Assembly (NCBI RefSeq): GCF_017356035.1
Contig: NZ_JAFIQX010000003.1
Coordinates: 1-64,000, forward strand
Direction of reading: 5' to 3'
Origin: Longitalea luteola
Lineage (GTDB): Bacteria > Bacteroidota > Bacteroidia > Chitinophagales > Chitinophagaceae
DNA: 64,000 bases
Below, piece after piece: positions 1-64,000 of the stretch. Made by a program: the position numbers and the translations under genes. Numbering within the stretch: the stretch's first letter is position 1; every line of letters begins with the position of its first letter. The notes under the pieces were generated by a model. It was not told where the DNA came from and made no database searches. It was given only the letters and a program-made list of their open reading frames with translations.

Positions 1-110
1 TCCAAAAACAACACAAAACCTTCCTTATCTTTTACAAAATGTGTTATATCAAAATATTCAAGTGTCCCTTCCGGTAAAAAATAGCCTAATAATTGTTTTT
101 CCTTATCCAA
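1..110 (-). CDS. Partial transposase, ISAon1-like N-terminal region (cut by window edge)
   Basis: The minus strand reads about 36 codons from a TTG at 110 to the window edge, opening with LDKEKQLLGYFLPEG and continuing with an EYFDIT stretch. This resembles the small N-terminal transposase protein of ISAon1-type (ISL3-related) elements common in Bacteroidota, where the transposase is split in two ORFs and this part carries the DNA-recognition region. A TAA lies four codons upstream of the TTG in frame, so the start cannot be far away. The family match is from memory and the gene is truncated by the window, so whether the element is complete cannot be seen. Confidence 0.45.
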   Translation of the reverse strand, partial: MDKEKQLLGYFLPEGTLEYFDITHFVKDKEGFVLFL

Positions 111-284
111 TGTTCCTGTCGTTTAATTTTCGGCAAAAGAACTACTTTATCATAAATCCCCCAACTTTTCAACATGATCCGTAATTGAAATGAGGCAGAA
201 TACTCGGTAACGTCAATTGTAAACAGAGAACATTGAATTAATAGTTTGAAGGTGGATAATTAAGCCGCGAAGGCTTCAGTAGCA
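111..284. other. Intergenic stretch beside the transposase fragment
   Basis: No convincing ORF or terminal inverted repeat was found. If the transposase fragment belongs to an intact element, its outer end should lie in this stretch. Confidence 0.4.
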
Positions 285-338
285 AAAGTCCGGAAGAATG
301 TACACTCACATGAGTGCGATCTTTCCGGACTTTTTTTT
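285..338. terminator. Hairpin terminator, probably bidirectional
   Basis: AAGTCCGGAA pairs with TTCCGGACTT and is followed by eight T on the plus strand. The loop holds a second small palindrome (CACTCA/TGAGTG). Minus-strand readout ends with a shorter T run, so it may also end the short minus-strand ORF at 394-642. Confidence 0.75.
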
Positions 339-393
339 CGTATAATCTGCATAGCCGCATCGCATATTAGTCTGCAGAGAAGGCCCTGTGATA

Positions 394-642
394 TCAAAGT
401 TGTGTATGCGACAACAGTGTTTGCTGGCTGTCATTGGGCAGCTGAAGTAGTAGCAAGTCACAATGGTGGTGTTTTGCCATGGCATCATAGAAGCTGATGC
501 CAGGGGACGGCCTCTTTAATACCAATGGTAATTGGAATGCAGGCAGGAAAATAACATCAGCGCCCGGGCAACAAGATGAAAAATATTCATTCATGCAGGT
601 GAGAGCCGCCGGATGATGATGAAGGATGAGCAGTCCCGGCAT
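394..642 (-). CDS. Small hypothetical protein, possible decayed receiver-like ORF
   Basis: An 82-residue ORF starts MPGLLILHHHPAALTCMNEY and later reads CDLLLLQLPND. The spacing of LLIL-HHHPAAL and DLLLLQLP recalls the first and third strands of a response-regulator receiver (ILIVDDHPAAL and DLVLLDL), but the acidic pocket and the phospho-acceptor aspartate are absent. It lies 48 bp downstream of the DUF6496 gene on the same strand and 56 bp before a hairpin terminator. It could be a decayed receiver, an unrelated small gene or chance. Confidence 0.25.
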   Translation of the reverse strand: MPGLLILHHHPAALTCMNEYFSSCCPGADVIFLPAFQLPLVLKRPSPGISFYDAMAKHHHCDLLLLQLPNDSQQTLLSHTQL

Positions 643-690
643 TGCCGCGCTAATGTATCAACGTTATCAACCGATCAACGCTGTTAACTT

Positions 691-954
691 TTATGAACTT
701 TTTTTCCTGGCTGTACTTCTTCTCTTACCTGCTGTTTTCTTTTTCGCCGTTGTTCCTCTTTTTTTTGCTGCTTTCTTTTTCTTGGGAGCCGGCACTTTCG
801 CACCTTTCTTCCTGGCTTCAGATAATCCAATGGCAATTGCCTGTTTACTGCTGGTTACTTTTTTACCACTTCTGCCACTACGTAAGGTGCCTTTCTTTTT
901 GCGACGCATGGCGCTTCCCACACTGCTCTGCGATTTTTTTGAATATCTTGCCAT
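691..954 (-). CDS. DUF6496 lysine-rich histone-like protein
   Basis: This 87-residue, very basic protein has two parts. Residues 1-55 follow the DUF6496 pattern: MARYSKK, then a KGTLRSG-SGKKVTS segment and KQAIAIGLSEARKKGAKVP. Residues 56-87 are an almost pure Lys/Arg/Ala tail resembling the C-terminal tails of histone H1 and chlamydial Hc1-type proteins. No signal peptide or membrane segment is seen. Binding to nucleic acid is inferred from composition; the DUF itself has no established role that I know of. It is monocistronic or followed by the doubtful ORF at 394-642. Of several overlapping ORFs here this is the only one with a recognisable family pattern. Confidence 0.85.
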   Translation of the reverse strand: MARYSKKSQSSVGSAMRRKKKGTLRSGRSGKKVTSSKQAIAIGLSEARKKGAKVPAPKKKKAAKKRGTTAKKKTAGKRRSTARKKSS

Positions 955-1353
955 AGCTGTTCTTTTTAATTAGCTGAATAATAATACCAATAATGAAGGC
1001 GAAAATTACCATGCCATCAGCCTGGTTTTTTGTATCCATGTTACATAATACAGTTTGTTGACGATGCTTCAGTAAAATGTAGAAGCGGTTTCCCATTCAA
1101 ATATCTGCTGTAACATAGCTGCCTGTAAAACAGGGCGGAATAATTTTTTAATTAACTATAGGGTCATTAAGCTTACGTGGTGTTTGCCGTGGATCATGAA
1201 TGAACATCCATAGTAAATACGTAGTTGGTAAGCCTTCTGAATATGTCCGGCAGCAGTTGGATGCTGGCTTAACCAGAATTACGTGTGATGCATCACGTTG
1301 TATAAACCTTACATATTCTTACAATTAATTGGAAACTTAAAAAATGATTTGAC
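955..1353. other. Divergent intergenic region between DUF6496 and DUF2383 genes
   Basis: About 400 bp separate two divergently oriented stress-type genes. I see a 12-bp palindrome at 1285-1296 and A/T-rich stretches but no clean promoter match. A 72-residue ORF at 878-1096 overlaps the DUF6496 gene and is not supported. Confidence 0.5.
1285..1296. promoter_or_regulatory. 12-bp perfect palindrome, candidate operator
   Basis: GTGATGCATCAC reads identically on both strands and lies 57 bp before the DUF2383 start. It has the size and symmetry of a dimeric regulator site; no regulator can be named. Confidence 0.35.
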
Positions 1354-1821
1354 ATGGCACAAAATAATGAAGTAATTGAAGTATTGAACGATCTTATCAG
1401 AATCAATAATGATCGTACTGCAGGCTACACAAGAGCTGCAGAAGATACTAAAATTGTAGACGTTGATCTTAGAACGATCTTCGAACGGATGGCAGATGAA
1501 AGCCGTCAGAATGCCATTGAGTTAACATCCCAGGTAGGTAGATTGGGTGGTGAACCCGCAACCGGCACCACTACTTCAGGTAAATTATACAGAGCATGGA
1601 TGAACGTAAAGGATATGTTTACTGGTAAGGACAGGCACGCTTTGCTGGCCTCCTGCGAGTATGGCGAAGATGCCGCTCAACGGGCATACGAAGACGCACT
1701 TTCTTCCGACGCTCCATTGCCAACCGATGTAAGACAATTGATCGTTAGTCAGAAAGCGACCCTGAAAAATGCCCATGACATGATCAAAAAGTACAGGGAT
1801 ATGCATGAAATTGCTAAATAA
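1354..1821 (+). CDS. PA2169-family four-helix-bundle protein (DUF2383)
   Basis: This 155-residue soluble protein begins with the DUF2383 signature: NDLIRINNDRTAGYTRAAED in the first helix, followed by an ERMADESRQNAIEL helix. The fold is a ferritin-like four-helix bundle. Members are widespread in stress-response clusters of Bacteroidota and Proteobacteria, but their biochemical role is not established. No signal peptide is present. The ATG follows an A-rich stretch with no clear Shine-Dalgarno. The gene stands alone: a palindrome lies upstream and a terminator follows 38 bp after the stop. Association with other small stress proteins in the first 3 kb suggests general stress regulation. Confidence 0.9.
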   Translation: MAQNNEVIEVLNDLIRINNDRTAGYTRAAEDTKIVDVDLRTIFERMADESRQNAIELTSQVGRLGGEPATGTTTSGKLYRAWMNVKDMFTGKDRHALLASCEYGEDAAQRAYEDALSSDAPLPTDVRQLIVSQKATLKNAHDMIKKYRDMHEIAK

Positions 1822-1859
1822 TTCTAAAATAGTGGCTTTAGTACTGTAGAGCAAAAACG

Positions 1860-1897
1860 CAGGCCGGGTAAGATCTCTTATCTGGCCTGTTTGTTTT
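1860..1897 (+). terminator. Rho-independent terminator of the DUF2383 gene
   Basis: CAGGCCGGGTAAG pairs with CTTATCTGGCCTG (two mispaired positions), followed by TTTGTTTT. Confidence 0.75.
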
Positions 1898-2042
1898 ATA
1901 GATGTTGATCTAACACCAAATTGTTGAAAATATATTGGAAAATTAGCATGTATGTGTGGAAATAAATACACTTTTTGGTTAAAAAGACCCTGAAATGCGG
2001 TGGCAAACGTTTTTCTAATAATGTTTATGCAAATTCAACGGT

Positions 2043-2387
2043 ATGAAAGCAGACATTAACAGCTCAACCCCTTATATCCAAAGCATGGTGTCGTGTTTGA
2101 GCAAAGTGGTTGATGATGGTTACAAAGAAGACTTTGTAGCCACCAAGGAAGGGTTAGAGTCATCCAGTACCCGCAAGCTCTACGGACCAAATGAAGTAAA
2201 AGTGATCACCTCCTTCCGTTTCGAAGGTTTTTCCGACCCCCACGATAGCGCCGTCCTGTACGTGTTAGAAACATCTGATGGGGTAAAAGGAACTTTGATA
2301 GATGGTTGTGGAAATTTAGCCGATCCGTTCGTATATAAGTTCATTTTGGATGTAGAGGCAAGGAACGAAAAGGTTCTGATCAACTGA
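2043..2387 (+). CDS. Small conserved protein often labelled phosphoribosylpyrophosphate synthetase (function unknown)
   Basis: This 114-residue cytosolic protein belongs to a small Bacteroidota family that databases frequently name phosphoribosylpyrophosphate synthetase. It is far too short for Prs and lacks the PRPP loop, so that name should not be trusted. The recognisable family core runs from about residue 60: FRFEGFSDPHDSAVLYVLE, then a GVKGTLIDGCGNLADPF segment. The N-terminal half (MSCLSKVVDDGYKEDFVATKEGL) matches the family's usual helical start. No membrane segment is present. The gene is monocistronic with its own terminator. Its function is unknown. Confidence 0.8.
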   Translation: MKADINSSTPYIQSMVSCLSKVVDDGYKEDFVATKEGLESSSTRKLYGPNEVKVITSFRFEGFSDPHDSAVLYVLETSDGVKGTLIDGCGNLADPFVYKFILDVEARNEKVLIN

Positions 2388-2424
2388 CCTAAGGTTTTCC
2401 ATCATATATACATAGGTAATACAG

Positions 2425-2458
2425 GGCTGTCCCGAATGTATCGGGATAGCCTTTTTTG
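2425..2458 (+). terminator. Rho-independent terminator after the 2043 gene
   Basis: GGCTGTCCCGA pairs with TCGGGATAGCC around a five-base loop, followed by six T. Confidence 0.85.
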
Positions 2459-2500
2459 TTTTTTAAGCGTTAGTAGGCTGGCGGCAATACATGTAAAAGT

Positions 2501-2531
2501 AAAAAGCCCCGACGTAACTACCGTCGGGGCT
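2501..2531 (-). terminator. Terminator of the lmo0937-type gene (minus strand)
   Basis: AGCCCCGAC pairs with GTCGGGGCT. The A run on its left is the U tract for minus-strand transcription. It starts 37 bp past the stop of the membrane-peptide gene. Confidence 0.85.
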
Positions 2532-2567
2532 GGCTTTGATTGAGACTTTTCTATATAAAGGATAAAA

Positions 2568-2714
2568 CTACGTGCTACGCATTAAGCCAAGGATCAACGA
2601 AATTACGGCCAGTACGATTAAAACGTGTATTAAGCCACCTGCACTATATACAAAGAAACCTAACAACCAGCCAATTACTAAGATCACTGCAATTAAATAC
2701 AATATACTTCTCAT
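2568..2714 (-). CDS. lmo0937-family small membrane protein (DUF5670)
   Basis: A 48-residue protein is encoded on the minus strand from ATG at 2714 to TAG at 2568. It reads MRSILYLIAVILVIGW, then LLGFFVYSAGGLIHVL, then IVLAVISLILGLMRST: two hydrophobic helices separated by a glycine-rich turn. This is the typical length and pattern of lmo0937/DUF5670 peptides, which are inserted in the inner membrane and are often found among general stress genes. A strong hairpin terminator directly follows, which supports a real short transcript. The function of the family is unknown. The overlapping plus-strand ORF has no family features. Confidence 0.85.
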   Translation of the reverse strand: MRSILYLIAVILVIGWLLGFFVYSAGGLIHVLIVLAVISLILGLMRST

Positions 2715-2783
2715 GGTGAACAATTTTAGGTTGCATAATAATGTAGTAGTAATAAAAATATATTGCCAGCAAACACGCCATAT

Positions 2784-2830
2784 TTCTTGTTGAAATCATT
2801 GCACGCGCCTTGCTTCTTGTTGAAATCATT
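2784..2830 (+). repeat. Two-copy direct repeat, 30-bp spacing
   Basis: TTCTTGTTGAAATCATT occurs at 2784-2800 and again at 2814-2830, upstream of the BrkB gene and of the divergent membrane-peptide gene. It may be a small local duplication or a paired regulator site. Confidence 0.6.
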
Positions 2831-2945
2831 ACTTCAGCTGGGTGATCGGTGTAGAAACAAATACTCATTGAAAGAGCCGCCGGTATAAGCACATTAAACG
2901 GGAACGTTCTTTTTACTGGTACGGGATATGATCATTATTAATATA

Positions 2946-3854
2946 ATGGCAAATACCTGGAAAATCTTTAAGCAGTCGGTTACTGAGTTTTTAGACGACA
3001 ACTGTATCAAGCTCAGTGCTTCCTTATCTTATTATACCATTTTTGCCCTGGGACCCACTTTGATCATCATCATTTCATTTGCCGGTATCTTTCTGGGGCG
3101 CGAAGCCGTAGAAGGTAAATTATATGATCAGATAAAAAACCTGATCGGAAGCGCGGCGGCTTTGCAGGTGCAGAACATCATAGCCAATGTGCAAACGAAT
3201 CAGCAGACCGTGCTGGCAGCCATCATCGGGTTTGTATTGCTTATTCTGGGCGCTACCGGGGTGTTTGTAGAAATACAGGGATCAATCAATTATATCTGGT
3301 CAATTCGGGCGAAACCAAAAAAAGGCTGGCTCAAATTCATTACCAACCGCCTCATTTCATTTTCACTGGTTATTAGCTGCGGATTCATTTTACTCGTATC
3401 ACTGGTATTAAACGCGTTAATGGAACTGTTGAATGAAAAGCTGCAGTTGTATTTCAAGAGTGTGACCATAGTCGTGTTCTACATCCTGAACCAGGTCTTG
3501 ATCTTTGCAGTGATCACCGCCCTGTTTGCCATTATTTTTAAAGTACTGCCCGATGCCACCATCCGGTGGAGAGATGCTTCTGTTGGCGCCGGGTTTACGG
3601 CCCTGTTGTTCATGGCAGGTAAATTCCTGATAAGTTTATATATCGGGAATTCCAATGTGGGTTTAACGTATGGGGCTGCCGGTTCTATTATCGTCATCCT
3701 GGTATGGGTGTATTATTCTTCCCTGATCCTGTATTTCGGCGCTGAGTTCACGAAAATATACTCCATCCATCACGGGGCAGGCATAAAACCCACAAACACA
3801 GCCGTATTCATTATAAAACACGAAGCAAAAGAGATCGGAGAGTCGAAGATATAA
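2946..3854 (+). CDS. YihY/virulence factor BrkB family inner-membrane protein
   Basis: This protein of about 302 residues carries the BrkB/YihY (formerly ribonuclease BN-like) fold with six predicted membrane segments. The first conserved block, DDNCIKLSASLSYYTIFALGP, contains the family's LSASLSYYT motif. Later come the long cytoplasmic segment after SINYIWSIRAKPKKGWLKF, and the YGAAGSIIVILVWVYYSS and LYFGAEFTK motifs near the C-terminus, all typical. The family is not a nuclease; its transport or envelope role is unresolved. An ATG at 2928 adds six hydrophobic residues; I prefer 2946 because MANTWKIFKQSV matches the normal family start. The following 143 bp to tamB contain no terminator, so read-through is possible. 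Confidence 0.9.
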   Translation: MANTWKIFKQSVTEFLDDNCIKLSASLSYYTIFALGPTLIIIISFAGIFLGREAVEGKLYDQIKNLIGSAAALQVQNIIANVQTNQQTVLAAIIGFVLLILGATGVFVEIQGSINYIWSIRAKPKKGWLKFITNRLISFSLVISCGFILLVSLVLNALMELLNEKLQLYFKSVTIVVFYILNQVLIFAVITALFAIIFKVLPDATIRWRDASVGAGFTALLFMAGKFLISLYIGNSNVGLTYGAAGSIIVILVWVYYSSLILYFGAEFTKIYSIHHGAGIKPTNTAVFIIKHEAKEIGESKI

Positions 3855-3997
3855 CCGACGTAGATTTTTTTCTACATCGCTAAACCTGCCCGTAATTCAC
3901 ACTTACTATTATTTCAATCCATGTAATGGCATAGGTATTTATAGTTTATAAACGTAACGCTCGATGTAAGTATCCTGGCTGCCATAGAAGTTCACTG

Positions 3998-6900
3998 TTG
4001 GATGAAAGGATACAGTACTCTAAAGCTAATGATGTGAAGAAAGCGGCTAAAATAACGCTGAAGATATTCCTGTGGATCTTTGTTGGTCTGCTATTGATAG
4101 CAGTGCTGGTACAAACGCCACCCGTCCAGAATTTTGCCCGTAAAAAAGTACAGGCATGGCTGCAACAAAAGCTGGATACCCGGTTCGAGATCGGGAAAAT
4201 TCGTATTGGATTTCCTTCCTCCGTCGTCCTGGATCAGATCTATGTCGAAGATAAAACGAAAGACACCCTGTTGTATGGCGGCCGCATCAAGGTCAACATC
4301 CAGCTGCTCAAACTGCTGAACAATGAGGTACGCATCGGCGACCTGCGGCTGCAGGATATGACTGCCAAAATAAAACGGCAGTTGCCAGATACCGTATATA
4401 ACTTTCAATTTCTTATCGACGCTTTTGTAGTTGAAAATAAAAAGCCCGCCCAGCCCGCAGATACAGCCGCATTGAAAATGAGCCTTGACCATTTGTATCT
4501 CGATAACATTCGTTTCCTGTACAAAGACACCATCACCGGTAATGACTGGGCCATTCAGTTAAAACATTTCGACAGCCGGATCAGTGAATTTGATCCGCAA
4601 AAGCAGGTCTTTAGTATACCCGCCATAAACCTCGATGGCTTAACTGCCCGTCTGTATCAGTATAAACCGCTTGTGACCGTAGAAGACGTAGTAGCCAATG
4701 ATTCCGCGGTAGCGCCCATGCCGGCCATCAATCTGAAGCAGGTGCAGCTGAAGAACATTGATGTCGAATACAGGAACGATGTGTCGGCCCTGTATACCCA
4801 CGCCAAAATGAAGAACCTGGACACCCGCGTTAATACGACTGACCTGAATGGACGCCGCATTATTCTTGATCAGCTTCAGTTGCTGGGGTCTGAAACCCGG
4901 GTAACCATGGGTAAAACAGCTGCGGCCAAACTGGTTGCCGAAAAAGCAAAGACAGAAGCCAAAGATGTGGTTGCCCAAAGCTGGTTTGTGAATGCGAAAA
5001 ATATAAATATCCAGAAAACATTTTTCCAGTTTGACGATGAGAACCAGCCCCGCCAGAAACAGGTGCTGGATTATGGACATTTGCAAGCAAGCGATCTTAC
5101 GCTTCAGGCGCGTAACGTGCTAATGAACAAAGACTCCATAACCGCTTCTGTACAGCAGGTGGCGTTCAAAGAGCAAAGCGGGTTTACCTTGCAGGAGCTG
5201 CGCGGTGATTTTATGTACACCGGCCAAAAAGTGCGTATCGACCGGTTGTTGGTGCAAACCCCCGGCACCCGGATAAAACATACCATCCACCTCGATTACC
5301 CTTCCCTGGAAAGCATACAGAAAGATATTGGCAGCCTGCAGGTAAAAGCCGTGCTGCCCGGCTGTTATGTTTCCAATAAAGACATTCTCTATTTTGTTCC
5401 GGCGCTCAGGAGCCAGCCAGCATTTAGTGACCCGGCTACCGTTTTTTCCATTAATGCCGATGTCCAGGGCCGCGTGAACCGGCTTACCGCCCGCATATTA
5501 CAGGTAAGTGGCTGGAACGATACCAGGCTCGATGTAGCCGGTACCATCGTGGGCCTGCCCGATATAAATAAACTGTATGGCGATGTGCGGATCAAAGAAG
5601 TTCGTACCACCCGGAAAGATGCCCAACGATTCCTGCCTAAAGAAGTACTTGCGCAGATAGATATTCCTGCCAGTGTGCAGCTTACAGGTACTGTTAAAGG
5701 GAACGGGCAACAAATGCAAACCGATTTACAGGTGAAATCTTCCTCGGGCAATATTGCCTTGAACGGCACTATGGCCAATTACCAGGATGTGAAGGCAGCT
5801 ACTTACGATATGGAGGTACAGGTACAGCAGGTGCAGGCAGGAGCTATCTTGAAAAACCCCGGTTTGCAAACAGTATCTGCTAACGTGGAGGCGCAGGGCA
5901 AAGGGTTAACGCTGGAAACAGCCGACGCCAGGTTGAAAGGAACGGTAGCTTCCGTAGTATTTCAGAAGTACAATTACCAAAACATAAATCTGGATGGAAC
6001 GATCAAAGACCAGCAGGCCAAAGCGAACCTGAGTGTGATAGATGAGAACATTCGGCTGGCCGGTAATATCGGCGTGAACCTGGCCCTGGCCGAACCGGCG
6101 CTGGTGGCCGACGTTATGGTCGACAGCATTAAAACCAAACCGCTCAATTTAACACCCCAGGATCTGGTGTATCGCGGAAGGATCACTGCCGACATGCCGA
6201 GTATCAATCCCGACAGTTTGCACGGCGATGTAAAGATCATTCATTCACTACTGGTAGTAGGCAAAGACCGCTTGCAGCTGGATACGATCACCGTGGAAGC
6301 CAGGCAGTCCGGCGACAGCAGCCGGCTCACTTTGGAAAGTGATATTGCCAAAGCAGCCCTCACGGGCAAGTATCAGTTAACAGCGCTTGGCACTATTTTC
6401 ATGCAGGCCGTACAGCCATATTTTGCGGTTATGCCCAAACAACCAGCCGATACGGCCATTATAAAGCCCTATAATTTCCGGATGGCTGTGTATGCCCGGG
6501 ATAATCCTGCACTGAAAGCCGCGCTGCCTACGCTACAGCGGTTTCAGTCGTTACAGTTGACCGCGCATTTCGCCAGTGACAGCGGCTGGCAGGCTAACGC
6601 ACAGGTGCCTATACTAGCCATGAGCGGTATGGCCATAGATGATTTGCAGCTGGATGCCGGCGTTCGCGACAGTGCCCTGTACCTGAACACCACCGTGAAA
6701 CAACTCCAGTTCGGCGGCAATACAGTGCACAATGCGTTTGTATGCGCCAATGCGGCAAAAAACAAAGTCGATTTTCTCACCCGCTTCCACGACCAGACAG
6801 GCCGCATACAATATGCTATTCCCGGCGTTATGCACCAACCACAATTTGGTGTGTATGACATCAGCCTGAAAACGGACAGCCTGTTATTGAATTATGACCT

Positions 6901-9157
6901 GTGGACTGTGGCGCCTGATAACAAAATACATATCGGAAAGAACGATCTGCGCGTGACCAATTTTATGCTGAACCACAACTTTCAACAGTTCAGCCTGAAA
7001 AGCCAGGGCAACATGGTGAATGCGCCTGCAGAGGCCAGCTTTACCAGTTTCCAGATCTCAACGCTGGCAGATTTCGCTACCTCAGACACGCTGGCTGTGG
7101 ACGGAACACTCGATGGCGAGATCTTGTTATACAACCTCACCACACAACCGCTTTTCTCCGGGGATATGACCATCACCAACCTCAATTTCCAGCACGATAC
7201 CGTAGGCAATGTTATTGTGAAGGCAAAGAATACCACCCCGCAGATCATTAATGCCGATGTTTTGTTGACCGGCCGCGGCAACCATGCCACCGTGAAAGGA
7301 GATTTTTATCTGAAGCCGGTGAATGGAAATGATTTCAAATTCAAAGTGTCGCTCGATACATTGAACATGGCCTCTATAGAAGGAGCAACCCAGGGCGCCA
7401 TAAAAGATGCATCAGGCCGTATTACCGGTCAGTTCGATGTTTCGGGTTCGTTTGCAAAACCAAATGTGAACGGGGCGCTCAGCTTCAAACAAACAAATCT
7501 GAACCTGAGCATGCTTAACAGTTTGTTCCATATTGAAGATGAAACGATCACCGTGAATAACCAGGGCATCCGGTTCGACAGTTTTATAATAGAAGACTCT
7601 GCCAGGAACAAAGCCACCATTGATGGCATGGTATATACGACCGATTTTGCAAAATACCGGTTCGACCTCTCGCTGCGCGCCAATAACTTCCGCGCCATGA
7701 ACAGCACCAAACAACAGAACAGGTTATATTATGGCCAGCTCATCTTCAGCAGTAATATGAAAGTGAAGGGAACAGCCGAACAACCTGTTATTGATGGAAG
7801 CATCACCATCGCCGATAAAACGAATGTAACGGTGGTATTGCCGCAGCAGGACCCATCGGTTGTGAAAAGGGAGGGCATTGTACAATTTGTAGATATGGAT
7901 GCGCCCGAAAACGATACGTTGTTTAACAATGCCATGGCCGGATTTGATTCCCTGAATAGGTCAGGCTTACGGGGACTGGATATCACTGCCAACCTGGAAA
8001 TTAAAAAAGAAGCCATATTCAGCATGGTGGTAGATGAAGGCAATGGCGACTTCATTCGCATGCAGGGTGAGGGATTGCTGTCTGGCGGTATAGATCCCAG
8101 CGGTAAAACGACCCTTACAGGTTCCTATGAGATCCAGAATGGCGCCTATGAGTTAAGTTATAATTTTTTAAAGCGGCGCTTCGAAATACAGCAGGGCAGC
8201 AAGATCGTTTGGAATGGCGAGCCTACCAAGGCCGACCTGGATGTTACGGCTATCTATAAGACCAAGGCAGCGCCGATGGACCTGGTAAAGAACCAGATCG
8301 CCGAAGAAGAAGCCAATACCCGTAATGCTTACCTGCAGCGGCTGCCGTTTGAGGTATTGCTGAAATTACAGGGTGAATTATTACAACCACAGATCAGTTT
8401 TGACATTCAATTACCGGAAGAAAGCAATGAGGTTTCAAAAGGAACCGCCACTACCATCAACTACCGGCTTACCCAGTTGCGGCAGGAGCCTTCAGAGTTG
8501 AATAAACAGGTGTTCTCCCTGTTGCTGTTGAACCGCTTTGTTGGTGAGAACCCGTTTGAAAGCAGCGCAGGCGGATTAACAGCCGAATCATTTGCCCGCC
8601 AAAGCGCCAGCAAACTGCTGACCGAACAATTGAATCGGCTGGCCGGTGATCTGGTGCAGGGCGTTGATATCAATTTCGACGTCACCTCGTTCGACGATTA
8701 TTCAACGGGTACTGCCCAAACCCGTACCGATATGAACGTGGCCCTGTCGAAACGGCTCATGAATGACCGTTTAACGGTAACCGTCGGCAGCAATTTTGAA
8801 CTGGAAGGCGCCCGAAACACCAACCGCAGCTCGAGTAATATTGCCGGCAACGTAGCCGTTGATTACAGCCTCAGCAGGGACCGCCGGTACATGTTAAGGG
8901 CATACCGCAAAAATGAATACGAAGGCGTTATTGAAGGTTACGTGATAGAAACAGGCGTAGGATTTATTATTACCCTTGATTATAATAAATTCAGAAACCT
9001 GTTCCTGAGCAAAAAGGCCCGTGAAGAAAGGCGCCAGCGGATCAGGGAGGCCCGTGAAGAACGGCAGCAACAGCAGCAACAGGAAGCACCTGCTCCACCC
9101 CAAACACATATTCCATCACCTGAAAACAGGGAATTCATAAGGCGTGAAGACAGCTAG
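3998..9157 (+). CDS. tamB: TamB, inner-membrane-anchored translocation and assembly module subunit
   Basis: This very large protein (1719 residues) has an N-terminal anchor helix at about residues 20-42 (LKIFLWIFVGLLLIAVLV), followed by AsmA-like beta-taco repeats and the TamB/DUF490 domain over roughly residues 1270-1650. TamB proteins span the periplasm as a hydrophobic groove and work with a BamA-family partner in outer-membrane protein insertion and lipid movement. The start region (LDTRFEIGKIRIGFPSSVVLDQIYVED) is typical of Bacteroidota TamB. The C-terminus ends in a charged, glutamine-rich tail. Its last 14 bases overlap tamL, indicating translational coupling. It is longer than enterobacterial TamB (about 1260 residues) but normal for the phylum. 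Confidence 0.95.
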   Translation: MDERIQYSKANDVKKAAKITLKIFLWIFVGLLLIAVLVQTPPVQNFARKKVQAWLQQKLDTRFEIGKIRIGFPSSVVLDQIYVEDKTKDTLLYGGRIKVNIQLLKLLNNEVRIGDLRLQDMTAKIKRQLPDTVYNFQFLIDAFVVENKKPAQPADTAALKMSLDHLYLDNIRFLYKDTITGNDWAIQLKHFDSRISEFDPQKQVFSIPAINLDGLTARLYQYKPLVTVEDVVANDSAVAPMPAINLKQVQLKNIDVEYRNDVSALYTHAKMKNLDTRVNTTDLNGRRIILDQLQLLGSETRVTMGKTAAAKLVAEKAKTEAKDVVAQSWFVNAKNINIQKTFFQFDDENQPRQKQVLDYGHLQASDLTLQARNVLMNKDSITASVQQVAFKEQSGFTLQELRGDFMYTGQKVRIDRLLVQTPGTRIKHTIHLDYPSLESIQKDIGSLQVKAVLPGCYVSNKDILYFVPALRSQPAFSDPATVFSINADVQGRVNRLTARILQVSGWNDTRLDVAGTIVGLPDINKLYGDVRIKEVRTTRKDAQRFLPKEVLAQIDIPASVQLTGTVKGNGQQMQTDLQVKSSSGNIALNGTMANYQDVKAATYDMEVQVQQVQAGAILKNPGLQTVSANVEAQGKGLTLETADARLKGTVASVVFQKYNYQNINLDGTIKDQQAKANLSVIDENIRLAGNIGVNLALAEPALVADVMVDSIKTKPLNLTPQDLVYRGRITADMPSINPDSLHGDVKIIHSLLVVGKDRLQLDTITVEARQSGDSSRLTLESDIAKAALTGKYQLTALGTIFMQAVQPYFAVMPKQPADTAIIKPYNFRMAVYARDNPALKAALPTLQRFQSLQLTAHFASDSGWQANAQVPILAMSGMAIDDLQLDAGVRDSALYLNTTVKQLQFGGNTVHNAFVCANAAKNKVDFLTRFHDQTGRIQYAIPGVMHQPQFGVYDISLKTDSLLLNYDLWTVAPDNKIHIGKNDLRVTNFMLNHNFQQFSLKSQGNMVNAPAEASFTSFQISTLADFATSDTLAVDGTLDGEILLYNLTTQPLFSGDMTITNLNFQHDTVGNVIVKAKNTTPQIINADVLLTGRGNHATVKGDFYLKPVNGNDFKFKVSLDTLNMASIEGATQGAIKDASGRITGQFDVSGSFAKPNVNGALSFKQTNLNLSMLNSLFHIEDETITVNNQGIRFDSFIIEDSARNKATIDGMVYTTDFAKYRFDLSLRANNFRAMNSTKQQNRLYYGQLIFSSNMKVKGTAEQPVIDGSITIADKTNVTVVLPQQDPSVVKREGIVQFVDMDAPENDTLFNNAMAGFDSLNRSGLRGLDITANLEIKKEAIFSMVVDEGNGDFIRMQGEGLLSGGIDPSGKTTLTGSYEIQNGAYELSYNFLKRRFEIQQGSKIVWNGEPTKADLDVTAIYKTKAAPMDLVKNQIAEEEANTRNAYLQRLPFEVLLKLQGELLQPQISFDIQLPEESNEVSKGTATTINYRLTQLRQEPSELNKQVFSLLLLNRFVGENPFESSAGGLTAESFARQSASKLLTEQLNRLAGDLVQGVDINFDVTSFDDYSTGTAQTRTDMNVALSKRLMNDRLTVTVGSNFELEGARNTNRSSSNIAGNVAVDYSLSRDRRYMLRAYRKNEYEGVIEGYVIETGVGFIITLDYNKFRNLFLSKKAREERRQRIREAREERQQQQQQEAPAPPQTHIPSPENREFIRREDS

Positions 9158-11441
9158 ATATACATATTATGCTTTGCTGGTGCTAAGTTTATTGACCCTT
9201 TATTCATGTTCCAGCACTAAAAACCTGCCTGCCGGTGACGCATTGTATACAGGTGCGCGCATAGATATTAAGGACAATAAGGTATCGAAGAAAAAGAAAA
9301 AGGCCTTGCGCAGTCAGCTGAGTTCATTAACGCGGCCGGTGCCTAATCAACGGTTCTTGGGCATACCTTTTAAATTATACATCTACAACAAGTTTGCGAA
9401 AGCTAAAAAAGGCCCGGGTAAATGGATCCGGGAAAAATGGGGGCAGCGGCCTGTTCTGCTGAGCGATGTGAACCTTAACACCAACGTGCAGGTCCTGCAA
9501 AACTATTTGATAAATAAAGGATATTTCCATGCACAGGTAGCGGGCGATACCACCGTAAAAAATAAAAAGGCGTCTGCCGACTATGCTGTGCAAACAAGCG
9601 ATCAGTACCATATAGATAAAGTGGAGTTCAGAGGCGACAGTTCCGTGCTGCCCCAGACCATCCGCGAAACAATGCCGAAAACACTGCTGAAGCCGAACGA
9701 TCCGTTCGATCTGCAGGTGGTGACTACAGAAAGAACACGCATTGATAATTATCTTAAGGAACATGGATTTTATTTCTTTAGTCCCGATTACCTGCTTGTA
9801 AAAGCAGATACAACCGTAGGCAATAACAAGGTTGATCTGTTCATGACGGTTAAGCCCGAGACGCCTGCAGATGCCAGGAAAGTGTTTCGCATTAAGGATG
9901 TGTTCATATACACCGGATTCAACCTGGAGCCCGGGCAAATGGATACCAGCAAGAGGGGCGCCACTTTCTATAAAGGGTATTATGTGGTTGACAGGCGGAA
10001 AATATATAAGCCAAAACTTTTCCAGCAGTCCATGGCGTTTGACTCGGGCGATGTATACAATCGTACAGACCACAATGCCAGCATCAGCCGGTTGATCAGC
10101 ATGAATATCTTCAAGTTTGTGAAGAACCGGTTCGAGGTAGTGCCGAATACCGATTCGGCCTTGTTGAACTCATTCTATTACCTGACAAGGCTGCCTAAGA
10201 AATCGTTACGGGTGGAGCTGAACGGACTTACCAAATCAAATAACCTCACCGGTTCAAATGTTACCATCGCCTGGCGAAACCGTAATGCATTCCGGGGCGG
10301 CGAACAGTTTGTGGTAAGAGCATCGGCGGGTTTCGAATTACAATATAGCGGGCAGTTCAAAGGATATAATACCTTCCGGTTCGGGTTGGAACCTTCTCTT
10401 TCCTTCCCGCGGTTCCTGGTGCCTTTCTTTAACTTCAATACCAAAGGCGGATTCCTGCCCCGCACAACAATAACGTTAGGGTATGATGTGCTGCAACGGC
10501 AAAAGTTATATACCATGAATTCGATCAGGGGCAGTTATGGGTTTACCTGGAAGGAATCATTGGAAAAAGAACATGAGTTGAATCCCATTGAGATCAATTA
10601 TGTTCAACCGGTTGATATTACCTCGGAATTTACTGACAGCGCCAAGAACAATCCTTCGCTGTACACAACGATCGACACGCAATTCATCCTCGGCTCGTCT
10701 TATTCTTATACCTATACGAATGTGCTTAATTACCGGCCGGTGAATGGTTTTTATTTGAATGCCGGCATCGACCTCTCGGGTAATATTGCCGGACTGGCCA
10801 TGGGCGCCAACATCAATAAAGGCGACACGGCCAAAATACTGGGTAAACAGTTTTCTCAATACACGCGGTTGCAGGGCGATTTCCGTTTTTACCGGAAAGT
10901 AGGCGAGAAGAGCGTTTGGGCTAACCGGATCTTTACCGGTATTGGTATTCCGTATGGCAACTCGAGTGCACTGCCCTATATAAAACAATTCTTTTCGGGC
11001 GGTAACAACAGTATAAGGGCCTTCAGAAGCCGCTCCGTTGGTCCTGGAACCTATCAAGGGCCGCAAAATGCCGGACTGCTGGCTGAACAGCCGGGCGATA
11101 TAAAGCTTGAGCTCAACACAGAATTGCGTTTCCCGATAGTTGGTATTGTTCAGGGAGCTGTGTTTATAGATGCCGGTAATGTGTGGTTGTTCAATGAAGA
11201 TAAAAACAAGCCGGGTTCGTTATTCACCAATAAATTCATAAATGAGCTGGCTATGGGAACAGGCGCCGGTGTACGGTTCGACCTGAACTTCCTGGTATTA
11301 CGGTTCGATCTCGCTTTTCCTATTCGTAAGCCCTGGTTGCCGGAAGGAGAGCGCTGGGTGCTGGGTCAGTTTGATTGGGGTAATAGTGAGTGGCGCAAAC
11401 AGAATCTGGTCTTTAACCTCGCGATTGGGTATCCGTTCTGA
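9144..11441 (+). CDS. tamL: TamL, outer-membrane lipoprotein of the BamA/TamA superfamily
   Basis: This 765-residue protein starts with a lipoprotein signal whose lipobox ends LYSC at residue 22, followed by SSTKNLPAG. POTRA-type modules occupy about residues 30-330, for example DNYLKEHGFYFFSPDYLLVKAD. A 16-strand Omp85 barrel fills the rest. The L6 signature appears as SGGNNSIRAFRSRSVGPG (the VRGY/F loop) and the chain ends in an aromatic residue (IGYPF). A lipidated TamA homologue next to tamB is the known Bacteroidota arrangement. It probably forms the outer-membrane end of the TamB bridge. It overlaps tamB by 14 bp and is followed by a heptamer repeat array rather than a simple terminator. 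Confidence 0.93.
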   Translation: MKTARYTYYALLVLSLLTLYSCSSTKNLPAGDALYTGARIDIKDNKVSKKKKKALRSQLSSLTRPVPNQRFLGIPFKLYIYNKFAKAKKGPGKWIREKWGQRPVLLSDVNLNTNVQVLQNYLINKGYFHAQVAGDTTVKNKKASADYAVQTSDQYHIDKVEFRGDSSVLPQTIRETMPKTLLKPNDPFDLQVVTTERTRIDNYLKEHGFYFFSPDYLLVKADTTVGNNKVDLFMTVKPETPADARKVFRIKDVFIYTGFNLEPGQMDTSKRGATFYKGYYVVDRRKIYKPKLFQQSMAFDSGDVYNRTDHNASISRLISMNIFKFVKNRFEVVPNTDSALLNSFYYLTRLPKKSLRVELNGLTKSNNLTGSNVTIAWRNRNAFRGGEQFVVRASAGFELQYSGQFKGYNTFRFGLEPSLSFPRFLVPFFNFNTKGGFLPRTTITLGYDVLQRQKLYTMNSIRGSYGFTWKESLEKEHELNPIEINYVQPVDITSEFTDSAKNNPSLYTTIDTQFILGSSYSYTYTNVLNYRPVNGFYLNAGIDLSGNIAGLAMGANINKGDTAKILGKQFSQYTRLQGDFRFYRKVGEKSVWANRIFTGIGIPYGNSSALPYIKQFFSGGNNSIRAFRSRSVGPGTYQGPQNAGLLAEQPGDIKLELNTELRFPIVGIVQGAVFIDAGNVWLFNEDKNKPGSLFTNKFINELAMGTGAGVRFDLNFLVLRFDLAFPIRKPWLPEGERWVLGQFDWGNSEWRKQNLVFNLAIGYPF

Positions 11442-11445
11442 GCAG

Positions 11446-11577
11446 TTCAGTTATTTAGTTATTCAGTTAATGAGTTGTTGAGTTAGTATTTCCGATTGAC
11501 GATTGACAATGGTGGGTTGTCGACTGACGACTGACGATTGCCAATTGACGACTGACGATTGTCGACTGACGATTCCC
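11446..11577 (+). repeat. Degenerate heptamer array, GACTGAC/GATTGAC words
   Basis: Twelve consecutive 7-bp words stay in register from 11494 to 11577, mostly GATTGAC, GACTGAC and AATTGAC. The preceding 11446-11488 is a looser run of AGTTATT/AGTTAAT-like words. The array fills the gap between the convergent tamL and AsmA-like genes. The same words reappear in inverse orientation at 40896-40930. Confidence 0.85.
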
Positions 11578-11580
11578 CCC

Positions 11581-13230
11581 CTACAAAGGCAGCCCGCCGG
11601 TAATACCAAGCGTGTTCTGCACGCCCTTAAAGATCGATTTCCAGATGAGATTGAAGATAGACGCACTAACATCTCTTGGGTGAGAAATTGAAACAATGCG
11701 TTCCACGTCATTCTTTTTGCCAGGGTTGGCGTCGAGGATCGCCATATTGGCCAGTAAGGTCACCATTTTCCTGTTTTTTATTTCTTTTTCTTCCTGGTCC
11801 TTTTTCAGGATCTTGATCTTAAGATCGTTGTATAACAGCCTTACGATCCCCCTGGCGTTGTAGTCGTTGCCAATGAGATTAAAGTCGAGGCTGTTGATAT
11901 TACCAGAATTGATTTCTACCATGGCCATTGGCTTGCTTAAGCGGTTGAAGATGGTAGCATCTGTTGACTTCAAGCTACCGTTCACGGCAAACCTGCCCTT
12001 ATTATTGCCATAGTAAAGCTTCAGCGTTGCAGTAAGCGGTATACTGCTAAGTAAGCGGCTGTTAAAGTGTATGGTGAAGACATTATTTTTACGGATATCT
12101 TTGCGGCGGCTGGTAACATTGTGCAGGGTGGCATATACGTTGTCGAACACCAGCACGCCGCTGCTCCCGGTTTTTGGCACTTTTTCCTTGTACTCAATAT
12201 ATCCATCCTGTACAATCACTTTTTTGAGGGCAAGATCAATGGGTATTTTCAGAAGCTCCTGTTGTGGATAATGCCCCACTTTGCTTACTGTTCTAAGAGG
12301 ATACGACCTGTCTCTCGCTATTTTAAAGCTCGTCTTCGAAACAGACAATTCATCGGCGATGAGGTTGCCGTTCAACAGTTCCCGGACATCTATGTTTTTA
12401 AACAGCAGATTGTGCAGGTCAACGTCGAACCTGTCGGTTTGCCATTTGGCTGCGCGCAAAAAGGCCGCCTCGCCTAATAAAGGGGTAATCTGTGCCTTCT
12501 TTATTGCAAATGATCTGTCCTTCGATTGCAGGGTCAGATCGGTGAACTGATAATGATACAACTGATTGGAGCGCCGTAGCAGTAATTTATTGACATCCAG
12601 GGATGCGCTTTGGGCAAATAATATACGGGTAGAATCGGTGCTCGTACTATCACTGATATCGATATGATGCAGTTGTGCATTTATTTTCAGACCGCTGAAA
12701 ACAGTGTCGCCTTTAGGCCAGCGGCATATGTGGTAATCTGCATCAGCAAGAATGATGGTGTCTACCTTGATCTTTTGCAGTCCACGCAGCAGTACCTGGT
12801 ATATTTTATCGGTAGTGGGCGTTGTGTCGTTGTTTTTAGCGCCACGACGGTTGTTGTACATTGTTACCACCGGCCTGGTTAATTTTATCTTGGTAGCTAT
12901 TACCTCTTTGTTCAGTACAGCCGCATCAGTTTGCACGCCGGTGACGTGTAATTCAGCTACTTTAACGCGTAATAAGTTCCTGGGGAGCGTGCTGTCTGTA
13001 GGCTTTTTGTAAGTAGAGTCGGGGATCAGCTGCAGGTTCCTGATCACGATCTCGCCTTCTACTTCATCTATGTCGATGGTGTCGTAGGTGATCCGGTAAA
13101 GGCTGTCTGACTTCAGGAATACGAACTGGGGAACTTTTTCAAGCAGGAATTCCTTGCGCCATTTTTTATAGTATATAAGGCCTCCGGCAACAAGAAGGAC
13201 AAGGATGAGCAGGAAGAATAGCTTTTTCAT
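11581..13230 (-). CDS. AsmA-like membrane-anchored periplasmic protein
   Basis: This 549-residue protein has one N-terminal membrane anchor (residues 3-21, KLFFLLILVLLVAGGLIYY) and a long periplasmic part rich in beta strands. It includes repeated segments such as ITYDTIDIDEVEGEIVIRNLQLIPD and VAELHVTGVQTD that resemble AsmA/DUF748-type repeats. Such proteins are thought to handle phospholipid movement or outer-membrane homeostasis. It ends with a region (LANMAILDANPGKKNDVERI) usual for Bacteroidota members. It is convergent with tamL, and its position beside tamB/tamL suggests a linked envelope role, which is inference. No paralogue-specific name can be given. Confidence 0.75.
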   Translation of the reverse strand: MKKLFFLLILVLLVAGGLIYYKKWRKEFLLEKVPQFVFLKSDSLYRITYDTIDIDEVEGEIVIRNLQLIPDSTYKKPTDSTLPRNLLRVKVAELHVTGVQTDAAVLNKEVIATKIKLTRPVVTMYNNRRGAKNNDTTPTTDKIYQVLLRGLQKIKVDTIILADADYHICRWPKGDTVFSGLKINAQLHHIDISDSTSTDSTRILFAQSASLDVNKLLLRRSNQLYHYQFTDLTLQSKDRSFAIKKAQITPLLGEAAFLRAAKWQTDRFDVDLHNLLFKNIDVRELLNGNLIADELSVSKTSFKIARDRSYPLRTVSKVGHYPQQELLKIPIDLALKKVIVQDGYIEYKEKVPKTGSSGVLVFDNVYATLHNVTSRRKDIRKNNVFTIHFNSRLLSSIPLTATLKLYYGNNKGRFAVNGSLKSTDATIFNRLSKPMAMVEINSGNINSLDFNLIGNDYNARGIVRLLYNDLKIKILKKDQEEKEIKNRKMVTLLANMAILDANPGKKNDVERIVSISHPRDVSASIFNLIWKSIFKGVQNTLGITGGLPL

Positions 13231-13671
13231 TTGTATGTATTTAGGGGTGTTGCCAATGGTGATGATTTATGTCATATTTTTATTTCGTTTGTCAGATACC
13301 GGTATATTACAAATTATTCATAACAAATTGCTTTATCCTGCGTCCGGCGCGCGAGGTTTTGTTGAATACAAATCCTATCCACACAAGCACATGCCCCGCT
13401 CCGCACAATAAACAAACGTTTATCATGGCTACGAAAACTGCTTTTATCCAATTAAAAAACTTGTTCATATCTTTTGGTGATTAGGTTTCGTCCTATATAA
13501 AAAATTATTGTGCCTGCCTTAGGGATGGTGAAATGAACTAACCATTTTGTGGCATTCTATGAGGATATATTTCCTCAGGGAAAACGCTGAAACCCGCTGC
13601 AGTGCTGTGTTTACGGCGGGGGCATAGGAATTTTAACCAATAATTGAAAAAAGGATCGAAAAATTTTTCTT
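13231..13671. other. Divergent intergenic region between the AsmA-like and barrel genes
   Basis: These 441 bp hold upstream sequences of two divergent genes. The only candidate coding segment is a 19-codon ORF at 13424-13483 (MATKTAFIQLKNLF...), which I cannot support. No clear terminator or repeat is visible. Confidence 0.5.
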
Positions 13672-14328
13672 ATGAAAAAGATTATGTGTGCTGCCTTATT
13701 ATCGGCCGCGATTTTAACAGGAACCAGTGCCTTGGCACAAGTGCAACAGACACCAGATGAAAGTGACTTATCCCCTAAGTTCGGTATCAAGGGAGGCGTA
13801 AACCTCACCAACATGTATGTGCAGGATGTGTCGGATGAGAACATGAAAGTTGGATTCAATGCCGGCTTTTTTGCGAAACTGCCTATTACAAGAGGTTTCT
13901 CCATTCAACCAGAACTATTGTATACAAGCAAGGGAGCGAAAGAAACCTATGATAATTTCATTCAGGGAGAAGGAGAGTACAGGTTCAACCTGAACTATAT
14001 TGAATTGCCGGTACTGGCTGTAATTAACCTGGCCAAAAATTTCAATGTACATGTTGGCCCTTACATATCCTATCTCGCAGCTGCGAATATCAAAGACCTG
14101 GAAGATGACGGCACGATAGAGGATATTACTGATCTGGATGCCGAGAATTTTAACCGGTTCGATTATGGTGTTGCCGGCGGGCTTGGCATAGATATTTCTA
14201 ACTTTACCATAGGTGCCCGTTACAGTTATGGCTTAAGAGAGATTGGGAAGTCCGGTAGCCTGTCCGGAGAATTGACAAGAGATTCGAAGAACAGCGCTAT
14301 CTCTCTATATATCGGATTAGGATTTTGA
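13672..14328 (+). CDS. PorT-like outer-membrane beta-barrel protein
   Basis: This 218-residue protein has a cleavable signal peptide (MKKIMCAALLSAAILTGTSALAQ, cleavage after about residue 23). The small eight-stranded barrel is of the OMP_b-brl_2/PorT type: KFGIKGGVNLTNMY in the first strand, GFFAKLPITRGFSIQPELLY, LNYIELPVLA, and a C-terminal strand ending LYIGLGF with the terminal aromatic residue used for barrel insertion. Such barrels are abundant in Bacteroidota and mostly lack assigned substrates. The gene is monocistronic with a strong terminator 26 bp downstream shared with the convergent kinase gene. Confidence 0.9.
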   Translation: MKKIMCAALLSAAILTGTSALAQVQQTPDESDLSPKFGIKGGVNLTNMYVQDVSDENMKVGFNAGFFAKLPITRGFSIQPELLYTSKGAKETYDNFIQGEGEYRFNLNYIELPVLAVINLAKNFNVHVGPYISYLAAANIKDLEDDGTIEDITDLDAENFNRFDYGVAGGLGIDISNFTIGARYSYGLREIGKSGSLSGELTRDSKNSAISLYIGLGF

Positions 14329-14353
14329 GCGATACGGGTTTGAGGATTCAAGG

Positions 14354-14388
14354 AAAAAGCTGCTTCCCAAAGGGAGGCAGCTTTTTTT
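14354..14388. terminator. Bidirectional terminator between barrel and kinase genes
   Basis: AGCTGCTTCCC pairs with GGGAGGCAGCT (one mismatch) and is flanked by A and T runs, so it can serve both convergent genes. Confidence 0.85.
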
Positions 14389-14420
14389 CATACGCACATG
14401 TAGCTTTGAGGACCTTATTG

Positions 14421-15893
14421 TTATTGTTCGTCTCGTATATTGGCCACTTCCTGGTTCTTGGGGAACGTAATGATGAACGATGTACCCACATTCAAAGTAG
14501 ATTTTACGTCGATGGTTCCCTTGTTCGATTGTATGATGTTCAACGTGCTCGCAAGCCCCAGTCCCATCCCGTTGCGTTTGGAAGTAAAATAAGGTTCAAA
14601 CAGCCGCGAAATGTTTTCTTCACTGATGCCGCAACCATTGTCACTGATAATAATGCTTGGGTCGGGATCGTCATTGATCACTACAGATATTCTTCCCTGT
14701 TTATGGTGTATGGCTTCCGTAGCATTGATCAGGATGTTGGAAAAGGCAAGCTTTAACTTTTCCTTATCTACAGTTACTACCACCGGTACGTCGGGATATT
14801 TGATCTCGAGCTTTATTCGTTGCAGCGTCAGCCGGTCAATGGCGTCGAGTATACTTTCGTCCATGACGCTTTGCAGCACATGGCGTTCCATTTTCATTTC
14901 CGCCGGCCGCGATGAGTTCAACAGCTCCGTGATCAGCGCTCCAATGCGGTTGCTGTTGCGCTGAATGATCTCCAGGTAGGTTGAACCGTTTTCATCGCCG
15001 CCTGCCTCTTCGCGCAGGTGCTCTACCGACAGATTGATATTGTTCAAAGGATTTCGCACTTCGTGGGCCAGGGTGCGTACCAGCCGGCCGGTGGCGGCCA
15101 GTTTTTCTATTTGCAGGGTAGCTTTTTCTGCCTTTTTAAGGTTGGTGATGTCATGCACAATACCCTGCATATAATCCTGGTTGTTGTTATCGGTTTCCAG
15201 CGATGCTGAAATGATACAGATGCGGTGTTCGCCCTGTTTCGTGCGGATCTCCGCTTCCAGGTCATTCACTTCCTGGCGTTCGGTGAACAGGTACCTGAAC
15301 CGTTCTTCTTCTTTCTTTTGAATGAACAGGTCATAAATGTTTATCTGCATCAGCTCCTCGCGGGTATAGCCTACGAGGTCGGTGGTAGCGCTGTTCACAT
15401 CTTTGAACCGGCCCTCGCGGTCGGCGGTGAACACCATATCTTTCGAGCGCTCGAACATATTGCGGTACTTGCGCTCATTGGCCCTCAGGGCCTTAACAGA
15501 GGCCGATCTGTCGAGGGCATAGCGAATGGAGCGTTCTAATTTTTCCTCGTTCAATTCGCCTTTTACCAGGTAATCCATGGCGCCCACCCGCATCGCTTCC
15601 ATATCTACCGTGTGGTTGCCTTTACCGGTTAATAAGATCACCGGTTCTTCACAGCCGGCGGCGATACCTTCCTTCAACAGATCGAGCCCGGTCTTGGCGC
15701 CCAGGCGATAGTCGATGAAATAAATATCAAACGCCCGGCTTTTCATTTGTTCAAGCGCATCCTTATAGGAATAGCACCAGTTGGTTGAAAAACCCGATGA
15801 CGGAATATTGCGTATGAGATCACTGGTAATTAAAAAATCATCCTCATCATCATCTACAATGAGAATGCGGGCCTGTAAATTGGATACTATCAT
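14421..15893 (-). CDS. Receiver-PAS-histidine kinase hybrid
   Basis: This 490-residue cytosolic protein has three parts. Residues 8-128 are a receiver domain with the acidic pair DDDEDD (14-19), phospho-acceptor D61, switch threonine T89 and K111. Residues about 140-255 form a PAS domain. A classical HisKA/HATPase core follows, with LAHEVRNPLNN (H277), the N box and DNGCGIS/GMGLGLA boxes. The N-terminal receiver suggests that the kinase is modulated by phosphorylation from another kinase, possibly the one encoded just upstream. It is last in a minus-strand run rpoN - activator - PAS kinase - this gene, separated from the PAS kinase by only 9 bp, so co-transcription is likely. Confidence 0.9.
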   Translation of the reverse strand: MIVSNLQARILIVDDDEDDFLITSDLIRNIPSSGFSTNWCYSYKDALEQMKSRAFDIYFIDYRLGAKTGLDLLKEGIAAGCEEPVILLTGKGNHTVDMEAMRVGAMDYLVKGELNEEKLERSIRYALDRSASVKALRANERKYRNMFERSKDMVFTADREGRFKDVNSATTDLVGYTREELMQINIYDLFIQKKEEERFRYLFTERQEVNDLEAEIRTKQGEHRICIISASLETDNNNQDYMQGIVHDITNLKKAEKATLQIEKLAATGRLVRTLAHEVRNPLNNINLSVEHLREEAGGDENGSTYLEIIQRNSNRIGALITELLNSSRPAEMKMERHVLQSVMDESILDAIDRLTLQRIKLEIKYPDVPVVVTVDKEKLKLAFSNILINATEAIHHKQGRISVVINDDPDPSIIISDNGCGISEENISRLFEPYFTSKRNGMGLGLASTLNIIQSNKGTIDVKSTLNVGTSFIITFPKNQEVANIRDEQ

Positions 15894-15902
15894 CAGGTAA
15901 TA

Positions 15903-17897
15903 TTATTGATGTTCCGGCAATATTATAGTAAAGGTAGCGCCATTATCCGGCTCGCCGGTTGCGTAAATGAGTCCCTTGTGCTGATCGATTATTTTTTTGC
16001 AGATAGCCAGTCCGATGCCTGAGCCGGGGTATTCCGTTTTTCCATGCAGGCGCTGGAAGATCTGGAAGATCCGTTCTTTATATTCCGGTTCAAAGCCGAT
16101 GCCGTTATCGGCAAATTCAATTTTGAACCAGGTATTCTCGGTATCGAGGTGGTGTTGTTCTTTCTGCCGGCGCGTTAACCGCATGCACCGGATATTTATA
16201 ACGGGATGTGTATCGGCTTTTCTGAATTTAATGGAGTTGTTCAATAAATTATCAAACAACTGCTTCATTTGCGAGGGGATCGCCTGAATGGCCGGTAAAG
16301 CATCTATATGAATTGTTGTCGATGTTTCTTCTATTTTAAGTTCCAGGTCGGTTTGCACTTCTTTCAGGATCGCGTTCAGGTCAACCTGTACAAATGGCTG
16401 GTTGGTGCGGGCTGTACGGCTGAACTCAAGCAGCGTATCTATCAGGTGCCGCATGTTCTCTACCGACGCGGAAATGCGGGCCAGGTACAATTTTCCATCT
16501 GCACCCAGCTCTGATTTGTATTTGCTTTCGAGCCGCTCGATGAATGTGGTGATCTTGCGCAGCGGTTCGTTCATGTCGTGCGAAGCCACATAGGCAAATT
16601 CTTCCAGTTCCTTGTTGGAGCGGTCGAGGTCTTTTATTTTTTCCTCAAGGTTCGACTGGTAATGATGCAAGCGGGTAATGTTGCGTGAAGTGCCAATGGT
16701 CTTTATCCACCGGCCCTCATTGTCGTAAAAGAATTTTGCAGAGGTCTCTATTCTTTTTACACTGCCGTCATTGGTCTTGATCTCTAATTCGGCCACATAA
16801 TTTTCAGGATGTTCCTTTTGGGCGATAATACTATCAACAAATGACCTGCTGTTTTCAAAATGTTCTTCATTCATGTGCTTTTGATACAGCGCTTCATTTA
16901 CTACTACCTTGTTTTTATCTGTTTCCGGATCATAGCCGAAGAGGCGGTACATGCCGTCTGACCAGAAAATGTTGCCGGTGCGCGCATCCATTTCCCAGGT
17001 GCCATAGTCAAGGAACGCTTCATTCTCCTGCTTCATGGCCTTGTAGGCTGCCAGGTCGCGGTATAACTGTGATTGCTCCGTGATGTCAATAGTGCTGCCG
17101 ATCACCCGCAACAGTTCATCCTTCTCATTTCTGAATACTTTGGCTTTTTCGCGTACATCCTTTGCACGGCCGTTGCGGTCGAATATTTTATAATACAGGT
17201 CATATTCATGATGCACCAGGAAATCTTTCCGGTTATATAAGACCTTGTCGCGGTCAGCTTCCAATACATGCTGCAGGTAAAATTCGGGCGTTATATGCAG
17301 TTTGTCTTTTTCTGTTTTGGGATCATAGCCCAGTATTTTATAGAGGCCATTGCTCCATGAGATCTTATTATCAGGCACCGACCATTCCCATACGCCGAAT
17401 TTAAGCAGCTCCTGGGTGTCGTTGAACAGTTCGTCAATGCGCTTGAACTGATTGCCTGATTCAACCTCGCCGGTAATGTCCTGGGCAATAAATAAAAAAG
17501 TAGCCGCGCGGCCTTTGGTATCACGGTTAAGCACTGTACCCATTGTACGGAAATGTTTCGAAATGCCGGATTTATGCGTCAGGCGGGAATTGTAACTATA
17601 GCTTTCTTCATCCTGTAAAGTATCAAACCTGGTAAGCTCCTTTTGAACATTTTCCAGATCGTCTTTATGCACAATGGAAAGCAGGTCATTGTCCCAGGCA
17701 TGCAGGTCATTATAGGTATAACCCAGCAGGTCGGTAACCTTGCTGTTAATATATTTCAGCTTTCTGGTATCAGCATCATACACATAAACGATCGCCGGAA
17801 TAAAATCGGTTATTTTATCCGGAAGCCCATCATTATCGCTATTGGATTGAAACAAAAGCTTCAGAGGGTTAATCTCCTGGTTTATTAGTTGTTCCAT
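15903..17897 (-). CDS. Triple-PAS sensor histidine kinase, cytosolic
   Basis: This 664-residue protein has no membrane segment. Three PAS/PAC modules occupy about residues 20-145, 150-280 and 285-415 (each ending in a DITE/RNITR-like PAC edge). A coiled coil follows, then a phytochrome-type HisKA with SHDMNEPLRKITTF in place of the usual SHELRTPL, and an HATPase domain with NSIKFRK, DNGIGFEPEY and GSGIGLAICKKI boxes. The ATG at 17897 is preferred to the TTG one codon earlier. It is 9 bp upstream of the receiver-kinase gene and 54 bp downstream of the sigma-54 activator gene. The signal is probably a cytosolic small ligand or redox state sensed by PAS; this is inference. Confidence 0.9.
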   Translation of the reverse strand: MEQLINQEINPLKLLFQSNSDNDGLPDKITDFIPAIVYVYDADTRKLKYINSKVTDLLGYTYNDLHAWDNDLLSIVHKDDLENVQKELTRFDTLQDEESYSYNSRLTHKSGISKHFRTMGTVLNRDTKGRAATFLFIAQDITGEVESGNQFKRIDELFNDTQELLKFGVWEWSVPDNKISWSNGLYKILGYDPKTEKDKLHITPEFYLQHVLEADRDKVLYNRKDFLVHHEYDLYYKIFDRNGRAKDVREKAKVFRNEKDELLRVIGSTIDITEQSQLYRDLAAYKAMKQENEAFLDYGTWEMDARTGNIFWSDGMYRLFGYDPETDKNKVVVNEALYQKHMNEEHFENSRSFVDSIIAQKEHPENYVAELEIKTNDGSVKRIETSAKFFYDNEGRWIKTIGTSRNITRLHHYQSNLEEKIKDLDRSNKELEEFAYVASHDMNEPLRKITTFIERLESKYKSELGADGKLYLARISASVENMRHLIDTLLEFSRTARTNQPFVQVDLNAILKEVQTDLELKIEETSTTIHIDALPAIQAIPSQMKQLFDNLLNNSIKFRKADTHPVINIRCMRLTRRQKEQHHLDTENTWFKIEFADNGIGFEPEYKERIFQIFQRLHGKTEYPGSGIGLAICKKIIDQHKGLIYATGEPDNGATFTIILPEHQ

Positions 17898-17951
17898 CAA
17901 AGCCTGGACTTATATGCGTATATTTCCTTCACAGGGTGAATGAGCCGCGTG

Positions 17952-19508
17952 TTACTGGTTATTAAATTCCTGGTATTGTTTCATTTTATTATACAGGGTC
18001 TTGCGATCGATATTCAACAGTTTCGCTGCCTTGCTTTTGTTAAAGTTTGATTTCTTCAGTGCTTCAATGATGGTTTCATACTCGGCATCGATGCTTGCAT
18101 TCTTCAGGGAAAGTTCACTGTGTGAATGATGCGGATGCGGCCGTGGTATTTCCGCTTCAGTAATAGGTGAAGGAATAGGCGGGGTTGGTATGGTTTGTTT
18201 GGGCTCTGCCTGTAAATACGGCGTATCCGGCGCTTCGTCAAATTGCAAACGGGTGAAATTTGAAATTTCAAATGGCAATGTATGTGCTTCAATGAAAGAA
18301 CCTTCTGCCAGCAGGGTAGCCCGTTTGATCACGTTCTTCAGTTCGCGCAGGTTGCCATACCAGATATAATTTTTGAAAATATCTTCTACTTCCTTGGTAA
18401 AGCCTTTTACATTTTTTTCCAGCTCTTTATTGGTTTGCTGTAAGAAATGGCGGGCGAAAACCATAATATCTTCCTTACGTTCACGTAAGGGTGGTACCAC
18501 TATGCTGAATTCGTTAAAGCGATGGTAAAGATCTTCGCGGAACTTTCCTTTACGGGCAATGTCCCAAAGTTTTTCGTTGCTCGCCACGATAATGCGGATG
18601 TCCAGGTCAATGTCTTTTGTTCCGCCAACGCGGCGCATTTTTCTTTCCTGTACCACGCGTAACAGCGATACCTGTATATCGTAAGATAAATTACCAATTT
18701 CATCGAGGAATACAGTGCCTCCGTTCGCTATCTCCAGGCTGCCTATCTTCTGGTTCAGGGCACCAGTGAACGAACCTTTTTCATGACCGAACAATTCACT
18801 GCCGGCCAGCTCTTTCGACATGGCGCCGCAGTCAATGGCAATGAACGGCATGGCTTTACGGCGGCTGCGCTTATGAATTTCCTGCGCTATCGCTTCTTTT
18901 CCGCTGCCGCTTTCGCCGTAGATGATAATGCTGTAACTGGTAGGCGCTACCAGGTCGATCTGTTTCAGGATCTTTTTAAAGGAGTCGCTGTCACCAAAGA
19001 TATAGTCACCGGAAATAACGATCTGTTGTTTCTTTTCCCGGGCATCAATTACATGCTGCTCTTCGGTAACGGTTGGTGTGTTATAAGCAGGAGTTGCAGG
19101 GGCCGCTGCCGGCGTGGCAGCAGTTGCCTGGGTAGTGGTGGTACTGCCCTGGTTCTGCAATGCTTTTTTTATAGTGACCAGAATTTCGTCGGGGAATAAT
19201 GGTTTGCCAATATAATCGTAGGCCCCCAGTTTCATTACTTCTACAGCTACCTTGATATCACTATAGCCGGTCATGATGATGACCGGTACGTCGGGTAATT
19301 GTTCTTTTATTTTCACCAGTAAAGTAGTGCCATCCATATCATCGAGCCTGAAATCGCACATTACCAGGTCGGGCGTGAATGAATTCATGAGTTCCAATGC
19401 CTTCTTCCCGGCATACACTTCAGCCACTTCATAGTTATGCTTTGTTAAAAAGCGTTTTAATAACAGGCAAATGTCCCTGTCGTCGTCAATTACTAGTATT
19501 TTCGGCAT
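17952..19508 (-). CDS. Sigma-54-dependent response regulator (NtrC family)
   Basis: This 518-residue activator has a receiver domain (residues about 3-120: ILVIDDDRD, VMCDFRL with the phospho-acceptor Asp, K in YIGKPLFP), a Pro/Thr/Ala-rich linker, the AAA+ sigma-54 activation domain (Walker A GESGSGKE, GSFTGA loop, Walker B GTVFLDEIGN, R-finger region), and a Fis-type helix-turn-helix at the C-terminus (KSNFNKSKAAKLLNIDRKTLYNKM). The GAFTGA loop that contacts RpoN reads GSFTGA; Phe and Thr are kept. I choose the ATG at 19508 rather than a TTG two codons upstream. Position directly after rpoN and before two kinases suggests one phosphorelay controlling sigma-54 promoters. Confidence 0.93.
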   Translation of the reverse strand: MPKILVIDDDRDICLLLKRFLTKHNYEVAEVYAGKKALELMNSFTPDLVMCDFRLDDMDGTTLLVKIKEQLPDVPVIIMTGYSDIKVAVEVMKLGAYDYIGKPLFPDEILVTIKKALQNQGSTTTTQATAATPAAAPATPAYNTPTVTEEQHVIDAREKKQQIVISGDYIFGDSDSFKKILKQIDLVAPTSYSIIIYGESGSGKEAIAQEIHKRSRRKAMPFIAIDCGAMSKELAGSELFGHEKGSFTGALNQKIGSLEIANGGTVFLDEIGNLSYDIQVSLLRVVQERKMRRVGGTKDIDLDIRIIVASNEKLWDIARKGKFREDLYHRFNEFSIVVPPLRERKEDIMVFARHFLQQTNKELEKNVKGFTKEVEDIFKNYIWYGNLRELKNVIKRATLLAEGSFIEAHTLPFEISNFTRLQFDEAPDTPYLQAEPKQTIPTPPIPSPITEAEIPRPHPHHSHSELSLKNASIDAEYETIIEALKKSNFNKSKAAKLLNIDRKTLYNKMKQYQEFNNQ

Positions 19509-19608
19509 CTTCAAATTTACTTTTTTACTGTGAGTTTATGATGGATTGTTTCAGGAATACCCGGATCGATTAAAGCGTAAAATTCAGTATTTTTTAACAA
19601 TGCCGTTG

Positions 19609-21030
19609 CTATGCCCATATGGAACGCATCTGTGCCACTGGTATCTGTAATATTTCCCGGTATTTGGCAACCGTTCTTCTGGCAATGGAAAATCCTTTTT
19701 TAGCTAAAATAGCTACCAGTTGCTGATCGGTATAGGGATTTTTCTTGTCTTCTTTCTCAATTGCATCCTCAATAGCCACCTGGATAACCCGGTTACTGAT
19801 GGCTTCCCCTTTTTCATTGATAATACCTTCAGTAAACAGGTCTTTCAACAGGATCATTCCAAATGGAGTATCTACGTATTTATTACAGGTAATACGAGAT
19901 ACGGTAGAAATATCCACGCCGGTTTTGTCGGCAATATTTTTCAGGATCATGGGTTTAAGCAGTTTTATATCTCCTTCCCGGAAATAATCGTACTGCATAT
20001 TAACGATGGCCTTCATGATGCGCAGCATGGTGCTTTCCCGCTGCCTGATGGCGCTCACGAACCATTGAGCCGACTGGTATTTATTCTTTAAATATTGTGC
20101 CGCTGCGGTGTCTTTCTTGTTTTTCTGGCTTTCCGCCACTACTTCTTTCCATTCGCGGCTGATAAAAAGGGAGGACGAACGCTGGTTGTACAGGGAAACC
20201 TCCAGGTAATCACCTTCCTGTACGATCAGGAAATCGGGAATGATGTGGGCATTGGGGGTGCTGCCTTCCTGCACTTCTGCCACGGGCTTCATTTTTAACG
20301 AACTGATCAGCTCCAGGATGATCTTTAATTCATCTTCTTCCAGGTGCAGGCACTCCATTATTTTATCCATGTTGCGGTTGCGAAGGTCCTGGTAGTGGTT
20401 CTCCAAAAGGCAGATGGCTTTTTGTACATCCGGTCTTTTAGCATTCATGGCCTTCAACTGCAGTAACAGGCATTCACAGATGCTGCGGGCACCGATGCCA
20501 ATAGGATCCAGCATTTGAATATTTTTCAGCACCACTTCAAAATCCTCGGCTTCCTTCCAGGTTTTAAAGGCGAATGAATATTCTTCGGCTACCTTTTCCA
20601 GTGACAGCTCCAGCAGGCCGTTGTCGCTCAGCGAATCAATGAGGTAATCGGCCAGCAGCGTTTCTTCTGTTTCATTGCAGCAAAGGCGATATTGTTTCTT
20701 GAGGTCTTCCCGGAAATCGGAAGCAGCCTTCAGCGGACTGAAGGTCTTCTCTTCATCGGGCAGATAATTGCTGTATTCCATCTTGTAGTCGGGAATGTCG
20801 TCATAACCGTATTCATCCCAGTCCTGGAAATCCTGCACCTGCTCCTTCGTGAATTTGTCAGCCGTTGATTCCTCATCCTCTTCTTTCTTCTCAAGAAATG
20901 GGTTATCTTCCAGTTCCTGTTCAATCCTGTGTTCTAATTCAAGTGTATTTAGATGGAATAAATTAAGTAGTTGTATCTGCTGAGGCAATATTTTGGTTTC
21001 CTGTTTCTGCACAAGGTTCTGCTGTAACAT
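19609..21030 (-). CDS. rpoN: RNA polymerase sigma-54 factor RpoN
   Basis: This 473-residue protein has all three parts of sigma-54: the N-terminal glutamine/leucine-rich activator-interacting region I (KILPQQIQLLNLFHLNTLELEHRI), the acidic region II, the core-binding domain, and the DNA-binding domain. Its C-terminus carries the RpoN box, ARRTVAKYRE, at about residues 450-459. The helix preceding it (ADKTGVDISTVSRITCNKYVDTPFGMILLKDLF) matches the -12-recognition part. It binds core RNA polymerase and directs it to -24/-12 promoters that require an AAA+ activator, one of which is encoded 100 bp downstream. Divergent from the CHASE3 kinase gene. Confidence 0.96.
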   Translation of the reverse strand: MLQQNLVQKQETKILPQQIQLLNLFHLNTLELEHRIEQELEDNPFLEKKEEDEESTADKFTKEQVQDFQDWDEYGYDDIPDYKMEYSNYLPDEEKTFSPLKAASDFREDLKKQYRLCCNETEETLLADYLIDSLSDNGLLELSLEKVAEEYSFAFKTWKEAEDFEVVLKNIQMLDPIGIGARSICECLLLQLKAMNAKRPDVQKAICLLENHYQDLRNRNMDKIMECLHLEEDELKIILELISSLKMKPVAEVQEGSTPNAHIIPDFLIVQEGDYLEVSLYNQRSSSLFISREWKEVVAESQKNKKDTAAAQYLKNKYQSAQWFVSAIRQRESTMLRIMKAIVNMQYDYFREGDIKLLKPMILKNIADKTGVDISTVSRITCNKYVDTPFGMILLKDLFTEGIINEKGEAISNRVIQVAIEDAIEKEDKKNPYTDQQLVAILAKKGFSIARRTVAKYREILQIPVAQMRSIWA

Positions 21031-21212
21031 ACGGGTTCATTTTTCTTTATTAACTTCAAGATGCTTTCCACTTTGGATTATTACAGAATAAAATTTTATT
21101 TAATTGATTGCTAGGACTTTGTCCTTGACTCGTTTTTTTACTATGTTGCAGATGTTATTAGTACGGCCGAGCGATTGTGGAAAAATATCCCCGATTTGTA
21201 GAACTAATCACT

Positions 21213-22580
21213 ATGAAACGACGACTATTTTTTATAATAACTGCATTTGTGTTAGCGCTTGTAATTACGTTGTCCTTGTCATACCTGTTGTATAATAGCT
21301 ACGTGCAGTCAGGCGACCAGAACCGGCGTATTGAGCATGCCTATAAAGTAGTATTGCAAACCAGTGAACTGGAGAATTATATCAAAGAAGCAGAAACGGC
21401 ACAACGTGGTTACCTGCTGACAAGTGACAGTTCCTTCCTGCAACCGTACCTGAGTATCCGAAATGATATTAAACCCGGTTATGATTCGTTGCAGCGCCTT
21501 ACCGCGGATAATATGCGGCAACGGCAGTTGGTAAATAAAGCCGGCCTGCTGATGAATAACCTGATCGATCAATTTCAACACAGCGTATACCTGAGATCGA
21601 GAGCCCGCCTTTTGGAAACAAGGGCAGGCATGGATAGTTTACGAAACGTGTTCAAGGAAATACAAAAGGAGGAAATGAACCTGGTAAAACGGTTCGCCGT
21701 AAATAAATACGAGGCGGCTATGCCGCGTTATTTCACCGCCATCTTTTTATTTGCTGCATTTATCATATTTATTTCTTTCGCCGTGATCCTGAAAGAATAC
21801 CGGCAGCGGTTCCATTATCAGAAAGAGCTGGAGCAGAAGATAATCGAAGTGAAAGCGTATAACACCGAGCTGGAACAGATCGCCTTTGCCACCTCGCACG
21901 ACCTGCAGGAGCCCTTGCGGCGCATCAGGACCTTCAGCGACCGGTTGAACTGGAAATACCGCGATCAGCTGAATGAAGAAGGTCAGATGATCCTCTCCCG
22001 TATCGATTATTCTGCCCGCCGCATGCAGGGATTACTGGAAGACCTCATGAATTTTGCGAACCTGGTAAGGGGCGGTGAAACGTTAAGTGTGGTGAACGCA
22101 GACAAATTATTGCAATCGGTAGTTGAATATTTGAAGCAGGACATAGAGATAAAAAGGGCTACCATCCATATCGGTCAGATGCCTACCATAACCGGGTTTG
22201 AAAAACAATTGTTCATGATGTTCAGGGCGCTTATCGACAATGCACTTAAGTTCTCAAAACCAGGTATTCCACCGGTAGTTACCATTCAATGTGTGCAAAC
22301 TACCGGCGAAGAACTGGTTCATATCGATAAGAAATTGTTGAAAAAGGTCTTCATACGTATAAGCGTACAGGATAATGGTATAGGGTTCAGCAATGAATTC
22401 AACCAAAAAATATTTTTGATCTTTCAGCGCCTGCATACAGAAGCTGAATTTGAAGGCAAGGGCATCGGGTTGGCTATTGTTGAACGCGTAATGACCAATC
22501 ACAATGGTTATGTGCTTGCTTCATCACAGGTTGACAAAGGCGCTTTATTTAATTTGTATTTTCCTGTACCGGAGGGTTAG
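21213..22580 (+). CDS. CHASE3-domain sensor histidine kinase
   Basis: From ATG 21213 this is a 455-residue inner-membrane kinase. TM1 lies near residues 4-26, the periplasmic CHASE3 domain carries the family hallmark EAETAQRGYLLTSD, and TM2 lies near residues 174-196 (FTAIFLFAAFIIFISFAVIL). A coiled coil follows, then a phytochrome-type HisKA (SHDLQEPLRRIRTF, H229) and HATPase (NALKFSK, DNGIGFSNEF, GKGIGLAIVERV). A GTG at 21177 would add twelve residues but gives a poorer signal-anchor start. No partner regulator is adjacent on this strand; the nearest are rpoN and its activator on the opposite strand. The 3' end overlaps the next minus-strand gene by 32 bp. Confidence 0.88.
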   Translation: MKRRLFFIITAFVLALVITLSLSYLLYNSYVQSGDQNRRIEHAYKVVLQTSELENYIKEAETAQRGYLLTSDSSFLQPYLSIRNDIKPGYDSLQRLTADNMRQRQLVNKAGLLMNNLIDQFQHSVYLRSRARLLETRAGMDSLRNVFKEIQKEEMNLVKRFAVNKYEAAMPRYFTAIFLFAAFIIFISFAVILKEYRQRFHYQKELEQKIIEVKAYNTELEQIAFATSHDLQEPLRRIRTFSDRLNWKYRDQLNEEGQMILSRIDYSARRMQGLLEDLMNFANLVRGGETLSVVNADKLLQSVVEYLKQDIEIKRATIHIGQMPTITGFEKQLFMMFRALIDNALKFSKPGIPPVVTIQCVQTTGEELVHIDKKLLKKVFIRISVQDNGIGFSNEFNQKIFLIFQRLHTEAEFEGKGIGLAIVERVMTNHNGYVLASSQVDKGALFNLYFPVPEG

Positions 22581-22866
22581 CGATCAGGTGAACATGGTAC
22601 CTGATACTTTCAAAAGCTTTCGCTATGGCCGTTTCCCATCGAAAGGCAACGCTGTAGCCGGTGAATTCACCTGTTTGTGCGCCTATCTTTATCAGCGCTG
22701 CAACAGAACAGGCGTCAGGATTTGAGAGGGTTACTTCAATTACATAGATCTCTCTCAGCACATCTTCAAGGAGGTTGGCTTTAAATGATGATAAGAAACT
22801 TATATCCTCAAGCGGAATCCCCAGCATTGTTTGCTCATCTATATGCATTAAATAGCTGTTCTTCAT
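22549..22866 (-). CDS. Small protein resembling HPF/RaiA ribosome-associated factors
   Basis: From ATG 22866 this is a 105-residue soluble protein. The central strand VIEVTLSNPDACSVAALIKIGAQTG and the final helix RWETAIAKAFESIRYHVH are laid out like the short HPF/RaiA domain (beta strand EVHLSD..., then AIDxAxDxxxRxL). The basic surface of true HPF proteins is weak here. It may therefore be a ribosome-associated hibernation-like factor or only share the fold; the identification rests on pattern memory. A TTG at 22890 followed by a Lys/Asn run is a less likely start. The gene is convergent with the CHASE3 kinase and overlaps its last 32 bases. Confidence 0.5.
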   Translation of the reverse strand: MKNSYLMHIDEQTMLGIPLEDISFLSSFKANLLEDVLREIYVIEVTLSNPDACSVAALIKIGAQTGEFTGYSVAFRWETAIAKAFESIRYHVHLIANPPVQENTN

Positions 22867-23213
22867 AACCTGAAATTTTTTTTTGTTCAATGACTCTAAT
22901 CTCTCTTTTAACTGTTCATTTTACAACGACTTTTTAAAGAAGCAGCTACCTGAATTATTGTAAAGATTGTACCGGCGAAGGGCTTTACGGAGCCAAAAAG
23001 ATAATGTAGAACATAGTCTACACGCTGTAATTTTTTTTACCTGAACGGGGGAGTACTACCAATTGATCAGTAATGACGGGCATTTGAACCGGGCCGGCGG
23101 TATGATTTTTACAAATTATAAGTTATACCGGTGTATGCAGGTAACCGCTGAAGTGCACCCGGCAGGCCGGTAGAATGATAGTAACTGTATTTATTCACCT
23201 AAAATTTATTACT
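22867..23213. other. Intergenic region before the DUF1328 gene
   Basis: About 350 bp between divergent small genes. A short inverted repeat (GTAGA/TCTAC near 23006-23022) is present; nothing else is recognisable. Confidence 0.4.
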
Positions 23214-23381
23214 ATGCTACGTTGGACAGTGATATTTCTGGTAGTAGCTATAATAGCAGCAGTGTTTGGGTTTACAGGGATAGCTGCAGGTGCTGCCTCC
23301 ATCGCCAAAATTCTGTTTTTCATTTTTATCATACTGTTCCTGATCTCATTGATCGCAGGAGGCTTCCGTCGTGTAGACTAA
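23214..23381 (+). CDS. DUF1328 (YtjA/UPF0391) small membrane protein
   Basis: From ATG 23214 this is a 55-residue protein: [20 protein letters not shown], then [20 protein letters not shown] and [15 protein letters not shown]. It has two hydrophobic helices around a [11 protein letters not shown] turn, the exact pattern of the DUF1328/YtjA family. These inner-membrane peptides are usually induced by envelope or osmotic stress; the mechanism is unknown. An in-frame ATG at 23175 would add 13 residues not seen in the family. A hairpin terminator follows. Confidence 0.9.
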
Positions 23382-23422
23382 TAATGAATACAAACCAGAA
23401 AGTTTGCGAGTCGGAAATTTGT

Positions 23423-23465
23423 AAGTCCGGGAGACGATTCATTCAATCTTCTTCCGGACTTTTTT
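23423..23465 (+). terminator. Terminator after the DUF1328 gene
   Basis: AAGTCCGG pairs with CCGGACTT across a 22-base loop and is followed by six T. The stem sequence is the same as in the terminator at 285-338. Confidence 0.75.
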
Positions 23466-23521
23466 AGTTTTTACACATCGTCTTAAGGAAACTTTAAGGG
23501 TGATGTCTCTTAACAAATTCT

Positions 23522-23529
23522 TACATTTG
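23522..23529 (+). promoter_or_regulatory. Candidate -7 box of the 23554 receiver gene
   Basis: TACATTTG matches TAnnTTTG exactly, 24 bp before the start codon. No good TTTG is found at the expected distance upstream. A purine-rich AAAAGGAG lies 8-15 bp before the ATG. Confidence 0.4.
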
Positions 23530-23553
23530 AAAGGATAAAAGGAGTGAGTAATT

Positions 23554-23991
23554 ATGAACATGCAACCAATACTCATTGCGGAAGATGATGCCGACGACAG
23601 GTACCTGCTTCAAACTGCTTTTTCAGAAACAGGCTATCCCGAGAAGATCGATTTTGTAGAGAATGGTATTGAAGTGTTGAATTATCTGGATGATATTTAC
23701 ACAAGCAACAACATGGAAGTGAAAGCACTTCCGGGTTTTATTTTGCTTGATCTTAATATGCCCAAGAAAGACGGGCGTGAGGTATTAAAGGAAATAAAGC
23801 AACATCCGGTATTTAAGAAGATACCGGTGATCGTTTTCACCACAACCAAGAACGAAATAGAGATTAAACGTTGTTACGAGCTGGGTGCAAATAGCTATAT
23901 AGTAAAGCCGATCAGTTTCGATGCCTTGTTAAAAGTAGTGGAGAACATTCGCAGCTTCTGGTTTCAAACAGCATCCATTCCCGCTTCCTGA
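23554..23991 (+). CDS. Single-domain response regulator (Rcp1-like)
   Basis: This 145-residue protein is only a receiver: LIAEDDADDRYLLQ at the acidic pocket (residues 7-20), phospho-acceptor D66 in FILLDLNMP, switch Thr in VFTTTKN, and Lys in YIVKPISF. The DDADDRYLL pattern and the inserted DIYTSNNMEVKALP loop are typical of receivers that partner phytochrome-type kinases, the class abundant in this window. With no output domain, it acts by protein-protein contact or as a phosphate shuttle. It lies 1 kb from the CHASE3 kinase, a candidate partner. Its 3' end overlaps the next minus-strand gene by 28 bp. Confidence 0.93.
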   Translation: MNMQPILIAEDDADDRYLLQTAFSETGYPEKIDFVENGIEVLNYLDDIYTSNNMEVKALPGFILLDLNMPKKDGREVLKEIKQHPVFKKIPVIVFTTTKNEIEIKRCYELGANSYIVKPISFDALLKVVENIRSFWFQTASIPAS

Positions 23992-24362
23992 GCTGCTTTC
24001 CCGTTTTTGCCAAACAGGTGTTTTACTTTCACGAACAGATTGCCTTTTCTGCCTACCAGGTGCGATGCGTAATTTTTTATAAAGAATGGTATCAGCCACC
24101 GGGTGATCCAGCCTGATTTTCCCAATAGCACTTTTTTAACGATACCATCAGCGAAAATGTTAATGCCCAACTGGGCCACTGTCATACCACCTCTTCGGGT
24201 AAATAACCTGCGTGCAGTAGTAGCTACAAGGGCAGCAGGTTTAAGGTCTTCTTTAATTAGCCGCCAGTCTTCTTTGATCAGAAGTTCCTGCTCAGCCAGC
24301 AGCGCATTCAAGCGGGCTCTTTCCCGAAGTAATTCTTTGTAGCTGTTGATCTCTGTTGCCAT
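23964..24362 (-). CDS. Hypothetical protein, stress-membrane operon partner
   Basis: From ATG 24362 this is a 132-residue protein. It opens with a charged coiled-coil-like helix (MATEINSYKELLRERARLNA... LIKEDWRLIKEDLKPAALV) and continues with a basic, amphipathic C-terminal half (GWITRWLIPFFIKNYASHLVG) that could lie on the membrane. Similar proteins commonly follow YtxH and holin-like genes in Chitinophagaceae; no function is known to me. The reading frame stays open upstream into the remnant of a holin-like gene, giving a possible 187-residue form from 24527. It overlaps the receiver gene at its 3' end. Confidence 0.65.
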   Translation of the reverse strand: MATEINSYKELLRERARLNALLAEQELLIKEDWRLIKEDLKPAALVATTARRLFTRRGGMTVAQLGINIFADGIVKKVLLGKSGWITRWLIPFFIKNYASHLVGRKGNLFVKVKHLFGKNGKAAQEAGMDAV

Positions 24363-24620
24363 AAATTTTTCGAACGATAATATTCCTGGTGAAAGGGAAG
24401 GACAATTTTTCCGGGCAGCATATAACTGTCTTGATGATAGGTAAACAGCCGCTGCTAAAATAGCGGCTGCTGCATTGTTTAACAAAATACCCAAATAGTG
24501 GGAGAGACCTACACCCGCTAACAACATTACTACGTTTATACGGGCCGGCTCCTAATGCGTTTGTGCAAAATGCGGTAGATGATCACCAAAGTTGGCTGCT
24601 TTTGTGTTAAAATCGTCCAT
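24363..24620 (-). pseudogene. Remnant of a holin-like (PF07332-type) membrane gene
   Basis: Reading the minus strand from ATG 24620 gives MDDFNTKAANFGDHLPHFAQ-TH, a TAG stop at 24552-24554, and then in the same frame a membrane helix resembling the end of phage-holin-family stress proteins (LLAGVGLSHYLGILLNN, AAAAILAAAVYLSSRQL). Full-length members place another helix and about 25-45 residues between these parts. The picture is an internal deletion plus a stop, with the tail now fused in frame to the downstream gene. A normal intact gene would be expected exactly here, between YtxH and the downstream hypothetical gene. The deletion size is inferred. Confidence 0.5.
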
Positions 24621-24664
24621 GTTTACTTTTTGATCCGGCTTTAGATTTCATTGTAACGGCCTGG

Positions 24665-24904
24665 TTATCTTTCCATTTCCTCCTGCATTTCCCGTTGCAC
24701 TTCCTGCGCTCCTGCATACATGTTCTTCATTTCTTCCTTGCCAATTGCCAGTAATTCAGCTACATCTTCCATTACTTCGTCGAAACCGGTCTTTATTTTT
24801 CGTCTTAACTCACTACCTTTCTCAGGAGCCATTAAAACACCAATTGCCGCACCTGCAGCAGCTGCTGCCAGCATGCCTAGAATGATTTTTGTGTTAGATG
24901 TCAT
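24665..24904 (-). CDS. YtxH-domain stress protein
   Basis: This 79-residue protein shows the YtxH pattern: an N-terminal helix IILGMLAAAAAGAAIGVLMAPEKGSELRRKI with the conserved LMAPEKG motif, then an acidic amphipathic helix. It is anchored in the inner membrane by the alanine/glycine-rich helix. YtxH proteins are general stress proteins without known activity. It is the first gene of a small minus-strand unit with the holin remnant and the 132-residue protein. Confidence 0.9.
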   Translation of the reverse strand: MTSNTKIILGMLAAAAAGAAIGVLMAPEKGSELRRKIKTGFDEVMEDVAELLAIGKEEMKNMYAGAQEVQREMQEEMER

Positions 24905-25025
24905 ACATTTACGTTTTCAGGAATTTGAGGAAAAAATTATACCACTGAGAAAAGATTCCTGTTTTTTTTATATTTTTCATCAATGGGAAACAATTTCCCC
25001 AGGGTAAAAAATTCAGCTCTAAAAC

Positions 25026-25373
25026 ATGACAAAAGAGCGACTTAAGGTTTTAATTATTGATGACGAGAAGGATCTGTGCCTTTTGATCAAGGCCTACCTT
25101 AGCCGTAAAAACTGTGACGTACACACTGCCTATACATTATCTGATGGACTTAGCCAGGTTGACCAGTTTTTGCCAGACATCCTATTCCTTGATAACAACC
25201 TGCCCGACGGGTTAGGGTGGGAGAAGGCGGAGCTGATCATTAAAGACCATCCGAATATAAAGCTGCACCTGTTAAGTGCCTTTAACCCGCCGCGGATAAA
25301 AGACGACCTGCCGGTTACCAAGATCTGGGAAAAGCCGATTTCCCTGCGCGATCTGGATAAATTCTTCAGTTAA
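25026..25373 (+). CDS. Single-domain response regulator
   Basis: This 115-residue receiver has the acidic pocket IIDDEKDL (10-17), phospho-acceptor D56 in FLDNNLPDG and conserved Lys in KIWEKPISL. The segment between strands 4 and 5 is short and lacks the usual alanine-rich helix, so the 4-5-5 face differs from the canonical one. It has no output domain. The minus-strand YtxH gene begins 122 bp away, divergently. No kinase is adjacent, so it is an orphan; the many kinases within 12 kb are candidate partners. Confidence 0.88.
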   Translation: MTKERLKVLIIDDEKDLCLLIKAYLSRKNCDVHTAYTLSDGLSQVDQFLPDILFLDNNLPDGLGWEKAELIIKDHPNIKLHLLSAFNPPRIKDDLPVTKIWEKPISLRDLDKFFS

Positions 25374-25386
25374 ATCTCAAATAACA

Positions 25387-25500
25387 AGCACCAGGAACCA
25401 AAAAAGCTCCGAGAACCAGGCACCAAAAAGAACAGAAATGTCTTAGTCGCTATTGGCTTTTGAATTTTGATTTTTGGTATTTATTCTTTGGTTCTTAAGA
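25387..25500. repeat. Degenerate inverted word array, ACCAAAAA-type
   Basis: The left part (25387-25431) repeats words such as ACCAGGA, ACCAAAAA and CCAGGC. The right part (25450-25497) carries the complement (TTTTTGGT, CTTTGGTTCTT). Together they form a loose inverted pair between the receiver and gap-like genes. Register is poorer than in the other arrays. Confidence 0.5.
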
Positions 25501-25532
25501 TTGAAGATTTGTGATCTGTGAGCGAATGGAGA

Positions 25533-25566
25533 TTTGGCTCCAGTGATTTCTTCCTGCCTATATTTG
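25533..25566 (+). promoter_or_regulatory. Candidate Bacteroidota promoter of the gap-like gene
   Basis: TATATTTG (25559-25566) matches TAnnTTTG, and TTTG (25533-25536) lies 22 bp upstream. The start codon follows 22 bp after the -7 box. Confidence 0.5.
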
Positions 25567-25587
25567 CAACTTCATTTTTGAAACTAT

Positions 25588-26568
25588 ATGATGAGAATTG
25601 CAATTAACGGTATGGGCCGTATCGGCCGGCTATTGTTCAGAAGGTTGATAGATAACAAAGAGGTTGAACTGGTTGCGGTGAATGATATTATGGATACAGA
25701 TAACCTGGCTTACCTGTTAAAATATGACTCGGTATACGGAACTTTTACCGGGACGCTCGTGCAGCAGCCGGGAGCTATTGTAGCCGACAACAAGATAGTA
25801 AAAACGTTTCAGCAGGAAAATCCCGCCCGCCTGCCCTGGAAAGACCTGCAGGTAGATGTGGTGCTGGAATGTTCGGGCAGGTTCTCGAACCGCGCTGCCG
25901 CTGAACAGCATATTAAAGCCGGCGCCCGGAAAGTGCTATTATCTACCACCGGTTCAGCCGATATTCCGCTGCTGGTATATGGGTTTAACCAGCATGCGCT
26001 TAAAAAGGATGACACCATCGTTTCCCCAGGCGGCTGTATGACCAACTGCTCCACTCATATATTGTATATTTTGAATGCAATTGGCATTCAATCGGTTCAA
26101 TGTAACATTTTACATTCCTACACCTCCCGGCAGGAGCTGGTGGATGCGCCCAATAAGCAATTCAGGCGGGGCAGGGCAGCGGCTGAAGCTATTATTCCGG
26201 TAGAAATCGATCTGCAGCAATCGCTTGAACGGTTACTGCCGGCCCTGGCAGGCAGGATCGCATCGGTTTCTACCCGGGTGCCGGTAGCCAATGGGGCCAT
26301 GGCCGATTTTACGATTCAATTGAAGCAGGAAACTTCCCGGCAGGAGATCAACCGGCTTTTTTCAACAGCCGCTCAAAACGATTATAAGGGCATTCTGGAA
26401 TATACCGAAGACCCGTTGGTGTCGCTCGATATTAAAGGAAATACGCATAGCTGCGTTATTGACGGTACCCTAACCTCTGTCGTAGGCAATCATGTGAAGC
26501 TGATAGCCTGGTTTGATAATGAATATGGTTTCACTACAAGGATGATCGACTGGTTAGGGAAGTTATAA
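25588..26568 (+). CDS. Divergent type I glyceraldehyde-3-phosphate dehydrogenase paralogue
   Basis: This 326-residue protein keeps the GAPDH fold: NAD-binding INGMGRIGRLLFRR, VNDIMD, and the C-terminal WFDNEYGFTTRM. The catalytic Cys150 and His176 are present, but their surroundings are unusual. The active-site motif reads GGCMTNCSTH instead of SCTTNCLAP, and the histidine loop reads HSYTSRQ instead of HSYTNDQ. FRRGRAAAEAIIPV replaces the usual RRARAAA-NIIPT. It probably still oxidises a phosphorylated aldehyde with NAD, but it may be a paralogue with altered substrate or a moonlighting form rather than the main glycolytic enzyme. No pgk is nearby. An alternative ATG is the second codon. Confidence 0.85.
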   Translation: MMRIAINGMGRIGRLLFRRLIDNKEVELVAVNDIMDTDNLAYLLKYDSVYGTFTGTLVQQPGAIVADNKIVKTFQQENPARLPWKDLQVDVVLECSGRFSNRAAAEQHIKAGARKVLLSTTGSADIPLLVYGFNQHALKKDDTIVSPGGCMTNCSTHILYILNAIGIQSVQCNILHSYTSRQELVDAPNKQFRRGRAAAEAIIPVEIDLQQSLERLLPALAGRIASVSTRVPVANGAMADFTIQLKQETSRQEINRLFSTAAQNDYKGILEYTEDPLVSLDIKGNTHSCVIDGTLTSVVGNHVKLIAWFDNEYGFTTRMIDWLGKL

Positions 26569-26594
26569 GGTAGAGTGGTCGGATCCCGAACTGA

Positions 26595-26722
26595 AATGGA
26601 ATTTCTGATTTCGGGATTGCGAGATTTCCTGATTTCTTCAAACTCCAAACCTTTGATAAATCTCAAAATCTCAAAATCCCAAAATCTCAAAATCCCGAAA
26701 TCTCGAAATCAGAAATCAGAAA
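26595..26722. repeat. Inverted octamer array, AAATCTCA words
   Basis: Seven or more 8-bp words stay in register from 26658 (AAATCTCA, AAATCCCA, AAATCTCG, AAATCAGA). The left arm (26595-26638) holds the complementary words (GATTTC, GGGATT, GAGATTT). The two arms can fold into a long imperfect hairpin between the gap-like gene and the OmpR-type regulator. Confidence 0.8.
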
Positions 26723-26808
26723 TTTAATTTGTTTTTAATTCATTAAATTGAGCAGGCATACCCGGTAACTTTATTATTCGTGAATTTTGCGACCATGAAT
26801 TTTTGGTT

Positions 26809-27498
26809 ATGGAAGAAATAAAAATTTTACTGGTTGAGGATGAAAAAAAGATTGCAGAATCATTAAAGAAGGGACTTACCGAACAGAATTATCATGTTGA
26901 AGTAGCGTATGACGGCCTGATCGGTAAAAAACTGTTTGAGACCTACCCGTTCGACCTCATTATTCTGGATATCAATCTGCCCGGATTGAATGGATACGAG
27001 CTGTGCAAGGAAATTCGCCGGCATAGTGAGCGCATTCCGGTGGTTATGCTAACAGCCCTTAATACAACGGCCGATAAAATTGAAGGCTTTGATGCCGGTG
27101 CAGATGACTACATTGTAAAGCCATTCGATTTCAAGGAACTGCTGGTTCGCATAAGAGCTTTGTTGAAGAGGATCTATCATAACATTCCAACCGGTAATAT
27201 TCTGAAGGTGGCCGATCTTACGATGAACCTGGACAGTAAGGAGGTGACCCGTGCCGATAAGCCCATTTCCCTTACCGCCAAGGAATTCCAGTTGCTCGAA
27301 TACCTGATTCGTAATAAGAACCGCGTGGTATCCCGTGCCGATATAGCCCTGAATGTATGGGATATTGATTTTGACACCAAGACCAATGTGATAGATGTGT
27401 ACGTAAATTTCCTGCGGAAGAAGCTGGATAAGGATTTTGAAACCCGGCTTATTCATACCCAGGTTGGTATGGGCTATATATTGAAAGAAAATCCCTAG
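26809..27498 (+). CDS. OmpR/PhoB-family response regulator
   Basis: This 229-residue regulator has a receiver (ILLVEDEKKIAESLK, phospho-acceptor D54 in IILDINLPG, T in MLTALN, K in YIVKPFDF) and a winged-helix DNA-binding domain (LTAKEFQLLEYLIRNKNRVVSRADIALNVW, with TNVIDVYVNFLRKKL as the recognition part). The ATG at 26809 is preferred to an in-frame TTG two codons upstream. The kinase gene starts one base after its stop, so the two form a cognate two-component pair. The CusR/ArlR-like sequence does not identify the stimulus. Confidence 0.95.
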   Translation: MEEIKILLVEDEKKIAESLKKGLTEQNYHVEVAYDGLIGKKLFETYPFDLIILDINLPGLNGYELCKEIRRHSERIPVVMLTALNTTADKIEGFDAGADDYIVKPFDFKELLVRIRALLKRIYHNIPTGNILKVADLTMNLDSKEVTRADKPISLTAKEFQLLEYLIRNKNRVVSRADIALNVWDIDFDTKTNVIDVYVNFLRKKLDKDFETRLIHTQVGMGYILKENP

Positions 27499-27499
27499 G

Positions 27500-28897
27500 T
27501 TGAAAATCAAATTTAAAATAACCGCGCTTTTTGCTTTACTGGTTACCATAATCCTGCTGGTAGTAAGCATTTCCGTTCATTATTTTACTTCGCTGCAGCG
27601 CATTGAAGCATTTAAAAAGCGGTTGAAAGGACGGGCCAATAATGACGGCCAGCTGTTCTCCTATTTTGGCGACAGCGACAGTACCCGCCGCATCCTGCAC
27701 CATATCGATTCCGCATCAGCCTTTACCCTGAACCGGAAAAGCGTGGTGATCTTCAATTACCTCGATAAACCTGTATATAACTACAATGCGAACGACATCG
27801 ATAGCATACTGCCCGACAAAGACATCCTGAAACAGGCCCGCCTGCGGAAAGAAGTGTACTATACAGTGGATAAACGGGATGTTCTGGCTTTTCATTACAC
27901 CGATAACCGCAGCCGTATCGTAGTAGTTGTGGCCGGTTATGATGTCGATGGCTGGCTACGGATGAAAGACCTCCGCGATATCTTACTTACCTGCCTGTTC
28001 ATGGGCATTGCCATTGCGCTGGTGGTAGGATATGCTTTTTCAGTACAGCTCGTAAAACCGATAAAACAGATCATTTACGACGTAAAACATATCACCTCCC
28101 AGAACCTCACGCATCATATTCAGGCCGGCAGCACGCAGGACGAGTTAAACCAGCTGGCCAACACGTTCAATGAATTGCTCGATCGCCTGCAGGAGTCATT
28201 TGTAATACAAAGGCGTTTTATTTCCAATGCATCACACGAACTGTCAACACCGCTTACTTCCATTTCGAGCCAGCTCGATGTAACACTGCAAAAAGAAAGA
28301 AGTACCGAAGAATATAAACAGGTGATACAATCGGTACATGAAGACGTGCAGCAAATGCAACAGCTTACCAAAAGTTTACTTGAGATCGCCAAAACAGGCA
28401 GCCAGGGAAGTATCGAGTTGAATGAGGTTCGTATCGACGAAGTGTTGTTAAAGGTAACCGCCGATGTGCAAAAGAACAGTGAAGAGTATAAGGTGATCTT
28501 ACAGTTCGGCGATTTTCCCGATGATGAAAAAGCCTTCCTGGTATTCGGCAACAGTGATCTGTTGTATAGTTCACTACGTAATATTGCAGACAACGGTTGT
28601 AAATTTTCGTACGACCATCACGTAATGGTGAACCTGCTGTTTGAAAACGATAATGTCATTGTACAGTTCAGGAACTTTGGCGATACTATTACCGAAGATG
28701 AGACAGAACACATATTCCAGCCATTCTACCGGAGCGCCAATGCTTCCCCGATAAAAGGTTTTGGACTGGGGCTTGCGCTGGCCCAGCGCATCATCAACTT
28801 GCATAAAGGCATCATTAAAGTACAGTCTACAAAAGAGTCCGGTACGGTGTTTACCATCATTCTGCCCTCCCTGAAAGCATTTGCGGCTAAACTTTGA
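27500..28897 (+). CDS. HAMP-domain sensor histidine kinase, partner of the 26809 regulator
   Basis: This 465-residue membrane kinase has TM1 at about residues 7-27, a periplasmic sensor of about 130 residues, TM2 near 155-178, HAMP (VKPIKQIIYDVKHIT), HisKA with ASHELSTPLTS (H246), and HATPase with IADNGCKFS, the G1/F region and GFGLGLALAQRI. The usual D-x-G-x-G motif of the ATP lid is degenerate: FGDTITEDE stands where DNGxGI normally is, as in several PhoR-type Bacteroidota kinases. The only sensible start is TTG at 27500, one base after the regulator's stop, so translation is probably coupled. The periplasmic domain matches no family I recognise. Confidence 0.92.
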   Translation: MKIKFKITALFALLVTIILLVVSISVHYFTSLQRIEAFKKRLKGRANNDGQLFSYFGDSDSTRRILHHIDSASAFTLNRKSVVIFNYLDKPVYNYNANDIDSILPDKDILKQARLRKEVYYTVDKRDVLAFHYTDNRSRIVVVVAGYDVDGWLRMKDLRDILLTCLFMGIAIALVVGYAFSVQLVKPIKQIIYDVKHITSQNLTHHIQAGSTQDELNQLANTFNELLDRLQESFVIQRRFISNASHELSTPLTSISSQLDVTLQKERSTEEYKQVIQSVHEDVQQMQQLTKSLLEIAKTGSQGSIELNEVRIDEVLLKVTADVQKNSEEYKVILQFGDFPDDEKAFLVFGNSDLLYSSLRNIADNGCKFSYDHHVMVNLLFENDNVIVQFRNFGDTITEDETEHIFQPFYRSANASPIKGFGLGLALAQRIINLHKGIIKVQSTKESGTVFTIILPSLKAFAAKL

Positions 28898-29116
28898 GGA
28901 TATTACCAGGCTTATTAGGATGAACATACCCGGGTAAATCTCAAAACGCAAAGCTCAAGCTCCAGAATAGAACCTGCTTTTGGGGTTTGTATTTTGGCTT
29001 TTATCATTTGTTATTAGCGATTCGCTGATTTGGTCCTTAAATATGTTAATTGCTTTTTAATTCCCGTTTAATTACGGTTTAACGGCAATAAAGCATATTT
29101 GATATACTAATATTCC

Positions 29117-29371
29117 ATGAAGTTGAATCAACCTGTTTATATTTTCCGAGGCCTCGCGATTTGCGCCATTACTTTAGTGATAGTAGCTGTTGTGCAGCAT
29201 CGAAAGAATAAACAACTTACTGAGCACAATAACGAGTTGTTACTGTTGAACGATTCCGTTCTGTCTGTAAACTTACAGCTGCAAAAAGACATCAATTTTC
29301 TGAAACACGACGTCGACAGCCTTTTACACAGTCACCAGCCCGAAAAGCAACAACTGACCGCAAATAAATAA
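29117..29371 (+). CDS. Small single-pass membrane protein with coiled coil
   Basis: This 84-residue protein has one hydrophobic segment (residues 8-27, YIFRGLAICAITLVIVAVV) followed by a heptad-patterned helix (LTEHNNELLLLNDSVLSVNLQLQKDINFLKHDVDSLL). I do not recognise a family. The layout recalls small coiled-coil membrane proteins such as FtsB/FtsL but there is no direct evidence for that. A near-consensus -7 element (CATATTTG) lies about 20 bp upstream of the ATG. It is isolated between the two-component pair and the CBM48 protein. Confidence 0.6.
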   Translation: MKLNQPVYIFRGLAICAITLVIVAVVQHRKNKQLTEHNNELLLLNDSVLSVNLQLQKDINFLKHDVDSLLHSHQPEKQQLTANK

Positions 29372-29815
29372 TCTCCTGAATGCTCCGCCTGCTCATTGAT
29401 GCAACATTAAAGAGTGTGCTCATACATATTTTCCTCCGAAACGGTTTAGCAACGCTGATCATTCCTGCGTATGACCACTATCATAATGAAAATATTGGAG
29501 GTGCCCTATATTTGAACGGCTAGGGCATATTGCGCAGCAGTGTATAGGAAAATGATTCTTACTGGAATAAAATGATGTTCGGCCACCGGCTAAAATTATT
29601 TTGCAAATGATTTTATATTTTTTTTAAATTATCGTACCTTTTGTGACAGTCCAGAAGAAATCCTTAAACTAATATCTCTGCCTTACTTGTTCTATTTGCC
29701 TGCATAGGCGTCATCTTTATTCTTTGTGCTTCGTAGCGAACCTTGTGAAAACCGCCGTAGGATCTGTATTTGATAACAACATTTATTTAGGCATCAAAAA
29801 AGGAAGGAGGGCACC
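29372..29815. other. Intergenic region before the CBM48 gene
   Basis: These 444 bp hold no supported ORF, repeat or terminator. An A/T-rich patch near 29615-29643 ending TACCTTTTG is one insertion away from the -7 consensus and could drive the downstream gene with a leader of about 170 bases. Confidence 0.4.
29801..29810 (+). promoter_or_regulatory. Strong Shine-Dalgarno of the CBM48 gene
   Basis: AGGAAGGAGG ends 5 bp before ATG 29816. Such a strong match is rare in this window, where most starts have only A-rich leaders. Confidence 0.7.
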
Positions 29816-30112
29816 ATGAAACACCATCAATCCCCTTACGTTAACAAGAGGAAGAAGTGTATTGAATTTCACATCCAGAATTCCTGTGCGAACAGGATAT
29901 CACTTGCCGGAGATTTCAATAACTGGGCGCACGACCAGTTAACATTACGTCCCACAAAAAATGGTTTTTGGAAAATTGAAATTCCCATGTTACCACGCGG
30001 TAAGTATCATTACAAATTCTTTATTGATGAAAGAATGTGGGCTGAAGACATAGAGAACCAGTTTCGTGAACCCGACGGTGTTACCGGATGGAACAGTGTG
30101 TTAGAGGTGTGA
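29816..30112 (+). CDS. Stand-alone glycogen-binding (CBM48/isoamylase early-set) domain protein
   Basis: This 98-residue protein consists of one early-set beta-sandwich. ISLAGDFNNWAHDQLTLRP carries the conserved G-D-F-N-x-W, KNGFWKIEIPMLPRGKYHYKFFID the W-x-x-x-x-x-L-x-x-G-x-Y-x-Y-K-F pattern, and GVTGWNSVLEV the closing strand. These residues bind alpha-glucan in AMPK-beta and in branching/debranching enzymes. There is no catalytic domain and no signal peptide, so the protein is probably a cytosolic glycogen or maltodextrin sensor or adaptor. It is monocistronic with a strong Shine-Dalgarno and a terminator 145 bp downstream. Confidence 0.9.
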   Translation: MKHHQSPYVNKRKKCIEFHIQNSCANRISLAGDFNNWAHDQLTLRPTKNGFWKIEIPMLPRGKYHYKFFIDERMWAEDIENQFREPDGVTGWNSVLEV

Positions 30113-30257
30113 TTGAAAGGTCGGCGAACGCCAGCTAACGGCTGGCCATTAAACAGAAAAGTGTTAAAATGGTGTAATAAAAACAGTGTGCTTCATTCCG
30201 TACGCCCGATTGTATTGGGAGGAAAGCTTTGTGAGGCATGCAGCGTTTAAAAAGGAT

Positions 30258-30302
30258 AAGATGAGTTATTCGAAATTGATTGAATAACTCATCTTATTTT
30301 TT
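30258..30302. terminator. Bidirectional terminator between CBM48 and SDR genes
   Basis: A perfect 14-bp stem (AAGATGAGTTATTC with its complement) around a 10-base loop, followed by seven T. It touches the stop codon of the minus-strand SDR gene. Confidence 0.85.
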
Positions 30303-30994
30303 TATGCATTATTGTAAACTTTATATACCGGCTCCCGCAGGATATTTCCATTGTCTGAACATATAAACGCAAGCACTTCGGCAATCTGTTCGGGTTTTAC
30401 CCAATTGTCAAAATTGGCTTTAGGCATGCTTTCCCGGTTCGGGGGCGTGTCGATCGTGCTGGGGGCTATTACCGATACGGTTACATTTTTGCCCTTGGCT
30501 TCTTTGTTTAAAATATCGGCCAGTTTAAACAATAAAGATTTGCTTAAAGCATACGCAATTTTATTAGTACCTTCTTCTGCCTGTAAACCGGGGCGGGCGC
30601 CGGTAAATACCAGCCGGCCATATCCATTCTGCATCATATGCTGAAATAAAGGCCTTGCAATATTATAGGCCGTTTCAAAGTTCAGCGCGAACATTTTTCT
30701 CAATTGTGCTGTATCGGTTGTTTCAATACCACCCATTTCAAAACCACCGGCCAGTAATATACCACAATCAATATTGCCATATAAACTGGCTGCTTCCTTT
30801 ACAAATGTGCCGGCTTCCGATTCATCACTGAGGTCGATTCCATGCAGCTCGAATTGAGGATGCCTGTCTGCAAAACCCAGGTGGCTACCTGAATGGTCAA
30901 CCGCAATTACCTTGTAGTCCTGCTCCAGGAATTTTTTTACCACTGCAGTGCCGAGGTTACCGTTAGCGCCGGTTATAATAATGGTTTTAGGCAT
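30302..30994 (-). CDS. Short-chain dehydrogenase/reductase
   Basis: From ATG 30994 this is a 230-residue classical-type SDR: nucleotide-binding TGANGNLG (residues 8-15), acidic D33 in IAVDHSGSH pointing to NAD(H), LAGG in strand 4, catalytic Tyr/Lys in YALSK, and IAPSTIDTP after strand 6. The catalytic Ser position is shifted to FTGARPG, as in dihydropteridine-reductase-like SDRs, so the substrate may be a pterin or quinonoid compound; this is tentative. The 24-residue upstream extension in the ORF covers a -7 promoter element and an ilvE terminator and is rejected. Confidence 0.85.
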   Translation of the reverse strand: MPKTIIITGANGNLGTAVVKKFLEQDYKVIAVDHSGSHLGFADRHPQFELHGIDLSDESEAGTFVKEAASLYGNIDCGILLAGGFEMGGIETTDTAQLRKMFALNFETAYNIARPLFQHMMQNGYGRLVFTGARPGLQAEEGTNKIAYALSKSLLFKLADILNKEAKGKNVTVSVIAPSTIDTPPNRESMPKANFDNWVKPEQIAEVLAFICSDNGNILREPVYKVYNNA

Positions 30995-31020
30995 ATATGT
31001 AAAAATTAAAGCTTGTTTTT

Positions 31021-31028
31021 CAAAGATA
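31021..31028 (-). promoter_or_regulatory. Candidate -7 box of the SDR gene
   Basis: On the minus strand TATCTTTG matches TAnnTTTG exactly, 27 bp before ATG 30994. The -33 box is not clear. It directly follows the ilvE terminator. Confidence 0.45.
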
Positions 31029-31029
31029 T

Positions 31030-31067
31030 AAAAAGAAAGTGCCATCACGCAGAAAGCGGATGGCACC
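31030..31067 (-). terminator. Terminator of ilvE
   Basis: GTGCCATC pairs with GATGGCAC; on the minus strand the stem is followed by CTTTCTTTTT. It lies 29 bp past the ilvE stop. Confidence 0.75.
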
Positions 31068-31095
31068 CTGAAATGTTATTATAACGTAATGTTAC

Positions 31096-32160
31096 CTAGA
31101 ACAGAAAGTTCCAGCCATGTTTATCTTCATCCTGGCCTTTACGAATAGCTTCCATTTTGTTCTTCAACTGGAACATAATGGCATTGTCGTTGATCGTTGG
31201 CAGATGATGGTCAATGCCATTGATGTGTATGGTAGCAATGGGCGCTACAATGGCGGCAGTTCCGGCACCAAACGCTTCTGTAATAGAATTATGCCTGAAC
31301 GCATTTTCAAGTTCTGCCACGCTTACCGGCCTTGCTTCATGGGGAATACCCAGATCGGCTGCCAGCGTCAGTAATGAATCGCGGGTTACACCGGCGAGAA
31401 TAGAATCGCTGGTGGGTGGGGTAACCAGTACACCGTCGATCACGAACATGGCATTCATCATACCGGACTCTTCAATGAATTTGTTTTCGCGGGCATCTGT
31501 CCACAATACCTGGTCGTACCCTGCTTCTTTCGCTTTTTGGGTAGGGTAAAAAGCGCCGCCATAGTTACCGGCGCATTTGGCTGAACCGGTTCCGCCTTTG
31601 GCTGCCCTTGTGTAATTGGTCTCTACCTTAACTTTCAGCGGTTGTGAAAACGCAGGACCAACAGGGCCGGTGAAAATGATAAAGCAATATTCATCAGAGA
31701 TCTTTACGCCGAATTTTGCTTCGCTGGCGAACATGAGCGGACGAATATATAATGAGGAGCCGGGCTGTGTGGGGATCCATTCTTTATCTACTTCAACAAG
31801 GCGGCGTAAACCATCAACAAACACTTCTTCCGGAACATGGGGCATACACATACGAGCCAGGGACTTGCCCATTCTTTCATAGTGCTTATGTACACGGAAC
31901 AGGTTAATGCGGCCATCATCCAGCTTGAATGCCTTGAGGCCTTCAAAAACCGATTGTCCGTAATGTAATGCCAGGGTAGTGGGGCTTATCGTAATATCGC
32001 CGAACGGTATGATGCGGGGCGCCTGCCACTGGCCTTTGGAATAATTGCAAATAAGCATGTGATCTGATACATAAGTGCCAAAACCCAGTTTGTTAAAATC
32101 TACTTCAGGTAACCTCGATTTGGTTGTTTGTTCAACTAAGATCTCATCGGTAAGTTCCAT
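31096..32160 (-). CDS. ilvE: Branched-chain amino-acid aminotransferase
   Basis: This 354-residue enzyme is a class IV (type II, eukaryote-like long form) PLP aminotransferase that interconverts Val, Leu and Ile with their keto acids using glutamate/2-oxoglutarate in the cytosol. The PLP-binding lysine is K195 in GSAKCAGNYGGAF. Other family blocks: LHYGQSVFEGLKAFK near residue 65, SLYIRPLMFA, and EESGMMNAMFV. It has its own terminator. The upstream gap to the decarboxylase gene is filled by a repeat array, so it is probably transcribed alone. No other branched-chain biosynthesis gene is nearby. Confidence 0.95.
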   Translation of the reverse strand: MELTDEILVEQTTKSRLPEVDFNKLGFGTYVSDHMLICNYSKGQWQAPRIIPFGDITISPTTLALHYGQSVFEGLKAFKLDDGRINLFRVHKHYERMGKSLARMCMPHVPEEVFVDGLRRLVEVDKEWIPTQPGSSLYIRPLMFASEAKFGVKISDEYCFIIFTGPVGPAFSQPLKVKVETNYTRAAKGGTGSAKCAGNYGGAFYPTQKAKEAGYDQVLWTDARENKFIEESGMMNAMFVIDGVLVTPPTSDSILAGVTRDSLLTLAADLGIPHEARPVSVAELENAFRHNSITEAFGAGTAAIVAPIATIHINGIDHHLPTINDNAIMFQLKNKMEAIRKGQDEDKHGWNFLF

Positions 32161-32215
32161 ATTCAGGTAATTTTTTTGGTGCTACAAGTCATTCAGTGTG
32201 TAAAGATAACTTTTA

Positions 32216-32352
32216 TAAGCCCAAGGCCCAAAGGTGCGAGGCACACGGGCCAAGGTACAAAGCTCAGGAGCGCATGGCTTAAGCCTGAAGAACTCAAGGT
32301 ACAAGGTTAAGAACCCAGGGCAGCAGACCGAGGATTCAAGGTTCCAGGGTTA
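32216..32352. repeat. Degenerate word array, AAGGTAC/AAGCTC type
   Basis: Loose repeats of AAGGCCC, AAGGTAC, AAGCTC, CAAGGTT and similar 6-9 bp words occupy the whole gap between the decarboxylase and ilvE genes. Register is weaker than in the strict heptamer arrays. Confidence 0.55.
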
Positions 32353-32359
32353 CCGGCGA

Positions 32360-33829
32360 CTAAGAACTTTGAGTCAATTGATTTCCAATTCGTACTGCCT
32401 CTTTTACAAGCAATTCAAAGTCTTCCAGCCGGCTGCGGTGGTTAGTAATGGCCGTGCGGATGGTATACTTTCCATTCAGCACCGTATAAGAGGGGGCGGC
32501 AATGCCCTGCTCGTGCAATCGCATTAATATTTCTTTGTTCAGGGCATTTAATTCCTGTTCGGTGCGATGGCCGGGATCGTACCGGAAGTTTACGATATTC
32601 AGCGGAACGGGCGCCAATAGCTCGAGTTCCGGTTGTAATTGTACCAGTTCTGCCAGGTATTGCGCCTGCTGCAGGTTTTGCCTGATGAGCTGCCGATAGG
32701 TTTCCAACCCATGGTGCTTCAATGACATCCAGATCTTCAGGGCCTTGAAGCCGCGCGATAATTCCATGCCCAGATTGTTCAGGCTGTCTGGCCCGGCCGA
32801 TAAGCCCCGTTCGTGCAGGGTTAAGTAATTCACTGCCGAAGTAAAGGCTTCCCGGTGGAGCTCAGGATCGCGAATGAGCACGCAGGCTGCTTCATAATTT
32901 ACATAGAGCCATTTGTGAAAATCGAAGGAAAGGCTGTCGGCCAGTTCCAGGCCTTTCAGCTGGTCCGCAAATTCCGGCAACAGCCTGGGAATAGCGCCAA
33001 AAGCGCCATCAACATGCAACCACAGCTGGTGTTCGCGGGCAATGGCTGCCAGTTCGTGAAGCGGGTCAATAGCGCCGGTGTTTACGGTGCCCGCATTGCC
33101 TACGATACAAAAAGGCTGGCAACCGGCGGCCCTGTCTTCCATGATCATACGCTTCAACGCATCTATGCGGATGCGGTAGTTGTCGTCGACCGGTACTTTG
33201 CGGAAATTATCACTGCCAATGCCGATCACTTCTACTCCCTTCAATACGCAATTATGTGTTTCAGATGAACCATATATCGTAAGCGGACCGGTTACTGCCT
33301 GTAACCCTTTTGTTTTTATATCGCGATTGGCGTGATGCCGGGCCACTATTAGCGCAGTGATATTCGCGAGGCTGGCTCCGCTAAGCAAGATGCCGCTGGC
33401 GGTGTCCGGGAACCCCATCATTTCTTTCGACCAGTCAATGACCTGCTTTTCAACATACATGGGCATATTATCGCCGATGCTGACATTGGCATTCATGCCT
33501 GCTGCGAGCATATCGGCCAGCATGCCGAAAGGTGTACCGCTGCCCTGTACCCACGCCCAGAAGCGCGGATGGATATTGTTGGTGTTATGGGGAAGTACAT
33601 TCGTATAGAAATCCTTATACACCGATGCAGCGTCCTGCGGCATTTCGGGCAGCGGTTGCTTTGCACTGGCAATGGCAGCAGTTGTGGGTTTTGAATACAC
33701 CGGCCGTTGCCGCACCGTTTCCAGGTAGTAGAACAGATCGTCGAGCATGCGGTGGCCCAGCTCGTTCAAAGCCGACCAATCCTGCGGATCAAGTGTCTTT
33801 TCCTCCGTTAGTATTGCTTCTTCTTTCAT
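32360..33829 (-). CDS. PLP-dependent group II decarboxylase family protein
   Basis: This 489-residue protein has the fold-type I group II decarboxylase pattern seen in aromatic-L-amino-acid, glutamate and diaminobutyrate decarboxylases: HPRFWAWVQGSGTPFGMLADML near the N-terminus, SGASLANITALIVARH, VGNAGTVNTGAIDP, WLHVDGAFGA, and the PLP-lysine motif SFDFHKWLYVNYEA. It removes the carboxylate of an amino acid to give an amine; the substrate cannot be told from sequence. The Lys-containing HKW motif and Asp of HVDGA are intact. Neighbours (fatty-acyl-CoA ligase, ilvE) do not define a pathway. Repeat arrays lie on both sides, so it is probably a single-gene unit. Confidence 0.9.
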   Translation of the reverse strand: MKEEAILTEEKTLDPQDWSALNELGHRMLDDLFYYLETVRQRPVYSKPTTAAIASAKQPLPEMPQDAASVYKDFYTNVLPHNTNNIHPRFWAWVQGSGTPFGMLADMLAAGMNANVSIGDNMPMYVEKQVIDWSKEMMGFPDTASGILLSGASLANITALIVARHHANRDIKTKGLQAVTGPLTIYGSSETHNCVLKGVEVIGIGSDNFRKVPVDDNYRIRIDALKRMIMEDRAAGCQPFCIVGNAGTVNTGAIDPLHELAAIAREHQLWLHVDGAFGAIPRLLPEFADQLKGLELADSLSFDFHKWLYVNYEAACVLIRDPELHREAFTSAVNYLTLHERGLSAGPDSLNNLGMELSRGFKALKIWMSLKHHGLETYRQLIRQNLQQAQYLAELVQLQPELELLAPVPLNIVNFRYDPGHRTEQELNALNKEILMRLHEQGIAAPSYTVLNGKYTIRTAITNHRSRLEDFELLVKEAVRIGNQLTQSS

Positions 33830-33848
33830 AACTTAACTTTTTATACGC

Positions 33849-33986
33849 AAAACGCTTAACGCTGAACGCAAAACGCTGAACGCTTAACGCAAAAGGCAAA
33901 ACGCAAAAGGCAAACCTGCCTGCCGGCAGGCAGGTGCTTAACGCTTAACCCAATACGCAAAACGCAAAAGGCGAAACGCAAAACGC
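33849..33986. repeat. Heptamer array with central 20-bp palindrome
   Basis: Nine in-register heptamers (AAAACGC, TTAACGC, TGAACGC, AAAAGGC) run from 33849 to 33911. A 20-bp perfect palindrome, CCTGCCTGCCGGCAGGCAGG, follows at 33915-33934, and then seven more heptamers run to 33986. It lies just upstream of the decarboxylase start. The palindrome is a known dispersed motif in Bacteroidota that, when translated, gives PAGRQ peptides. Confidence 0.9.
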
Positions 33987-34116
33987 GCGTAGGCCATCCA
34001 GCGCCCTTAGGCGTATAGCAAATTTCACGAAGAACAGTGGTATAAAACAGATGCAGTTTTGGATAGTTGAACCAGATCAGATGAAGGTGGAAAGTACAGA
34101 GCTGTGGAATTATATA
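33987..34116. other. Gap between array and acyl-CoA ligase terminator
   Basis: No supported gene. The 96-residue minus-strand ORF crossing here is translated array sequence. Confidence 0.5.
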
Positions 34117-34168
34117 TAAAAACGATCGCCGGCAGGGGAGAGACAAATGTTCGCTCCAGGCCGGCGAT
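34117..34168 (-). terminator. Terminator of the acyl-CoA ligase gene
   Basis: ATCGCCGGC pairs with GCCGGCGAT over a 26-base loop; on the minus strand the stem is followed by GTTTTTATA. It begins 39 bp past the stop. Confidence 0.65.
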
Positions 34169-34206
34169 AGTAATACGTTGGGCGTTATTCTAATCTTACC
34201 AACTTA

Positions 34207-35988
34207 TCACACATAGATCTTTTCAATGGAGTCGCGGTATTTTTCCATGACCACTTTTCGCTTTATGCTTAATTTGGGGGTCATCTCACCGGTTTCAATG
34301 CTCCATTCCTGCGGCAAGAGTTCAAATTTTTTTATTTGCTCTACGTGATTGAAGTATTTGTTGTAACTGTCGACGAGTTCTGTAAACAGCTCGATCACTT
34401 TAGGTTGCTTTATCAGCTGGTCGTTCGGCATCTCGGCTATGCCTTGTTTGCGGGCCCAGTCTTTCAATGCCGGAAAGGCGGGAATGATAAGGGCGCCCAC
34501 GAATTTCCGTTCAGAACCCACTACCATGATCTGTTCTACATAGATCGATTCCTTGAGCTTGTTCTCAATAGGCAGTGGCGCTACGTATTTACCGCCACTG
34601 GTTTTGAACAGTTCTTTTTTACGATCGGTGATCTTGAGGAATTTGTTCTCCACCATCATGCCTATATCGCCGGTGTGGTACCATTCGCCGCTCATGGTTT
34701 CTTCCGTAAGGTCGGGACGTTTATAATAACCCATCATAACGTTGGGGCCTTTGCAGAGGATTTCCCCGTCTTCTGCTATTTTCACCTCTACATTATCGAT
34801 CAACGGACCCACAGTCCCGAAATGCCTGTTATGTATCTCATAGCGGTTCACACTGATCACCGGTGAGGTTTCTGTTAGCCCATAACCTTCGAGCACCGGT
34901 ATCTGCGCGGCGGTAAAAATGCGAATTAAACGTACCTGGGCGGCAGCACCGCCACTAACGATACATTTCAGGTTATTGCCCAGCGCTTCGCGCCATTTAC
35001 TGAATATAAGCTTATTCGCCAGTGCTAACTGCAGGTTATAACTGAAGCCCATCGGTTTGTTGATCTCGTAGCGGGCAGCCAGGTCGTGCGCCCAATAGAA
35101 CAGTTTCCTTTTCAAACCGGTCAGTTCTGCGCCTTTGGCCATGATCTTGTCGTACACTTTTTCGAGCAGGCGCGGAACGGTGGTGAACATATCGGGTTTA
35201 ACTTCCTTCAGGTTGTCCCCAATAGTTTCCATGCTTTCGGCATAATAAATTGCGATGCCCCTGTACAGATAAAAATAAGTGATCATGCGTTCGAAAATGT
35301 GATTGAGCGGCAAAAAGCTCAGCGAGCGCATATTAGGGAAATCGGGCAGACAGGGGTAACAGGCCATTACGTTGCTCAGGATGTTCCGGTGCGACAGCAT
35401 AACGCCTTTGGGTGTACCGGTGGTGCCGGAGGTATAAATGATCGTTGCCAGGTCTTCGTACCGGATCTTATCGGCAATGAGCTGTACGTTCTTGATGGCC
35501 TCGTCGGTCGACAGGGCCAGTAATTCTTTCCAGTGGCGCGCATTGGCCACATGTTCAAAGGTGTAAATGGCCTGCAGCGAAGGCACCCGTTCCTTTACGC
35601 TTAAAACTTTATGAAACAGTTCTTCGTCGTTTGCAAATACAATTTTGACCTGGGCGTCTTTAAGCACAAATTCCAGGTCTTGTACATTAATGGTAGGATA
35701 AACAGGGGTGAGAATGCCGCCGATGCGTTGTACCGCCAGATCGAGCATTACCCATTCCGGGCGGTTCTTGCTTAAAATGGCAATCTTGTCGCGTTTTTCG
35801 GCAGTCATATCGCCGCAGGAAATGCCGAGATTCAGTAAGCCGGCGCTGAGTTTGTCTACGGTGCTTTTAACTTCTTCTGTGCTGTATTTTTTCCATTGAC
35901 CATTTTCCTTGGCAGCCAGCATGTCAGGCAGTGGCTTCCCTTTTAAATGGAATTGCAGGCAATCGAATAATCGTTTGGGTTCGGTCAT
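34207..35988 (-). CDS. Long-chain fatty-acid-CoA ligase
   Basis: This 593-residue AMP-forming ligase activates fatty acids to acyl-CoA with ATP, probably at the inner face of the membrane. The P-loop motif IIYTSGTTGTPKGVMLSHRN lies near residue 185, GYGLTETSPVISVN holds the A5 motif, YHTGDIGMM the ATP-ribose Asp, and ITDRKKELFKTSGGKYVAP the hinge and the catalytic Lys region. Length and the KRKLFYWAHDLAARY insertion fit the Bacteroidota FadD/ACSL-like group. No beta-oxidation genes adjoin it, so it may serve phospholipid turnover as well as degradation. Confidence 0.93.
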   Translation of the reverse strand: MTEPKRLFDCLQFHLKGKPLPDMLAAKENGQWKKYSTEEVKSTVDKLSAGLLNLGISCGDMTAEKRDKIAILSKNRPEWVMLDLAVQRIGGILTPVYPTINVQDLEFVLKDAQVKIVFANDEELFHKVLSVKERVPSLQAIYTFEHVANARHWKELLALSTDEAIKNVQLIADKIRYEDLATIIYTSGTTGTPKGVMLSHRNILSNVMACYPCLPDFPNMRSLSFLPLNHIFERMITYFYLYRGIAIYYAESMETIGDNLKEVKPDMFTTVPRLLEKVYDKIMAKGAELTGLKRKLFYWAHDLAARYEINKPMGFSYNLQLALANKLIFSKWREALGNNLKCIVSGGAAAQVRLIRIFTAAQIPVLEGYGLTETSPVISVNRYEIHNRHFGTVGPLIDNVEVKIAEDGEILCKGPNVMMGYYKRPDLTEETMSGEWYHTGDIGMMVENKFLKITDRKKELFKTSGGKYVAPLPIENKLKESIYVEQIMVVGSERKFVGALIIPAFPALKDWARKQGIAEMPNDQLIKQPKVIELFTELVDSYNKYFNHVEQIKKFELLPQEWSIETGEMTPKLSIKRKVVMEKYRDSIEKIYV

Positions 35989-36069
35989 AGACGTTGTTTT
36001 AAAAAGGGCATGTTAACGGTGCAAACGCGCTCCCTTTAAACTTAATTGAATTTAACGAATCTGCGCAAA

Positions 36070-36100
36070 TAAAAAAAGCCCCGACTGAAACGTCGGGGCT
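36070..36100 (-). terminator. Terminator of the TPR gene
   Basis: AGCCCCGAC pairs with GTCGGGGCT, and on the minus strand seven T follow. It lies 7 bp beyond the TPR stop. Confidence 0.85.
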
Positions 36101-36106
36101 AATTAG

Positions 36107-37132
36107 TTATTTTATTGTTTGATAGTACTGTCCCGCGGGTAACTTAAAAACGCGGTTGTGTTGAAAGTAGTCAAACTTATTGTATTCTTCCTGGTGGGTC
36201 TTGGTCCAGTTTTCGTAAGCCGGCAGATTGCTGGCAGTGCCAAAAACCCATTGATTATAGGCATCGAACATGCCTGATTTTAATAGTTGCTGATGATGTT
36301 CGTATAGGCGGAAGGGAAACTTTGTAGCGTTCTTAGAAAACCAGTCCAGGATGAATTTGGTGCGAACGGCAGATAATGTTTCCGGCGTAACACCGCTGGT
36401 GCTGATAAATGAAGATTGTGCTTTCATGCCATCGAGAAAAGCCTTCACAAACTCATTTTTGGTATCCTGGTCTTTATAGATGTTAGCGTCGGTAAATAAC
36501 TTCTTGTAACCATCGAGTAAAATGTTCTTGATCTCTGCGGTACGTTTTGAATAACTTTCAAGGTTTACAAAGATCTCACCGTAGATCAATGCCCACACTT
36601 TATCGGGCGTAAAATAGTAATATTTGGCGGCGTTATAATAGTTGCCGGAGTAATTGGGGTCGGTTTCAATCCCTTTTTCCCACAGTTTGATGGCATCGCT
36701 GAACGCTTTTTTGCTCCACATCATTTCGCCGTATTCGTTGTACAGGGTACCGCTGTTGGGGAACTTTTTCAGGGCAGCTTTGTACATCTTTTCGCAATCC
36801 TTCACTTCCTCAATGGCTTTGTATAACATGCCCAGTACCTGGAAGCTCTGCACATCGGCATCGGAACGCTCGGGGAACTTTTTTGCCACTTCCAGTCCAT
36901 GCGCATAATCCCGGTTCAGATAATAGGCAAAAGCCAGGTCTTTCTGTAATTCCAGGTTATCGGAATTGTTTTGCAATGCCCGGTTCAGCACCAGTACCGC
37001 ATTAGAGTAATCTCCCTGTTTGATATAAGATTTGGCCGTTTCCTGAACTGATTTAAGATCACCAGGCTCCTGCTGGGCCTGGGTGGTATGTACGGCAAAC
37101 AAAAAGCCTACAACTGGTAAAAGATGTTTCAT
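36107..37132 (-). CDS. Secreted tetratricopeptide-repeat protein
   Basis: From ATG 37132 this is a 341-residue protein with a signal peptide (MKHLLPVVGFLFAVHTTQAQ, cleavage after about residue 20). TPR helices span residues 25-190 (SYIKQGDYSNAVLVLNRALQ, FAYYLNRDYAHGLEVAKKFPE, GTLYNEYGEMMWSKKAFSDAI), and a C-terminal region of unknown fold follows. It is presumably periplasmic and works by protein binding. The open frame continues 63 codons upstream, but that part is translated heptamer array. A near-consensus promoter ends 7 bp before ATG 37132, which decides the start and implies a leaderless or nearly leaderless mRNA. Confidence 0.88.
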   Translation of the reverse strand: MKHLLPVVGFLFAVHTTQAQQEPGDLKSVQETAKSYIKQGDYSNAVLVLNRALQNNSDNLELQKDLAFAYYLNRDYAHGLEVAKKFPERSDADVQSFQVLGMLYKAIEEVKDCEKMYKAALKKFPNSGTLYNEYGEMMWSKKAFSDAIKLWEKGIETDPNYSGNYYNAAKYYYFTPDKVWALIYGEIFVNLESYSKRTAEIKNILLDGYKKLFTDANIYKDQDTKNEFVKAFLDGMKAQSSFISTSGVTPETLSAVRTKFILDWFSKNATKFPFRLYEHHQQLLKSGMFDAYNQWVFGTASNLPAYENWTKTHQEEYNKFDYFQHNRVFKLPAGQYYQTIK

Positions 37133-37138
37133 ACGGTT

Positions 37139-37168
37139 CAAAGATAAGGGAAGTAGGGGCTTGACAAA
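37139..37168 (-). promoter_or_regulatory. Bacteroidota promoter of the TPR gene
   Basis: On the minus strand TTTG, 18 bases and TATCTTTG match TTTG-N18/19-TAnnTTTG without mismatch. The expected transcript start falls at about the ATG (37132). Confidence 0.75.
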
Positions 37169-37193
37169 GTTAAAATCGGGGGTAAAGTTGGCC

Positions 37194-37320
37194 GGAAGTC
37201 GGAGGTCAGAGGCCTGAAGTCGGAGGCCGGAAGGCGGAGTTCGGAGTTCTGAGGTCAGAGGCCGGAAGTCGGAGGTTTGAGCTGTAAATTTCAACCTCCG
37301 GCTTCTGACTTCCGACTTCA
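37194..37320. repeat. Inverted heptamer array, GGAAGTC/GGAGGTC words
   Basis: Twelve consecutive in-register heptamers run from 37194 to 37277 (GGAAGTC, GGAGGTC, AGAGGCC, TGAAGTC). After a 15-bp spacer, four heptamers in the opposite orientation occupy 37293-37320. The right arm is complementary to the last words of the left arm, so a stem of about 28 bp can form. It fills the space between the DUF1015 stop and the TPR promoter. Confidence 0.9.
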
Positions 37321-37336
37321 TAAACTGATGTCAGTT

Positions 37337-38569
37337 TTAACCGTAAATAAGATGCGTCAGTAAGCCATCACGCAATTTCGGTTCAAACCATGTGCTCTTG
37401 GGCGGCATTACATTGCCACTGTCAGCAATATCGAACAACTGCTGAATGGTTACGGGATGCAGGCTGAAGGCAACTGCCATTTCACCACTGTTCACCCTTT
37501 TTTCCAGTTCACCTAAACCACGGATGCCGCCGACGAAATCGATGCGTTTGTCGGTACGCTGGTCTTTGATGCCCAAGATAGGGTCCAATACCAGGTTCGA
37601 TAAAATAGTTACATCCAGCACGCCAATGGGGTCATTGGTCCAGCTGCCTTCTTTAGCGGTCAAGGTGTACCATTGTCCTTTCAGGTACATGCCAAACTGA
37701 TGCAGGCTGGCAGGAGAAACCGGGCCAGATGCTCTTTCGATCGTAAAAGAATAGGCTAATTTATCCAGCAGGGCGGCTTCTGTGAGTCCGTTCAGGTCTT
37801 TAACCACGCGGTTATAATCCATGATGTATAACTGGTTCGATGGGAACAGGGTGGTTAAAAAATGATTTGCTTCTTCTTTGGCCTGGTTGCCCAGTGCTTT
37901 TCTTACTTTGGCGGCTGAGGCTGCACGATGGTGCCCGTCGGCAATATAAGTTTGCGGGATCTGTGTTTTGAAGATATTCGTTATTGTAGCTATCACCGTA
38001 TCATCGGTGATCACCCATATAGTATGACTGATACTATCATCGGCCACAAAATCATACACGGGTGTGTGCGTGTTCTTCCAATTTTCAATGATCGTATCTA
38101 CTTCAGCGTTGTTGCGATAAGCCAGGAACACATTACCGGTTTGAGCGCCGGTGGTAGCAATATGGTTAATACGGTCCTGCTCTTTTTCAGGACGGGTAAA
38201 TTCATGTTTTTTGATCACATCCTGCTCATAGTCATCAACAGAGCTGGCTGCTACCAGGCCTGTTTGGCTGCGGCCATTCATAATAAGCTGATAGATGTAA
38301 TAACAAGGCTTGTCTTCCCGGAACAAAATGCTGCGTTGAATAAAAGCCGCAATGTTCTCTTTCGCTTTGTCATAAACAGGCTGGCTGTGGATATCAATAT
38401 CGTCAGGCAGATCGATCTCTGATTTTGTGATATGCAGGAACGTATATGGATTACCTACTGCTTCTTCGCGGGCCTCTTTTGAATTCAGCACATCGTAAGG
38501 ACGAGAAGCAACCTGCTTTGCCAGCTCAGGACGCGGGCGCAGGGCTTTGAAAGGAGAAATATTAGCCAT
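37337..38569 (-). CDS. DUF1015 family protein
   Basis: This 410-residue cytosolic protein matches DUF1015 along its length: FKALRPRPELAKQVASRPYDVLNSKEAREEA at the start, FTRPEKEQDRINHIATTGAQTGNVFLAY, TYIADGHHRAASAAKVRK (a conserved D-G-H-H-R motif, likely the active or ligand site), and KSTWFEPKLRDGLLTHLI at the end. In Bacteroidota and other phyla DUF1015 genes lie with serC and serA, suggesting a link to serine/PLP metabolism; the reaction is not known. Here serC is next upstream on the same strand, but no serA separates them. Confidence 0.9.
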   Translation of the reverse strand: MANISPFKALRPRPELAKQVASRPYDVLNSKEAREEAVGNPYTFLHITKSEIDLPDDIDIHSQPVYDKAKENIAAFIQRSILFREDKPCYYIYQLIMNGRSQTGLVAASSVDDYEQDVIKKHEFTRPEKEQDRINHIATTGAQTGNVFLAYRNNAEVDTIIENWKNTHTPVYDFVADDSISHTIWVITDDTVIATITNIFKTQIPQTYIADGHHRAASAAKVRKALGNQAKEEANHFLTTLFPSNQLYIMDYNRVVKDLNGLTEAALLDKLAYSFTIERASGPVSPASLHQFGMYLKGQWYTLTAKEGSWTNDPIGVLDVTILSNLVLDPILGIKDQRTDKRIDFVGGIRGLGELEKRVNSGEMAVAFSLHPVTIQQLFDIADSGNVMPPKSTWFEPKLRDGLLTHLIYG

Positions 38570-38583
38570 TGTTCTATTAATTA

Positions 38584-38699
38584 AGTGGGACCACCCCTAA
38601 CCCCTCCTGAAGGAGGGGAACTGGCGGCACCCTGATTAAATTTTAATTTTATTGACCATTTAAAAATTTCCCCCCTTTAGGAGGATGGGGTTAACCCTT
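38584..38699. repeat. GC-rich inverted repeat, CCCCTCCTGAAGGAGGGG type
   Basis: The left arm (38584-38612) contains CCCCTAACCCCTCC and GGAGGGGAA. The right arm (38668-38699) carries the reverse complement with a few mismatches (TTCCCCCC, TTTAGGAGG, ATGGGGTTA). The spacer is A/T-rich. The right arm overlaps the serC stop codon. Similar elements are common between Bacteroidota genes and could act as RNA hairpins. Confidence 0.75.
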
Positions 38700-39770
38700 T
38701 TTATTGGCGAAATCTTTCATGAGGTCGGTCAGCAGCTGCACGCTGGCCAGCGGCAGGGCATTGTACAGGGAGATCCTAAAGCCGCCCACACTGCGGTGAC
38801 CTTTTACGCCTATAACATTGTTTTGCTTGCACAAGGTCAGGAATTCTTTTTCCAGGTCGGCATTGTCAAGCACAAAACACGCATTCATACTGCTGCGGTC
38901 TTCTTTATTGATCACCGTTCCTTTGAATACGGGCAGGCTGTCGATGGTGTTATACAGTAACTGCGCCTTCTGGTTATTGATCTTTTCAATAGCTGCTACT
39001 CCACCCAGGTTCTTCAACCAGCGGAGGGTAAGCATACAAACATAAACAGCGAACACCGGCGGTGTATTCAACATGGAACCGTTTTCGATGTGATTGCGGT
39101 AATCCATCATTGAGGCCAGCTTGCGGTTTACTTTGCCCAGGATGTTCTTGTTCACTACAACCAGGTTTACACCGGCAGCACCTACATTTTTCTGGGCGCC
39201 GGCATAGATGAGGTCGAATTTGTTGAAGTCCATCTGACGGCTCAGGATATCACTGCTCATATCTGCTACCAGGGGAACACCGGCTTCATAAAATGGCGTG
39301 AAGTCGTGCCACTGCACACCGTGAATGGTTTCGTTGGTGGTCAGGTGCAGGTATTTGGCTGTTTTGGGAACCGTAAATTGTTTGGGCAGGCGGTTGTAGT
39401 TCGATTCCTTGGCGCTGCATACTACTTCTACATGGCCGAAGATCTTGGCCTCTTTTATGGCTTTCGCCGACCAGGTACCGGTATCGGTATAGGCGGCGAT
39501 CTCATTATCGTTCAACAGGTTCATGGGAATTTGAAAGAACTGGGTGGATGCGCCACCATGCAGGAACAACACTTCATGCTGATCATCGAGCTGCATTAAT
39601 TCTTTCACGAGGGCAATGGCCTCATCCATTACTGCCTGAAACAGGTCGGTGCGGTGACCGATCTCCAGGATCGACAAACCGGAATTGTTGTAGTTCAAAA
39701 TGGCTTCACTGGCTTGTTTGAATACTTCCTGGGGGAGAATACTGGGTCCCGCGTTAAAATTGTGCATCAT
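38691..39770 (-). CDS. serC: Phosphoserine/phosphohydroxythreonine aminotransferase
   Basis: This 359-residue class V aminotransferase converts 3-phosphohydroxypyruvate to 3-phosphoserine (serine synthesis) and serves in PLP synthesis in many bacteria. It starts HNFNAGPSILPQEV, has LFLHGGASTQF, and the PLP lysine is K194 in YAGAQKNVGAAG. SMMDYRNHIENGSMLNTPPVF and the C-terminal GHRSVGGFRISLYNAL are family hallmarks. The first two codons are both ATG. A -7 promoter element lies 25 bp upstream. DUF1015 follows on the same strand 121 bp downstream across a GC-rich inverted repeat. Confidence 0.96.
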   Translation of the reverse strand: MMHNFNAGPSILPQEVFKQASEAILNYNNSGLSILEIGHRTDLFQAVMDEAIALVKELMQLDDQHEVLFLHGGASTQFFQIPMNLLNDNEIAAYTDTGTWSAKAIKEAKIFGHVEVVCSAKESNYNRLPKQFTVPKTAKYLHLTTNETIHGVQWHDFTPFYEAGVPLVADMSSDILSRQMDFNKFDLIYAGAQKNVGAAGVNLVVVNKNILGKVNRKLASMMDYRNHIENGSMLNTPPVFAVYVCMLTLRWLKNLGGVAAIEKINNQKAQLLYNTIDSLPVFKGTVINKEDRSSMNACFVLDNADLEKEFLTLCKQNNVIGVKGHRSVGGFRISLYNALPLASVQLLTDLMKDFANKKG

Positions 39771-39794
39771 TGTTTCACTTTGTTAGAAGGAGTG

Positions 39795-39802
39795 CAAAAG
39801 TA
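39795..39802 (-). promoter_or_regulatory. Candidate -7 box of serC
   Basis: On the minus strand TACTTTTG matches TAnnTTTG exactly, 25 bp before the start. No convincing TTTG is seen at -33. Confidence 0.4.
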
Positions 39803-39866
39803 TTCAATTCGCGGGACTATGGGCGGAACGAATTTTTCTGTTAAAGCCTAACTGGTTCAGAATGAG

Positions 39867-40832
39867 TTAATCACAATCTTTTGCCAGGGGTTTCCGGTTC
39901 AGCCATTCTCTATTTAACTGGTCGAATGATCGCAGATCTTCACTGCTGAATGTGGTATTGATAAGCTGTTTCAGATCGGGCTGACCGGCATTTACCCAGG
40001 CTGTGTACCAGAAAGAAGCCACGGCGGTGATGGATTCCTGCATTCGGCGTTCGATCATGTTATTGAGCTGCTGGTTATAAGCCAGGCAGTAAGCTGTGGC
40101 ATACTGGCGGATCAGCAAACCGTTCCGCGGCTCAAATGAATATTTTTGATCAGGCGGAAAACGGCTCGTCAATTCCTTTTCGATCCGCAGCACACTGTCT
40201 GCTGCAGCGGCGCTTTCCAGCACGCGTTTCCATGTAAAGGTGAGTGGATTGATAAGGTAAGTGGCTTTGCCGAGCAAAAAATCCCAGGAAGTGGCTGCCA
40301 GCAGTTCAGGTATACGCGATTCCCAAAAAGCGTGAATGCCATGCTGATTGGTGAGTTGTCCGTTGTGATTGCTGCAAACGTGCAGGGGTACATGTGCATC
40401 CGAAATATAATGGCCGATATCGGCAGAAAGCTTGAGGATCTTTACCTGGTCTTTTTCTTTAAAGGCCCTGGTGAGCCGGTGCAGCATGGTTTGAATATAC
40501 CATGGAACAATCCCATATTTCTGCAGGGTGTCGTTCCCATATTTTTCAAGGGCGCGGGCCCAGGTTCGGGGTAATGAATCGAAGGGATAAACACCGTAAC
40601 GATCGATGTCGATATAATGGCGTGCGCCTTCTGCGGCTACTGCATACCGTCGTTTGTCAGGGTCAACCGCGTGATCGCTGAGAAACTGGATATTGGGTTT
40701 GTACAATACCAGCATCTCGGGCGGCAGCATAAAGACAGCGTAATAATTGATCTGGCGGTGGGCATAAAAACCCCAGGGATAAAGGCAGTGACTGCACACC
40801 ATGGCAACCGTTATGAGCAGTAATTTTTTCAT
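39867..40832 (-). CDS. Zinc-dependent phospholipase C family protein, secreted
   Basis: This 321-residue protein has a signal peptide ending near CLYP; the mature protein would begin at or near Trp20 (WGFYAHRQIN), the N-terminal Trp and His that bind zinc in the PLC/P1-nuclease superfamily. Further metal ligands fit HYIDIDRYG, the HYISDAHVPLH pair (H and D), and NQHGIHAFWES. The substrate may be a phospholipid or nucleic acid. Periplasmic or surface location is inferred from the signal. Monocistronic, with a heptamer array immediately upstream. Confidence 0.88.
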   Translation of the reverse strand: MKKLLLITVAMVCSHCLYPWGFYAHRQINYYAVFMLPPEMLVLYKPNIQFLSDHAVDPDKRRYAVAAEGARHYIDIDRYGVYPFDSLPRTWARALEKYGNDTLQKYGIVPWYIQTMLHRLTRAFKEKDQVKILKLSADIGHYISDAHVPLHVCSNHNGQLTNQHGIHAFWESRIPELLAATSWDFLLGKATYLINPLTFTWKRVLESAAAADSVLRIEKELTSRFPPDQKYSFEPRNGLLIRQYATAYCLAYNQQLNNMIERRMQESITAVASFWYTAWVNAGQPDLKQLINTTFSSEDLRSFDQLNREWLNRKPLAKDCD

Positions 40833-40895
40833 AACGGAATGAAGGTACCGAGATTATCGTTTTGCTGTGACCCTGGCTGTTAGTTATTGATTATG

Positions 40896-40930
40896 GTCAA
40901 TGGACAATCGACAATCGTCAGTCGTCAATC
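40896..40930 (-). repeat. Heptamer array, same words as 11494 in inverse orientation
   Basis: Five in-register heptamers; on the minus strand they read GATTGAC, GACTGAC, GATTGTC, GATTGTC and CATTGAC, the vocabulary of the array after tamL. It sits between the phospholipase start and the DUF502 stop. Confidence 0.8.
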
Positions 40931-40958
40931 CTTATGGGAATAACTCAGTAACCCATCG

Positions 40959-41603
40959 CTACTTTTTCCTAACAGGAACGTCGTCGTCAATGGTAGTAAC
41001 CCCGCCGGATATTGCAAATTTCATGGCTTCCGCAGAACTTATACCGGTCAGCAGCCGTACGCGGTCACTTTTTACAAAATACAGGCGGCCTGTAAAGGCA
41101 TAAGATTGCGGTACATATACGGCTACATAATCCTGTAAGCCGAACTCATGTACTTCCTCCTGGGTAATAAAGCCGATCTGCCATACATCCGTTGTTTCTA
41201 TACTTACCAATACAGCTTTATCAAATTTCCTTTTGTTACCTGCGAAAGCTTCAAAGAAATCCTTCACGGTAGAATACAGGAGTTTAATGCCCGGCGTGCG
41301 CTCCAGTATTTTATCGAACAGGTCAACCAGTTTACTTACAATAAAGGAAGAAGAGATATAACCTACCAGTATAACGACCAGGGTTACCAGTATAAAACCA
41401 AGTCCGGGTATTTTTTTAGGATTGCCGGCGGCATCGGTGCCCAACAGGTCGGGCATGAAATAACCGATAAGGCTCGGCAGAATATTGTCAATAAAATTAA
41501 ACAAAGCGGTCACTGCATAGATCGTGATCGCAATAGGGGCCAGGATAATAAGCCCCTGGAGAAAATACTGTATAAGCTTTTTAAATATATGTGGAGTTTT
41601 CAT
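40959..41603 (-). CDS. DUF502 family inner-membrane protein
   Basis: From ATG 41603 this is a 214-residue protein with two membrane segments: residues about 12-35 (LIQYFLQGLIILAPIAITIYAVT) and 65-90 (LGFILVTLVVILVGYIS). The family motif ILERTPGIKLLYSTVKDFFEAF follows, with LVSIETTDVWQIGFIT and YVPQSYAFTGRLYFV. DUF502 proteins are widespread and of unknown function. A -7 box 22 bp upstream supports this start over the one eight codons earlier. It diverges from the TetR gene, and the shared 254-bp region holds two inverted repeats. Confidence 0.9.
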   Translation of the reverse strand: MKTPHIFKKLIQYFLQGLIILAPIAITIYAVTALFNFIDNILPSLIGYFMPDLLGTDAAGNPKKIPGLGFILVTLVVILVGYISSSFIVSKLVDLFDKILERTPGIKLLYSTVKDFFEAFAGNKRKFDKAVLVSIETTDVWQIGFITQEEVHEFGLQDYVAVYVPQSYAFTGRLYFVKSDRVRLLTGISSAEAMKFAISGGVTTIDDDVPVRKK

Positions 41604-41624
41604 GTGCTGCTGCTTTTTGCGTAT

Positions 41625-41632
41625 CAAAAGTA
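41625..41632 (-). promoter_or_regulatory. Candidate promoter -7 box of the DUF502 gene
   Basis: On the minus strand TACTTTTG matches TAnnTTTG, with TTTT 18-19 bp upstream at the -33 position. A second TATCTTTG lies at 41704-41711 and could give a longer transcript. Confidence 0.5.
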
Positions 41633-41712
41633 ACCCAGTTCACCGGCCTTAAAAATAAGCTTGATTAAAGCTGTGTATTTTCGGTTGGAAAGCAATCGGT
41701 TAGCAAAGATAC

Positions 41713-41771
41713 GGAACACGCAGGTACGTTCCATTTTAGCGGTTGAACAATTAAAAAACGAACAATTGTTC
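41713..41771. promoter_or_regulatory. Palindromic sites between DUF502 and TetR genes
   Basis: GAACAATTGTTC (41760-41771) is a perfect 12-bp palindrome. The half site TGAACAATT recurs at 41744-41752, and GGAAC...GTTCC pairs at 41713-41732. They lie 45-100 bp upstream of the TetR promoter and are candidate operators for the TetR protein. Confidence 0.55.
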
Positions 41772-41815
41772 AGCCTTCTTTTTGTTACCGGCGGTTTAAA
41801 ATAAAGGATGGAAAC

Positions 41816-41846
41816 TTTGGTAACGATAAAAGTTTCTATAGTTTTG
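41816..41846 (+). promoter_or_regulatory. Promoter of the TetR-efflux operon
   Basis: TTTG (41816-41819), 19 bases, then TAGTTTTG (41839-41846) match TTTG-N19-TAnnTTTG exactly. ATG 41858 follows 11 bp after the -7 box, so the 5' leader is only a few bases. Confidence 0.8.
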
Positions 41847-41857
41847 TGCCCGATATT

Positions 41858-42520
41858 ATGACAACAGAAGCAAACACAAAAGTGCGCATAAGGGAAAAGG
41901 CGAAGGAATTATTCCTGCGGTATGGGATCCGCTCTGTTTCCATGGATGATATAGCCAACCAGTTGGGTATGTCGAAAAAGACCATATATCAATATTACAC
42001 AGATAAGAATGAGCTGGTTGATGCAGTAGTGGAAGATGAGGTGATGGATATGCAGCAGGATTGCCTTAAATGCGGAGAACATGCAAAGGACGCCATTGAA
42101 GAGATCTTTTTAACCGTTGACCAGGTAGTGGAACAATTGAGTAGTATGAACCCGATGGTATTATACGATATGGAGAAGTTCCATATTCGGGCATACCAGC
42201 GGTTTATGGAACATAAGAACAAGTTTTTATTACAGGTCATTCGCAAGAACCTGGAGTGGGGAGTGAAGGAGGGGCTGTACCGCCCTGATGTAGATGTTGA
42301 TATTTTATCGAAGTTCAGGTTGGAATCGATGATGATGCCCTTCAATATTGACTTATTCCCCCCCTCCCGTTATAAATTATCAGAGGTTACAAAAATCATT
42401 ATTGAGCATTACGTATATGGGGTCGCTTCCCTGAAAGGCCACAAACTCATCTTGAAATATCAACAGCATAGAAATAAAAATGCAAAGAACTATGAAACTG
42501 AAACCGGCAAGCATAAATAG
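41858..42520 (+). CDS. TetR/AcrR family transcriptional regulator
   Basis: From ATG 41858 this is a 220-residue regulator. Residues 8-55 form the TetR helix-turn-helix: IREKAKELFLRYGIRSVSMDDIANQLGMSKKTIYQYYTDKNELV. The C-terminal ligand-binding half (about 56-200) has no family name I recognise. A GTG four codons upstream lies in the -7 promoter box and cannot be the start. It is the first gene of a four-gene efflux operon and overlaps tolC by up to 41 bp, so it is co-expressed with the pump it probably represses; palindromes upstream are candidate binding sites. Confidence 0.93.
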   Translation: MTTEANTKVRIREKAKELFLRYGIRSVSMDDIANQLGMSKKTIYQYYTDKNELVDAVVEDEVMDMQQDCLKCGEHAKDAIEEIFLTVDQVVEQLSSMNPMVLYDMEKFHIRAYQRFMEHKNKFLLQVIRKNLEWGVKEGLYRPDVDVDILSKFRLESMMMPFNIDLFPPSRYKLSEVTKIIIEHYVYGVASLKGHKLILKYQQHRNKNAKNYETETGKHK

Positions 42521-43838
42521 TATTGCCCTGGTGGTTGTATTGGCAGGTATAATACGACCGGCTATGGCACAGGAAACCTTTACGTTTTCGGCCAAACAGG
42601 CTGTAGACTACGCCATGAAAAACAGTGTGAACGTTAGAAATGCACTGAAAGATGTGGAGATCCAGTTGCAAACCAACCGCGAGATCACTGCTGCTGCCTA
42701 CCCACAGCTGAGTGGTAACGTGAATGTTACCGATTACCTGAAATTGCCTACGCAGTTAATACCTGCTGAATTTTTTGGCGGAGCGGCTGGCGAATTCATT
42801 CCTGTACAGTTTGGTACAAAATGGAGCGGTACTTATGGTGCTACCCTGAACCAGATTTTGTTCGACGGACAGGTGTTTGTAGGCTTACAGGCCAGGGCTG
42901 CGTCTATCGAATATGCTGAAAAAAATGTGGGCGTTACCAGGGAAACCATCAAGGCGAACGTTTATAAAATTTACTACCAGCTGGTAGTTGGCCAAAAGCA
43001 ATTAGCGTTGCTGGATGCCAACATTGCCCGTTCAGAAAAACTGTTGCACGATACCAAAGCATTGTTTGAAAACGGGTTCCAGGAAAAACTCGATGTAGAT
43101 AAAGTGTCTGTTACCCTGGCAAATTTAAAAACGCAAAAAACGAAAGTGCAGAACCAGCTGCAAACAGGGTATATCGGTCTCAAATACCTGATGGGTATGC
43201 CGGTCAAGAACCAGTTAATGCTTACTGATACGTTGTCTGATGCATTTTTGCGCGAAGGCGTTTTAACCGATAGCATCCGGATGGAAGACCGCCAGGAGTA
43301 CCAGTTGTTAAAATCAGTTGAAAAACTGAACACGTATAATATCAAGCGCCACAGGTTCACTTACATACCTACTGTTTCGCTTACAGGTAACTATAACCGG
43401 ATGGCCATGCGTGAAAAGTTCAACTTCTTTAAATCTGGCCAGGACTGGTTTACTACCGCTTATATCGGATTGCAGATCAATGTGCCCATCTTCGACGGTT
43501 TTGCCAGAGATGCACGCATAAGAACGGCTAAACTCGAACTGGAAAAAACGCATAACAATATCGAAGACCTGAAGAACAGGATCAACATGGAAGTTGATTC
43601 ATCGCGTATCAGCATAGCCAATGCACTGATAGCGGTGGATGAACAAAAAAAGAACATGGAACTGGCCGAACAGGTATACAATCAAACAAAGATCAAGTAT
43701 GAGCAGGGACTGGGCAGTAACCTCGAGATCACCAATGCAGAAACCGAGTTAAGAACTGCACAGAACAATTATTTCTCGGCACTATACGATGCCATCATAG
43801 CCCGCATCAATTACTTAAGGGCTATTGGAAAACTATGA
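42492..43838 (+). CDS. TolC-family outer-membrane efflux channel
   Basis: From ATG 42492 this is a 448-residue protein with a signal peptide (MKLKPASINSIALVVVLAGIIRPAMAQ). Two tandem outer-membrane efflux (OEP) domains follow: AVDYAMKNSVNVRNALKDVEIQLQ in the first half, and LNIKRHRF-type strand plus QVYNQTKIKYEQGLGSNLEITNAETELRTAQNNYF in the second. The trimer forms the outer-membrane tunnel for the RND pump encoded downstream. An ATG at 42480 adds four residues. The gene overlaps the TetR gene, and its stop overlaps a possible start of the adaptor gene (ATGA), so translation is coupled. Confidence 0.93.
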   Translation: MKLKPASINSIALVVVLAGIIRPAMAQETFTFSAKQAVDYAMKNSVNVRNALKDVEIQLQTNREITAAAYPQLSGNVNVTDYLKLPTQLIPAEFFGGAAGEFIPVQFGTKWSGTYGATLNQILFDGQVFVGLQARAASIEYAEKNVGVTRETIKANVYKIYYQLVVGQKQLALLDANIARSEKLLHDTKALFENGFQEKLDVDKVSVTLANLKTQKTKVQNQLQTGYIGLKYLMGMPVKNQLMLTDTLSDAFLREGVLTDSIRMEDRQEYQLLKSVEKLNTYNIKRHRFTYIPTVSLTGNYNRMAMREKFNFFKSGQDWFTTAYIGLQINVPIFDGFARDARIRTAKLELEKTHNNIEDLKNRINMEVDSSRISIANALIAVDEQKKNMELAEQVYNQTKIKYEQGLGSNLEITNAETELRTAQNNYFSALYDAIIARINYLRAIGKL

Positions 43839-43897
43839 TAACCATACTCTATAAAAACCTAAACCAACAAATGCATTCACCGGATAAATTATCAGAT

Positions 43898-45046
43898 ATG
43901 AAAAGTACGTATAACATAATTGGCGCAGTAACAGTTGTTCTCTTCCTGGCGGCATGTGGCGCGTCAAGCGGAGGCGATAACAAAAGCCTGGAGCAGAAAA
44001 AGGCTAAGCTGGAAGAATTGAAAAAAGAGCAGGCCAAACTGGAAAGTGAGATTGCCAAACTCGATACCAGTGCTGCCCGCACTGAGAAACCAAAATTGGT
44101 AGTGATAACACCGGTAAATGCAGCTGCTTTCACCCATTATATCGACCTGCAGGGAAGCATAGATGCAGAGAACATGGCCTGGGTTACGCCTCGTGGCCAG
44201 GGCGGACAGGTTCGGGCTATTTATGTAAAACAAGGCGATTATGTTCGTAAAGGCCAGTTGTTGATGAAGCTCGATGATGCCCTGGTAAAACAGCAGATTG
44301 AGCAGGCAAACGTTCAACTGAACCTCGATAAAACTATGTATGAGCGCCGTAAAAACCTGTGGGATCAGAAAATTGGTACTGAAGTGGAACTGCTGCAGGC
44401 CAAAAGTAAAATGGAAGGTACAGAAAGACAGATCGACCTGTTGAAAGAGCAGCTCGACCAGTCAAATGTTTATGCAGGTATCAGTGGCGTAGCCGATATC
44501 GTGAATATTAAAGTAGGTGAAACTTTCTCTGCTGCTACTGCTTCCCAGTTGGGTATCCGGATCGTTAATACAGGCAATCTGAAAGTGACCGCCGATGTGC
44601 CTGAAGCTTATCAGAGCAAAGTAAAGGAAGGAACCAACCTGGTAGTAACCCTGCCGGAGCAAAACAACAAATCGATCAATACTAAAGTGTCTGTAGCCGG
44701 TAAAACCATCAATCCTTCTTCCCGTTCATTTTATATAGAAGGTCGTGTGCCCGGTACCGGTTTCCGTCCAGGCCAGATAGCCATGGTACGTATTCAGGAT
44801 TATTCATTACCCAATGCGATCACAATTCCTATCAATACCCTGCAGAATGATGAAAAAGGAAAATTTGTGATGGTAGCAGCTTCCGAAAATGGTAAACTGG
44901 TAGCCAAGAAAAGACCGGTAACAGTTGGGTTGCTGTATGGTGATAAACTGGAAATAAAAAGCGGCCTGCAAGCCGGTGATCAGCTGATCACTGAAGGTTT
45001 CCAGGGTCTGTATGATGGCCAGCTCATCATTACAGAAAACAAATAG
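43898..45046 (+). CDS. RND periplasmic adaptor (membrane fusion protein), lipoprotein
   Basis: From ATG 43898 this is a 382-residue protein with a lipoprotein signal (MKSTYNIIGAVTVVLFLAAC). A Lys/Glu coiled coil precedes the usual order of barrel-sandwich hybrid (GSIDAENMAWVTPRGQGGQVRAIYVKQGDYVRKGQLLMKLDD), alpha-hairpin, second lipoyl half and beta-barrel (VTADVPEAYQSKVKEGTNLVV), and a membrane-proximal domain. It links the RND permease to TolC. The ATG at 43835, four bases into the tolC stop, would add 21 residues before the signal peptide and is less likely, although the ATGA overlap is attractive. Confidence 0.9.
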   Translation: MKSTYNIIGAVTVVLFLAACGASSGGDNKSLEQKKAKLEELKKEQAKLESEIAKLDTSAARTEKPKLVVITPVNAAAFTHYIDLQGSIDAENMAWVTPRGQGGQVRAIYVKQGDYVRKGQLLMKLDDALVKQQIEQANVQLNLDKTMYERRKNLWDQKIGTEVELLQAKSKMEGTERQIDLLKEQLDQSNVYAGISGVADIVNIKVGETFSAATASQLGIRIVNTGNLKVTADVPEAYQSKVKEGTNLVVTLPEQNNKSINTKVSVAGKTINPSSRSFYIEGRVPGTGFRPGQIAMVRIQDYSLPNAITIPINTLQNDEKGKFVMVAASENGKLVAKKRPVTVGLLYGDKLEIKSGLQAGDQLITEGFQGLYDGQLIITENK

Positions 45047-45084
45047 TTCAAGCAGACTTTAGACTTACACACCAAATCCATCGT

Positions 45085-48000
45085 ATGAGTGCTTTAGAAA
45101 ATTTTACAGGTAAGTTCAAACACTTTAAGCCCACCACGTGGAGTATAAAGAACAAGACCTCCATATATCTGGTCATGCTCATCGTGAGCCTGATCGGGGT
45201 GTTCCAGTTCATGACCTTACCTAAAGAACAGTTCCCCGATATCGTGATCCCTACCATATATGTACAAACTGTTTATGTAGGTAACTCACCCAGGGATATC
45301 GAGAACCTGGTTACCCGGCCTATTGAAAAACAGATCAAGGGTATCACAGGCGCCAAGATCAATAAAACCACCAGTACATCGGTGGCTGATTTCTCAGCTA
45401 TTATGGTTGAGTTCAGCACCGATGTAAAAACGGATGTGGCGCTGCAAAAGGTCAAGGACGCGGTAGACAAGGCCAAGCCCGACCTGCCAACCGACCTTAC
45501 TGAAGAACCTTCCGTGATGGAAGTGAGTTTTTCAGAACAGCCGATCATGTACGTGAACCTGTATGGCGACTATGACCTGCCCCGCCTGAAAGAATATGCC
45601 GACGATATGCAGGACAGGCTGGAAGAATTATCGCAGCTGAACCGCGTTGACCTGGTAGGTGCGCCCGAACGCGAGTTCCAGATAAATGTAGACAACTACA
45701 AAATGCGCAGTGCCGGTGTAACTTTTGACGATATCGCCGGCGCAGTAGCCCGTGAGAACCTGGATATATCGGGTGGGTTGCTCGATGTAGGTAATATGAA
45801 ACGCACCCTGCAGTTAAAAGGTCAGTTTAAAACAGCCTTTGACATTCAGAAAGTAGTGGTTCGTAATTCAGGTGGTTCGCCTATTTACCTGAAAGATATA
45901 GCCGAGATCAAAGACACTATCAAGGAAAGAGAAAGTTATGCCCGGTTGAATGGCAAGAATGTAATTACGCTGAATATCATTAAACGGGCGGGTGAGAACC
46001 TGATCGAAACATCAGATGCGGTTAAGAAGGTGGTAGAGGAAATGCGGGCGACGGAGTTCCCTAAAGATCTGCAGGTATCGGTAACCGGTGATCAAAGTAA
46101 AGCATCGCGTACCTCGTTCAATGAACTGGTAAATACCATCGTTATCGGCTTTGTGCTGGTGTTGATCATCCTGATGTTCTTTATGGGTGTAACCAACGCC
46201 TTCTTTGTGGCGCTGTCGGTACCGCTGAGTATGTTCGTGGCCTTTATCTTTTTACCGGCTGCTGACCTTATCGTGGGAACACACGTTACCCTCAACTTCA
46301 TAGTACTGTTCGCCCTCTTGTTCGGCCTGGGTATCATTGTGGACGACGCCATTGTGGTTATTGAAAATACCCATCGCATATTTGTGCAGGGCAACGGACG
46401 GCTGACCAGTGAACGATCGGCCATGATGGCGGCGGGTGAAGTATTCATCCCTGTACTGGCCGGTACCTTAACCACGCTGGCGCCCTTTTTCCCGTTATTG
46501 TTCTGGCCAGGTATCATTGGAAAGTTCATGATCTACCTGCCTACCATGCTCATCTTTACGTTAACGGCCTCGTTGATCGTGGCGTTCATTATGAACCCGG
46601 TTTTTGCCGTTGACTTTATGAACCATCCGGAAGGAGAGCATAAACAACCTAAATCGGCCATCTTCCGTAAGCCATCATTATGGATAGCATTAGGTGTTGG
46701 TATCCTGTTCGATCTGGTCGGATTCACTTTCCTGGGCAACTTTTTGATCTTTATTGTGCTGATGATCATCCTCAACAAGTATGTGCTCGATGATATGATC
46801 CATGGATTTCAGCACCGCGCCCTGCCCTGGATCATGGGTCATTATGAAACTTCGTTACGCTGGGCATTGAAAGGATGGCGCCCTGTGCATTTACTGTTGG
46901 GTACATTCGCATTGCTCATTCTTACCTTCATCTTCTTTGGCGCCCGCAATGTGCCGGTGGTGTTCTTCCCCGGTGGCGACCCTAACCAGATCTATGTGTA
47001 CCTGAAGCTGCCTGTAGGTACTGATGTAGAGTACACAGATTCTATTACGCATACTTTGGAAGAGAAAGTGTACAAGGTGCTACACATGGAAAAAGATGGT
47101 AAAGGCGGATATAAAGAAAACCCGATCGTCGAAAGTGTGATCAGTAACGTGGCCGTTGGCGCCAGTGATCCCAATAGCGGCGACAGAAGTACAAGGCCCG
47201 AGCTGGGACGTATACAGGTATCGTTCGTTGAGTTTGAAAAAAGACATGGCGTTGCCACCAAACCCATTCTTGATTCAATTCGTCAGGCGATCAAAGGTAT
47301 ACCGGGCGCCGAGATCTCCGTTGACCAGGAGCAGAACGGTCCGCCAACAGAACCACCGGTTAATATTGAAGTAGCCAGTGAAGATTTCGATAACCTCATC
47401 AAAACCGCAGTATCTCTCAAGAACTACCTCGATTCTATCCAGGTGCCCGGCGTGGAAGAGTTGAAAATGGATATCGATCTTACCAATCCTGAGGTGAGCT
47501 TTACGATAGACCGTGAGCGTGCGCTGATCGAAGGAGTTTCTACCCAACAGATTGGTATGGAGATAAGAACGGCAGTATTCGGAAGGGAAGTATCGAAGAT
47601 CAAGGACGGTGAAGATGAATATAAGATCCAATTACGCAACCTGGAAGGTCAACGTAAGAACCTGGCCGACCTGCTGAACATGAATATTTCATTCCGCGAT
47701 ATGGCTACCGGCCGGGTAAAACAAGTGCCCATCAGTTCTCTGGTGAAAGTTGATTACACCAGTACCCTGGGTAGCGTTAAGCGAAAAAACCAGAAGCGGG
47801 TAATTACGGTACGTTCAAACGTATTGAGCGGTTATACGCCTACGGCAGTTAACCAGGTGATCGCCGGACATATCAATAACTTCAAACAAAAACCCGACGA
47901 TGTTACTATTAAACAAACGGGTGAGGGTGAACAACAGGCTGAAACAGGCGCCTTCCTGGGCAAGGCCCTGGTCATTGCGCTGTTTTTCATTCTGTTGATC

Positions 48001-48681
48001 CTGGTTATTCAGTTCAACTCCATCAGTAAACCGGTGATCATTTTAACGGAGATCATTTTCAGTGTGATCGGTGTGTTGCTCGGCTTTGCATTTACAGGTA
48101 TGGAAGTATCAGTGGTAATGACCGGTATCGGTATCGTAGGTTTGGCCGGTATTGTGGTGAAGAACGGTATCCTGGTAATTGAGTTCGCCGATGAGTTAAG
48201 AGCACGTGGTATGAAAACAAGGGAAGCGCTGGTGCAGGCCGGTAAAACCCGTATCATTCCCGTATTGTTAACAGCGCTGGCAGCCATCCTGGGTCTGATA
48301 CCGCTGGCTGTTGGTTTGAACATCAACTTCGTTACCCTGTTCTCAGAACTCAATCCGCATATCTTCTTTGGCGGAGATAACGTGGTGTTCTGGAAGCCAT
48401 TGTCATGGACCATCATCTTCGGTTTGGCCTTTGCCTTCTTCATGACGCTGCTGATCCTGCCTGCGATGTACCTCATCGCTGAACGGTTAAGAAGACCCAT
48501 GCGGAACATGTGGGGTGGTAAATGGGTTTCATTCACAGGTATTCCGCCATTAACGCCTGTATTTTTCTTAATGATGCTGATCACTTTGGGACGGCACCGT
48601 TATAAAGTTAGCCGCAGAAGAAGAAAGCTGGCTGGCAAGAAAGAAAAAGTAAATGAAGCGTTTATCGGAAGCTGGTTCTAA
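45085..48681 (+). CDS. RND multidrug/solute efflux permease
   Basis: This 1198-residue inner-membrane pump of the AcrB/MexF superfamily has the proton-relay residues in place: D420-D421 in GIIVDDAIVVIEN (TM4) and K1026 in VVKNGILVIEF (TM10). The periplasmic porter/docking repeats are complete. It is about 150 residues longer than AcrB: a segment around residues 520-590 between TM6 and TM7 adds two apparent hydrophobic helices (SLWIALGVGILFDLVGFTF and FLIFIVLMIILNKYVL), and the C-terminus carries another hydrophobic stretch and a basic tail. The substrate is unknown. It is last in the TetR-tolC-adaptor-RND operon and ends before a terminator framed by an inverted octamer array. Confidence 0.95.
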   Translation: MSALENFTGKFKHFKPTTWSIKNKTSIYLVMLIVSLIGVFQFMTLPKEQFPDIVIPTIYVQTVYVGNSPRDIENLVTRPIEKQIKGITGAKINKTTSTSVADFSAIMVEFSTDVKTDVALQKVKDAVDKAKPDLPTDLTEEPSVMEVSFSEQPIMYVNLYGDYDLPRLKEYADDMQDRLEELSQLNRVDLVGAPEREFQINVDNYKMRSAGVTFDDIAGAVARENLDISGGLLDVGNMKRTLQLKGQFKTAFDIQKVVVRNSGGSPIYLKDIAEIKDTIKERESYARLNGKNVITLNIIKRAGENLIETSDAVKKVVEEMRATEFPKDLQVSVTGDQSKASRTSFNELVNTIVIGFVLVLIILMFFMGVTNAFFVALSVPLSMFVAFIFLPAADLIVGTHVTLNFIVLFALLFGLGIIVDDAIVVIENTHRIFVQGNGRLTSERSAMMAAGEVFIPVLAGTLTTLAPFFPLLFWPGIIGKFMIYLPTMLIFTLTASLIVAFIMNPVFAVDFMNHPEGEHKQPKSAIFRKPSLWIALGVGILFDLVGFTFLGNFLIFIVLMIILNKYVLDDMIHGFQHRALPWIMGHYETSLRWALKGWRPVHLLLGTFALLILTFIFFGARNVPVVFFPGGDPNQIYVYLKLPVGTDVEYTDSITHTLEEKVYKVLHMEKDGKGGYKENPIVESVISNVAVGASDPNSGDRSTRPELGRIQVSFVEFEKRHGVATKPILDSIRQAIKGIPGAEISVDQEQNGPPTEPPVNIEVASEDFDNLIKTAVSLKNYLDSIQVPGVEELKMDIDLTNPEVSFTIDRERALIEGVSTQQIGMEIRTAVFGREVSKIKDGEDEYKIQLRNLEGQRKNLADLLNMNISFRDMATGRVKQVPISSLVKVDYTSTLGSVKRKNQKRVITVRSNVLSGYTPTAVNQVIAGHINNFKQKPDDVTIKQTGEGEQQAETGAFLGKALVIALFFILLILVIQFNSISKPVIILTEIIFSVIGVLLGFAFTGMEVSVVMTGIGIVGLAGIVVKNGILVIEFADELRARGMKTREALVQAGKTRIIPVLLTALAAILGLIPLAVGLNINFVTLFSELNPHIFFGGDNVVFWKPLSWTIIFGLAFAFFMTLLILPAMYLIAERLRRPMRNMWGGKWVSFTGIPPLTPVFFLMMLITLGRHRYKVSRRRRKLAGKKEKVNEAFIGSWF

Positions 48682-48685
48682 AATT

Positions 48686-48802
48686 AATGTGATAATTAGC
48701 TAATGTGATAATTTGATAATGAAAATCCCTGGCATTGCCAGGGATTTTTTTGTTGTATTTCAATTATCACATTATCGAATTATCCAATTATCACATTGAT
48801 CA
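48686..48802. repeat. Inverted octamer array flanking a terminator
   Basis: The left arm (48686-48725) holds four in-register octamers (AATGTGAT, AATTAGCT, AATGTGAT, AATTTGAT). The right arm (48763-48802) holds five octamers in the opposite orientation (ATTATCAC, ATTATCGA, ATTATCCA). Between them sits a strong terminator hairpin. The arms can pair to enclose the terminator in a stem of about 40 bp. Confidence 0.85.
48722..48749. terminator. Bidirectional terminator between RND and M16 genes
   Basis: AATCCCTGGC pairs with GCCAGGGATT around ATT, followed by seven T; a shorter A run precedes it. Confidence 0.85.
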
Positions 48803-51658
48803 AAATCCTTTCTTCATTCCATCAACCGGCTTCCCATCTGTATTCAATTCCACGATCTCGTAACCCGATTTTTGCAGGCCGGGTAGAATACGGGCTTTGT
48901 CACCTACCAGTACCATATTCAATTTGTCGGGCTGAATATATTTTTTAGCCAGCGCATCAATTTCAGGTTTGGTGATGTTCTTGAGGATCTTAAGCTGCTG
49001 ATCAACATAATTGGCCGGTAAATTAAACTGTAACATGCGTTGTATAAAGCCGGCTTTCTGCGTGCCCGTTTCATAACGCAATGCATCCCGCTGGCCGATC
49101 GCATTTTTCATAAACACCAGTTCCTCTTCTTTAATACCATTGGCTGCATAGGCTTTCAATTCTTTCATCACCTCGGCTAATGCGCTGTCAGTAGCATCGG
49201 CTTTAATGCCGGAGCTGAAGATGAAGTCGCCGGTATATTCATCGCCATTGAAGTTGGTGCGCGCACCGTAGGTCCAGCCCTTGTCTTCGCGCAGGTTGAT
49301 ATTTACGCGCCCATTGAAACCACCACCTAATGCGAAGTTCATCAGGCCGGTTTTGTAATATTCTCCGGTAGCATCGTATTTTAAACCGGTAACATGGCTT
49401 ATTCTGAATTCAGTTTGCGCTGCGCGGGGAATATCAACGAGGTAGATGCGTGATTTATCAACTTCTTTCGGTTTGGCCGGTACAACAGGCAGCTCAATCT
49501 TCTTGTTGGGCAGTTTGTTCAGGAAAGCCAGCTTTGGCAGGATCTCATGTTGTTTAATATCGCCTACCACAACCACTTTGGTATTGTTAGCTGCGAGATA
49601 ATTGTTGTAATAATATTCAATGTCTTTCAAAGTTATGTTCCTGATAGAGCTTTCAGTGCCGTATTCGTTCATGCCGAAAATATGAGTGGCACCATAATTC
49701 ACCGCGGCAATTACATCATCTGCTACTACGGCCGGACGGGTCTTTGATTGTTTTAAACTTTCCAGCGTTTGCCGTTGAATGCGGTTGAACGTTGCCTCTG
49801 TGAATTTGGGATTGAACAATCTTTCCTGCAGCAGGGCCAGTGTTTTATCGATATTCTTTTTAAGTGCTTCTACGGTAAAGACAATGGCGTCGCGGCTGCT
49901 GGTTACTTCTATGGTGCTGCCCAGTTTATCCAGCTCGATGGCCATTTGTTCAGCTGTGTAATTTTTAGTGTCTTCATTCATCATGTCGGCGAACAGGCTT
50001 GCCAGTCCGACCCTGGCAGTATCGTTAGCCTGAAGCAGATGGCCGCCGGGGATGGAGATAATTAGGGTTACGGTAGGCAACTCATTATTTTCCGCGCCGA
50101 TGCATTTGATCTTATTGGGCAGGTCCTTGCGCCAGAAGGCCGGTACTTTTACAACGGGGTTGGCGCCGTTGCCCGGGCGTTTACTACGATCGAATTTATC
50201 TGTTGCTTTCGTATACTTCAGGCCGGTATAGCCATAATCAGGGGCTGTGTAATGGGTTTTGTCAATTTCGTAATTATCTGCAGCGGCAATAACAGATTCC
50301 TGCCCTTTAGGCAATACGCTCACGATAACAGCATGTTTTCCTTTAATGTATTGATTGTATACCCGCATTACATCTTCTTTGGTCACTGTACTGGTCATTT
50401 TAAGCAGGGTGCCGATCATATTCGGATTGCCGGCCAGGGTTTGAAAAGCTGCCAGCTGGAACACTTTGCCCGATACGCTTTGCAGCCCGTTTATGTATTG
50501 AGCTTCTGTATAACCTTTGAATTTTTCTATGTCTTCGTCGGTAACGCCGCGCTTTTCAAAGCTATCCAATGAAGCGCGTACCAGTTTTTCCATATCGGCG
50601 AGGGTTTTACCTGGCATGGGAATTACGCGGATGGTAAATTCACCGGCCAGTTCAAACAGCTGACTGTACACGTTTGCCTGTAATGCCTGCTGCGATTTTA
50701 CCAGTTGCTGATAGAGGATCGAGGAATTGCCTCCGCCCAGTAGTTGCGCCAGGCAGGTCAGGGCGGCCATGTCTTTATGATAGTTAGGCACCGTTGGAAA
50801 TACGATATTCAATAATGGTAACCGGATATAATTATCAGTGTAGGAAACATACCGGTCTTTCTCCAATACAACCGGGGGCACTACTACTTTTTCAACGGCT
50901 GGTCCTTTGGGAATAGAACCAAAATACTTCTCTACCAGTTTAACGACTTCTGCGGTTTTTACATCGCCGCCAACTGTTACCGTAGCATTGTTAGGACCAT
51001 ACCAGCGTAAAAAGAAATTCTTAAGGTCATTTACATCTACGCGGTTCAGGTCCTCAATATATCCTATCGTCAGCCACGAGTATGGATGACCGTATGGGTA
51101 TAGGTTCCTCGCAGCCACTTCGGCCATTAAACCATAGGGGCGGTTATCGTAGTTCTGTCCTCTTTCATTTTTTACGGTAGCCCGCTGAATTTCGAATTTT
51201 TGCTGCGTAACTGCATCCAGCAAAAAGCCCATGCGATCTGCTTCGAGCCAAAGCATTTTTTCAAGCTGGTTCGAAGGGACCGTTTCGTAATAGTTGGTAC
51301 GGTCGCGGTTGGTTGAACCATTCAACGTGCCGCCCGCGTCGGTGACCATTTTAAAATGTTCTTCATCTTTTACATGGTCGCTACCCTGGAACATCATATG
51401 TTCAAAGAAGTGGGCAAAGCCCGATTTACCGATCTGTTCCCGCGCGGAACCAACGTGGTAGGTAACATCTACCTGTACGATCGGGTCGCTATGGTCTTCA
51501 TGTACCACCAGCGTGAGGCCGTTTGGCAGTACATATTTCTCATAAGGAATAACGAGCTCATGTCCCTGCCGGGTGATCTTTTCAACCAGTTTTGCCTGAG
51601 CAGCAACCTGGTCATACAGGCAGGGCATAATGGCCAGTAGCAGTATGGCTCTTTTCAT
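48800..51658 (-). CDS. M16-family zinc peptidase (double M16 module), secreted
   Basis: This 952-residue protein has a signal peptide (MKRAILLLAIMPCLYDQVAAQ) and two M16 halves. The N-terminal half has the inverted zinc motif HFFEH (H83, E86, H87) with the distal glutamate near E165 (ATVKNERGQN). The C-terminal half (from about residue 500) lacks the motif and shows the R/Y-type substrate-binding region (FNLREDKGWTYGARTNFNG). It degrades peptides in the periplasm or outside the cell. Both halves are full length. It has no obvious partner and is convergent with the efflux operon. Confidence 0.95.
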   Translation of the reverse strand: MKRAILLLAIMPCLYDQVAAQAKLVEKITRQGHELVIPYEKYVLPNGLTLVVHEDHSDPIVQVDVTYHVGSAREQIGKSGFAHFFEHMMFQGSDHVKDEEHFKMVTDAGGTLNGSTNRDRTNYYETVPSNQLEKMLWLEADRMGFLLDAVTQQKFEIQRATVKNERGQNYDNRPYGLMAEVAARNLYPYGHPYSWLTIGYIEDLNRVDVNDLKNFFLRWYGPNNATVTVGGDVKTAEVVKLVEKYFGSIPKGPAVEKVVVPPVVLEKDRYVSYTDNYIRLPLLNIVFPTVPNYHKDMAALTCLAQLLGGGNSSILYQQLVKSQQALQANVYSQLFELAGEFTIRVIPMPGKTLADMEKLVRASLDSFEKRGVTDEDIEKFKGYTEAQYINGLQSVSGKVFQLAAFQTLAGNPNMIGTLLKMTSTVTKEDVMRVYNQYIKGKHAVIVSVLPKGQESVIAAADNYEIDKTHYTAPDYGYTGLKYTKATDKFDRSKRPGNGANPVVKVPAFWRKDLPNKIKCIGAENNELPTVTLIISIPGGHLLQANDTARVGLASLFADMMNEDTKNYTAEQMAIELDKLGSTIEVTSSRDAIVFTVEALKKNIDKTLALLQERLFNPKFTEATFNRIQRQTLESLKQSKTRPAVVADDVIAAVNYGATHIFGMNEYGTESSIRNITLKDIEYYYNNYLAANNTKVVVVGDIKQHEILPKLAFLNKLPNKKIELPVVPAKPKEVDKSRIYLVDIPRAAQTEFRISHVTGLKYDATGEYYKTGLMNFALGGGFNGRVNINLREDKGWTYGARTNFNGDEYTGDFIFSSGIKADATDSALAEVMKELKAYAANGIKEEELVFMKNAIGQRDALRYETGTQKAGFIQRMLQFNLPANYVDQQLKILKNITKPEIDALAKKYIQPDKLNMVLVGDKARILPGLQKSGYEIVELNTDGKPVDGMKKGF

Positions 51659-51813
51659 ATATGTGATTTTTGTTAAGTAATTACAAGGTAAAGGAAATAG
51701 TACAGGGGTTCCAAACCATTTATCAAAAGCATGGGGCGGGCGGAAGCTGCAAACAGCAAAAAAATAATCATTTTCGTGAAACGAATAGCATTAATTTGCG
51801 ACTAACCTGATCA
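51659..51813. other. Upstream region of the M16 gene
   Basis: No gene seen. A minus-strand TTTG and TACCTTG-like pair about 21 bp apart could be a weak promoter for the peptidase. Confidence 0.35.
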
Positions 51814-51996
51814 TTAAGGCGGAAGGCTGAAGGCGGAAGGCTGAAGGCGGAAGGCTGAAGGCTTAAGGCAGAAGGCGAAAGGCTGAAGGCGGAAGGCTTA
51901 AGGCGCAAGGCAATGAGTTTCGGGTGGCGTAAGTTCGGTTATTAATTTCAAGATGCGCGAACCATTCACCATTCACCATTGACCATTGACCATTCA
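51814..51996. repeat. Composite repeat: AAGGC heptamers, ~50-bp core, CCATTCA heptamers
   Basis: Fourteen in-register heptamers (GGAAGGC, TGAAGGC, TTAAGGC) run from 51814 to 51911. A core at 51912-51961 (ATGAGTTTCGGGTGGCGTAA and on) follows, and then five heptamers (CCATTCA, CCATTGA) from 51962 to 51996. The same three-part order with about 80% core identity recurs at 59682-59787. It lies between the divergent M16 and AIM24 genes. Confidence 0.9.
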
Positions 51997-52044
51997 CCAT
52001 GTAACAACTAAAAACTCATTAATAAAACTTTTAAACAGATTTAC

Positions 52045-52839
52045 ATGCGTACAAATCACGAAATAGATTACAAGATTTATGGAGAAGAGATGCAATATGT
52101 AGAAGTGGAACTGGATCCGGGTGAAACGGCTGTTGCAGAAAGCGGCTCCTTCATGATGATGGATGATGGTATTCAAATGGAAACCATTTTCGGTGACGGC
52201 GCCCGCCCGCAAACCGGCTTTTTCGGCAAACTGATGTCAGCTGGCAAGCGCATATTGACTGGTGAAAGTTTGTTTATGACTGCTTTCTCCAATGTGGGTC
52301 AGGGCAAAAAGAAAGTAAGCTTCGCTTCGCCTTATCCAGGTAAGATCATTCCCCTCGATCTGATGGAAATGGGTGGAAAGCTTATTTGCCAGAAAGATTC
52401 TTTTCTGTGTGCTGCGAAAGGTGTAAGTGTGGGCATTGAGTTTCAACGTAAACTGGGTACCGGTTTGTTTGGTGGCGAAGGCTTCATTATGCAAAAGCTG
52501 GAAGGTGATGGTATGGCCTTTGTGCATGCGGGTGGACACGTATTTGAAAGAATATTGCAACCTGGCGAGTTACTGCGTGTAGATACAGGCTGTATAGTAG
52601 CATACACTCAGACTATCGATTACGATATTCAGTTCGTTGGTGGTATTAAGAATACCCTGTTTGGCGGCGAAGGTTTGTTCTTTGCTACGCTTCGTGGTCC
52701 GGGTAAAGTATGGATCCAAACCCTGCCCATCAGCCGCCTGGCCGGCCGCATTTTACAGTATGGCGGTCCCGGAGGCCGTAGAGAAGAGGGCAGCATCCTG
52801 GGTGGATTAGGTAATGTGCTGGATGGAGATGGATGGTAA
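52045..52839 (+). CDS. AIM24/TIGR00266 family protein
   Basis: This 264-residue cytosolic protein matches the AIM24 (TIGR00266) family: [37 protein letters not shown] at the start, [51 protein letters not shown], then [21 protein letters not shown] and [19 protein letters not shown]. The fold is a double-psi/jelly-roll-like beta structure. The yeast namesake is mitochondrial; bacterial function is unknown. A strong GC-rich terminator follows 26 bp after the stop. Its upstream region is the composite heptamer repeat. Confidence 0.93.
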
Positions 52840-52865
52840 AACCAATGTAATGAATACATAGTTAA

Positions 52866-52901
52866 AAAGGGGCGTCCCGGCTTTGCCGGGACGCCCCTTT
52901 T
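52866..52901. terminator. Bidirectional terminator between AIM24 and Bax-inhibitor genes
   Basis: AAAGGGGCGTCCCGGC pairs perfectly with its complement around TTT, with A and T runs on the two sides. Confidence 0.9.
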
Positions 52902-52943
52902 GTAAAGTATATTATCTCGTGCCCCACAGGAGGGGCGGGGGCT

Positions 52944-53702
52944 TTATTTTCTATCACCAGCCAGCTTGGCCAGTAAGCGCAGAATCTCCAGGTACAGCCA
53001 TACGATGGTTACCAGCAGGCCAAAGGCGCCATACCATTCCATATATTTAGGAGCTCCCATGTTGGCGCCATTCTCGATCATATCGAAATCCAGAATCAGG
53101 TTCATGGCAGCCAAACCAACGACTACCAAAGAGAAAATGATACCGAATGTACTGCCTTCATGCAGGAAGGGAATATCGATATTGGCAAAATGCAAACCGA
53201 TTGAGATCAGGTAGAATACAGCGATACCCAACGTAGCGGTGATCACTATTTTCTTGAAAACGGGTGTTGCCTTGATGATGTTGAATTTGTATAACAGGAA
53301 CATGGCGATCACCACCCCGAAGGTGAGGGCTACAGCCTGCGTTATAATATTAGGTGCGATCTTTTCGAAAGCATAGTTATAGTAAGCGGAAATAGCACCT
53401 ACAGCAAAGCCTTTCACCAGTGCGTATATAGGGGCCAGGTAGGCCGCCCATTGCATCTTGAAAGCCAGGATAAGGGCGATGCCTAAAGCACCGAATACAG
53501 ACACCCACATGTAGGTTGTTACCTCAACACCTGAATAAACCATTTTCCATGCGAGGCCGGCAGTTGCCATGGTAAGCAGGAAAAGGATACCGAATTTGTT
53601 CAGCGTTCCTTTTACCGTCATTGCCCCGTCATAGGACATGGAATAGCTTTTCGAAAATGTCTTTTCGTTTAAAGCAGGATTACCGGATTTAAATAGAGCC
53701 AT
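52944..53702 (-). CDS. Bax inhibitor-1/YccA family membrane protein
   Basis: This 252-residue inner-membrane protein has seven predicted helices and the YccA/YbhL-like pattern: MTVKGTLNKFGILFLLTMATAGLAW early, AYLAPIYALVKGFAVGAISAYYN, then FKKIVITATLGIAVFYLISIGLHF and the C-terminal LVVVGLAAMNLILDFDMIENGANMGAPKYMEWYGAFGLLVTIVWLYLEILRLL with the conserved acidic residues of the proposed pH/calcium latch (DFD, E). It may act as a calcium/proton leak or stress regulator, by analogy with YetJ; that role is inferred. Monocistronic, with a shared terminator 42 bp past the stop. Confidence 0.93.
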   Translation of the reverse strand: MALFKSGNPALNEKTFSKSYSMSYDGAMTVKGTLNKFGILFLLTMATAGLAWKMVYSGVEVTTYMWVSVFGALGIALILAFKMQWAAYLAPIYALVKGFAVGAISAYYNYAFEKIAPNIITQAVALTFGVVIAMFLLYKFNIIKATPVFKKIVITATLGIAVFYLISIGLHFANIDIPFLHEGSTFGIIFSLVVVGLAAMNLILDFDMIENGANMGAPKYMEWYGAFGLLVTIVWLYLEILRLLAKLAGDRK

Positions 53703-53869
53703 AGTTATAAGGGTTTTAAATTTAATTATGCTATGTTCTAAGATCTTTGTTTTATTTCTGGTCAGGCTTCCAGAGTCACCGGTTACCAGTTACCGGTGGC
53801 CTGCAACCTGAATAAAGTTCCGCTTATTTGTTTTAATCAACACAACTTGTCCCGACTTTAGTCGGGATT

Positions 53870-53924
53870 AGCAAATCAGCACATCAGTACATTGATTCAT
53901 TGTGATTACATTATCACATTATTC
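53870..53924. repeat. Octamer array, AGCACATC/ATTATCAC words
   Basis: Six in-register octamers (AGCAAATC, AGCACATC, AGTACATT, GATTCATT, GTGATTAC, ATTATCAC) run up to the ricT stop. Just to the left, CCCGAC/GTCGGG forms a small hairpin (53851-53866), and 53775-53810 holds a few heptamers (GGTTACC, AGTTACC). Confidence 0.7.
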
Positions 53925-55253
53925 TTTTTTCCCCCGGTCTTCCCGGTTGTCCCGGCTCTCCCGGTTTTCGCGGTTCTGCTGCTGATTCCTTTGCGGATTA
54001 TGCTTCCGCTCGTTGCCTCCGCCTCCTTTTTTATCGTGTTGCCGGTTGTCGCGGCGGTGTTGCTGTTGTTGCTGATGAGGACGGTGTTGCTCCTTTTGTT
54101 GCTGCTGCTGACGGGGCTGTTGCTCCTTCTGCTGTTGGTGGTGGTGCCGCTTTTTCTTTTCGGCCCTTTCCAGGCTGCGTAAGCTGATCTGTCCAACCAC
54201 ATCAACAAATTCAGGTTCCACCTCTTTGGGCTTCTGGGTGGTTACATCAACTGCTTCCAGTTCATCGGCCACTTTGCCCTGCTCATTCAACTGTTTTATT
54301 TTCCGTACCCGTTCAATGGTCAGCGGGTACTGCTTGGTGCTGTCGGGCAGGGTATACCACATGAGATTTTTGAAAATATCTTTCTTGATCAGGATGGCAG
54401 TGCCCTTTTGTACCTGCAGCGTATCGGCATTGTCTGGAAAATGCTGTAATGCATCGAGGTAAATATCCAGTTCGTAGTTGAGGCAACATTTTAACCGGCC
54501 GCACTGTCCGCTCAACTTGCTTTGGTTGATCGACAGGTTCTGATAACGGGCAGCAGTGGTATTTACCGATTTAAAATCGGTTAACCAGGTGCTGCAGCAA
54601 AGTTCGCGACCGCAACTGCCGATTCCGCCCACTTTGGCGGCCTCCTGGCGGGCGCCTATCTGGCGCATTTCAACCTTTACCCTGAATTCTTTAGCGTAAA
54701 CTTTGATCAATTCACGAAAGTCGACCCGGTCATCGGCGATATAAAAGAAGGTGGCTTTGCGGCCGTCCGCCTGGATCTCTACTTCCGTGAGCTTCATTTC
54801 CAGGTTCAGCTGGCGGGCAATGGCCCGCGCCCTGATGAGGGCGTCTTTTTCGCGTTCTTTATTTTGTTGCCAGATCTCTATGTCTTTATCTGTGGCGCGG
54901 CGTAACACTTTTTTAATATCGGGGTCGGTTTCGTCGGCATTTCTTTTCTTCATTTGCAGGCGAACAATTTCTCCTGTAAGGTTTACAGTGCCAACATCGA
55001 AACCGCTTACGCCTTCTACGGCAACGAGGTCCCCTTTTTCGAATAAATGAACAGTGGTATTCCGGAAAAAGTCTTTGCGACTTCCGTTATTGAAAGTTAT
55101 CTCTACGATCTTGCAGCTGCCTGAAGGATCGCTGAATGGCAGGTTACTCAGCCAATCGTGCACATTCATCCTGTTACAACTGCCCGTGCTGCATCCGCCA
55201 TTGCTTTTACAACCGGCAACTTTACCGCCTGTTCCGCATGAACTACATCCCAT
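53919..55253 (-). CDS. ricT: RicT, PSP1-domain iron-sulfur complex subunit
   Basis: This 444-residue protein begins with a Cys-rich stretch (MGCSSCGTGGKVAGCKSNGGCS). The PSP1 domain spans residues about 95-260, with the conserved IGSCGRELCCSTWLTDFKSV and KLSGQCGRLKCCLNYEL blocks whose cysteines bind Fe-S in the RicA-RicF-RicT complex of Bacillus. In that system it promotes RNA maturation with RNase Y. The last 80 residues are a low-complexity Gln/His/Arg/Asn tail (QQQ, HHH, RRD runs), probably disordered and RNA-binding. Neighbouring holB is the usual partner in Bacteroidota; gldH, which often follows ricT in the phylum, is not present. Confidence 0.93.
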   Translation of the reverse strand: MGCSSCGTGGKVAGCKSNGGCSTGSCNRMNVHDWLSNLPFSDPSGSCKIVEITFNNGSRKDFFRNTTVHLFEKGDLVAVEGVSGFDVGTVNLTGEIVRLQMKKRNADETDPDIKKVLRRATDKDIEIWQQNKEREKDALIRARAIARQLNLEMKLTEVEIQADGRKATFFYIADDRVDFRELIKVYAKEFRVKVEMRQIGARQEAAKVGGIGSCGRELCCSTWLTDFKSVNTTAARYQNLSINQSKLSGQCGRLKCCLNYELDIYLDALQHFPDNADTLQVQKGTAILIKKDIFKNLMWYTLPDSTKQYPLTIERVRKIKQLNEQGKVADELEAVDVTTQKPKEVEPEFVDVVGQISLRSLERAEKKKRHHHQQQKEQQPRQQQQQKEQHRPHQQQQQHRRDNRQHDKKGGGGNERKHNPQRNQQQNRENRESRDNREDRGKKE

Positions 55254-55622
55254 TCTCTATTTGGAATTAACGATTTATAAATTTAATTAATGATCGGCCG
55301 GAAATACATGCAGAAATAAAGGCAGGGTATTATTCATCCCTCCGGGAAAACCGGGGTGCGCCTGTATTCGCAAATTGACGGGTTACAATATTGTAACCTA
55401 TTGAATAAGACGCATTTATGGATAATATAGCGAAATAAGATAACCTGGTAATATATATATCCTGCTCGCATTGCAATCCCTTACGCACAATTTTTCTGCT
55501 CCTGCTTTACAGGCCGATTTACAAATATAAGTTATTAACGTCAAAAGGGCTTTTATATGATAAAGCTGAAAAGCCTGGCCCGTGGATAGCGTAATTGAAG
55601 GCTGGCTGAACACCAACAGCTG
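55254..55622. other. Gap between holB stop and ricT start
   Basis: These 369 bp hold no supported gene, terminator or array. Short dyads are present but nothing striking. The distance suggests that ricT has its own promoter. Confidence 0.45.
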
Positions 55623-56858
55623 CTAAATAATATTAGCTACCTGCTTGGCGGCAATGATGTGGTATAATTTAATGGTGAGGGCATGGAACAGCATTTTGGC
55701 ATTGGCGTTCCGTTCTATATAATAAGAGGCTTTGTCGAGCTCTTCAATAATGGCCTGCTGCTGATGAAAGGCGGCGATCTTGTTCAGGCGGCCGGCAAAG
55801 TCTTTTTCCTTGTCGGGCAGGTGCAGGTTCTCGGGTCCCATGGCGTGCAGCCGGATGGCCTGCTCCAGCAGATGGGTGAAATAACGGAGGAATTGTTTTT
55901 GTTTTTCGCGGCCCAGCTTGCTCACTTCCTCGATCCATTTTACCTGGGAAATAGGGCCGTTCTTTAAAATGGCATTAAGCCATTCGCGCAGCAGCGATTG
56001 CCAGTCTTCGTCGGCATGCTGTATTAACTGTAATGCCTCCCGGTAATTGCCTTCTGCGATAAGAGCGATCTGGCTGGCAGGTTCTTCGGCCATTTTTGCT
56101 CTGGTTACCAGGGCGCCCGTTATTTCCTGGTGGCTAAGGGCCGGAATTTTAACCAGCTGGGTTCTCGACAAGATGGTCTGCAGAATGAGCGATTCATTTT
56201 CGGCGACCAAAATAAATAGAGTATTTGGTGGTGGCTCTTCGATGAGTTTCAACAGCTTATTTCCTTCATTGCCCAGGTATTCGGGCATCCACATGACCAG
56301 TATTTTAAATCCGCTTTCGAAGCTTTTTAGCGACAGCTTGCGGATGATGTCGTTACACTCATAGGCGGTAATATTACCCTGCTTGTTCTCGGCGCCAATA
56401 AATTGTAACCAGTCGTAGGCGTTACCGTATGGGTATTTGCTGATGAACTCCCGCCATTCACTGATGTAATCCGAGCTTAGGGGCTTATCGCCCGATTTGC
56501 GAGGGATCACCGGATAAGAAAAATGGATATCCGGATGCATGAGCTGCAGCATCTTCTGACAGGATGGGCATTCACCGCAGGAATCTTGTAAGTGGTTTGT
56601 GGTGAGTGGTGAGTGGGTGGCTCCCGAAGGGATCGGCTCCTCGCCAAATAGCGAAGGTCCGGCGGCTGCTGCAGGAACAACGCCTTTCTGGTTCACTTTT
56701 TCACAAACGATGTATTGGGCAAATGCAATGGCGAGGGGCAGGGCGCCGCTACCTTCTTTCCCTAAGAACAAAAGGGCATGGCTGATGCGGTCGTGCTGCA
56801 CCATATTGGCGAGATGCAGTTTTACATCTGCCTGGCCTATAACATCTTTAAATAACAT
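55623..56858 (-). CDS. holB: DNA polymerase III delta-prime subunit
   Basis: From ATG 56858 this is a 411-residue clamp-loader subunit: MLFKDVIGQADVKLHLANMV, the HALLFLGKEGSGAL P-loop-like segment (degenerate, as normal in delta-prime), the zinc-binding CGECPSC (residues 94-100) with C52, DIRKL/FKILVMWMPEYLGNEGNKLLKLIEEPPPNTLFILV (sensor and box VI), and a C-terminal collar domain. Residues about 57-91 (between VCEKV and DSCGEC) are an insertion; its last part, THSPLTTNHLQ, is a translated heptamer array. The 69-residue upstream frame extension is array-derived and is rejected; ATG 56858 matches the family start. Confidence 0.93.
   Translation of the reverse strand: MLFKDVIGQADVKLHLANMVQHDRISHALLFLGKEGSGALPLAIAFAQYIVCEKVNQKGVVPAAAAGPSLFGEEPIPSGATHSPLTTNHLQDSCGECPSCQKMLQLMHPDIHFSYPVIPRKSGDKPLSSDYISEWREFISKYPYGNAYDWLQFIGAENKQGNITAYECNDIIRKLSLKSFESGFKILVMWMPEYLGNEGNKLLKLIEEPPPNTLFILVAENESLILQTILSRTQLVKIPALSHQEITGALVTRAKMAEEPASQIALIAEGNYREALQLIQHADEDWQSLLREWLNAILKNGPISQVKWIEEVSKLGREKQKQFLRYFTHLLEQAIRLHAMGPENLHLPDKEKDFAGRLNKIAAFHQQQAIIEELDKASYYIERNANAKMLFHALTIKLYHIIAAKQVANII
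56589..56616. repeat. Heptamer array inside the holB coding sequence
   Basis: Four in-register heptamers; on the coding strand they read CCACTCA, CCACTCA, CCACAAA and CCACTTA. The words are the same as in the right parts of the composite repeats at 51962-51996 and 59760-59787. They encode part of a peptide not seen in typical delta-prime proteins. Confidence 0.8.
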
Positions 56859-56877
56859 GCGGGGCGAAGTTAAGCGG

Positions 56878-57010
56878 AAAACGCCAAACGCGGAACGCGG
56901 AACGCAAAACGCAAAACGCTGAACGCGAAACGCAAAACGCGGAACGCAAAACGCGGAACGCAAAACGCAAAATACAAAACACAAAACGCGGAATGCCGAA
57001 CGCAAAAAGC
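56878..57010. repeat. Longest heptamer array, AAAACGC/GGAACGC words
   Basis: Nineteen consecutive in-register heptamers (AAAACGC, GGAACGC, TGAACGC, GAAACGC) lie directly upstream of holB. Read from the minus strand they have no stop for 60 codons and encode a seven-residue repeat (such as RSAFCVP). A partial copy of the GCAGGCAGG palindrome follows at 57026-57041. Confidence 0.93.
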
Positions 57011-57048
57011 TCATCGATTGGAAGCTGCCGGCAGGCAGGCACAACCCG

Positions 57049-57078
57049 CAAAAAAGCCCCGGCACAATCGCCGGGGCC
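57049..57078 (-). terminator. Terminator with no obvious gene before it
   Basis: GCCCCGGC pairs with GCCGGGGC; on the minus strand seven T follow. Upstream on that strand the nearest gene end is 57632, and another terminator already lies at 57530-57597. Confidence 0.75.
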
Positions 57079-57529
57079 TAAATACTTTTAACAGGCTAAA
57101 CTCTTTTGGGATTACGTAGGAATAGGATCAAGCTACAAAGAGGTTCACCAGGAAAAGTGGATGGATCAGCTTTTCATTGGATAGGATAACAATTGATCCT
57201 AATGGTTTTTCACCAGGATATCTTTCTTTCATAGGAACCTTGGATAAGTTTTTCGAGGACCTGGATGGTCTTTCTTCGGATCTGGATGTTTAAAACTGAT
57301 ATTGGATTAAGGCTCAAAATTGCCGATATATTACCGCAACTTTAACATTATTCGTTCAAACGACATTTAAAATCGATATAGCGCCGCTTTATGCGGATGA
57401 AAATATGAGCGGAAACCATTATAGGTGAAATAAAGAGCTTATTTCATATAACTATTAGCCAAAATGCGCAAAAAACCGCAAACCAATAATATAAAGAAGA
57501 AAGAAAATCTTAATTACAAGGGCGGGATA
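57079..57529. other. Gap upstream of the orphan terminator, possible short transcript
   Basis: These 450 bp contain many GGAT/GATCC-like words and short pairs such as CCTGGTGAA (minus strand, twice). The longest minus-strand ORF with an ATG is 34 codons and not supported. With a terminator at each end on the minus strand, a non-coding RNA is possible but not demonstrated. Confidence 0.3.
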
Positions 57530-57597
57530 AAAAAGCGTGGCGAGCTCCTCATTGCCTGCCCGTTAAAGCAGTGGTTGAAAGGAACCCGCCACGCCAT
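57530..57597 (-). terminator. Terminator of the glutathione peroxidase gene
   Basis: On the minus strand GCGTGGCG pairs with CGCCACGC over a 44-base loop, followed by TTTTTTA. It starts 35 bp past the stop. Confidence 0.6.
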
Positions 57598-57631
57598 ATT
57601 ATTTTATTGTGTACGCTGTTTAACCTGCTTC

Positions 57632-58147
57632 TTAGTTAAGATATTTGGTCACTTCTTCGCTGGTAACCTTGGTTTTGTTATGGATCACCGTGATCAGGTT
57701 GCCCTTTTCATCTAACAGGAACTTCGTGAAATTCCATTTAATGGGATCCTTGATGCCTTTCTTGTCGGCCTGGGCCACGAGGTATTTGAACAGCGGGTGA
57801 ATATCATCGCCTTTAACAGAGACCTTTTCAGCCATTGGGAAGGTTACACCATAATTCTTTTTACAGAACTCCTGGATCTCTTCACGCGAGCCGGGTTCCT
57901 GTCCGCCAAAATTATTGGCCGGGAAACCCACGATCACCAGTTTGTCTTTATACTGCTTGTACAGCTGTTCCAGGTCGGCATACTGAGGAGTATTGCCGCA
58001 TTTGGAGGCTGTGTTAACGATCATGATCTTTTTTCCTTTGAATTTCTTGAAGTCGATTGTGCCGGCGCCATCGAGTGCAGGAACCTTGAAGTCATAGATG
58101 GAAGGCGCTGCAATGAATAACAGCGAAGCGAGCAATAGGCGTATCAT
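57632..58147 (-). CDS. Glutathione peroxidase family protein, exported
   Basis: This 171-residue thioredoxin-fold peroxidase has an N-terminal signal (MIRLLLASLLFIAAPS) and the GPx motifs: VNTASKCGNTPQY with peroxidatic Cys50, GFPANNFGGQEPG with catalytic Gln, and WNFTKFLLD with catalytic Trp and Asn. Cys replaces selenocysteine, and a second Cys (FCKKNYGV) may resolve it, so it probably uses thioredoxin-like reductant rather than glutathione to remove hydroperoxides. The signal points to the periplasm. It has its own terminator, and a possible -7 box (CATCTTTG) lies about 40 bp upstream. Confidence 0.93.
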   Translation of the reverse strand: MIRLLLASLLFIAAPSIYDFKVPALDGAGTIDFKKFKGKKIMIVNTASKCGNTPQYADLEQLYKQYKDKLVIVGFPANNFGGQEPGSREEIQEFCKKNYGVTFPMAEKVSVKGDDIHPLFKYLVAQADKKGIKDPIKWNFTKFLLDEKGNLITVIHNKTKVTSEEVTKYLN

Positions 58148-58249
58148 ATTGAATTAATTTTAAGTAGTGTTCACCGCTAATTGTACTATACAAAGATGAT
58201 ACTAAATTGGTTGCTTTGATGCAAAATAATGGTTAACGGTCCGGGCGGG

Positions 58250-59647
58250 TTATTGTTTTTCGTAACAACCTAGGTCAGGCAAACCTACGGGCCTCGACCT
58301 TCCATCGAGGTCGATGTTAACGCCTGTATTGGTTCCGCTGTTAATGGCCGGAGACCCATCGAGCAACCGGAAATTATAAAATTTTGATTGGGTGTTGACG
58401 CTATCGAACAGCGGCGGCTGATTGTTAATAATATTGCTCGCGTTCACAAACCCCGGGGTGTTCTTCACTTTCCATAAACAGTTTTGGAAATTAACATTGA
58501 AGGGTGTGTTCCCTTGTTTATCGGTCATTACTTCGTCTTCCGTAGTTCCGTTTTCTCCCCAGAATATGCAGTTCGTGAAACTGGCATTTAAATTCCACGT
58601 AAATATATTATTCCCCTCCTTCAAGTAATTGGTTACTATCAACACAGGGTCTTTATGCAACAGGTAGGAGTTGGAGTAAGAAACAGCGGTGCAATGTGAG
58701 AAATCGTAAGTGCCGCCATAACCGATCAATATATTCTTGCCGCAATTACTGATTAAACAATTTTGGGCTTTGATGGCTGATCGTAAACCAAGGATGCCGG
58801 CATCATAGCAATTATCAACAATACATTCGTTGAGCAATACTTTCGGATTACTGTTCACAGAAAGGCTGTCGGCTACTATACCCTGATAGGCATTTAGAAT
58901 GCTGGCGTATTGCAACACATTGTCTTTACTGTTTTTGCCGAAATAGATGCCGGGCCAGCCGCCAGGGAAATCGCGGTATGGATCATCGAGCCGGTCACCT
59001 TTGAATATAACCCGCGTGCTGTCGTACTGTTCGCCGTTCACCTTCAACGTGCCTTCTACTATGATCGGCGTATTGGCATGCAGGTAAATACGGCATCCTT
59101 TTTCAATGGTAAGGGTGGCATTCCTGTCAATATACAAATAATCACCGGTGATAACGTAGGGAATGATGTTCGTCCAGGTAACATTGCCGGTTATGACGCG
59201 TGAGCGCATGAAATTGGCGTTCTGTCCCCAGGCATCCAGCTGCACCCACCGTTCATTGCCGTTATATTCTATCAGAATGCTGTCCTGTATCACAAATGGG
59301 AGTTCTGCCGTAGTTGGGTCAACTTTTACCGTGACAAAAACATAAATGCTGTCGTTGGCATCCATTTCAATATTGGTTACTTCAGGCCCCTGCGTTCCAT
59401 CTACATTGATATTGAAGAACGATGCATTGCCACCCTGCAGGGCTACTCTGTTCAGCCGCAGCTTTTGGTTATTGTCGTTATAGATGCGGAAAAATTTGGT
59501 GACAGAACCTGTTGTGGTGAACACCGTATCAAAATGCAGGCTGTCGGTGCTGGTGGCGAGTGATGCCGTGCCGCTGGTTATGAATGATTCCTTTTTACAG
59601 GAGATCAACATACCGGTTAGCAGGAGGGCAGCAAATAAATATTTCAT
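58250..59647 (-). CDS. Surface/periplasmic lipoprotein with right-handed beta-helix
   Basis: From ATG 59647 this is a 465-residue lipoprotein with lipobox GMLISC (Cys18, MKYLFAALLLTGMLISCKKES). Residues about 30-170 form a beta-sandwich-like stretch. Residues 170-420 form a parallel beta-helix (LKVNGEQYDSTRVIFKGD, VLLNECIVDNCYDAGILGLRSAIKAQNCLISNCGKNILIG). The C-terminus, RLLDGSPAINSGTNTGVNIDLDGRSRPVGLPDLGCYE, is the choice-of-anchor Q pattern. It probably binds or cleaves polysaccharide; no catalytic residues can be assigned. The 41-residue upstream extension is array sequence, and a promoter lies inside it. Confidence 0.85.
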   Translation of the reverse strand: MKYLFAALLLTGMLISCKKESFITSGTASLATSTDSLHFDTVFTTTGSVTKFFRIYNDNNQKLRLNRVALQGGNASFFNINVDGTQGPEVTNIEMDANDSIYVFVTVKVDPTTAELPFVIQDSILIEYNGNERWVQLDAWGQNANFMRSRVITGNVTWTNIIPYVITGDYLYIDRNATLTIEKGCRIYLHANTPIIVEGTLKVNGEQYDSTRVIFKGDRLDDPYRDFPGGWPGIYFGKNSKDNVLQYASILNAYQGIVADSLSVNSNPKVLLNECIVDNCYDAGILGLRSAIKAQNCLISNCGKNILIGYGGTYDFSHCTAVSYSNSYLLHKDPVLIVTNYLKEGNNIFTWNLNASFTNCIFWGENGTTEDEVMTDKQGNTPFNVNFQNCLWKVKNTPGFVNASNIINNQPPLFDSVNTQSKFYNFRLLDGSPAINSGTNTGVNIDLDGRSRPVGLPDLGCYEKQ

Positions 59648-59654
59648 GTTCCTG

Positions 59655-59684
59655 TAAAAATACACGTTTTCGGATATACACAAA
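59655..59684 (-). promoter_or_regulatory. Candidate promoter of the beta-helix lipoprotein
   Basis: On the minus strand TTTG, 18 bases and TATTTTTA match the Bacteroidota form with one mismatch in the -7 box. The ATG follows 7 bp later. The TTTG box is the edge of the heptamer array. Confidence 0.5.
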
Positions 59685-59787
59685 AGGCGGAAGGCGAAAG
59701 GCTGAAGGCGATGAATTTCGGGCGGCGCAAGTTCGGAGATTAATCCCGAATGTCGCGAGCCATTCACCACTCACCATTCACCACTGT
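59682..59787. repeat. Composite repeat, second copy
   Basis: Four AAGGC-type heptamers (59682-59709) are followed by a core (59710-59759, ATGAATTTCGGGCGGCGCAA and on) and four CCATTCA/CCACTCA heptamers (59760-59787). Order and orientation are as at 51814-51996. It ends three bases before the comF stop codon. Confidence 0.9.
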
Positions 59788-59789
59788 GT

Positions 59790-60485
59790 TTACTTTACCG
59801 TATACGCCATGGTCATGATGCTGATGCGTGTACCAGGTGCTGTTAACAGTTCCTGTCCGCAGGCTTCCAGGGTGGCGCCAGTGGTTATTACATCATCAAC
59901 CAATAGAATATGTTTACCGGTTATAAGATCCGGTTGCTTGAGCTCGAATTTTCCCTGCATGTTCAGCCATCGGTCGATGCGGTTCTTGTTGGTTTGTGTT
60001 GCACTGGAAGTCTGGCGTTGTATTACCTGTTTAAAAATGGGAAGTGTAAGTACTTCGGCCATACCCTCGCATAAAACGGTTGCCTGGTTGTAGCCCCGTT
60101 TGCGTTCCCTGGCTGCAAACAAGGGCAATGGCACCAGGACTTCAACATCGCTAAACCGATGCGTATGTAATAACAGCTCGCCCATTTTGCGGCCAATGAA
60201 AAGTCCCAGTTCTTTATTACCCTTATATTTCAACGCATGTACGATGTGTTGCAATAAAGAATCTTTCGAAAAATAAAGGTAACTGGCGGCGGCGGTGACC
60301 GCCATGCGGCCCCAGAAGATCTTTTCGACGGGGTTGTTCGCATGCATGTGGAAACCAGTTACCGGCAACCGGTTGATGCAATGCATGCATAAGACCTGTT
60401 GCCGGCTCATGATATCACTGCCGCAACCTACGCAATGATGTGGTAAGAAAAGATGTAGTAATGGATGTAATGCATTTTTAAGCAT
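59790..60485 (-). CDS. comF: ComF family phosphoribosyltransferase-like protein
   Basis: This 231-residue protein has an N-terminal zinc finger (HHCVGCGSDI... LCMHCINRLP) and a C-terminal PRTase fold with the PRPP motif LLVDDVITTGATLEACGQEL. ComF proteins act in the cytosol in natural transformation, helping single-stranded DNA uptake; in non-competent bacteria their role is less clear. The YKGNKELGLFIGRKMGELL helix is typical. Right before the ATG lies AGCAGTT/AACTGCT, a hairpin that could occlude the start. radA ends 47 bp upstream on the same strand, so the two DNA-processing genes may form an operon. Confidence 0.93.
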   Translation of the reverse strand: MLKNALHPLLHLFLPHHCVGCGSDIMSRQQVLCMHCINRLPVTGFHMHANNPVEKIFWGRMAVTAAASYLYFSKDSLLQHIVHALKYKGNKELGLFIGRKMGELLLHTHRFSDVEVLVPLPLFAARERKRGYNQATVLCEGMAEVLTLPIFKQVIQRQTSSATQTNKNRIDRWLNMQGKFELKQPDLITGKHILLVDDVITTGATLEACGQELLTAPGTRISIMTMAYTVK

Positions 60486-60532
60486 AGCAGTTGTTTTAAC
60501 TGCTACTGCCCAGAGCGCTTAAGACATTCAAT

Positions 60533-61906
60533 TTAAAAAAGATACTGATAAACTTCTTCTACCCGGCCCATCGGTACCACTTCAATATTGGCTGCTGATT
60601 TGCTAATTGATCTTTGTCCATACCGGGAAACAATGATCTTTTCAAAGCCCAGCTTTTCGGCTTCTGCTATCCGTTGTTCAACCCGGTGAACGGCCCTTAC
60701 TTCGCCGCTTAACCCTACTTCGCCGGCAAAACAAACATGAGGTGGCAGGGGAACATCTTCATAGGAGCTCAGGAGAGCGCATAAAACGGCCAGATCGATC
60801 GAAGGGTCTTCTACCTTCAGTCCGCCCGCAATGTTCAAAAAAACATCTTTTACGCCGAAATGAAAGCCTCCTTTCTTTTCCAGTACGGCCAATAGTAACT
60901 GTAAACGCCGCAGATCAAAGCCTGAAACGGTTCGTTGCGGGGTGCCATAGACTGATTGCGTGACCAGCGCCTGCACTTCAATGAGCAACGGACGCATACC
61001 TTCGATAGTGGCGGCAATGGCTATGCCGCTTAAGCGGTCTTCTTTTTGCGTCATCAGGATTTCGCTGGGGTTATTAACGCCGCGCATGCCGGCTCCTGTC
61101 ATTTCATAAATGCCCAGTTCCGAAGTGCTGCCGAACCGGTTCTTGATGGTTCGCAGTATGCGATAGGCATAATGGCGGTCACCCTCGAACTGTAACACAG
61201 TATCGACCATATGCTCCAGTATCTTGGGACCGGCAATGCTGCCGTCCTTTGTAATATGACCTATCAGGAACACGGGTGTATTCGTTTCTTTTGCAAAGCG
61301 CTGGAACTCTGCTGCTGATTCCCTGATCTGGGATATGCTTCCCGGTGACGAATCGATGTAGGGTGATTGAATGGTCTGAATAGAGTCCACTATGACGAGG
61401 TGTGGTTTTAATTTTTTGATCTCCTGGAAAATAGTCTGCGTTAACGTTTCTGTAAGAAGGTAAAAATTATCATTGCGGATGTTCAGGCGATCGGCGCGCA
61501 TCTTTATCTGCTGTTCGCTTTCTTCTCCGCTGATATATAATACAGTTTTATCCTGTAGTTGTAATCCGTTTTGTAAAAACAGGGTCGATTTGCCAATGCC
61601 AGGCTCACCTGCGATCAATACAATGCTGCCAGGCACAATACCGCCGCCCAATACTCTGTTCAGTTCTGCGTCTGATGTAGTGATACGTACCTGCTCGCTG
61701 CTGGTGATGGTATGTAATGCAATGGTGCGGATAGATTTTGATTCTTCGTGATAATCATCCCAGCCATTTTCTTTCTTCAGGGAAGGTTTTGAAATTACTT
61801 CTTCAACAAATGTATTCCAGGTATTACATGAAGGACATTTTCCAAGCCATTTCGCGCTTTCATATCCACAATTCGAACAAAAGAATGCTGTTTTAACTTT
61901 AGCCAT
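60533..61906 (-). CDS. radA: DNA repair protein RadA (Sms)
   Basis: This 457-residue protein has the full RadA layout: N-terminal zinc finger (FFCSNCGYESAKWLGKCPSCNTW), RecA-like ATPase with Walker A GEPGIGKST (residues 100-108) and Walker B LVIVDSIQT, the RadA-specific KNRFG motif near residue 257, and a Lon-protease-like C-terminal domain without a catalytic Ser. It drives branch migration at recombination intermediates and helps natural transformation. comF follows on the same strand, which fits joint action in DNA uptake and recombination. Confidence 0.96.
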   Translation of the reverse strand: MAKVKTAFFCSNCGYESAKWLGKCPSCNTWNTFVEEVISKPSLKKENGWDDYHEESKSIRTIALHTITSSEQVRITTSDAELNRVLGGGIVPGSIVLIAGEPGIGKSTLFLQNGLQLQDKTVLYISGEESEQQIKMRADRLNIRNDNFYLLTETLTQTIFQEIKKLKPHLVIVDSIQTIQSPYIDSSPGSISQIRESAAEFQRFAKETNTPVFLIGHITKDGSIAGPKILEHMVDTVLQFEGDRHYAYRILRTIKNRFGSTSELGIYEMTGAGMRGVNNPSEILMTQKEDRLSGIAIAATIEGMRPLLIEVQALVTQSVYGTPQRTVSGFDLRRLQLLLAVLEKKGGFHFGVKDVFLNIAGGLKVEDPSIDLAVLCALLSSYEDVPLPPHVCFAGEVGLSGEVRAVHRVEQRIAEAEKLGFEKIIVSRYGQRSISKSAANIEVVPMGRVEEVYQYLF

Positions 61907-62523
61907 GCGATAAAGTTAATAAAAAGTGCAGCGGTTATTAAAACAGTGCACTCAAAACAGTTGTTGTTAATAATGGAGTAGTTGGGATGATCACGTTTTT
62001 TGAGCTTTTATTGATGATGGTGAAAAGAAGGGCTTTTAAAAACTGCGCTTACAGTGACTGATAGTTGATGACCGGTTAAGTGAACCTCTGCTATTTAAGT
62101 TGTTAAAATTTGCGGAAAAAGTGGTAGAAAAGCGGTTCGAACCAGGTACTTTTTTATAAAAGTAAAAAGGCCAACATTGCTGTTGACCCTTTACTTACTA
62201 ACCCATTAAATTCTTGCACTAAATTACAAATAAGCGCCACATAACAAAATTATTTTTTGGGGTTGTGAATAAATTTCAACCCGTATTAAGGGATTAGCGG
62301 GTTTAGCTATTTAACGTTATAATGCCTTGATAATCAAATTTTAATATAATTTTAAGAGAATTGAGAAAGTCTCTGTGATAAAATGTCAGCCCACTGCGAT
62401 TAAACGTAATTTGGGTGACAAAACGGCCCCTGATTTCTGCCGAAAAATGGCGTAAAAACTACTCAAATTATTTGGTAACTGATTTGATAGATTATTGTTA
62501 TTAATAAAAAAAGAGTACGAAAA
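61907..62523. other. Long intergenic region between radA and the YugP-type gene
   Basis: These 617 bp lie between divergent genes. A hairpin terminator for the minus strand sits at 62155-62200, although no gene precedes it on that strand. No ORF is supported. A GGTTCGAACC motif at 62131-62140 resembles a tRNA T-loop, but no acceptor or anticodon stem can be found. Confidence 0.45.
62155..62200 (-). terminator. Isolated hairpin terminator, minus strand
   Basis: AGTAAAAAGGCCAACA pairs imperfectly with TGTTGACCCTTTACTT around TTGC. On the minus strand the arm ends in CTTTTTACTTTTATA. Confidence 0.5.
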
Positions 62524-63213
62524 ATGACACCATCTATTTTAATTATTTCGATCCTGTTTTTAGTGATCAGTTTGCTGGTGTCCGGTGTGCTTAAAGGCAA
62601 ATTTGCAAAGTACAGCCGGGTGCCCTTGTCAGCCGGTTTAACAGGTAGAGAAGTAGCCATGAAGATGTTACAGGAGAATGGTATATATGACGTTAAGGTT
62701 GTATCAACCAATGGCTTCCTGAGCGACCACTATGACCCGGTTTCCAGAACGGTTAATTTAAGTGAGGACGTATATAATGGTATATCAGTGGCTTCTGCGG
62801 CCGTGGCGGCCCATGAATGCGGTCACGCCGTGCAACACGCCACTGCTTATCAATGGTTAACCCTGCGCAGCAAGCTGGTGCCGGTAGTTATGTTCAGCTC
62901 TGGCATTGTGCAGTGGATCCTGCTGTTCGGGGTAATTATGGTGAACGCCTTCCCGGCATTACTGTTGATAGGTATCGTTCTTTTTGGTCTAACTACCTTA
63001 TTTTCAGTAATTACGCTGCCGGTTGAGCTGGATGCCAGCAGAAGGGCATTAGCCTGGTTAAATCGCACGAATATTACCAATAGCAGGGAATACCCGCAGG
63101 CAAAAGACGCGCTTAAATGGGCTGCTTTAACGTATGTAGTAGCTGCCCTGGCTTCTATCGCCACTTTGGTACAATATATATTTATATTCCTGGGTGGAAG
63201 GAACAGGGAGTAA
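62524..63213 (+). CDS. YugP-type neutral zinc metallopeptidase
   Basis: This 229-residue inner-membrane protein has TM1 at residues 3-22, the zinc motif HECGH at 97-101 (in AHECGHAVQHA), two central helices (residues 120-165) and a C-terminal helix (AALTYVVAALASIATLVQYIFIFL). It matches the YugP family (PF04298): KFAKYSRVPLSAGLTGREVAMKML, and LPVELDASRRALAWL after TM3. The family is predicted to cleave membrane or exported proteins; no substrate is known. A heptamer array begins at its stop codon and a terminator lies about 160 bp further on. Confidence 0.95.
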   Translation: MTPSILIISILFLVISLLVSGVLKGKFAKYSRVPLSAGLTGREVAMKMLQENGIYDVKVVSTNGFLSDHYDPVSRTVNLSEDVYNGISVASAAVAAHECGHAVQHATAYQWLTLRSKLVPVVMFSSGIVQWILLFGVIMVNAFPALLLIGIVLFGLTTLFSVITLPVELDASRRALAWLNRTNITNSREYPQAKDALKWAALTYVVAALASIATLVQYIFIFLGGRNRE

Positions 63214-63262
63214 GGCGCAACGCTGAAGGCTGAAGGCTGAATTCGAGCGGCGCAAGGTACTT
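63210..63262. repeat. Short heptamer array and partial core, third composite copy
   Basis: Four heptamers (GTAAGGC, GCAACGC, TGAAGGC, TGAAGGC) begin at the YugP stop codon. TGAATTCGAGCGGCGCAAGG follows, a shortened version of the core at 59710. The CCATTCA part is missing. Confidence 0.7.
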
Positions 63263-63371
63263 AATGCCAGGCATTTAAAGTGATAACAAAGACAAGGTTG
63301 AAAATTAAAAACATTCGATACTAAACCAGACCAGGTTTTTAAGTTGCCCATTTCCTTTAGGGATAGGGGGT

Positions 63372-63405
63372 ACCCCGTTCGCCGGCTGGCAGACGGGGTT
63401 TTTTT
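63372..63405 (+). terminator. Terminator after the YugP-type gene
   Basis: ACCCCGT pairs with ACGGGGT around a 14-base loop, followed by seven T. Confidence 0.8.
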
Positions 63406-63652
63406 ATTGCTGTTGGCACTTTACTGTAAGAACATTAAGTGGTTATGGAAAAAAGTAAGGCGTTAAAACAGGGCAGAATGAGTGGCGCTCAAGGTAATTT
63501 GGGGTTTTTGGCTGCACACTTATTGGCAATAACTACACGGTTATTGGCAAAACTGCGCACTTACCAATTTTTACTTTGCCGTATGTGTTTTAAAAATAAT
63601 TTTGACTCGTCTGATTCACTTTTTTCCCTACGCCTTTCTGGTTTTATATTAC

Positions 63653-63682
63653 GATCGGGCAATTTCTTGCCCGATCCTTTTT
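63653..63682 (+). terminator. Strong terminator with no assigned gene
   Basis: GATCGGGCAA pairs perfectly with TTGCCCGATC around four bases, followed by CTTTTTAT. The previous plus-strand gene already has a terminator 250 bp upstream. Confidence 0.8.
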
Positions 63683-63829
63683 ATCCTTTAGTCTACAGTC
63701 GCTATTTACCCAATCTAGAATTTTGCAATTTATACAGCAGTATGAGTAACGCGTCCGAACAGAATGTACGTTCTGAAAGGTACATTTCTTCGGATCTGTG
63801 CCCAACCTGCTCCAGGCCTGCTTCGGGAT

Positions 63830-63895
63830 TTGTTCGGGATTTCCCGAAGAAATGCCGGCGTTTCCCCAAGGAAGACCCGAAGAAATCCCGAACAA
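63830..63895. repeat. Perfect 14-bp inverted repeat with nested dyad
   Basis: TTGTTCGGGATTTC (63830-63843) is repeated in reverse complement at 63882-63895, 38 bp apart. A nested CTTCGGGA/TCCCGAAG pair occupies 63821-63849. CAGAATGTACGTTCTG at 63760-63775 is an imperfect palindrome. Confidence 0.75.
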
Positions 63896-64000
63896 GTCGG
63901 ATGTAATGTCTTGAAAATCAGCAATCAACAAGTGCATAAAACGGGAACGCCAGCTTAGGTGGTTGGTAATTAACTGTATATCCTGTATACTGAGACCCAG

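Follow-up and report, generated by a model that had tools for sequence, protein, structure and literature searches.

Short tandem arrays in the window

The window, i.e. the whole stretch of 64,000 nucleotides of Longitalea luteola DNA that was analysed, holds arrays of 7- or 8-bp units at every position where the original prediction had placed them, as found with Tandem Repeats Finder (TRF) and by direct reading. Its arrays and associated elements are the following.

11446..11484: 8-bp array, AGTTATTC type (TRF and direct reading)
11488..11574: 7-bp array, ATTGACG/ACTGACG type (TRF and direct reading)
26598..26635: GATTTCGGGATT-type left arm of an inverted pair of period 8 (pair score 20)
26658..26710: 8-bp array, AAATCTCA/AAATCCCA, forming the right arm of this pair (TRF and pair search)
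33845..33914: 7-bp array, AACGCNN/AAGGCNN (TRF and direct reading)
33947..33986: second AACGCNN array, same orientation as 33845..33914 (TRF and direct reading)
37190..37276: 7-bp array, CGGAAGT/CAGAGGT, with a 35-bp block repeat (TRF and direct reading)
37297..37319: TCCGACT, inverted partner of 37190-37276 (by eye)
40884..40930: 7-bp array, GTCAATC (TRF)
48686..48720: 8-bp array, TAATGTGA type, forming a left arm 4 bp past the RND permease stop codon (score 25)
48722..48751: intrinsic-terminator-like hairpin inside the spacer (by eye)
48763..48797: 8-bp array, ATTATCAC type, forming the matching right arm, with the M16 peptidase stop codon 2 bp away
51816..51911: 7-bp array, AAGGCGG/AAGGCTG (TRF; absent in G007)
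51961..52000: 7-bp array, ACCATTC/ACCATTG (TRF; absent in G007)
53867..53902: weak 8-bp array, ATTAGCAC/ATCAGCAC type (score 13)
56591..56616, minus strand: 7-bp array in the variable-length linker of holB (TRF)
56878..57007: 7-bp array, ACGCNNA, 18.6 units (TRF and direct reading)
59683..59711: 7-bp array, AAGGCGG (TRF and direct reading)
59760..59785: 7-bp array, CCACTCA/CCATTCA (TRF and direct reading)
63212..63241: short 7-bp array, AAGGCTG (TRF)

Many arrays are degenerate, with a TRF match of 70% to 93% across the main 7-bp arrays. The register is not strict everywhere, in contrast to the original claim: at 26601 and 48762, TRF reported 2-3% indels. Octamers at 53870 and heptamers at 63210 are present, but weak (TRF scores of 32 and 39-40, respectively). 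The array at 56591 does lie inside holB, as proposed, and the one at 56878 is upstream of the likely holB start, within an over-long ORF. A GGGATTTC array is also among those found. No Rfam family matched the window at gathering score.

The gene next to the right arm at 48763..48797 encodes an M16 peptidase (NCBIfam). The orthologous site of the 48686/48763 pair was read in 9 species, leaving out G008, in which the site was not reached. Among the matches listed, named relatives of the M16 protein had at most 71% identity, and the 80 loci retained carried 4 arrays with a 7- or 8-bp period; several of the best named matches to a window protein (L136, L138 and L182, with 70-71% identity) are titled Chitinophagaceae, in a list of at most 80 that may lack records near the own genome. 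In G007, block 11442-11580 is missing or replaced, whereas 26658..26710 has a counterpart there in the same position and of the same type.

Restriction to two periods and shared words

The own-genome scan covered 59.4 kb of noncoding DNA out of 464 kb (the window and a further 400 kb from contigs C1 and C2). At lag 7, 50 arrays were found, compared to a mean of 0.2 in 5 shuffles, and at lag 8, 23 compared to 0.4. In the same noncoding DNA, no array was detected at lags 5, 6, 9 and 12, and 2, 1, 2 and 1 arrays were detected at lags 4, 10, 11 and 13. The multiples 14, 16 and 21 gave 35, 16 and 22 arrays. Called ORFs of the 464-kb scan contained 19 lag-7 arrays and 3 lag-8 arrays. The arrays are far above chance, as the original prediction held, and are tandem units of the STRR/LSSR kind (5-11 bp, mostly 7), in excess in noncoding DNA.

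Words were also said to recur between distant arrays, which was borne out: among 49 period-7 arrays, 116 of 1176 pairs shared a unit within one mismatch, compared to a mean of 27.1 with shuffled letters. The proposed AA(C/G)GC scheme likewise stood, as four units of AASGCNN, a pattern that itself left NN free, matched 819 times in the 7.3-Mb genome and 5 times when reversed. Each genome nevertheless has several unrelated word clusters, or vocabularies. One TAACTGA-type word is common to two genera: three units of TAACTGA plus one base, with at most 2 mismatches, yielded 775, 854 and 332 matches in G018, G059 and G060, and 108 in the own genome. In G059, a long GAGTTGA-type arm points to one-sided growth.

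Inverted pairing of the arrays

The arrays often consist of two inverted arms flanking a spacer. This inverted pairing is the main feature of the system, and was absent from the original prediction. In the window, the pair search returned 26598/26658 and 48686/48763, and 37190/37297 was recognised by eye. Counting as inverted partner a score of at least 14 within 250 bp, with swapped words as control, a partner was found for 80% of 49 G018 arrays (control 3%), 38% of 72 G000 arrays (5%) and 23% of 73 arrays in eight congeners (5%). In these eight congeners, direct partners were equally common (21% versus 23% inverted, at score 14). The complement-only control was high in G018, 39% versus 80% at score 14 and 22% versus 76% at score 18, perhaps because many words are near-identical when read backwards.

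In genus g10, arms measured 15-38 bp and loops 14-230 bp. Read inward, the arms are C-poor, with a G content of 20% in g10 and 28% in G000. When 85 spacers of at least 25 bp were compared, no similarity was detected between different loci of the same genome. The g1 list of 44 pairs includes one artefact, whose arms are separated by 52 kb, as well as some pairs that have an arm in common with a neighbour; locus L107 (G016, all N) was excluded before counting.

Changes between related species

Pairs are found at conserved gene junctions, where the words, and even the period, can differ between species in both arms. Comparisons were made between three g10 species, G018, G059 and G060. For G018-G059, 84 orthologous regions were available, a number that did not rise when G018 C1 and G059 C19 were each extended by 140 kb. 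New words in both arms at the same site (similarity between species below 0.55) were observed at 6 of 23 sites for G018-G059, 1 of 18 for G018-G060 and 1 of 15 for G059-G060. The corresponding figure for G000/G007 is 4 of 10. At two loci, G018a_67897 and G000b_190095, an 8-mer pair stands opposite a 7-mer pair. Arms were more similar within than between species for G018-G059 (0.82 versus 0.70, p=0.04), and no difference was found for G018-G060 and G059-G060 (p=0.82 and 0.68).

Spacer orientation was scored where both species have the pair. The spacer was inverted in 7 of 36 resolvable comparisons, corresponding to 6 distinct loci since one of them enters two comparisons: 2/13 for G018-G059, 4/14 for G018-G060 and 1/9 for G059-G060. 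Spacers below 16 bp (5 comparisons) and unresolved cases (15) were excluded. Control regions without pairs gave 0 inversions among 82 resolvable comparisons, 38 short and 13 unresolved ones being excluded (Fisher p=1.6e-4). The inverted spacers are 26-86 bp long, and one of the six flips, at 137814, is weak (16 versus 10.5). Flips were observed in this second genus only: in the window's genus, the 10 loci paired in both G000 and G007 contained no inverted spacer (2 direct, 7 unresolved, 1 too short). Whole elements of ∼85-250 bp are present in G000 and absent in G007, by gain or loss.

Arm-to-arm copying and competing explanations

That the middle part is flipped between related species at some sites suggests that the two arms copy each other during replication. 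We lean towards the view that the elements are intergenic quasi-palindromes made up of 7- or 8-bp words in tandem, with copying between the two arms that takes place in the DNA itself. The most likely route is replication template switching. The region, single-stranded at the replication fork, would allow the arms to fold together, and the polymerase, while copying one arm, would move to the other as its new template, either on the same strand or across sister strands. Such a switch would keep the arms complementary, introduce a new variant into both, and sometimes invert the spacer. Slippage by at least one unit would change array length and spread variants within an arm. Pieces of arms are probably copied between loci as well, which would explain the small shared vocabulary. 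Spacers would also be invertible by recombination between the arms. The template-switch mechanism predicts neither the restriction to 7 and 8 bp nor the words common to distant loci.

The original prediction had invoked slippage or templated spread. Templating is supported between the two arms of a pair, by the joint word change and the spacer inversion at some sites, and spread between loci would be implied by the shared vocabulary. Slippage agrees with the long runs and with the arrays at multiples of 7 and 8. Plain replication slippage, giving neutral satellites without arm-to-arm copying, would also agree with the 35-bp block repeats and with one-sided growth, and an earlier survey, cited in PMC4679880, reportedly found heptamers to outnumber other long repeats in most genomes. 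It does not predict inverted partners, spacer inversion, words that change jointly in both arms, or such a scarcity of other periods. Inverted pairing and flips speak against it as the sole cause, and we consider it most improbable.

If selection maintained a long RNA stem that works in both directions behind stop codons, as a terminator or a block to 3' exonucleases, words could drift under the pairing constraint. With gaps below 60 or above 800 bp excluded from the gap-type, mismatch, spacer-composition and stop-distance counts, 54 of 98 stop-side distances in g10 put an arm -8 to +5 bp from the stop codon, compared to 35.8 expected from random placement in the gap, and pairs occupied 27 of 56 convergent, 44 of 139 tandem and 13 of 58 divergent gaps. 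The terminator-like hairpin between the arms at 48722-48751 is also present in orthologues, and the DNA fold of 48675-48810 has a z of -8.07. However, arms in G000 are no nearer to stop codons than random (7 of 26, versus 6.5 expected), divergent gaps also hold pairs, and G001 has kept the terminator at the orthologous site without the arms. Arm mismatches in tandem contexts were not clearly enriched in G-U, with 38 G-U versus 37 A-C in g10 and 20 versus 15 in G000. As spacer flips are moreover DNA-level events, selection on RNA appears rather unlikely as the explanation. A secondary role of the elements, as 3'-end barriers or surroundings of bidirectional terminators, is possible; they are probably tolerated in the gaps rather than needed there.

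Two inverted arms in intergenic DNA, hundreds of copies per genome (by scaling) and a patchy distribution recall REPIN-like mobile elements, in which a transposase copies inverted arms of ∼30 bp with a variable spacer. Short repeats arranged as inverted doublets around a spacer are indeed what g10 contains, and the elements of G000 that G007 lacks, as well as the word shared by two genera, point the same way. Against this, the several unrelated vocabularies per genome and the dissimilar spacers within a genome mean that loci are not copies of one unit, spacer included, and vocabulary and period can both change at one site. The Y1 transposase (PF01797) was present in 21 of 24 genomes, including the array-poor G001, so that its presence does not track the arrays. 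We regard mobility of this kind as unlikely. None of the driver genes searched in the 24 genomes (Y1 transposase, reverse transcriptase, SbcD) tracked the arrays: reverse transcriptase was found in 14 of 24 and is absent from the array-rich G059 and G060, and SbcD was above cut-off in two, G024 and G027, both poor in arrays as judged from a 20-kb sample, i.e. in none of the twelve g1 and g10 genomes and not in 10 of the 12 others.

Invertible promoters are reportedly known in Bacteroidales, and the inverted repeats flanking spacers, with 6 loci inverted between species, would be compatible with invertons, in which a site-specific recombinase flips the spacer to switch genes. This is very unlikely, as the arms have no common recombinase site, words and period vary by locus and species, and the gaps between convergent genes, in which many of the pairs are found, offer little reason for flipping a promoter. 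Arrays binding a sequence-specific protein with 7- or 8-bp spacing would suit the many units that fit AASGC plus a variable NN, which the search pattern had left free. Three 7-bp units make 21 bp, about two helical turns. The many vocabularies within one genome, replaced at conserved sites, make this extremely improbable.

Arm-to-arm copying at many natural loci is what the present evidence is consistent with. Arms that remain matched despite word change, and spacers flipped between sister species, can be tested by genetics and long reads, and the abundance of periods 7 and 8, with almost no 5, 6 or 9, makes it testable why many bacteria favour 7-bp repeats. A caution also follows: an inverted repeat at a gene end need not be a selected RNA structure. 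Tentatively, and with more doubt than for the copying itself, some Bacteroidota genomes may harbour ∼1000 palindromes (by scaling) that are invertible and serve as their own template, occupying as many as 1/3 of intergenic gaps. What is inherited would be an architecture (inverted, C-poor inward, located at fixed junctions and made of words of 7 or 8 bp) with replaceable words and period, i.e. a sequence-independent genetic element maintaining and inverting itself via replication.

Comparison with known systems

Cyanobacterial STRRs, put forward as the closest analogue, are likewise tandem intergenic heptamers (via PMC4692102) and remain a fair one, but the Xanthomonas GGGAATC inverted heptamer pairs are the closest known system. 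In the excerpted account of the latter (PMC4692102), intergenic 7-bp arrays form 70 inverted close pairs in Xcc and 75 in Xac, and few of the Nostoc GGGGA(C/T)T repeats form pairs capable of inverted repeats. In G018 and G000 as well, two neighbouring intergenic arrays are inverted. The Xanthomonas excerpts describe one word, G-rich, and one period, whereas several word clusters and two periods per genome are found here, with arms of 20% G inward in g10 and 28% in G000, junctions that exchange words and period, and spacers inverted between species.

TAACTGA direct repeats are described, in the part of PMC4679880 consulted, in Beggiatoaceae, cyanobacteria and five Bacteroidetes. The heptamer word is identical here, but with period 8 instead of 7, in inverted pairs and among many further words. 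REPINs and REP sequences, according to excerpts of PMC3116915, are also extragenic, hairpin-forming, many-copy doublets of inverted short repeats with a spacer; the present arms differ from them in being tandem 7/8-mers of several vocabularies, with no link to the Y1 transposase in the 24 genomes.

Template switching is reported to create and maintain hairpins (PMC8794818), and to homogenise the arms of inverted repeats and invert their spacers (PMC8604942). Spacer inversion is the likeness to such quasipalindromes, and arm homogenisation would be matched by the G018-G059 comparison, not by the other two. In the yeast cases excerpted from PMC8604942, inverted spacers differed by substitutions of 2-5 bp, unlike the present tandem arrays, with flipped spacers of 26-86 bp and, by scaling, hundreds of candidate sites per genome.

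Two further candidates were rejected. Inward units are rich in TAA, TAG and TGA, yet permuting the unit columns gave about the same count of inward stop codons (616 versus 624.9, sd 26.5, in g10; 104 versus 98.4, sd 10.5, in G000), so that composition explains this richness. Strand switching might have left a trace in the form of complement flips (C-G, A-T), but this idea was dropped: in the period-7 arrays of G000, the share of C to G among changes from C/G was 0.34, versus a background of 0.23-0.25, and no rise was seen in period-8 arrays.

Arrays of 7- and 8-bp words in noncoding DNA

The original prediction had claimed arrays of heptamers and octamers in gaps across the window, and Tandem Repeats Finder together with direct reading confirmed 7- or 8-bp tandem words at all the places it named. 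Noncoding DNA was also submitted to a lag scan, in which no word is presupposed and self-matches are scored at each distance (lag), with 400 kb of two contigs of the same genome, C1 and C2, added to the window. In these 59.4 kb of noncoding DNA, 50 arrays were detected at lag 7 and 23 at lag 8, against means of 0.2 and 0.4 in five shuffles, so that the arrays also withstood the comparison with shuffled DNA proposed at the outset. None was found there at lags 5, 6, 9 and 12, and lags 4, 10, 11 and 13 gave 2, 1, 2 and 1; multiples of the unit (lags 14, 16 and 21) gave 35, 16 and 22. The called ORFs of the same scan contained 19 arrays at lag 7 and 3 at lag 8. Pooling this genome with part of its congener G007 (844 kb) yielded 88 and 37 arrays, each other lag from 4 to 13 giving at most 6. 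In a second genus (858 kb), 197 and 72 arrays were counted; lag 9 gave 8 there, and no remaining lag gave more than 3. In both pools, orthologous arrays of related species are non-independent. The pattern AASGCNN, repeated over four units, had 819 matches in the window's genome vs 5 for its reversed form. By scaling only, 72 arrays in 464 kb correspond to ∼1100 arrays per 7.3 Mb, and in the second genus 84 pairs in 458 kb to roughly 1200 pairs per 6.5-Mb genome.

Distribution among genomes

AASGCNN was detected in 13 of 59 genomes, the window's own included; the others were 8 of 9 congeners, G018 of the second genus (64 matches) and three genomes with one or two each. The lag scan, on 67–80 kb per genome, revealed period-7 or -8 arrays in all 8 congeners read, G001 having just one. 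Among 19 other genomes of the family or order (4 to 20 kb each, a twentieth being left out as its sequence was all N), six together yielded 7 matches at lags 7 and 8 when the threshold was lowered to 11, and these lags were not above some others. Matches to three units of TAACTGA-A, two mismatches allowed, numbered 775, 854 and 332 in the three genomes of the second genus (controls, 0), 108 in the window's genome and 7 in one other; there were none in the rest of the 296 phylum genomes searched, the window's own being among the 296. The arrays are therefore patchily distributed, yet one word is common to two genera. The reversed control of AASGCNN had 71 matches in the congener G006 vs at most 15 in any other genome of that search; G006 seems to carry arrays of the reversed word.

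Arrays often occur as inverted pairs

Each array was compared with the 250 bp on either side, in search of its reverse complement. As a control, words were exchanged between arrays.

Table. Arrays with a partner, in per cent (inverted partners at score at least 14)
Genomes; arrays; inverted; direct; swapped words; reversed only; complement only
G018 (second genus); 49; 80; 12; 3; 8; 39
Window's genome; 72; 38; 12; 5; 4; 11
Eight congeners; 73; 23; 21; 5; 7; 0

In the eight congeners, inverted and direct partners were about equally frequent. The high complement-only figure of G018, which at score 18 became 22% vs 76% for inverted partners, is perhaps due to many words reading nearly the same backwards. 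Arms were about four units long in G018; over five stretches of the second genus (458 kb), they measured 15–38 bp, around loops of 14–230 bp.

Among gaps of 60–800 bp, pairs were present in 27/56 convergent, 44/139 tandem and 13/58 divergent gaps of the second genus, and in 8/37, 10/142 and 2/48 in the window's genome. An arm lay between −8 and +5 bp from a stop codon in 54 of 98 stop-side distances in the second genus, where random placement in the gap predicts 35.8, and in 7 of 26 in the window's genome (6.5 expected); start-side distances are rough, since genes were simple ORF calls. Read inwards, arms were purine-rich (above one half in 22 of 26 in G018, 3 being below; in 32 of 44 in the window's genus, 11 being below and one of the 44 pairs an artefact) and C-poor (C 4.1%, G 20.3% in the second genus; C 10.2%, G 27.6% in the window's genome). 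Stop codons in the inward-read arms of both showed no excess over what composition predicts.

In the window, at 56591–56616, an array lies within a gene: heptamers of the ACTCACC type code for part of a linker in holB. Linker length differs among species; an HSPLTT stretch is common to the window's species and G002, and in G009, G004 and G005 the linker is about eight residues shorter than in these two.

Words are exchanged and spacers inverted at some fixed sites

Orthologous gaps were compared using one genome per species.

Table. Inverted pairs at orthologous gaps of the second genus
Comparison; both; one only; neither; both arms with different words (similarity <0.55); spacer inverted, resolvable comparisons
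G018/G059 (84 gaps); 23; 5 and 6; 50; 6/23; 2/13
G018/G060; 18; 12 and 7; 51; 1/18; 4/14
G059/G060; 15; 6 and 2; 32; 1/15; 1/9

At locus G018a_67897, an 8-bp word in one species of this genus corresponds to a 7-bp word in another. For G018/G059, the two arms of one species resembled each other more than an arm resembled its counterpart in the other species (0.82 vs 0.70, p=0.04); this did not hold in the two comparisons involving G060. In the gaps of G059 orthologous to G018a_74469 and G018b_75587, growth was one-sided, one arm being made of long GAGTTGA-type runs and the other short.

Between the window's genome and G007, 178 orthologous gaps comprised 22 with arrays in both, 24 and 10 with arrays in the former or the latter only, and 122 with none; for inverted pairs, the first three figures were 10, 9 and 3. 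Several elements of ∼85 to 250 bp in the window's genome are missing from G007, which could be gain or loss. Where both genomes have a pair (10 loci), similarity fell below 0.55 at 4 loci, and the period changed from 8 to 7 at locus 190095. A period change labelled at 26568 proved to be a detector effect, G007 also having an 8-bp array there.

The junction between the RND permease and M16 peptidase genes (window 48682–48799) was readable in 9 of 10 species. By eye, all 9 have a hairpin resembling an intrinsic terminator. Inverted arms surround it in seven species according to the detector (the window's own, G007, G002, G006, G003, G004 and G005, with low scores of 12 in G003 and 13 in G004) and, by eye, in G009; G001, nearly array-free in our sample, has the terminator alone. 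The word is an 8-bp TAATGTGA-type in five species and a 7-bp AGCTGTA/AAAGC-type in three. At this junction, place and architecture are conserved, while words and period are replaced.

Spacers of loci with a pair in both species were aligned directly and as reverse complement. Overall, 7 of 36 resolvable comparisons were inverted, at 6 distinct loci (one enters two comparisons, and the flip at 137814 is weak), beside 5 comparisons too short and 15 without clear orientation. Where gaps had no pair, their middle was direct in 82 of 82 resolvable comparisons, 13 without clear orientation and 38 too short being set aside (Fisher p=1.6×10−4, comparisons taken as independent). At G018b_24060, the 29-bp spacer agrees with the reverse-complemented G060 spacer in all but one of its bases (28 of 29). 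No flip was seen among 10 spacers of the window's genus (window's genome/G007), 7 of them without clear orientation.

Arm copying, a proposed mechanism

Three observations point to copying of the arms at the DNA level: spacers flip, both arms change words jointly and, in tandem contexts, G-U mismatches between arms are about as numerous as A-C mismatches (38 vs 37 in the second genus, 20 vs 15 in the window's genome). Weak selection on the arms at the RNA level would be missed by the mismatch count if arms were copied often, mismatches then being young. Template switching between arms, plus slippage, is the mechanism we prefer, because of these signs of DNA-level copying and of the behaviour reported for hairpin arms: switching between inverted repeats creates and maintains hairpins, according to PMC8794818, and homogenises arms and inverts spacers, according to PMC8604942. 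Recombination between arms would invert spacers too and is a possible alternative.

Whole elements, spacers included, do not seem to transpose, since no spacer similarity was found between loci of one genome. Neither Y1 transposase, reverse transcriptase nor SbcD tracked the arrays in 24 genomes. SbcD was over the cut-off in none of the 12 genomes of the two genera; SbcD below it would help palindromes persist, but this is not specific. As several of the rival explanations can be true together, the odds given to them overlap.

Known heptamer repeats and other repeats nearby

A 2007 survey, as cited in PMC4679880, ranked heptamers first in abundance among the classes of long repeats in most of its genomes; the same paper also cites earlier work for a polymerase-contact idea of the 7 bp. 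In Xanthomonas, according to PMC4692102, the GGGAATC repeats occur as inverted pairs, 70 in one genome and 75 in another, and their gene context is mostly conserved. The combination of two periods, many words, word exchange at fixed junctions and spacer inversion was not found in a full-text literature search, most subscription-journal papers lying outside its scope.

Other repeats were noted. Gaps of G018 repeatedly show REP-like palindromes, with hairpins such as gcttcgacaa(g/a)ctcagc... and gagacgcgtt..., e.g. G018a 39213 and 67897, at least one of them within an array spacer. Intergenic DNA of the second genus also contains recurrent degenerate phrases of ∼8–11-bp period (aatccgtgaaaatccgtctaatccgtgt), e.g. 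G018a 41697 and 64855, possibly a third, looser kind of repeat. In the window, a 33-bp direct repeat (54064–54128, TRF score 88) lies within the RicT reading frame.
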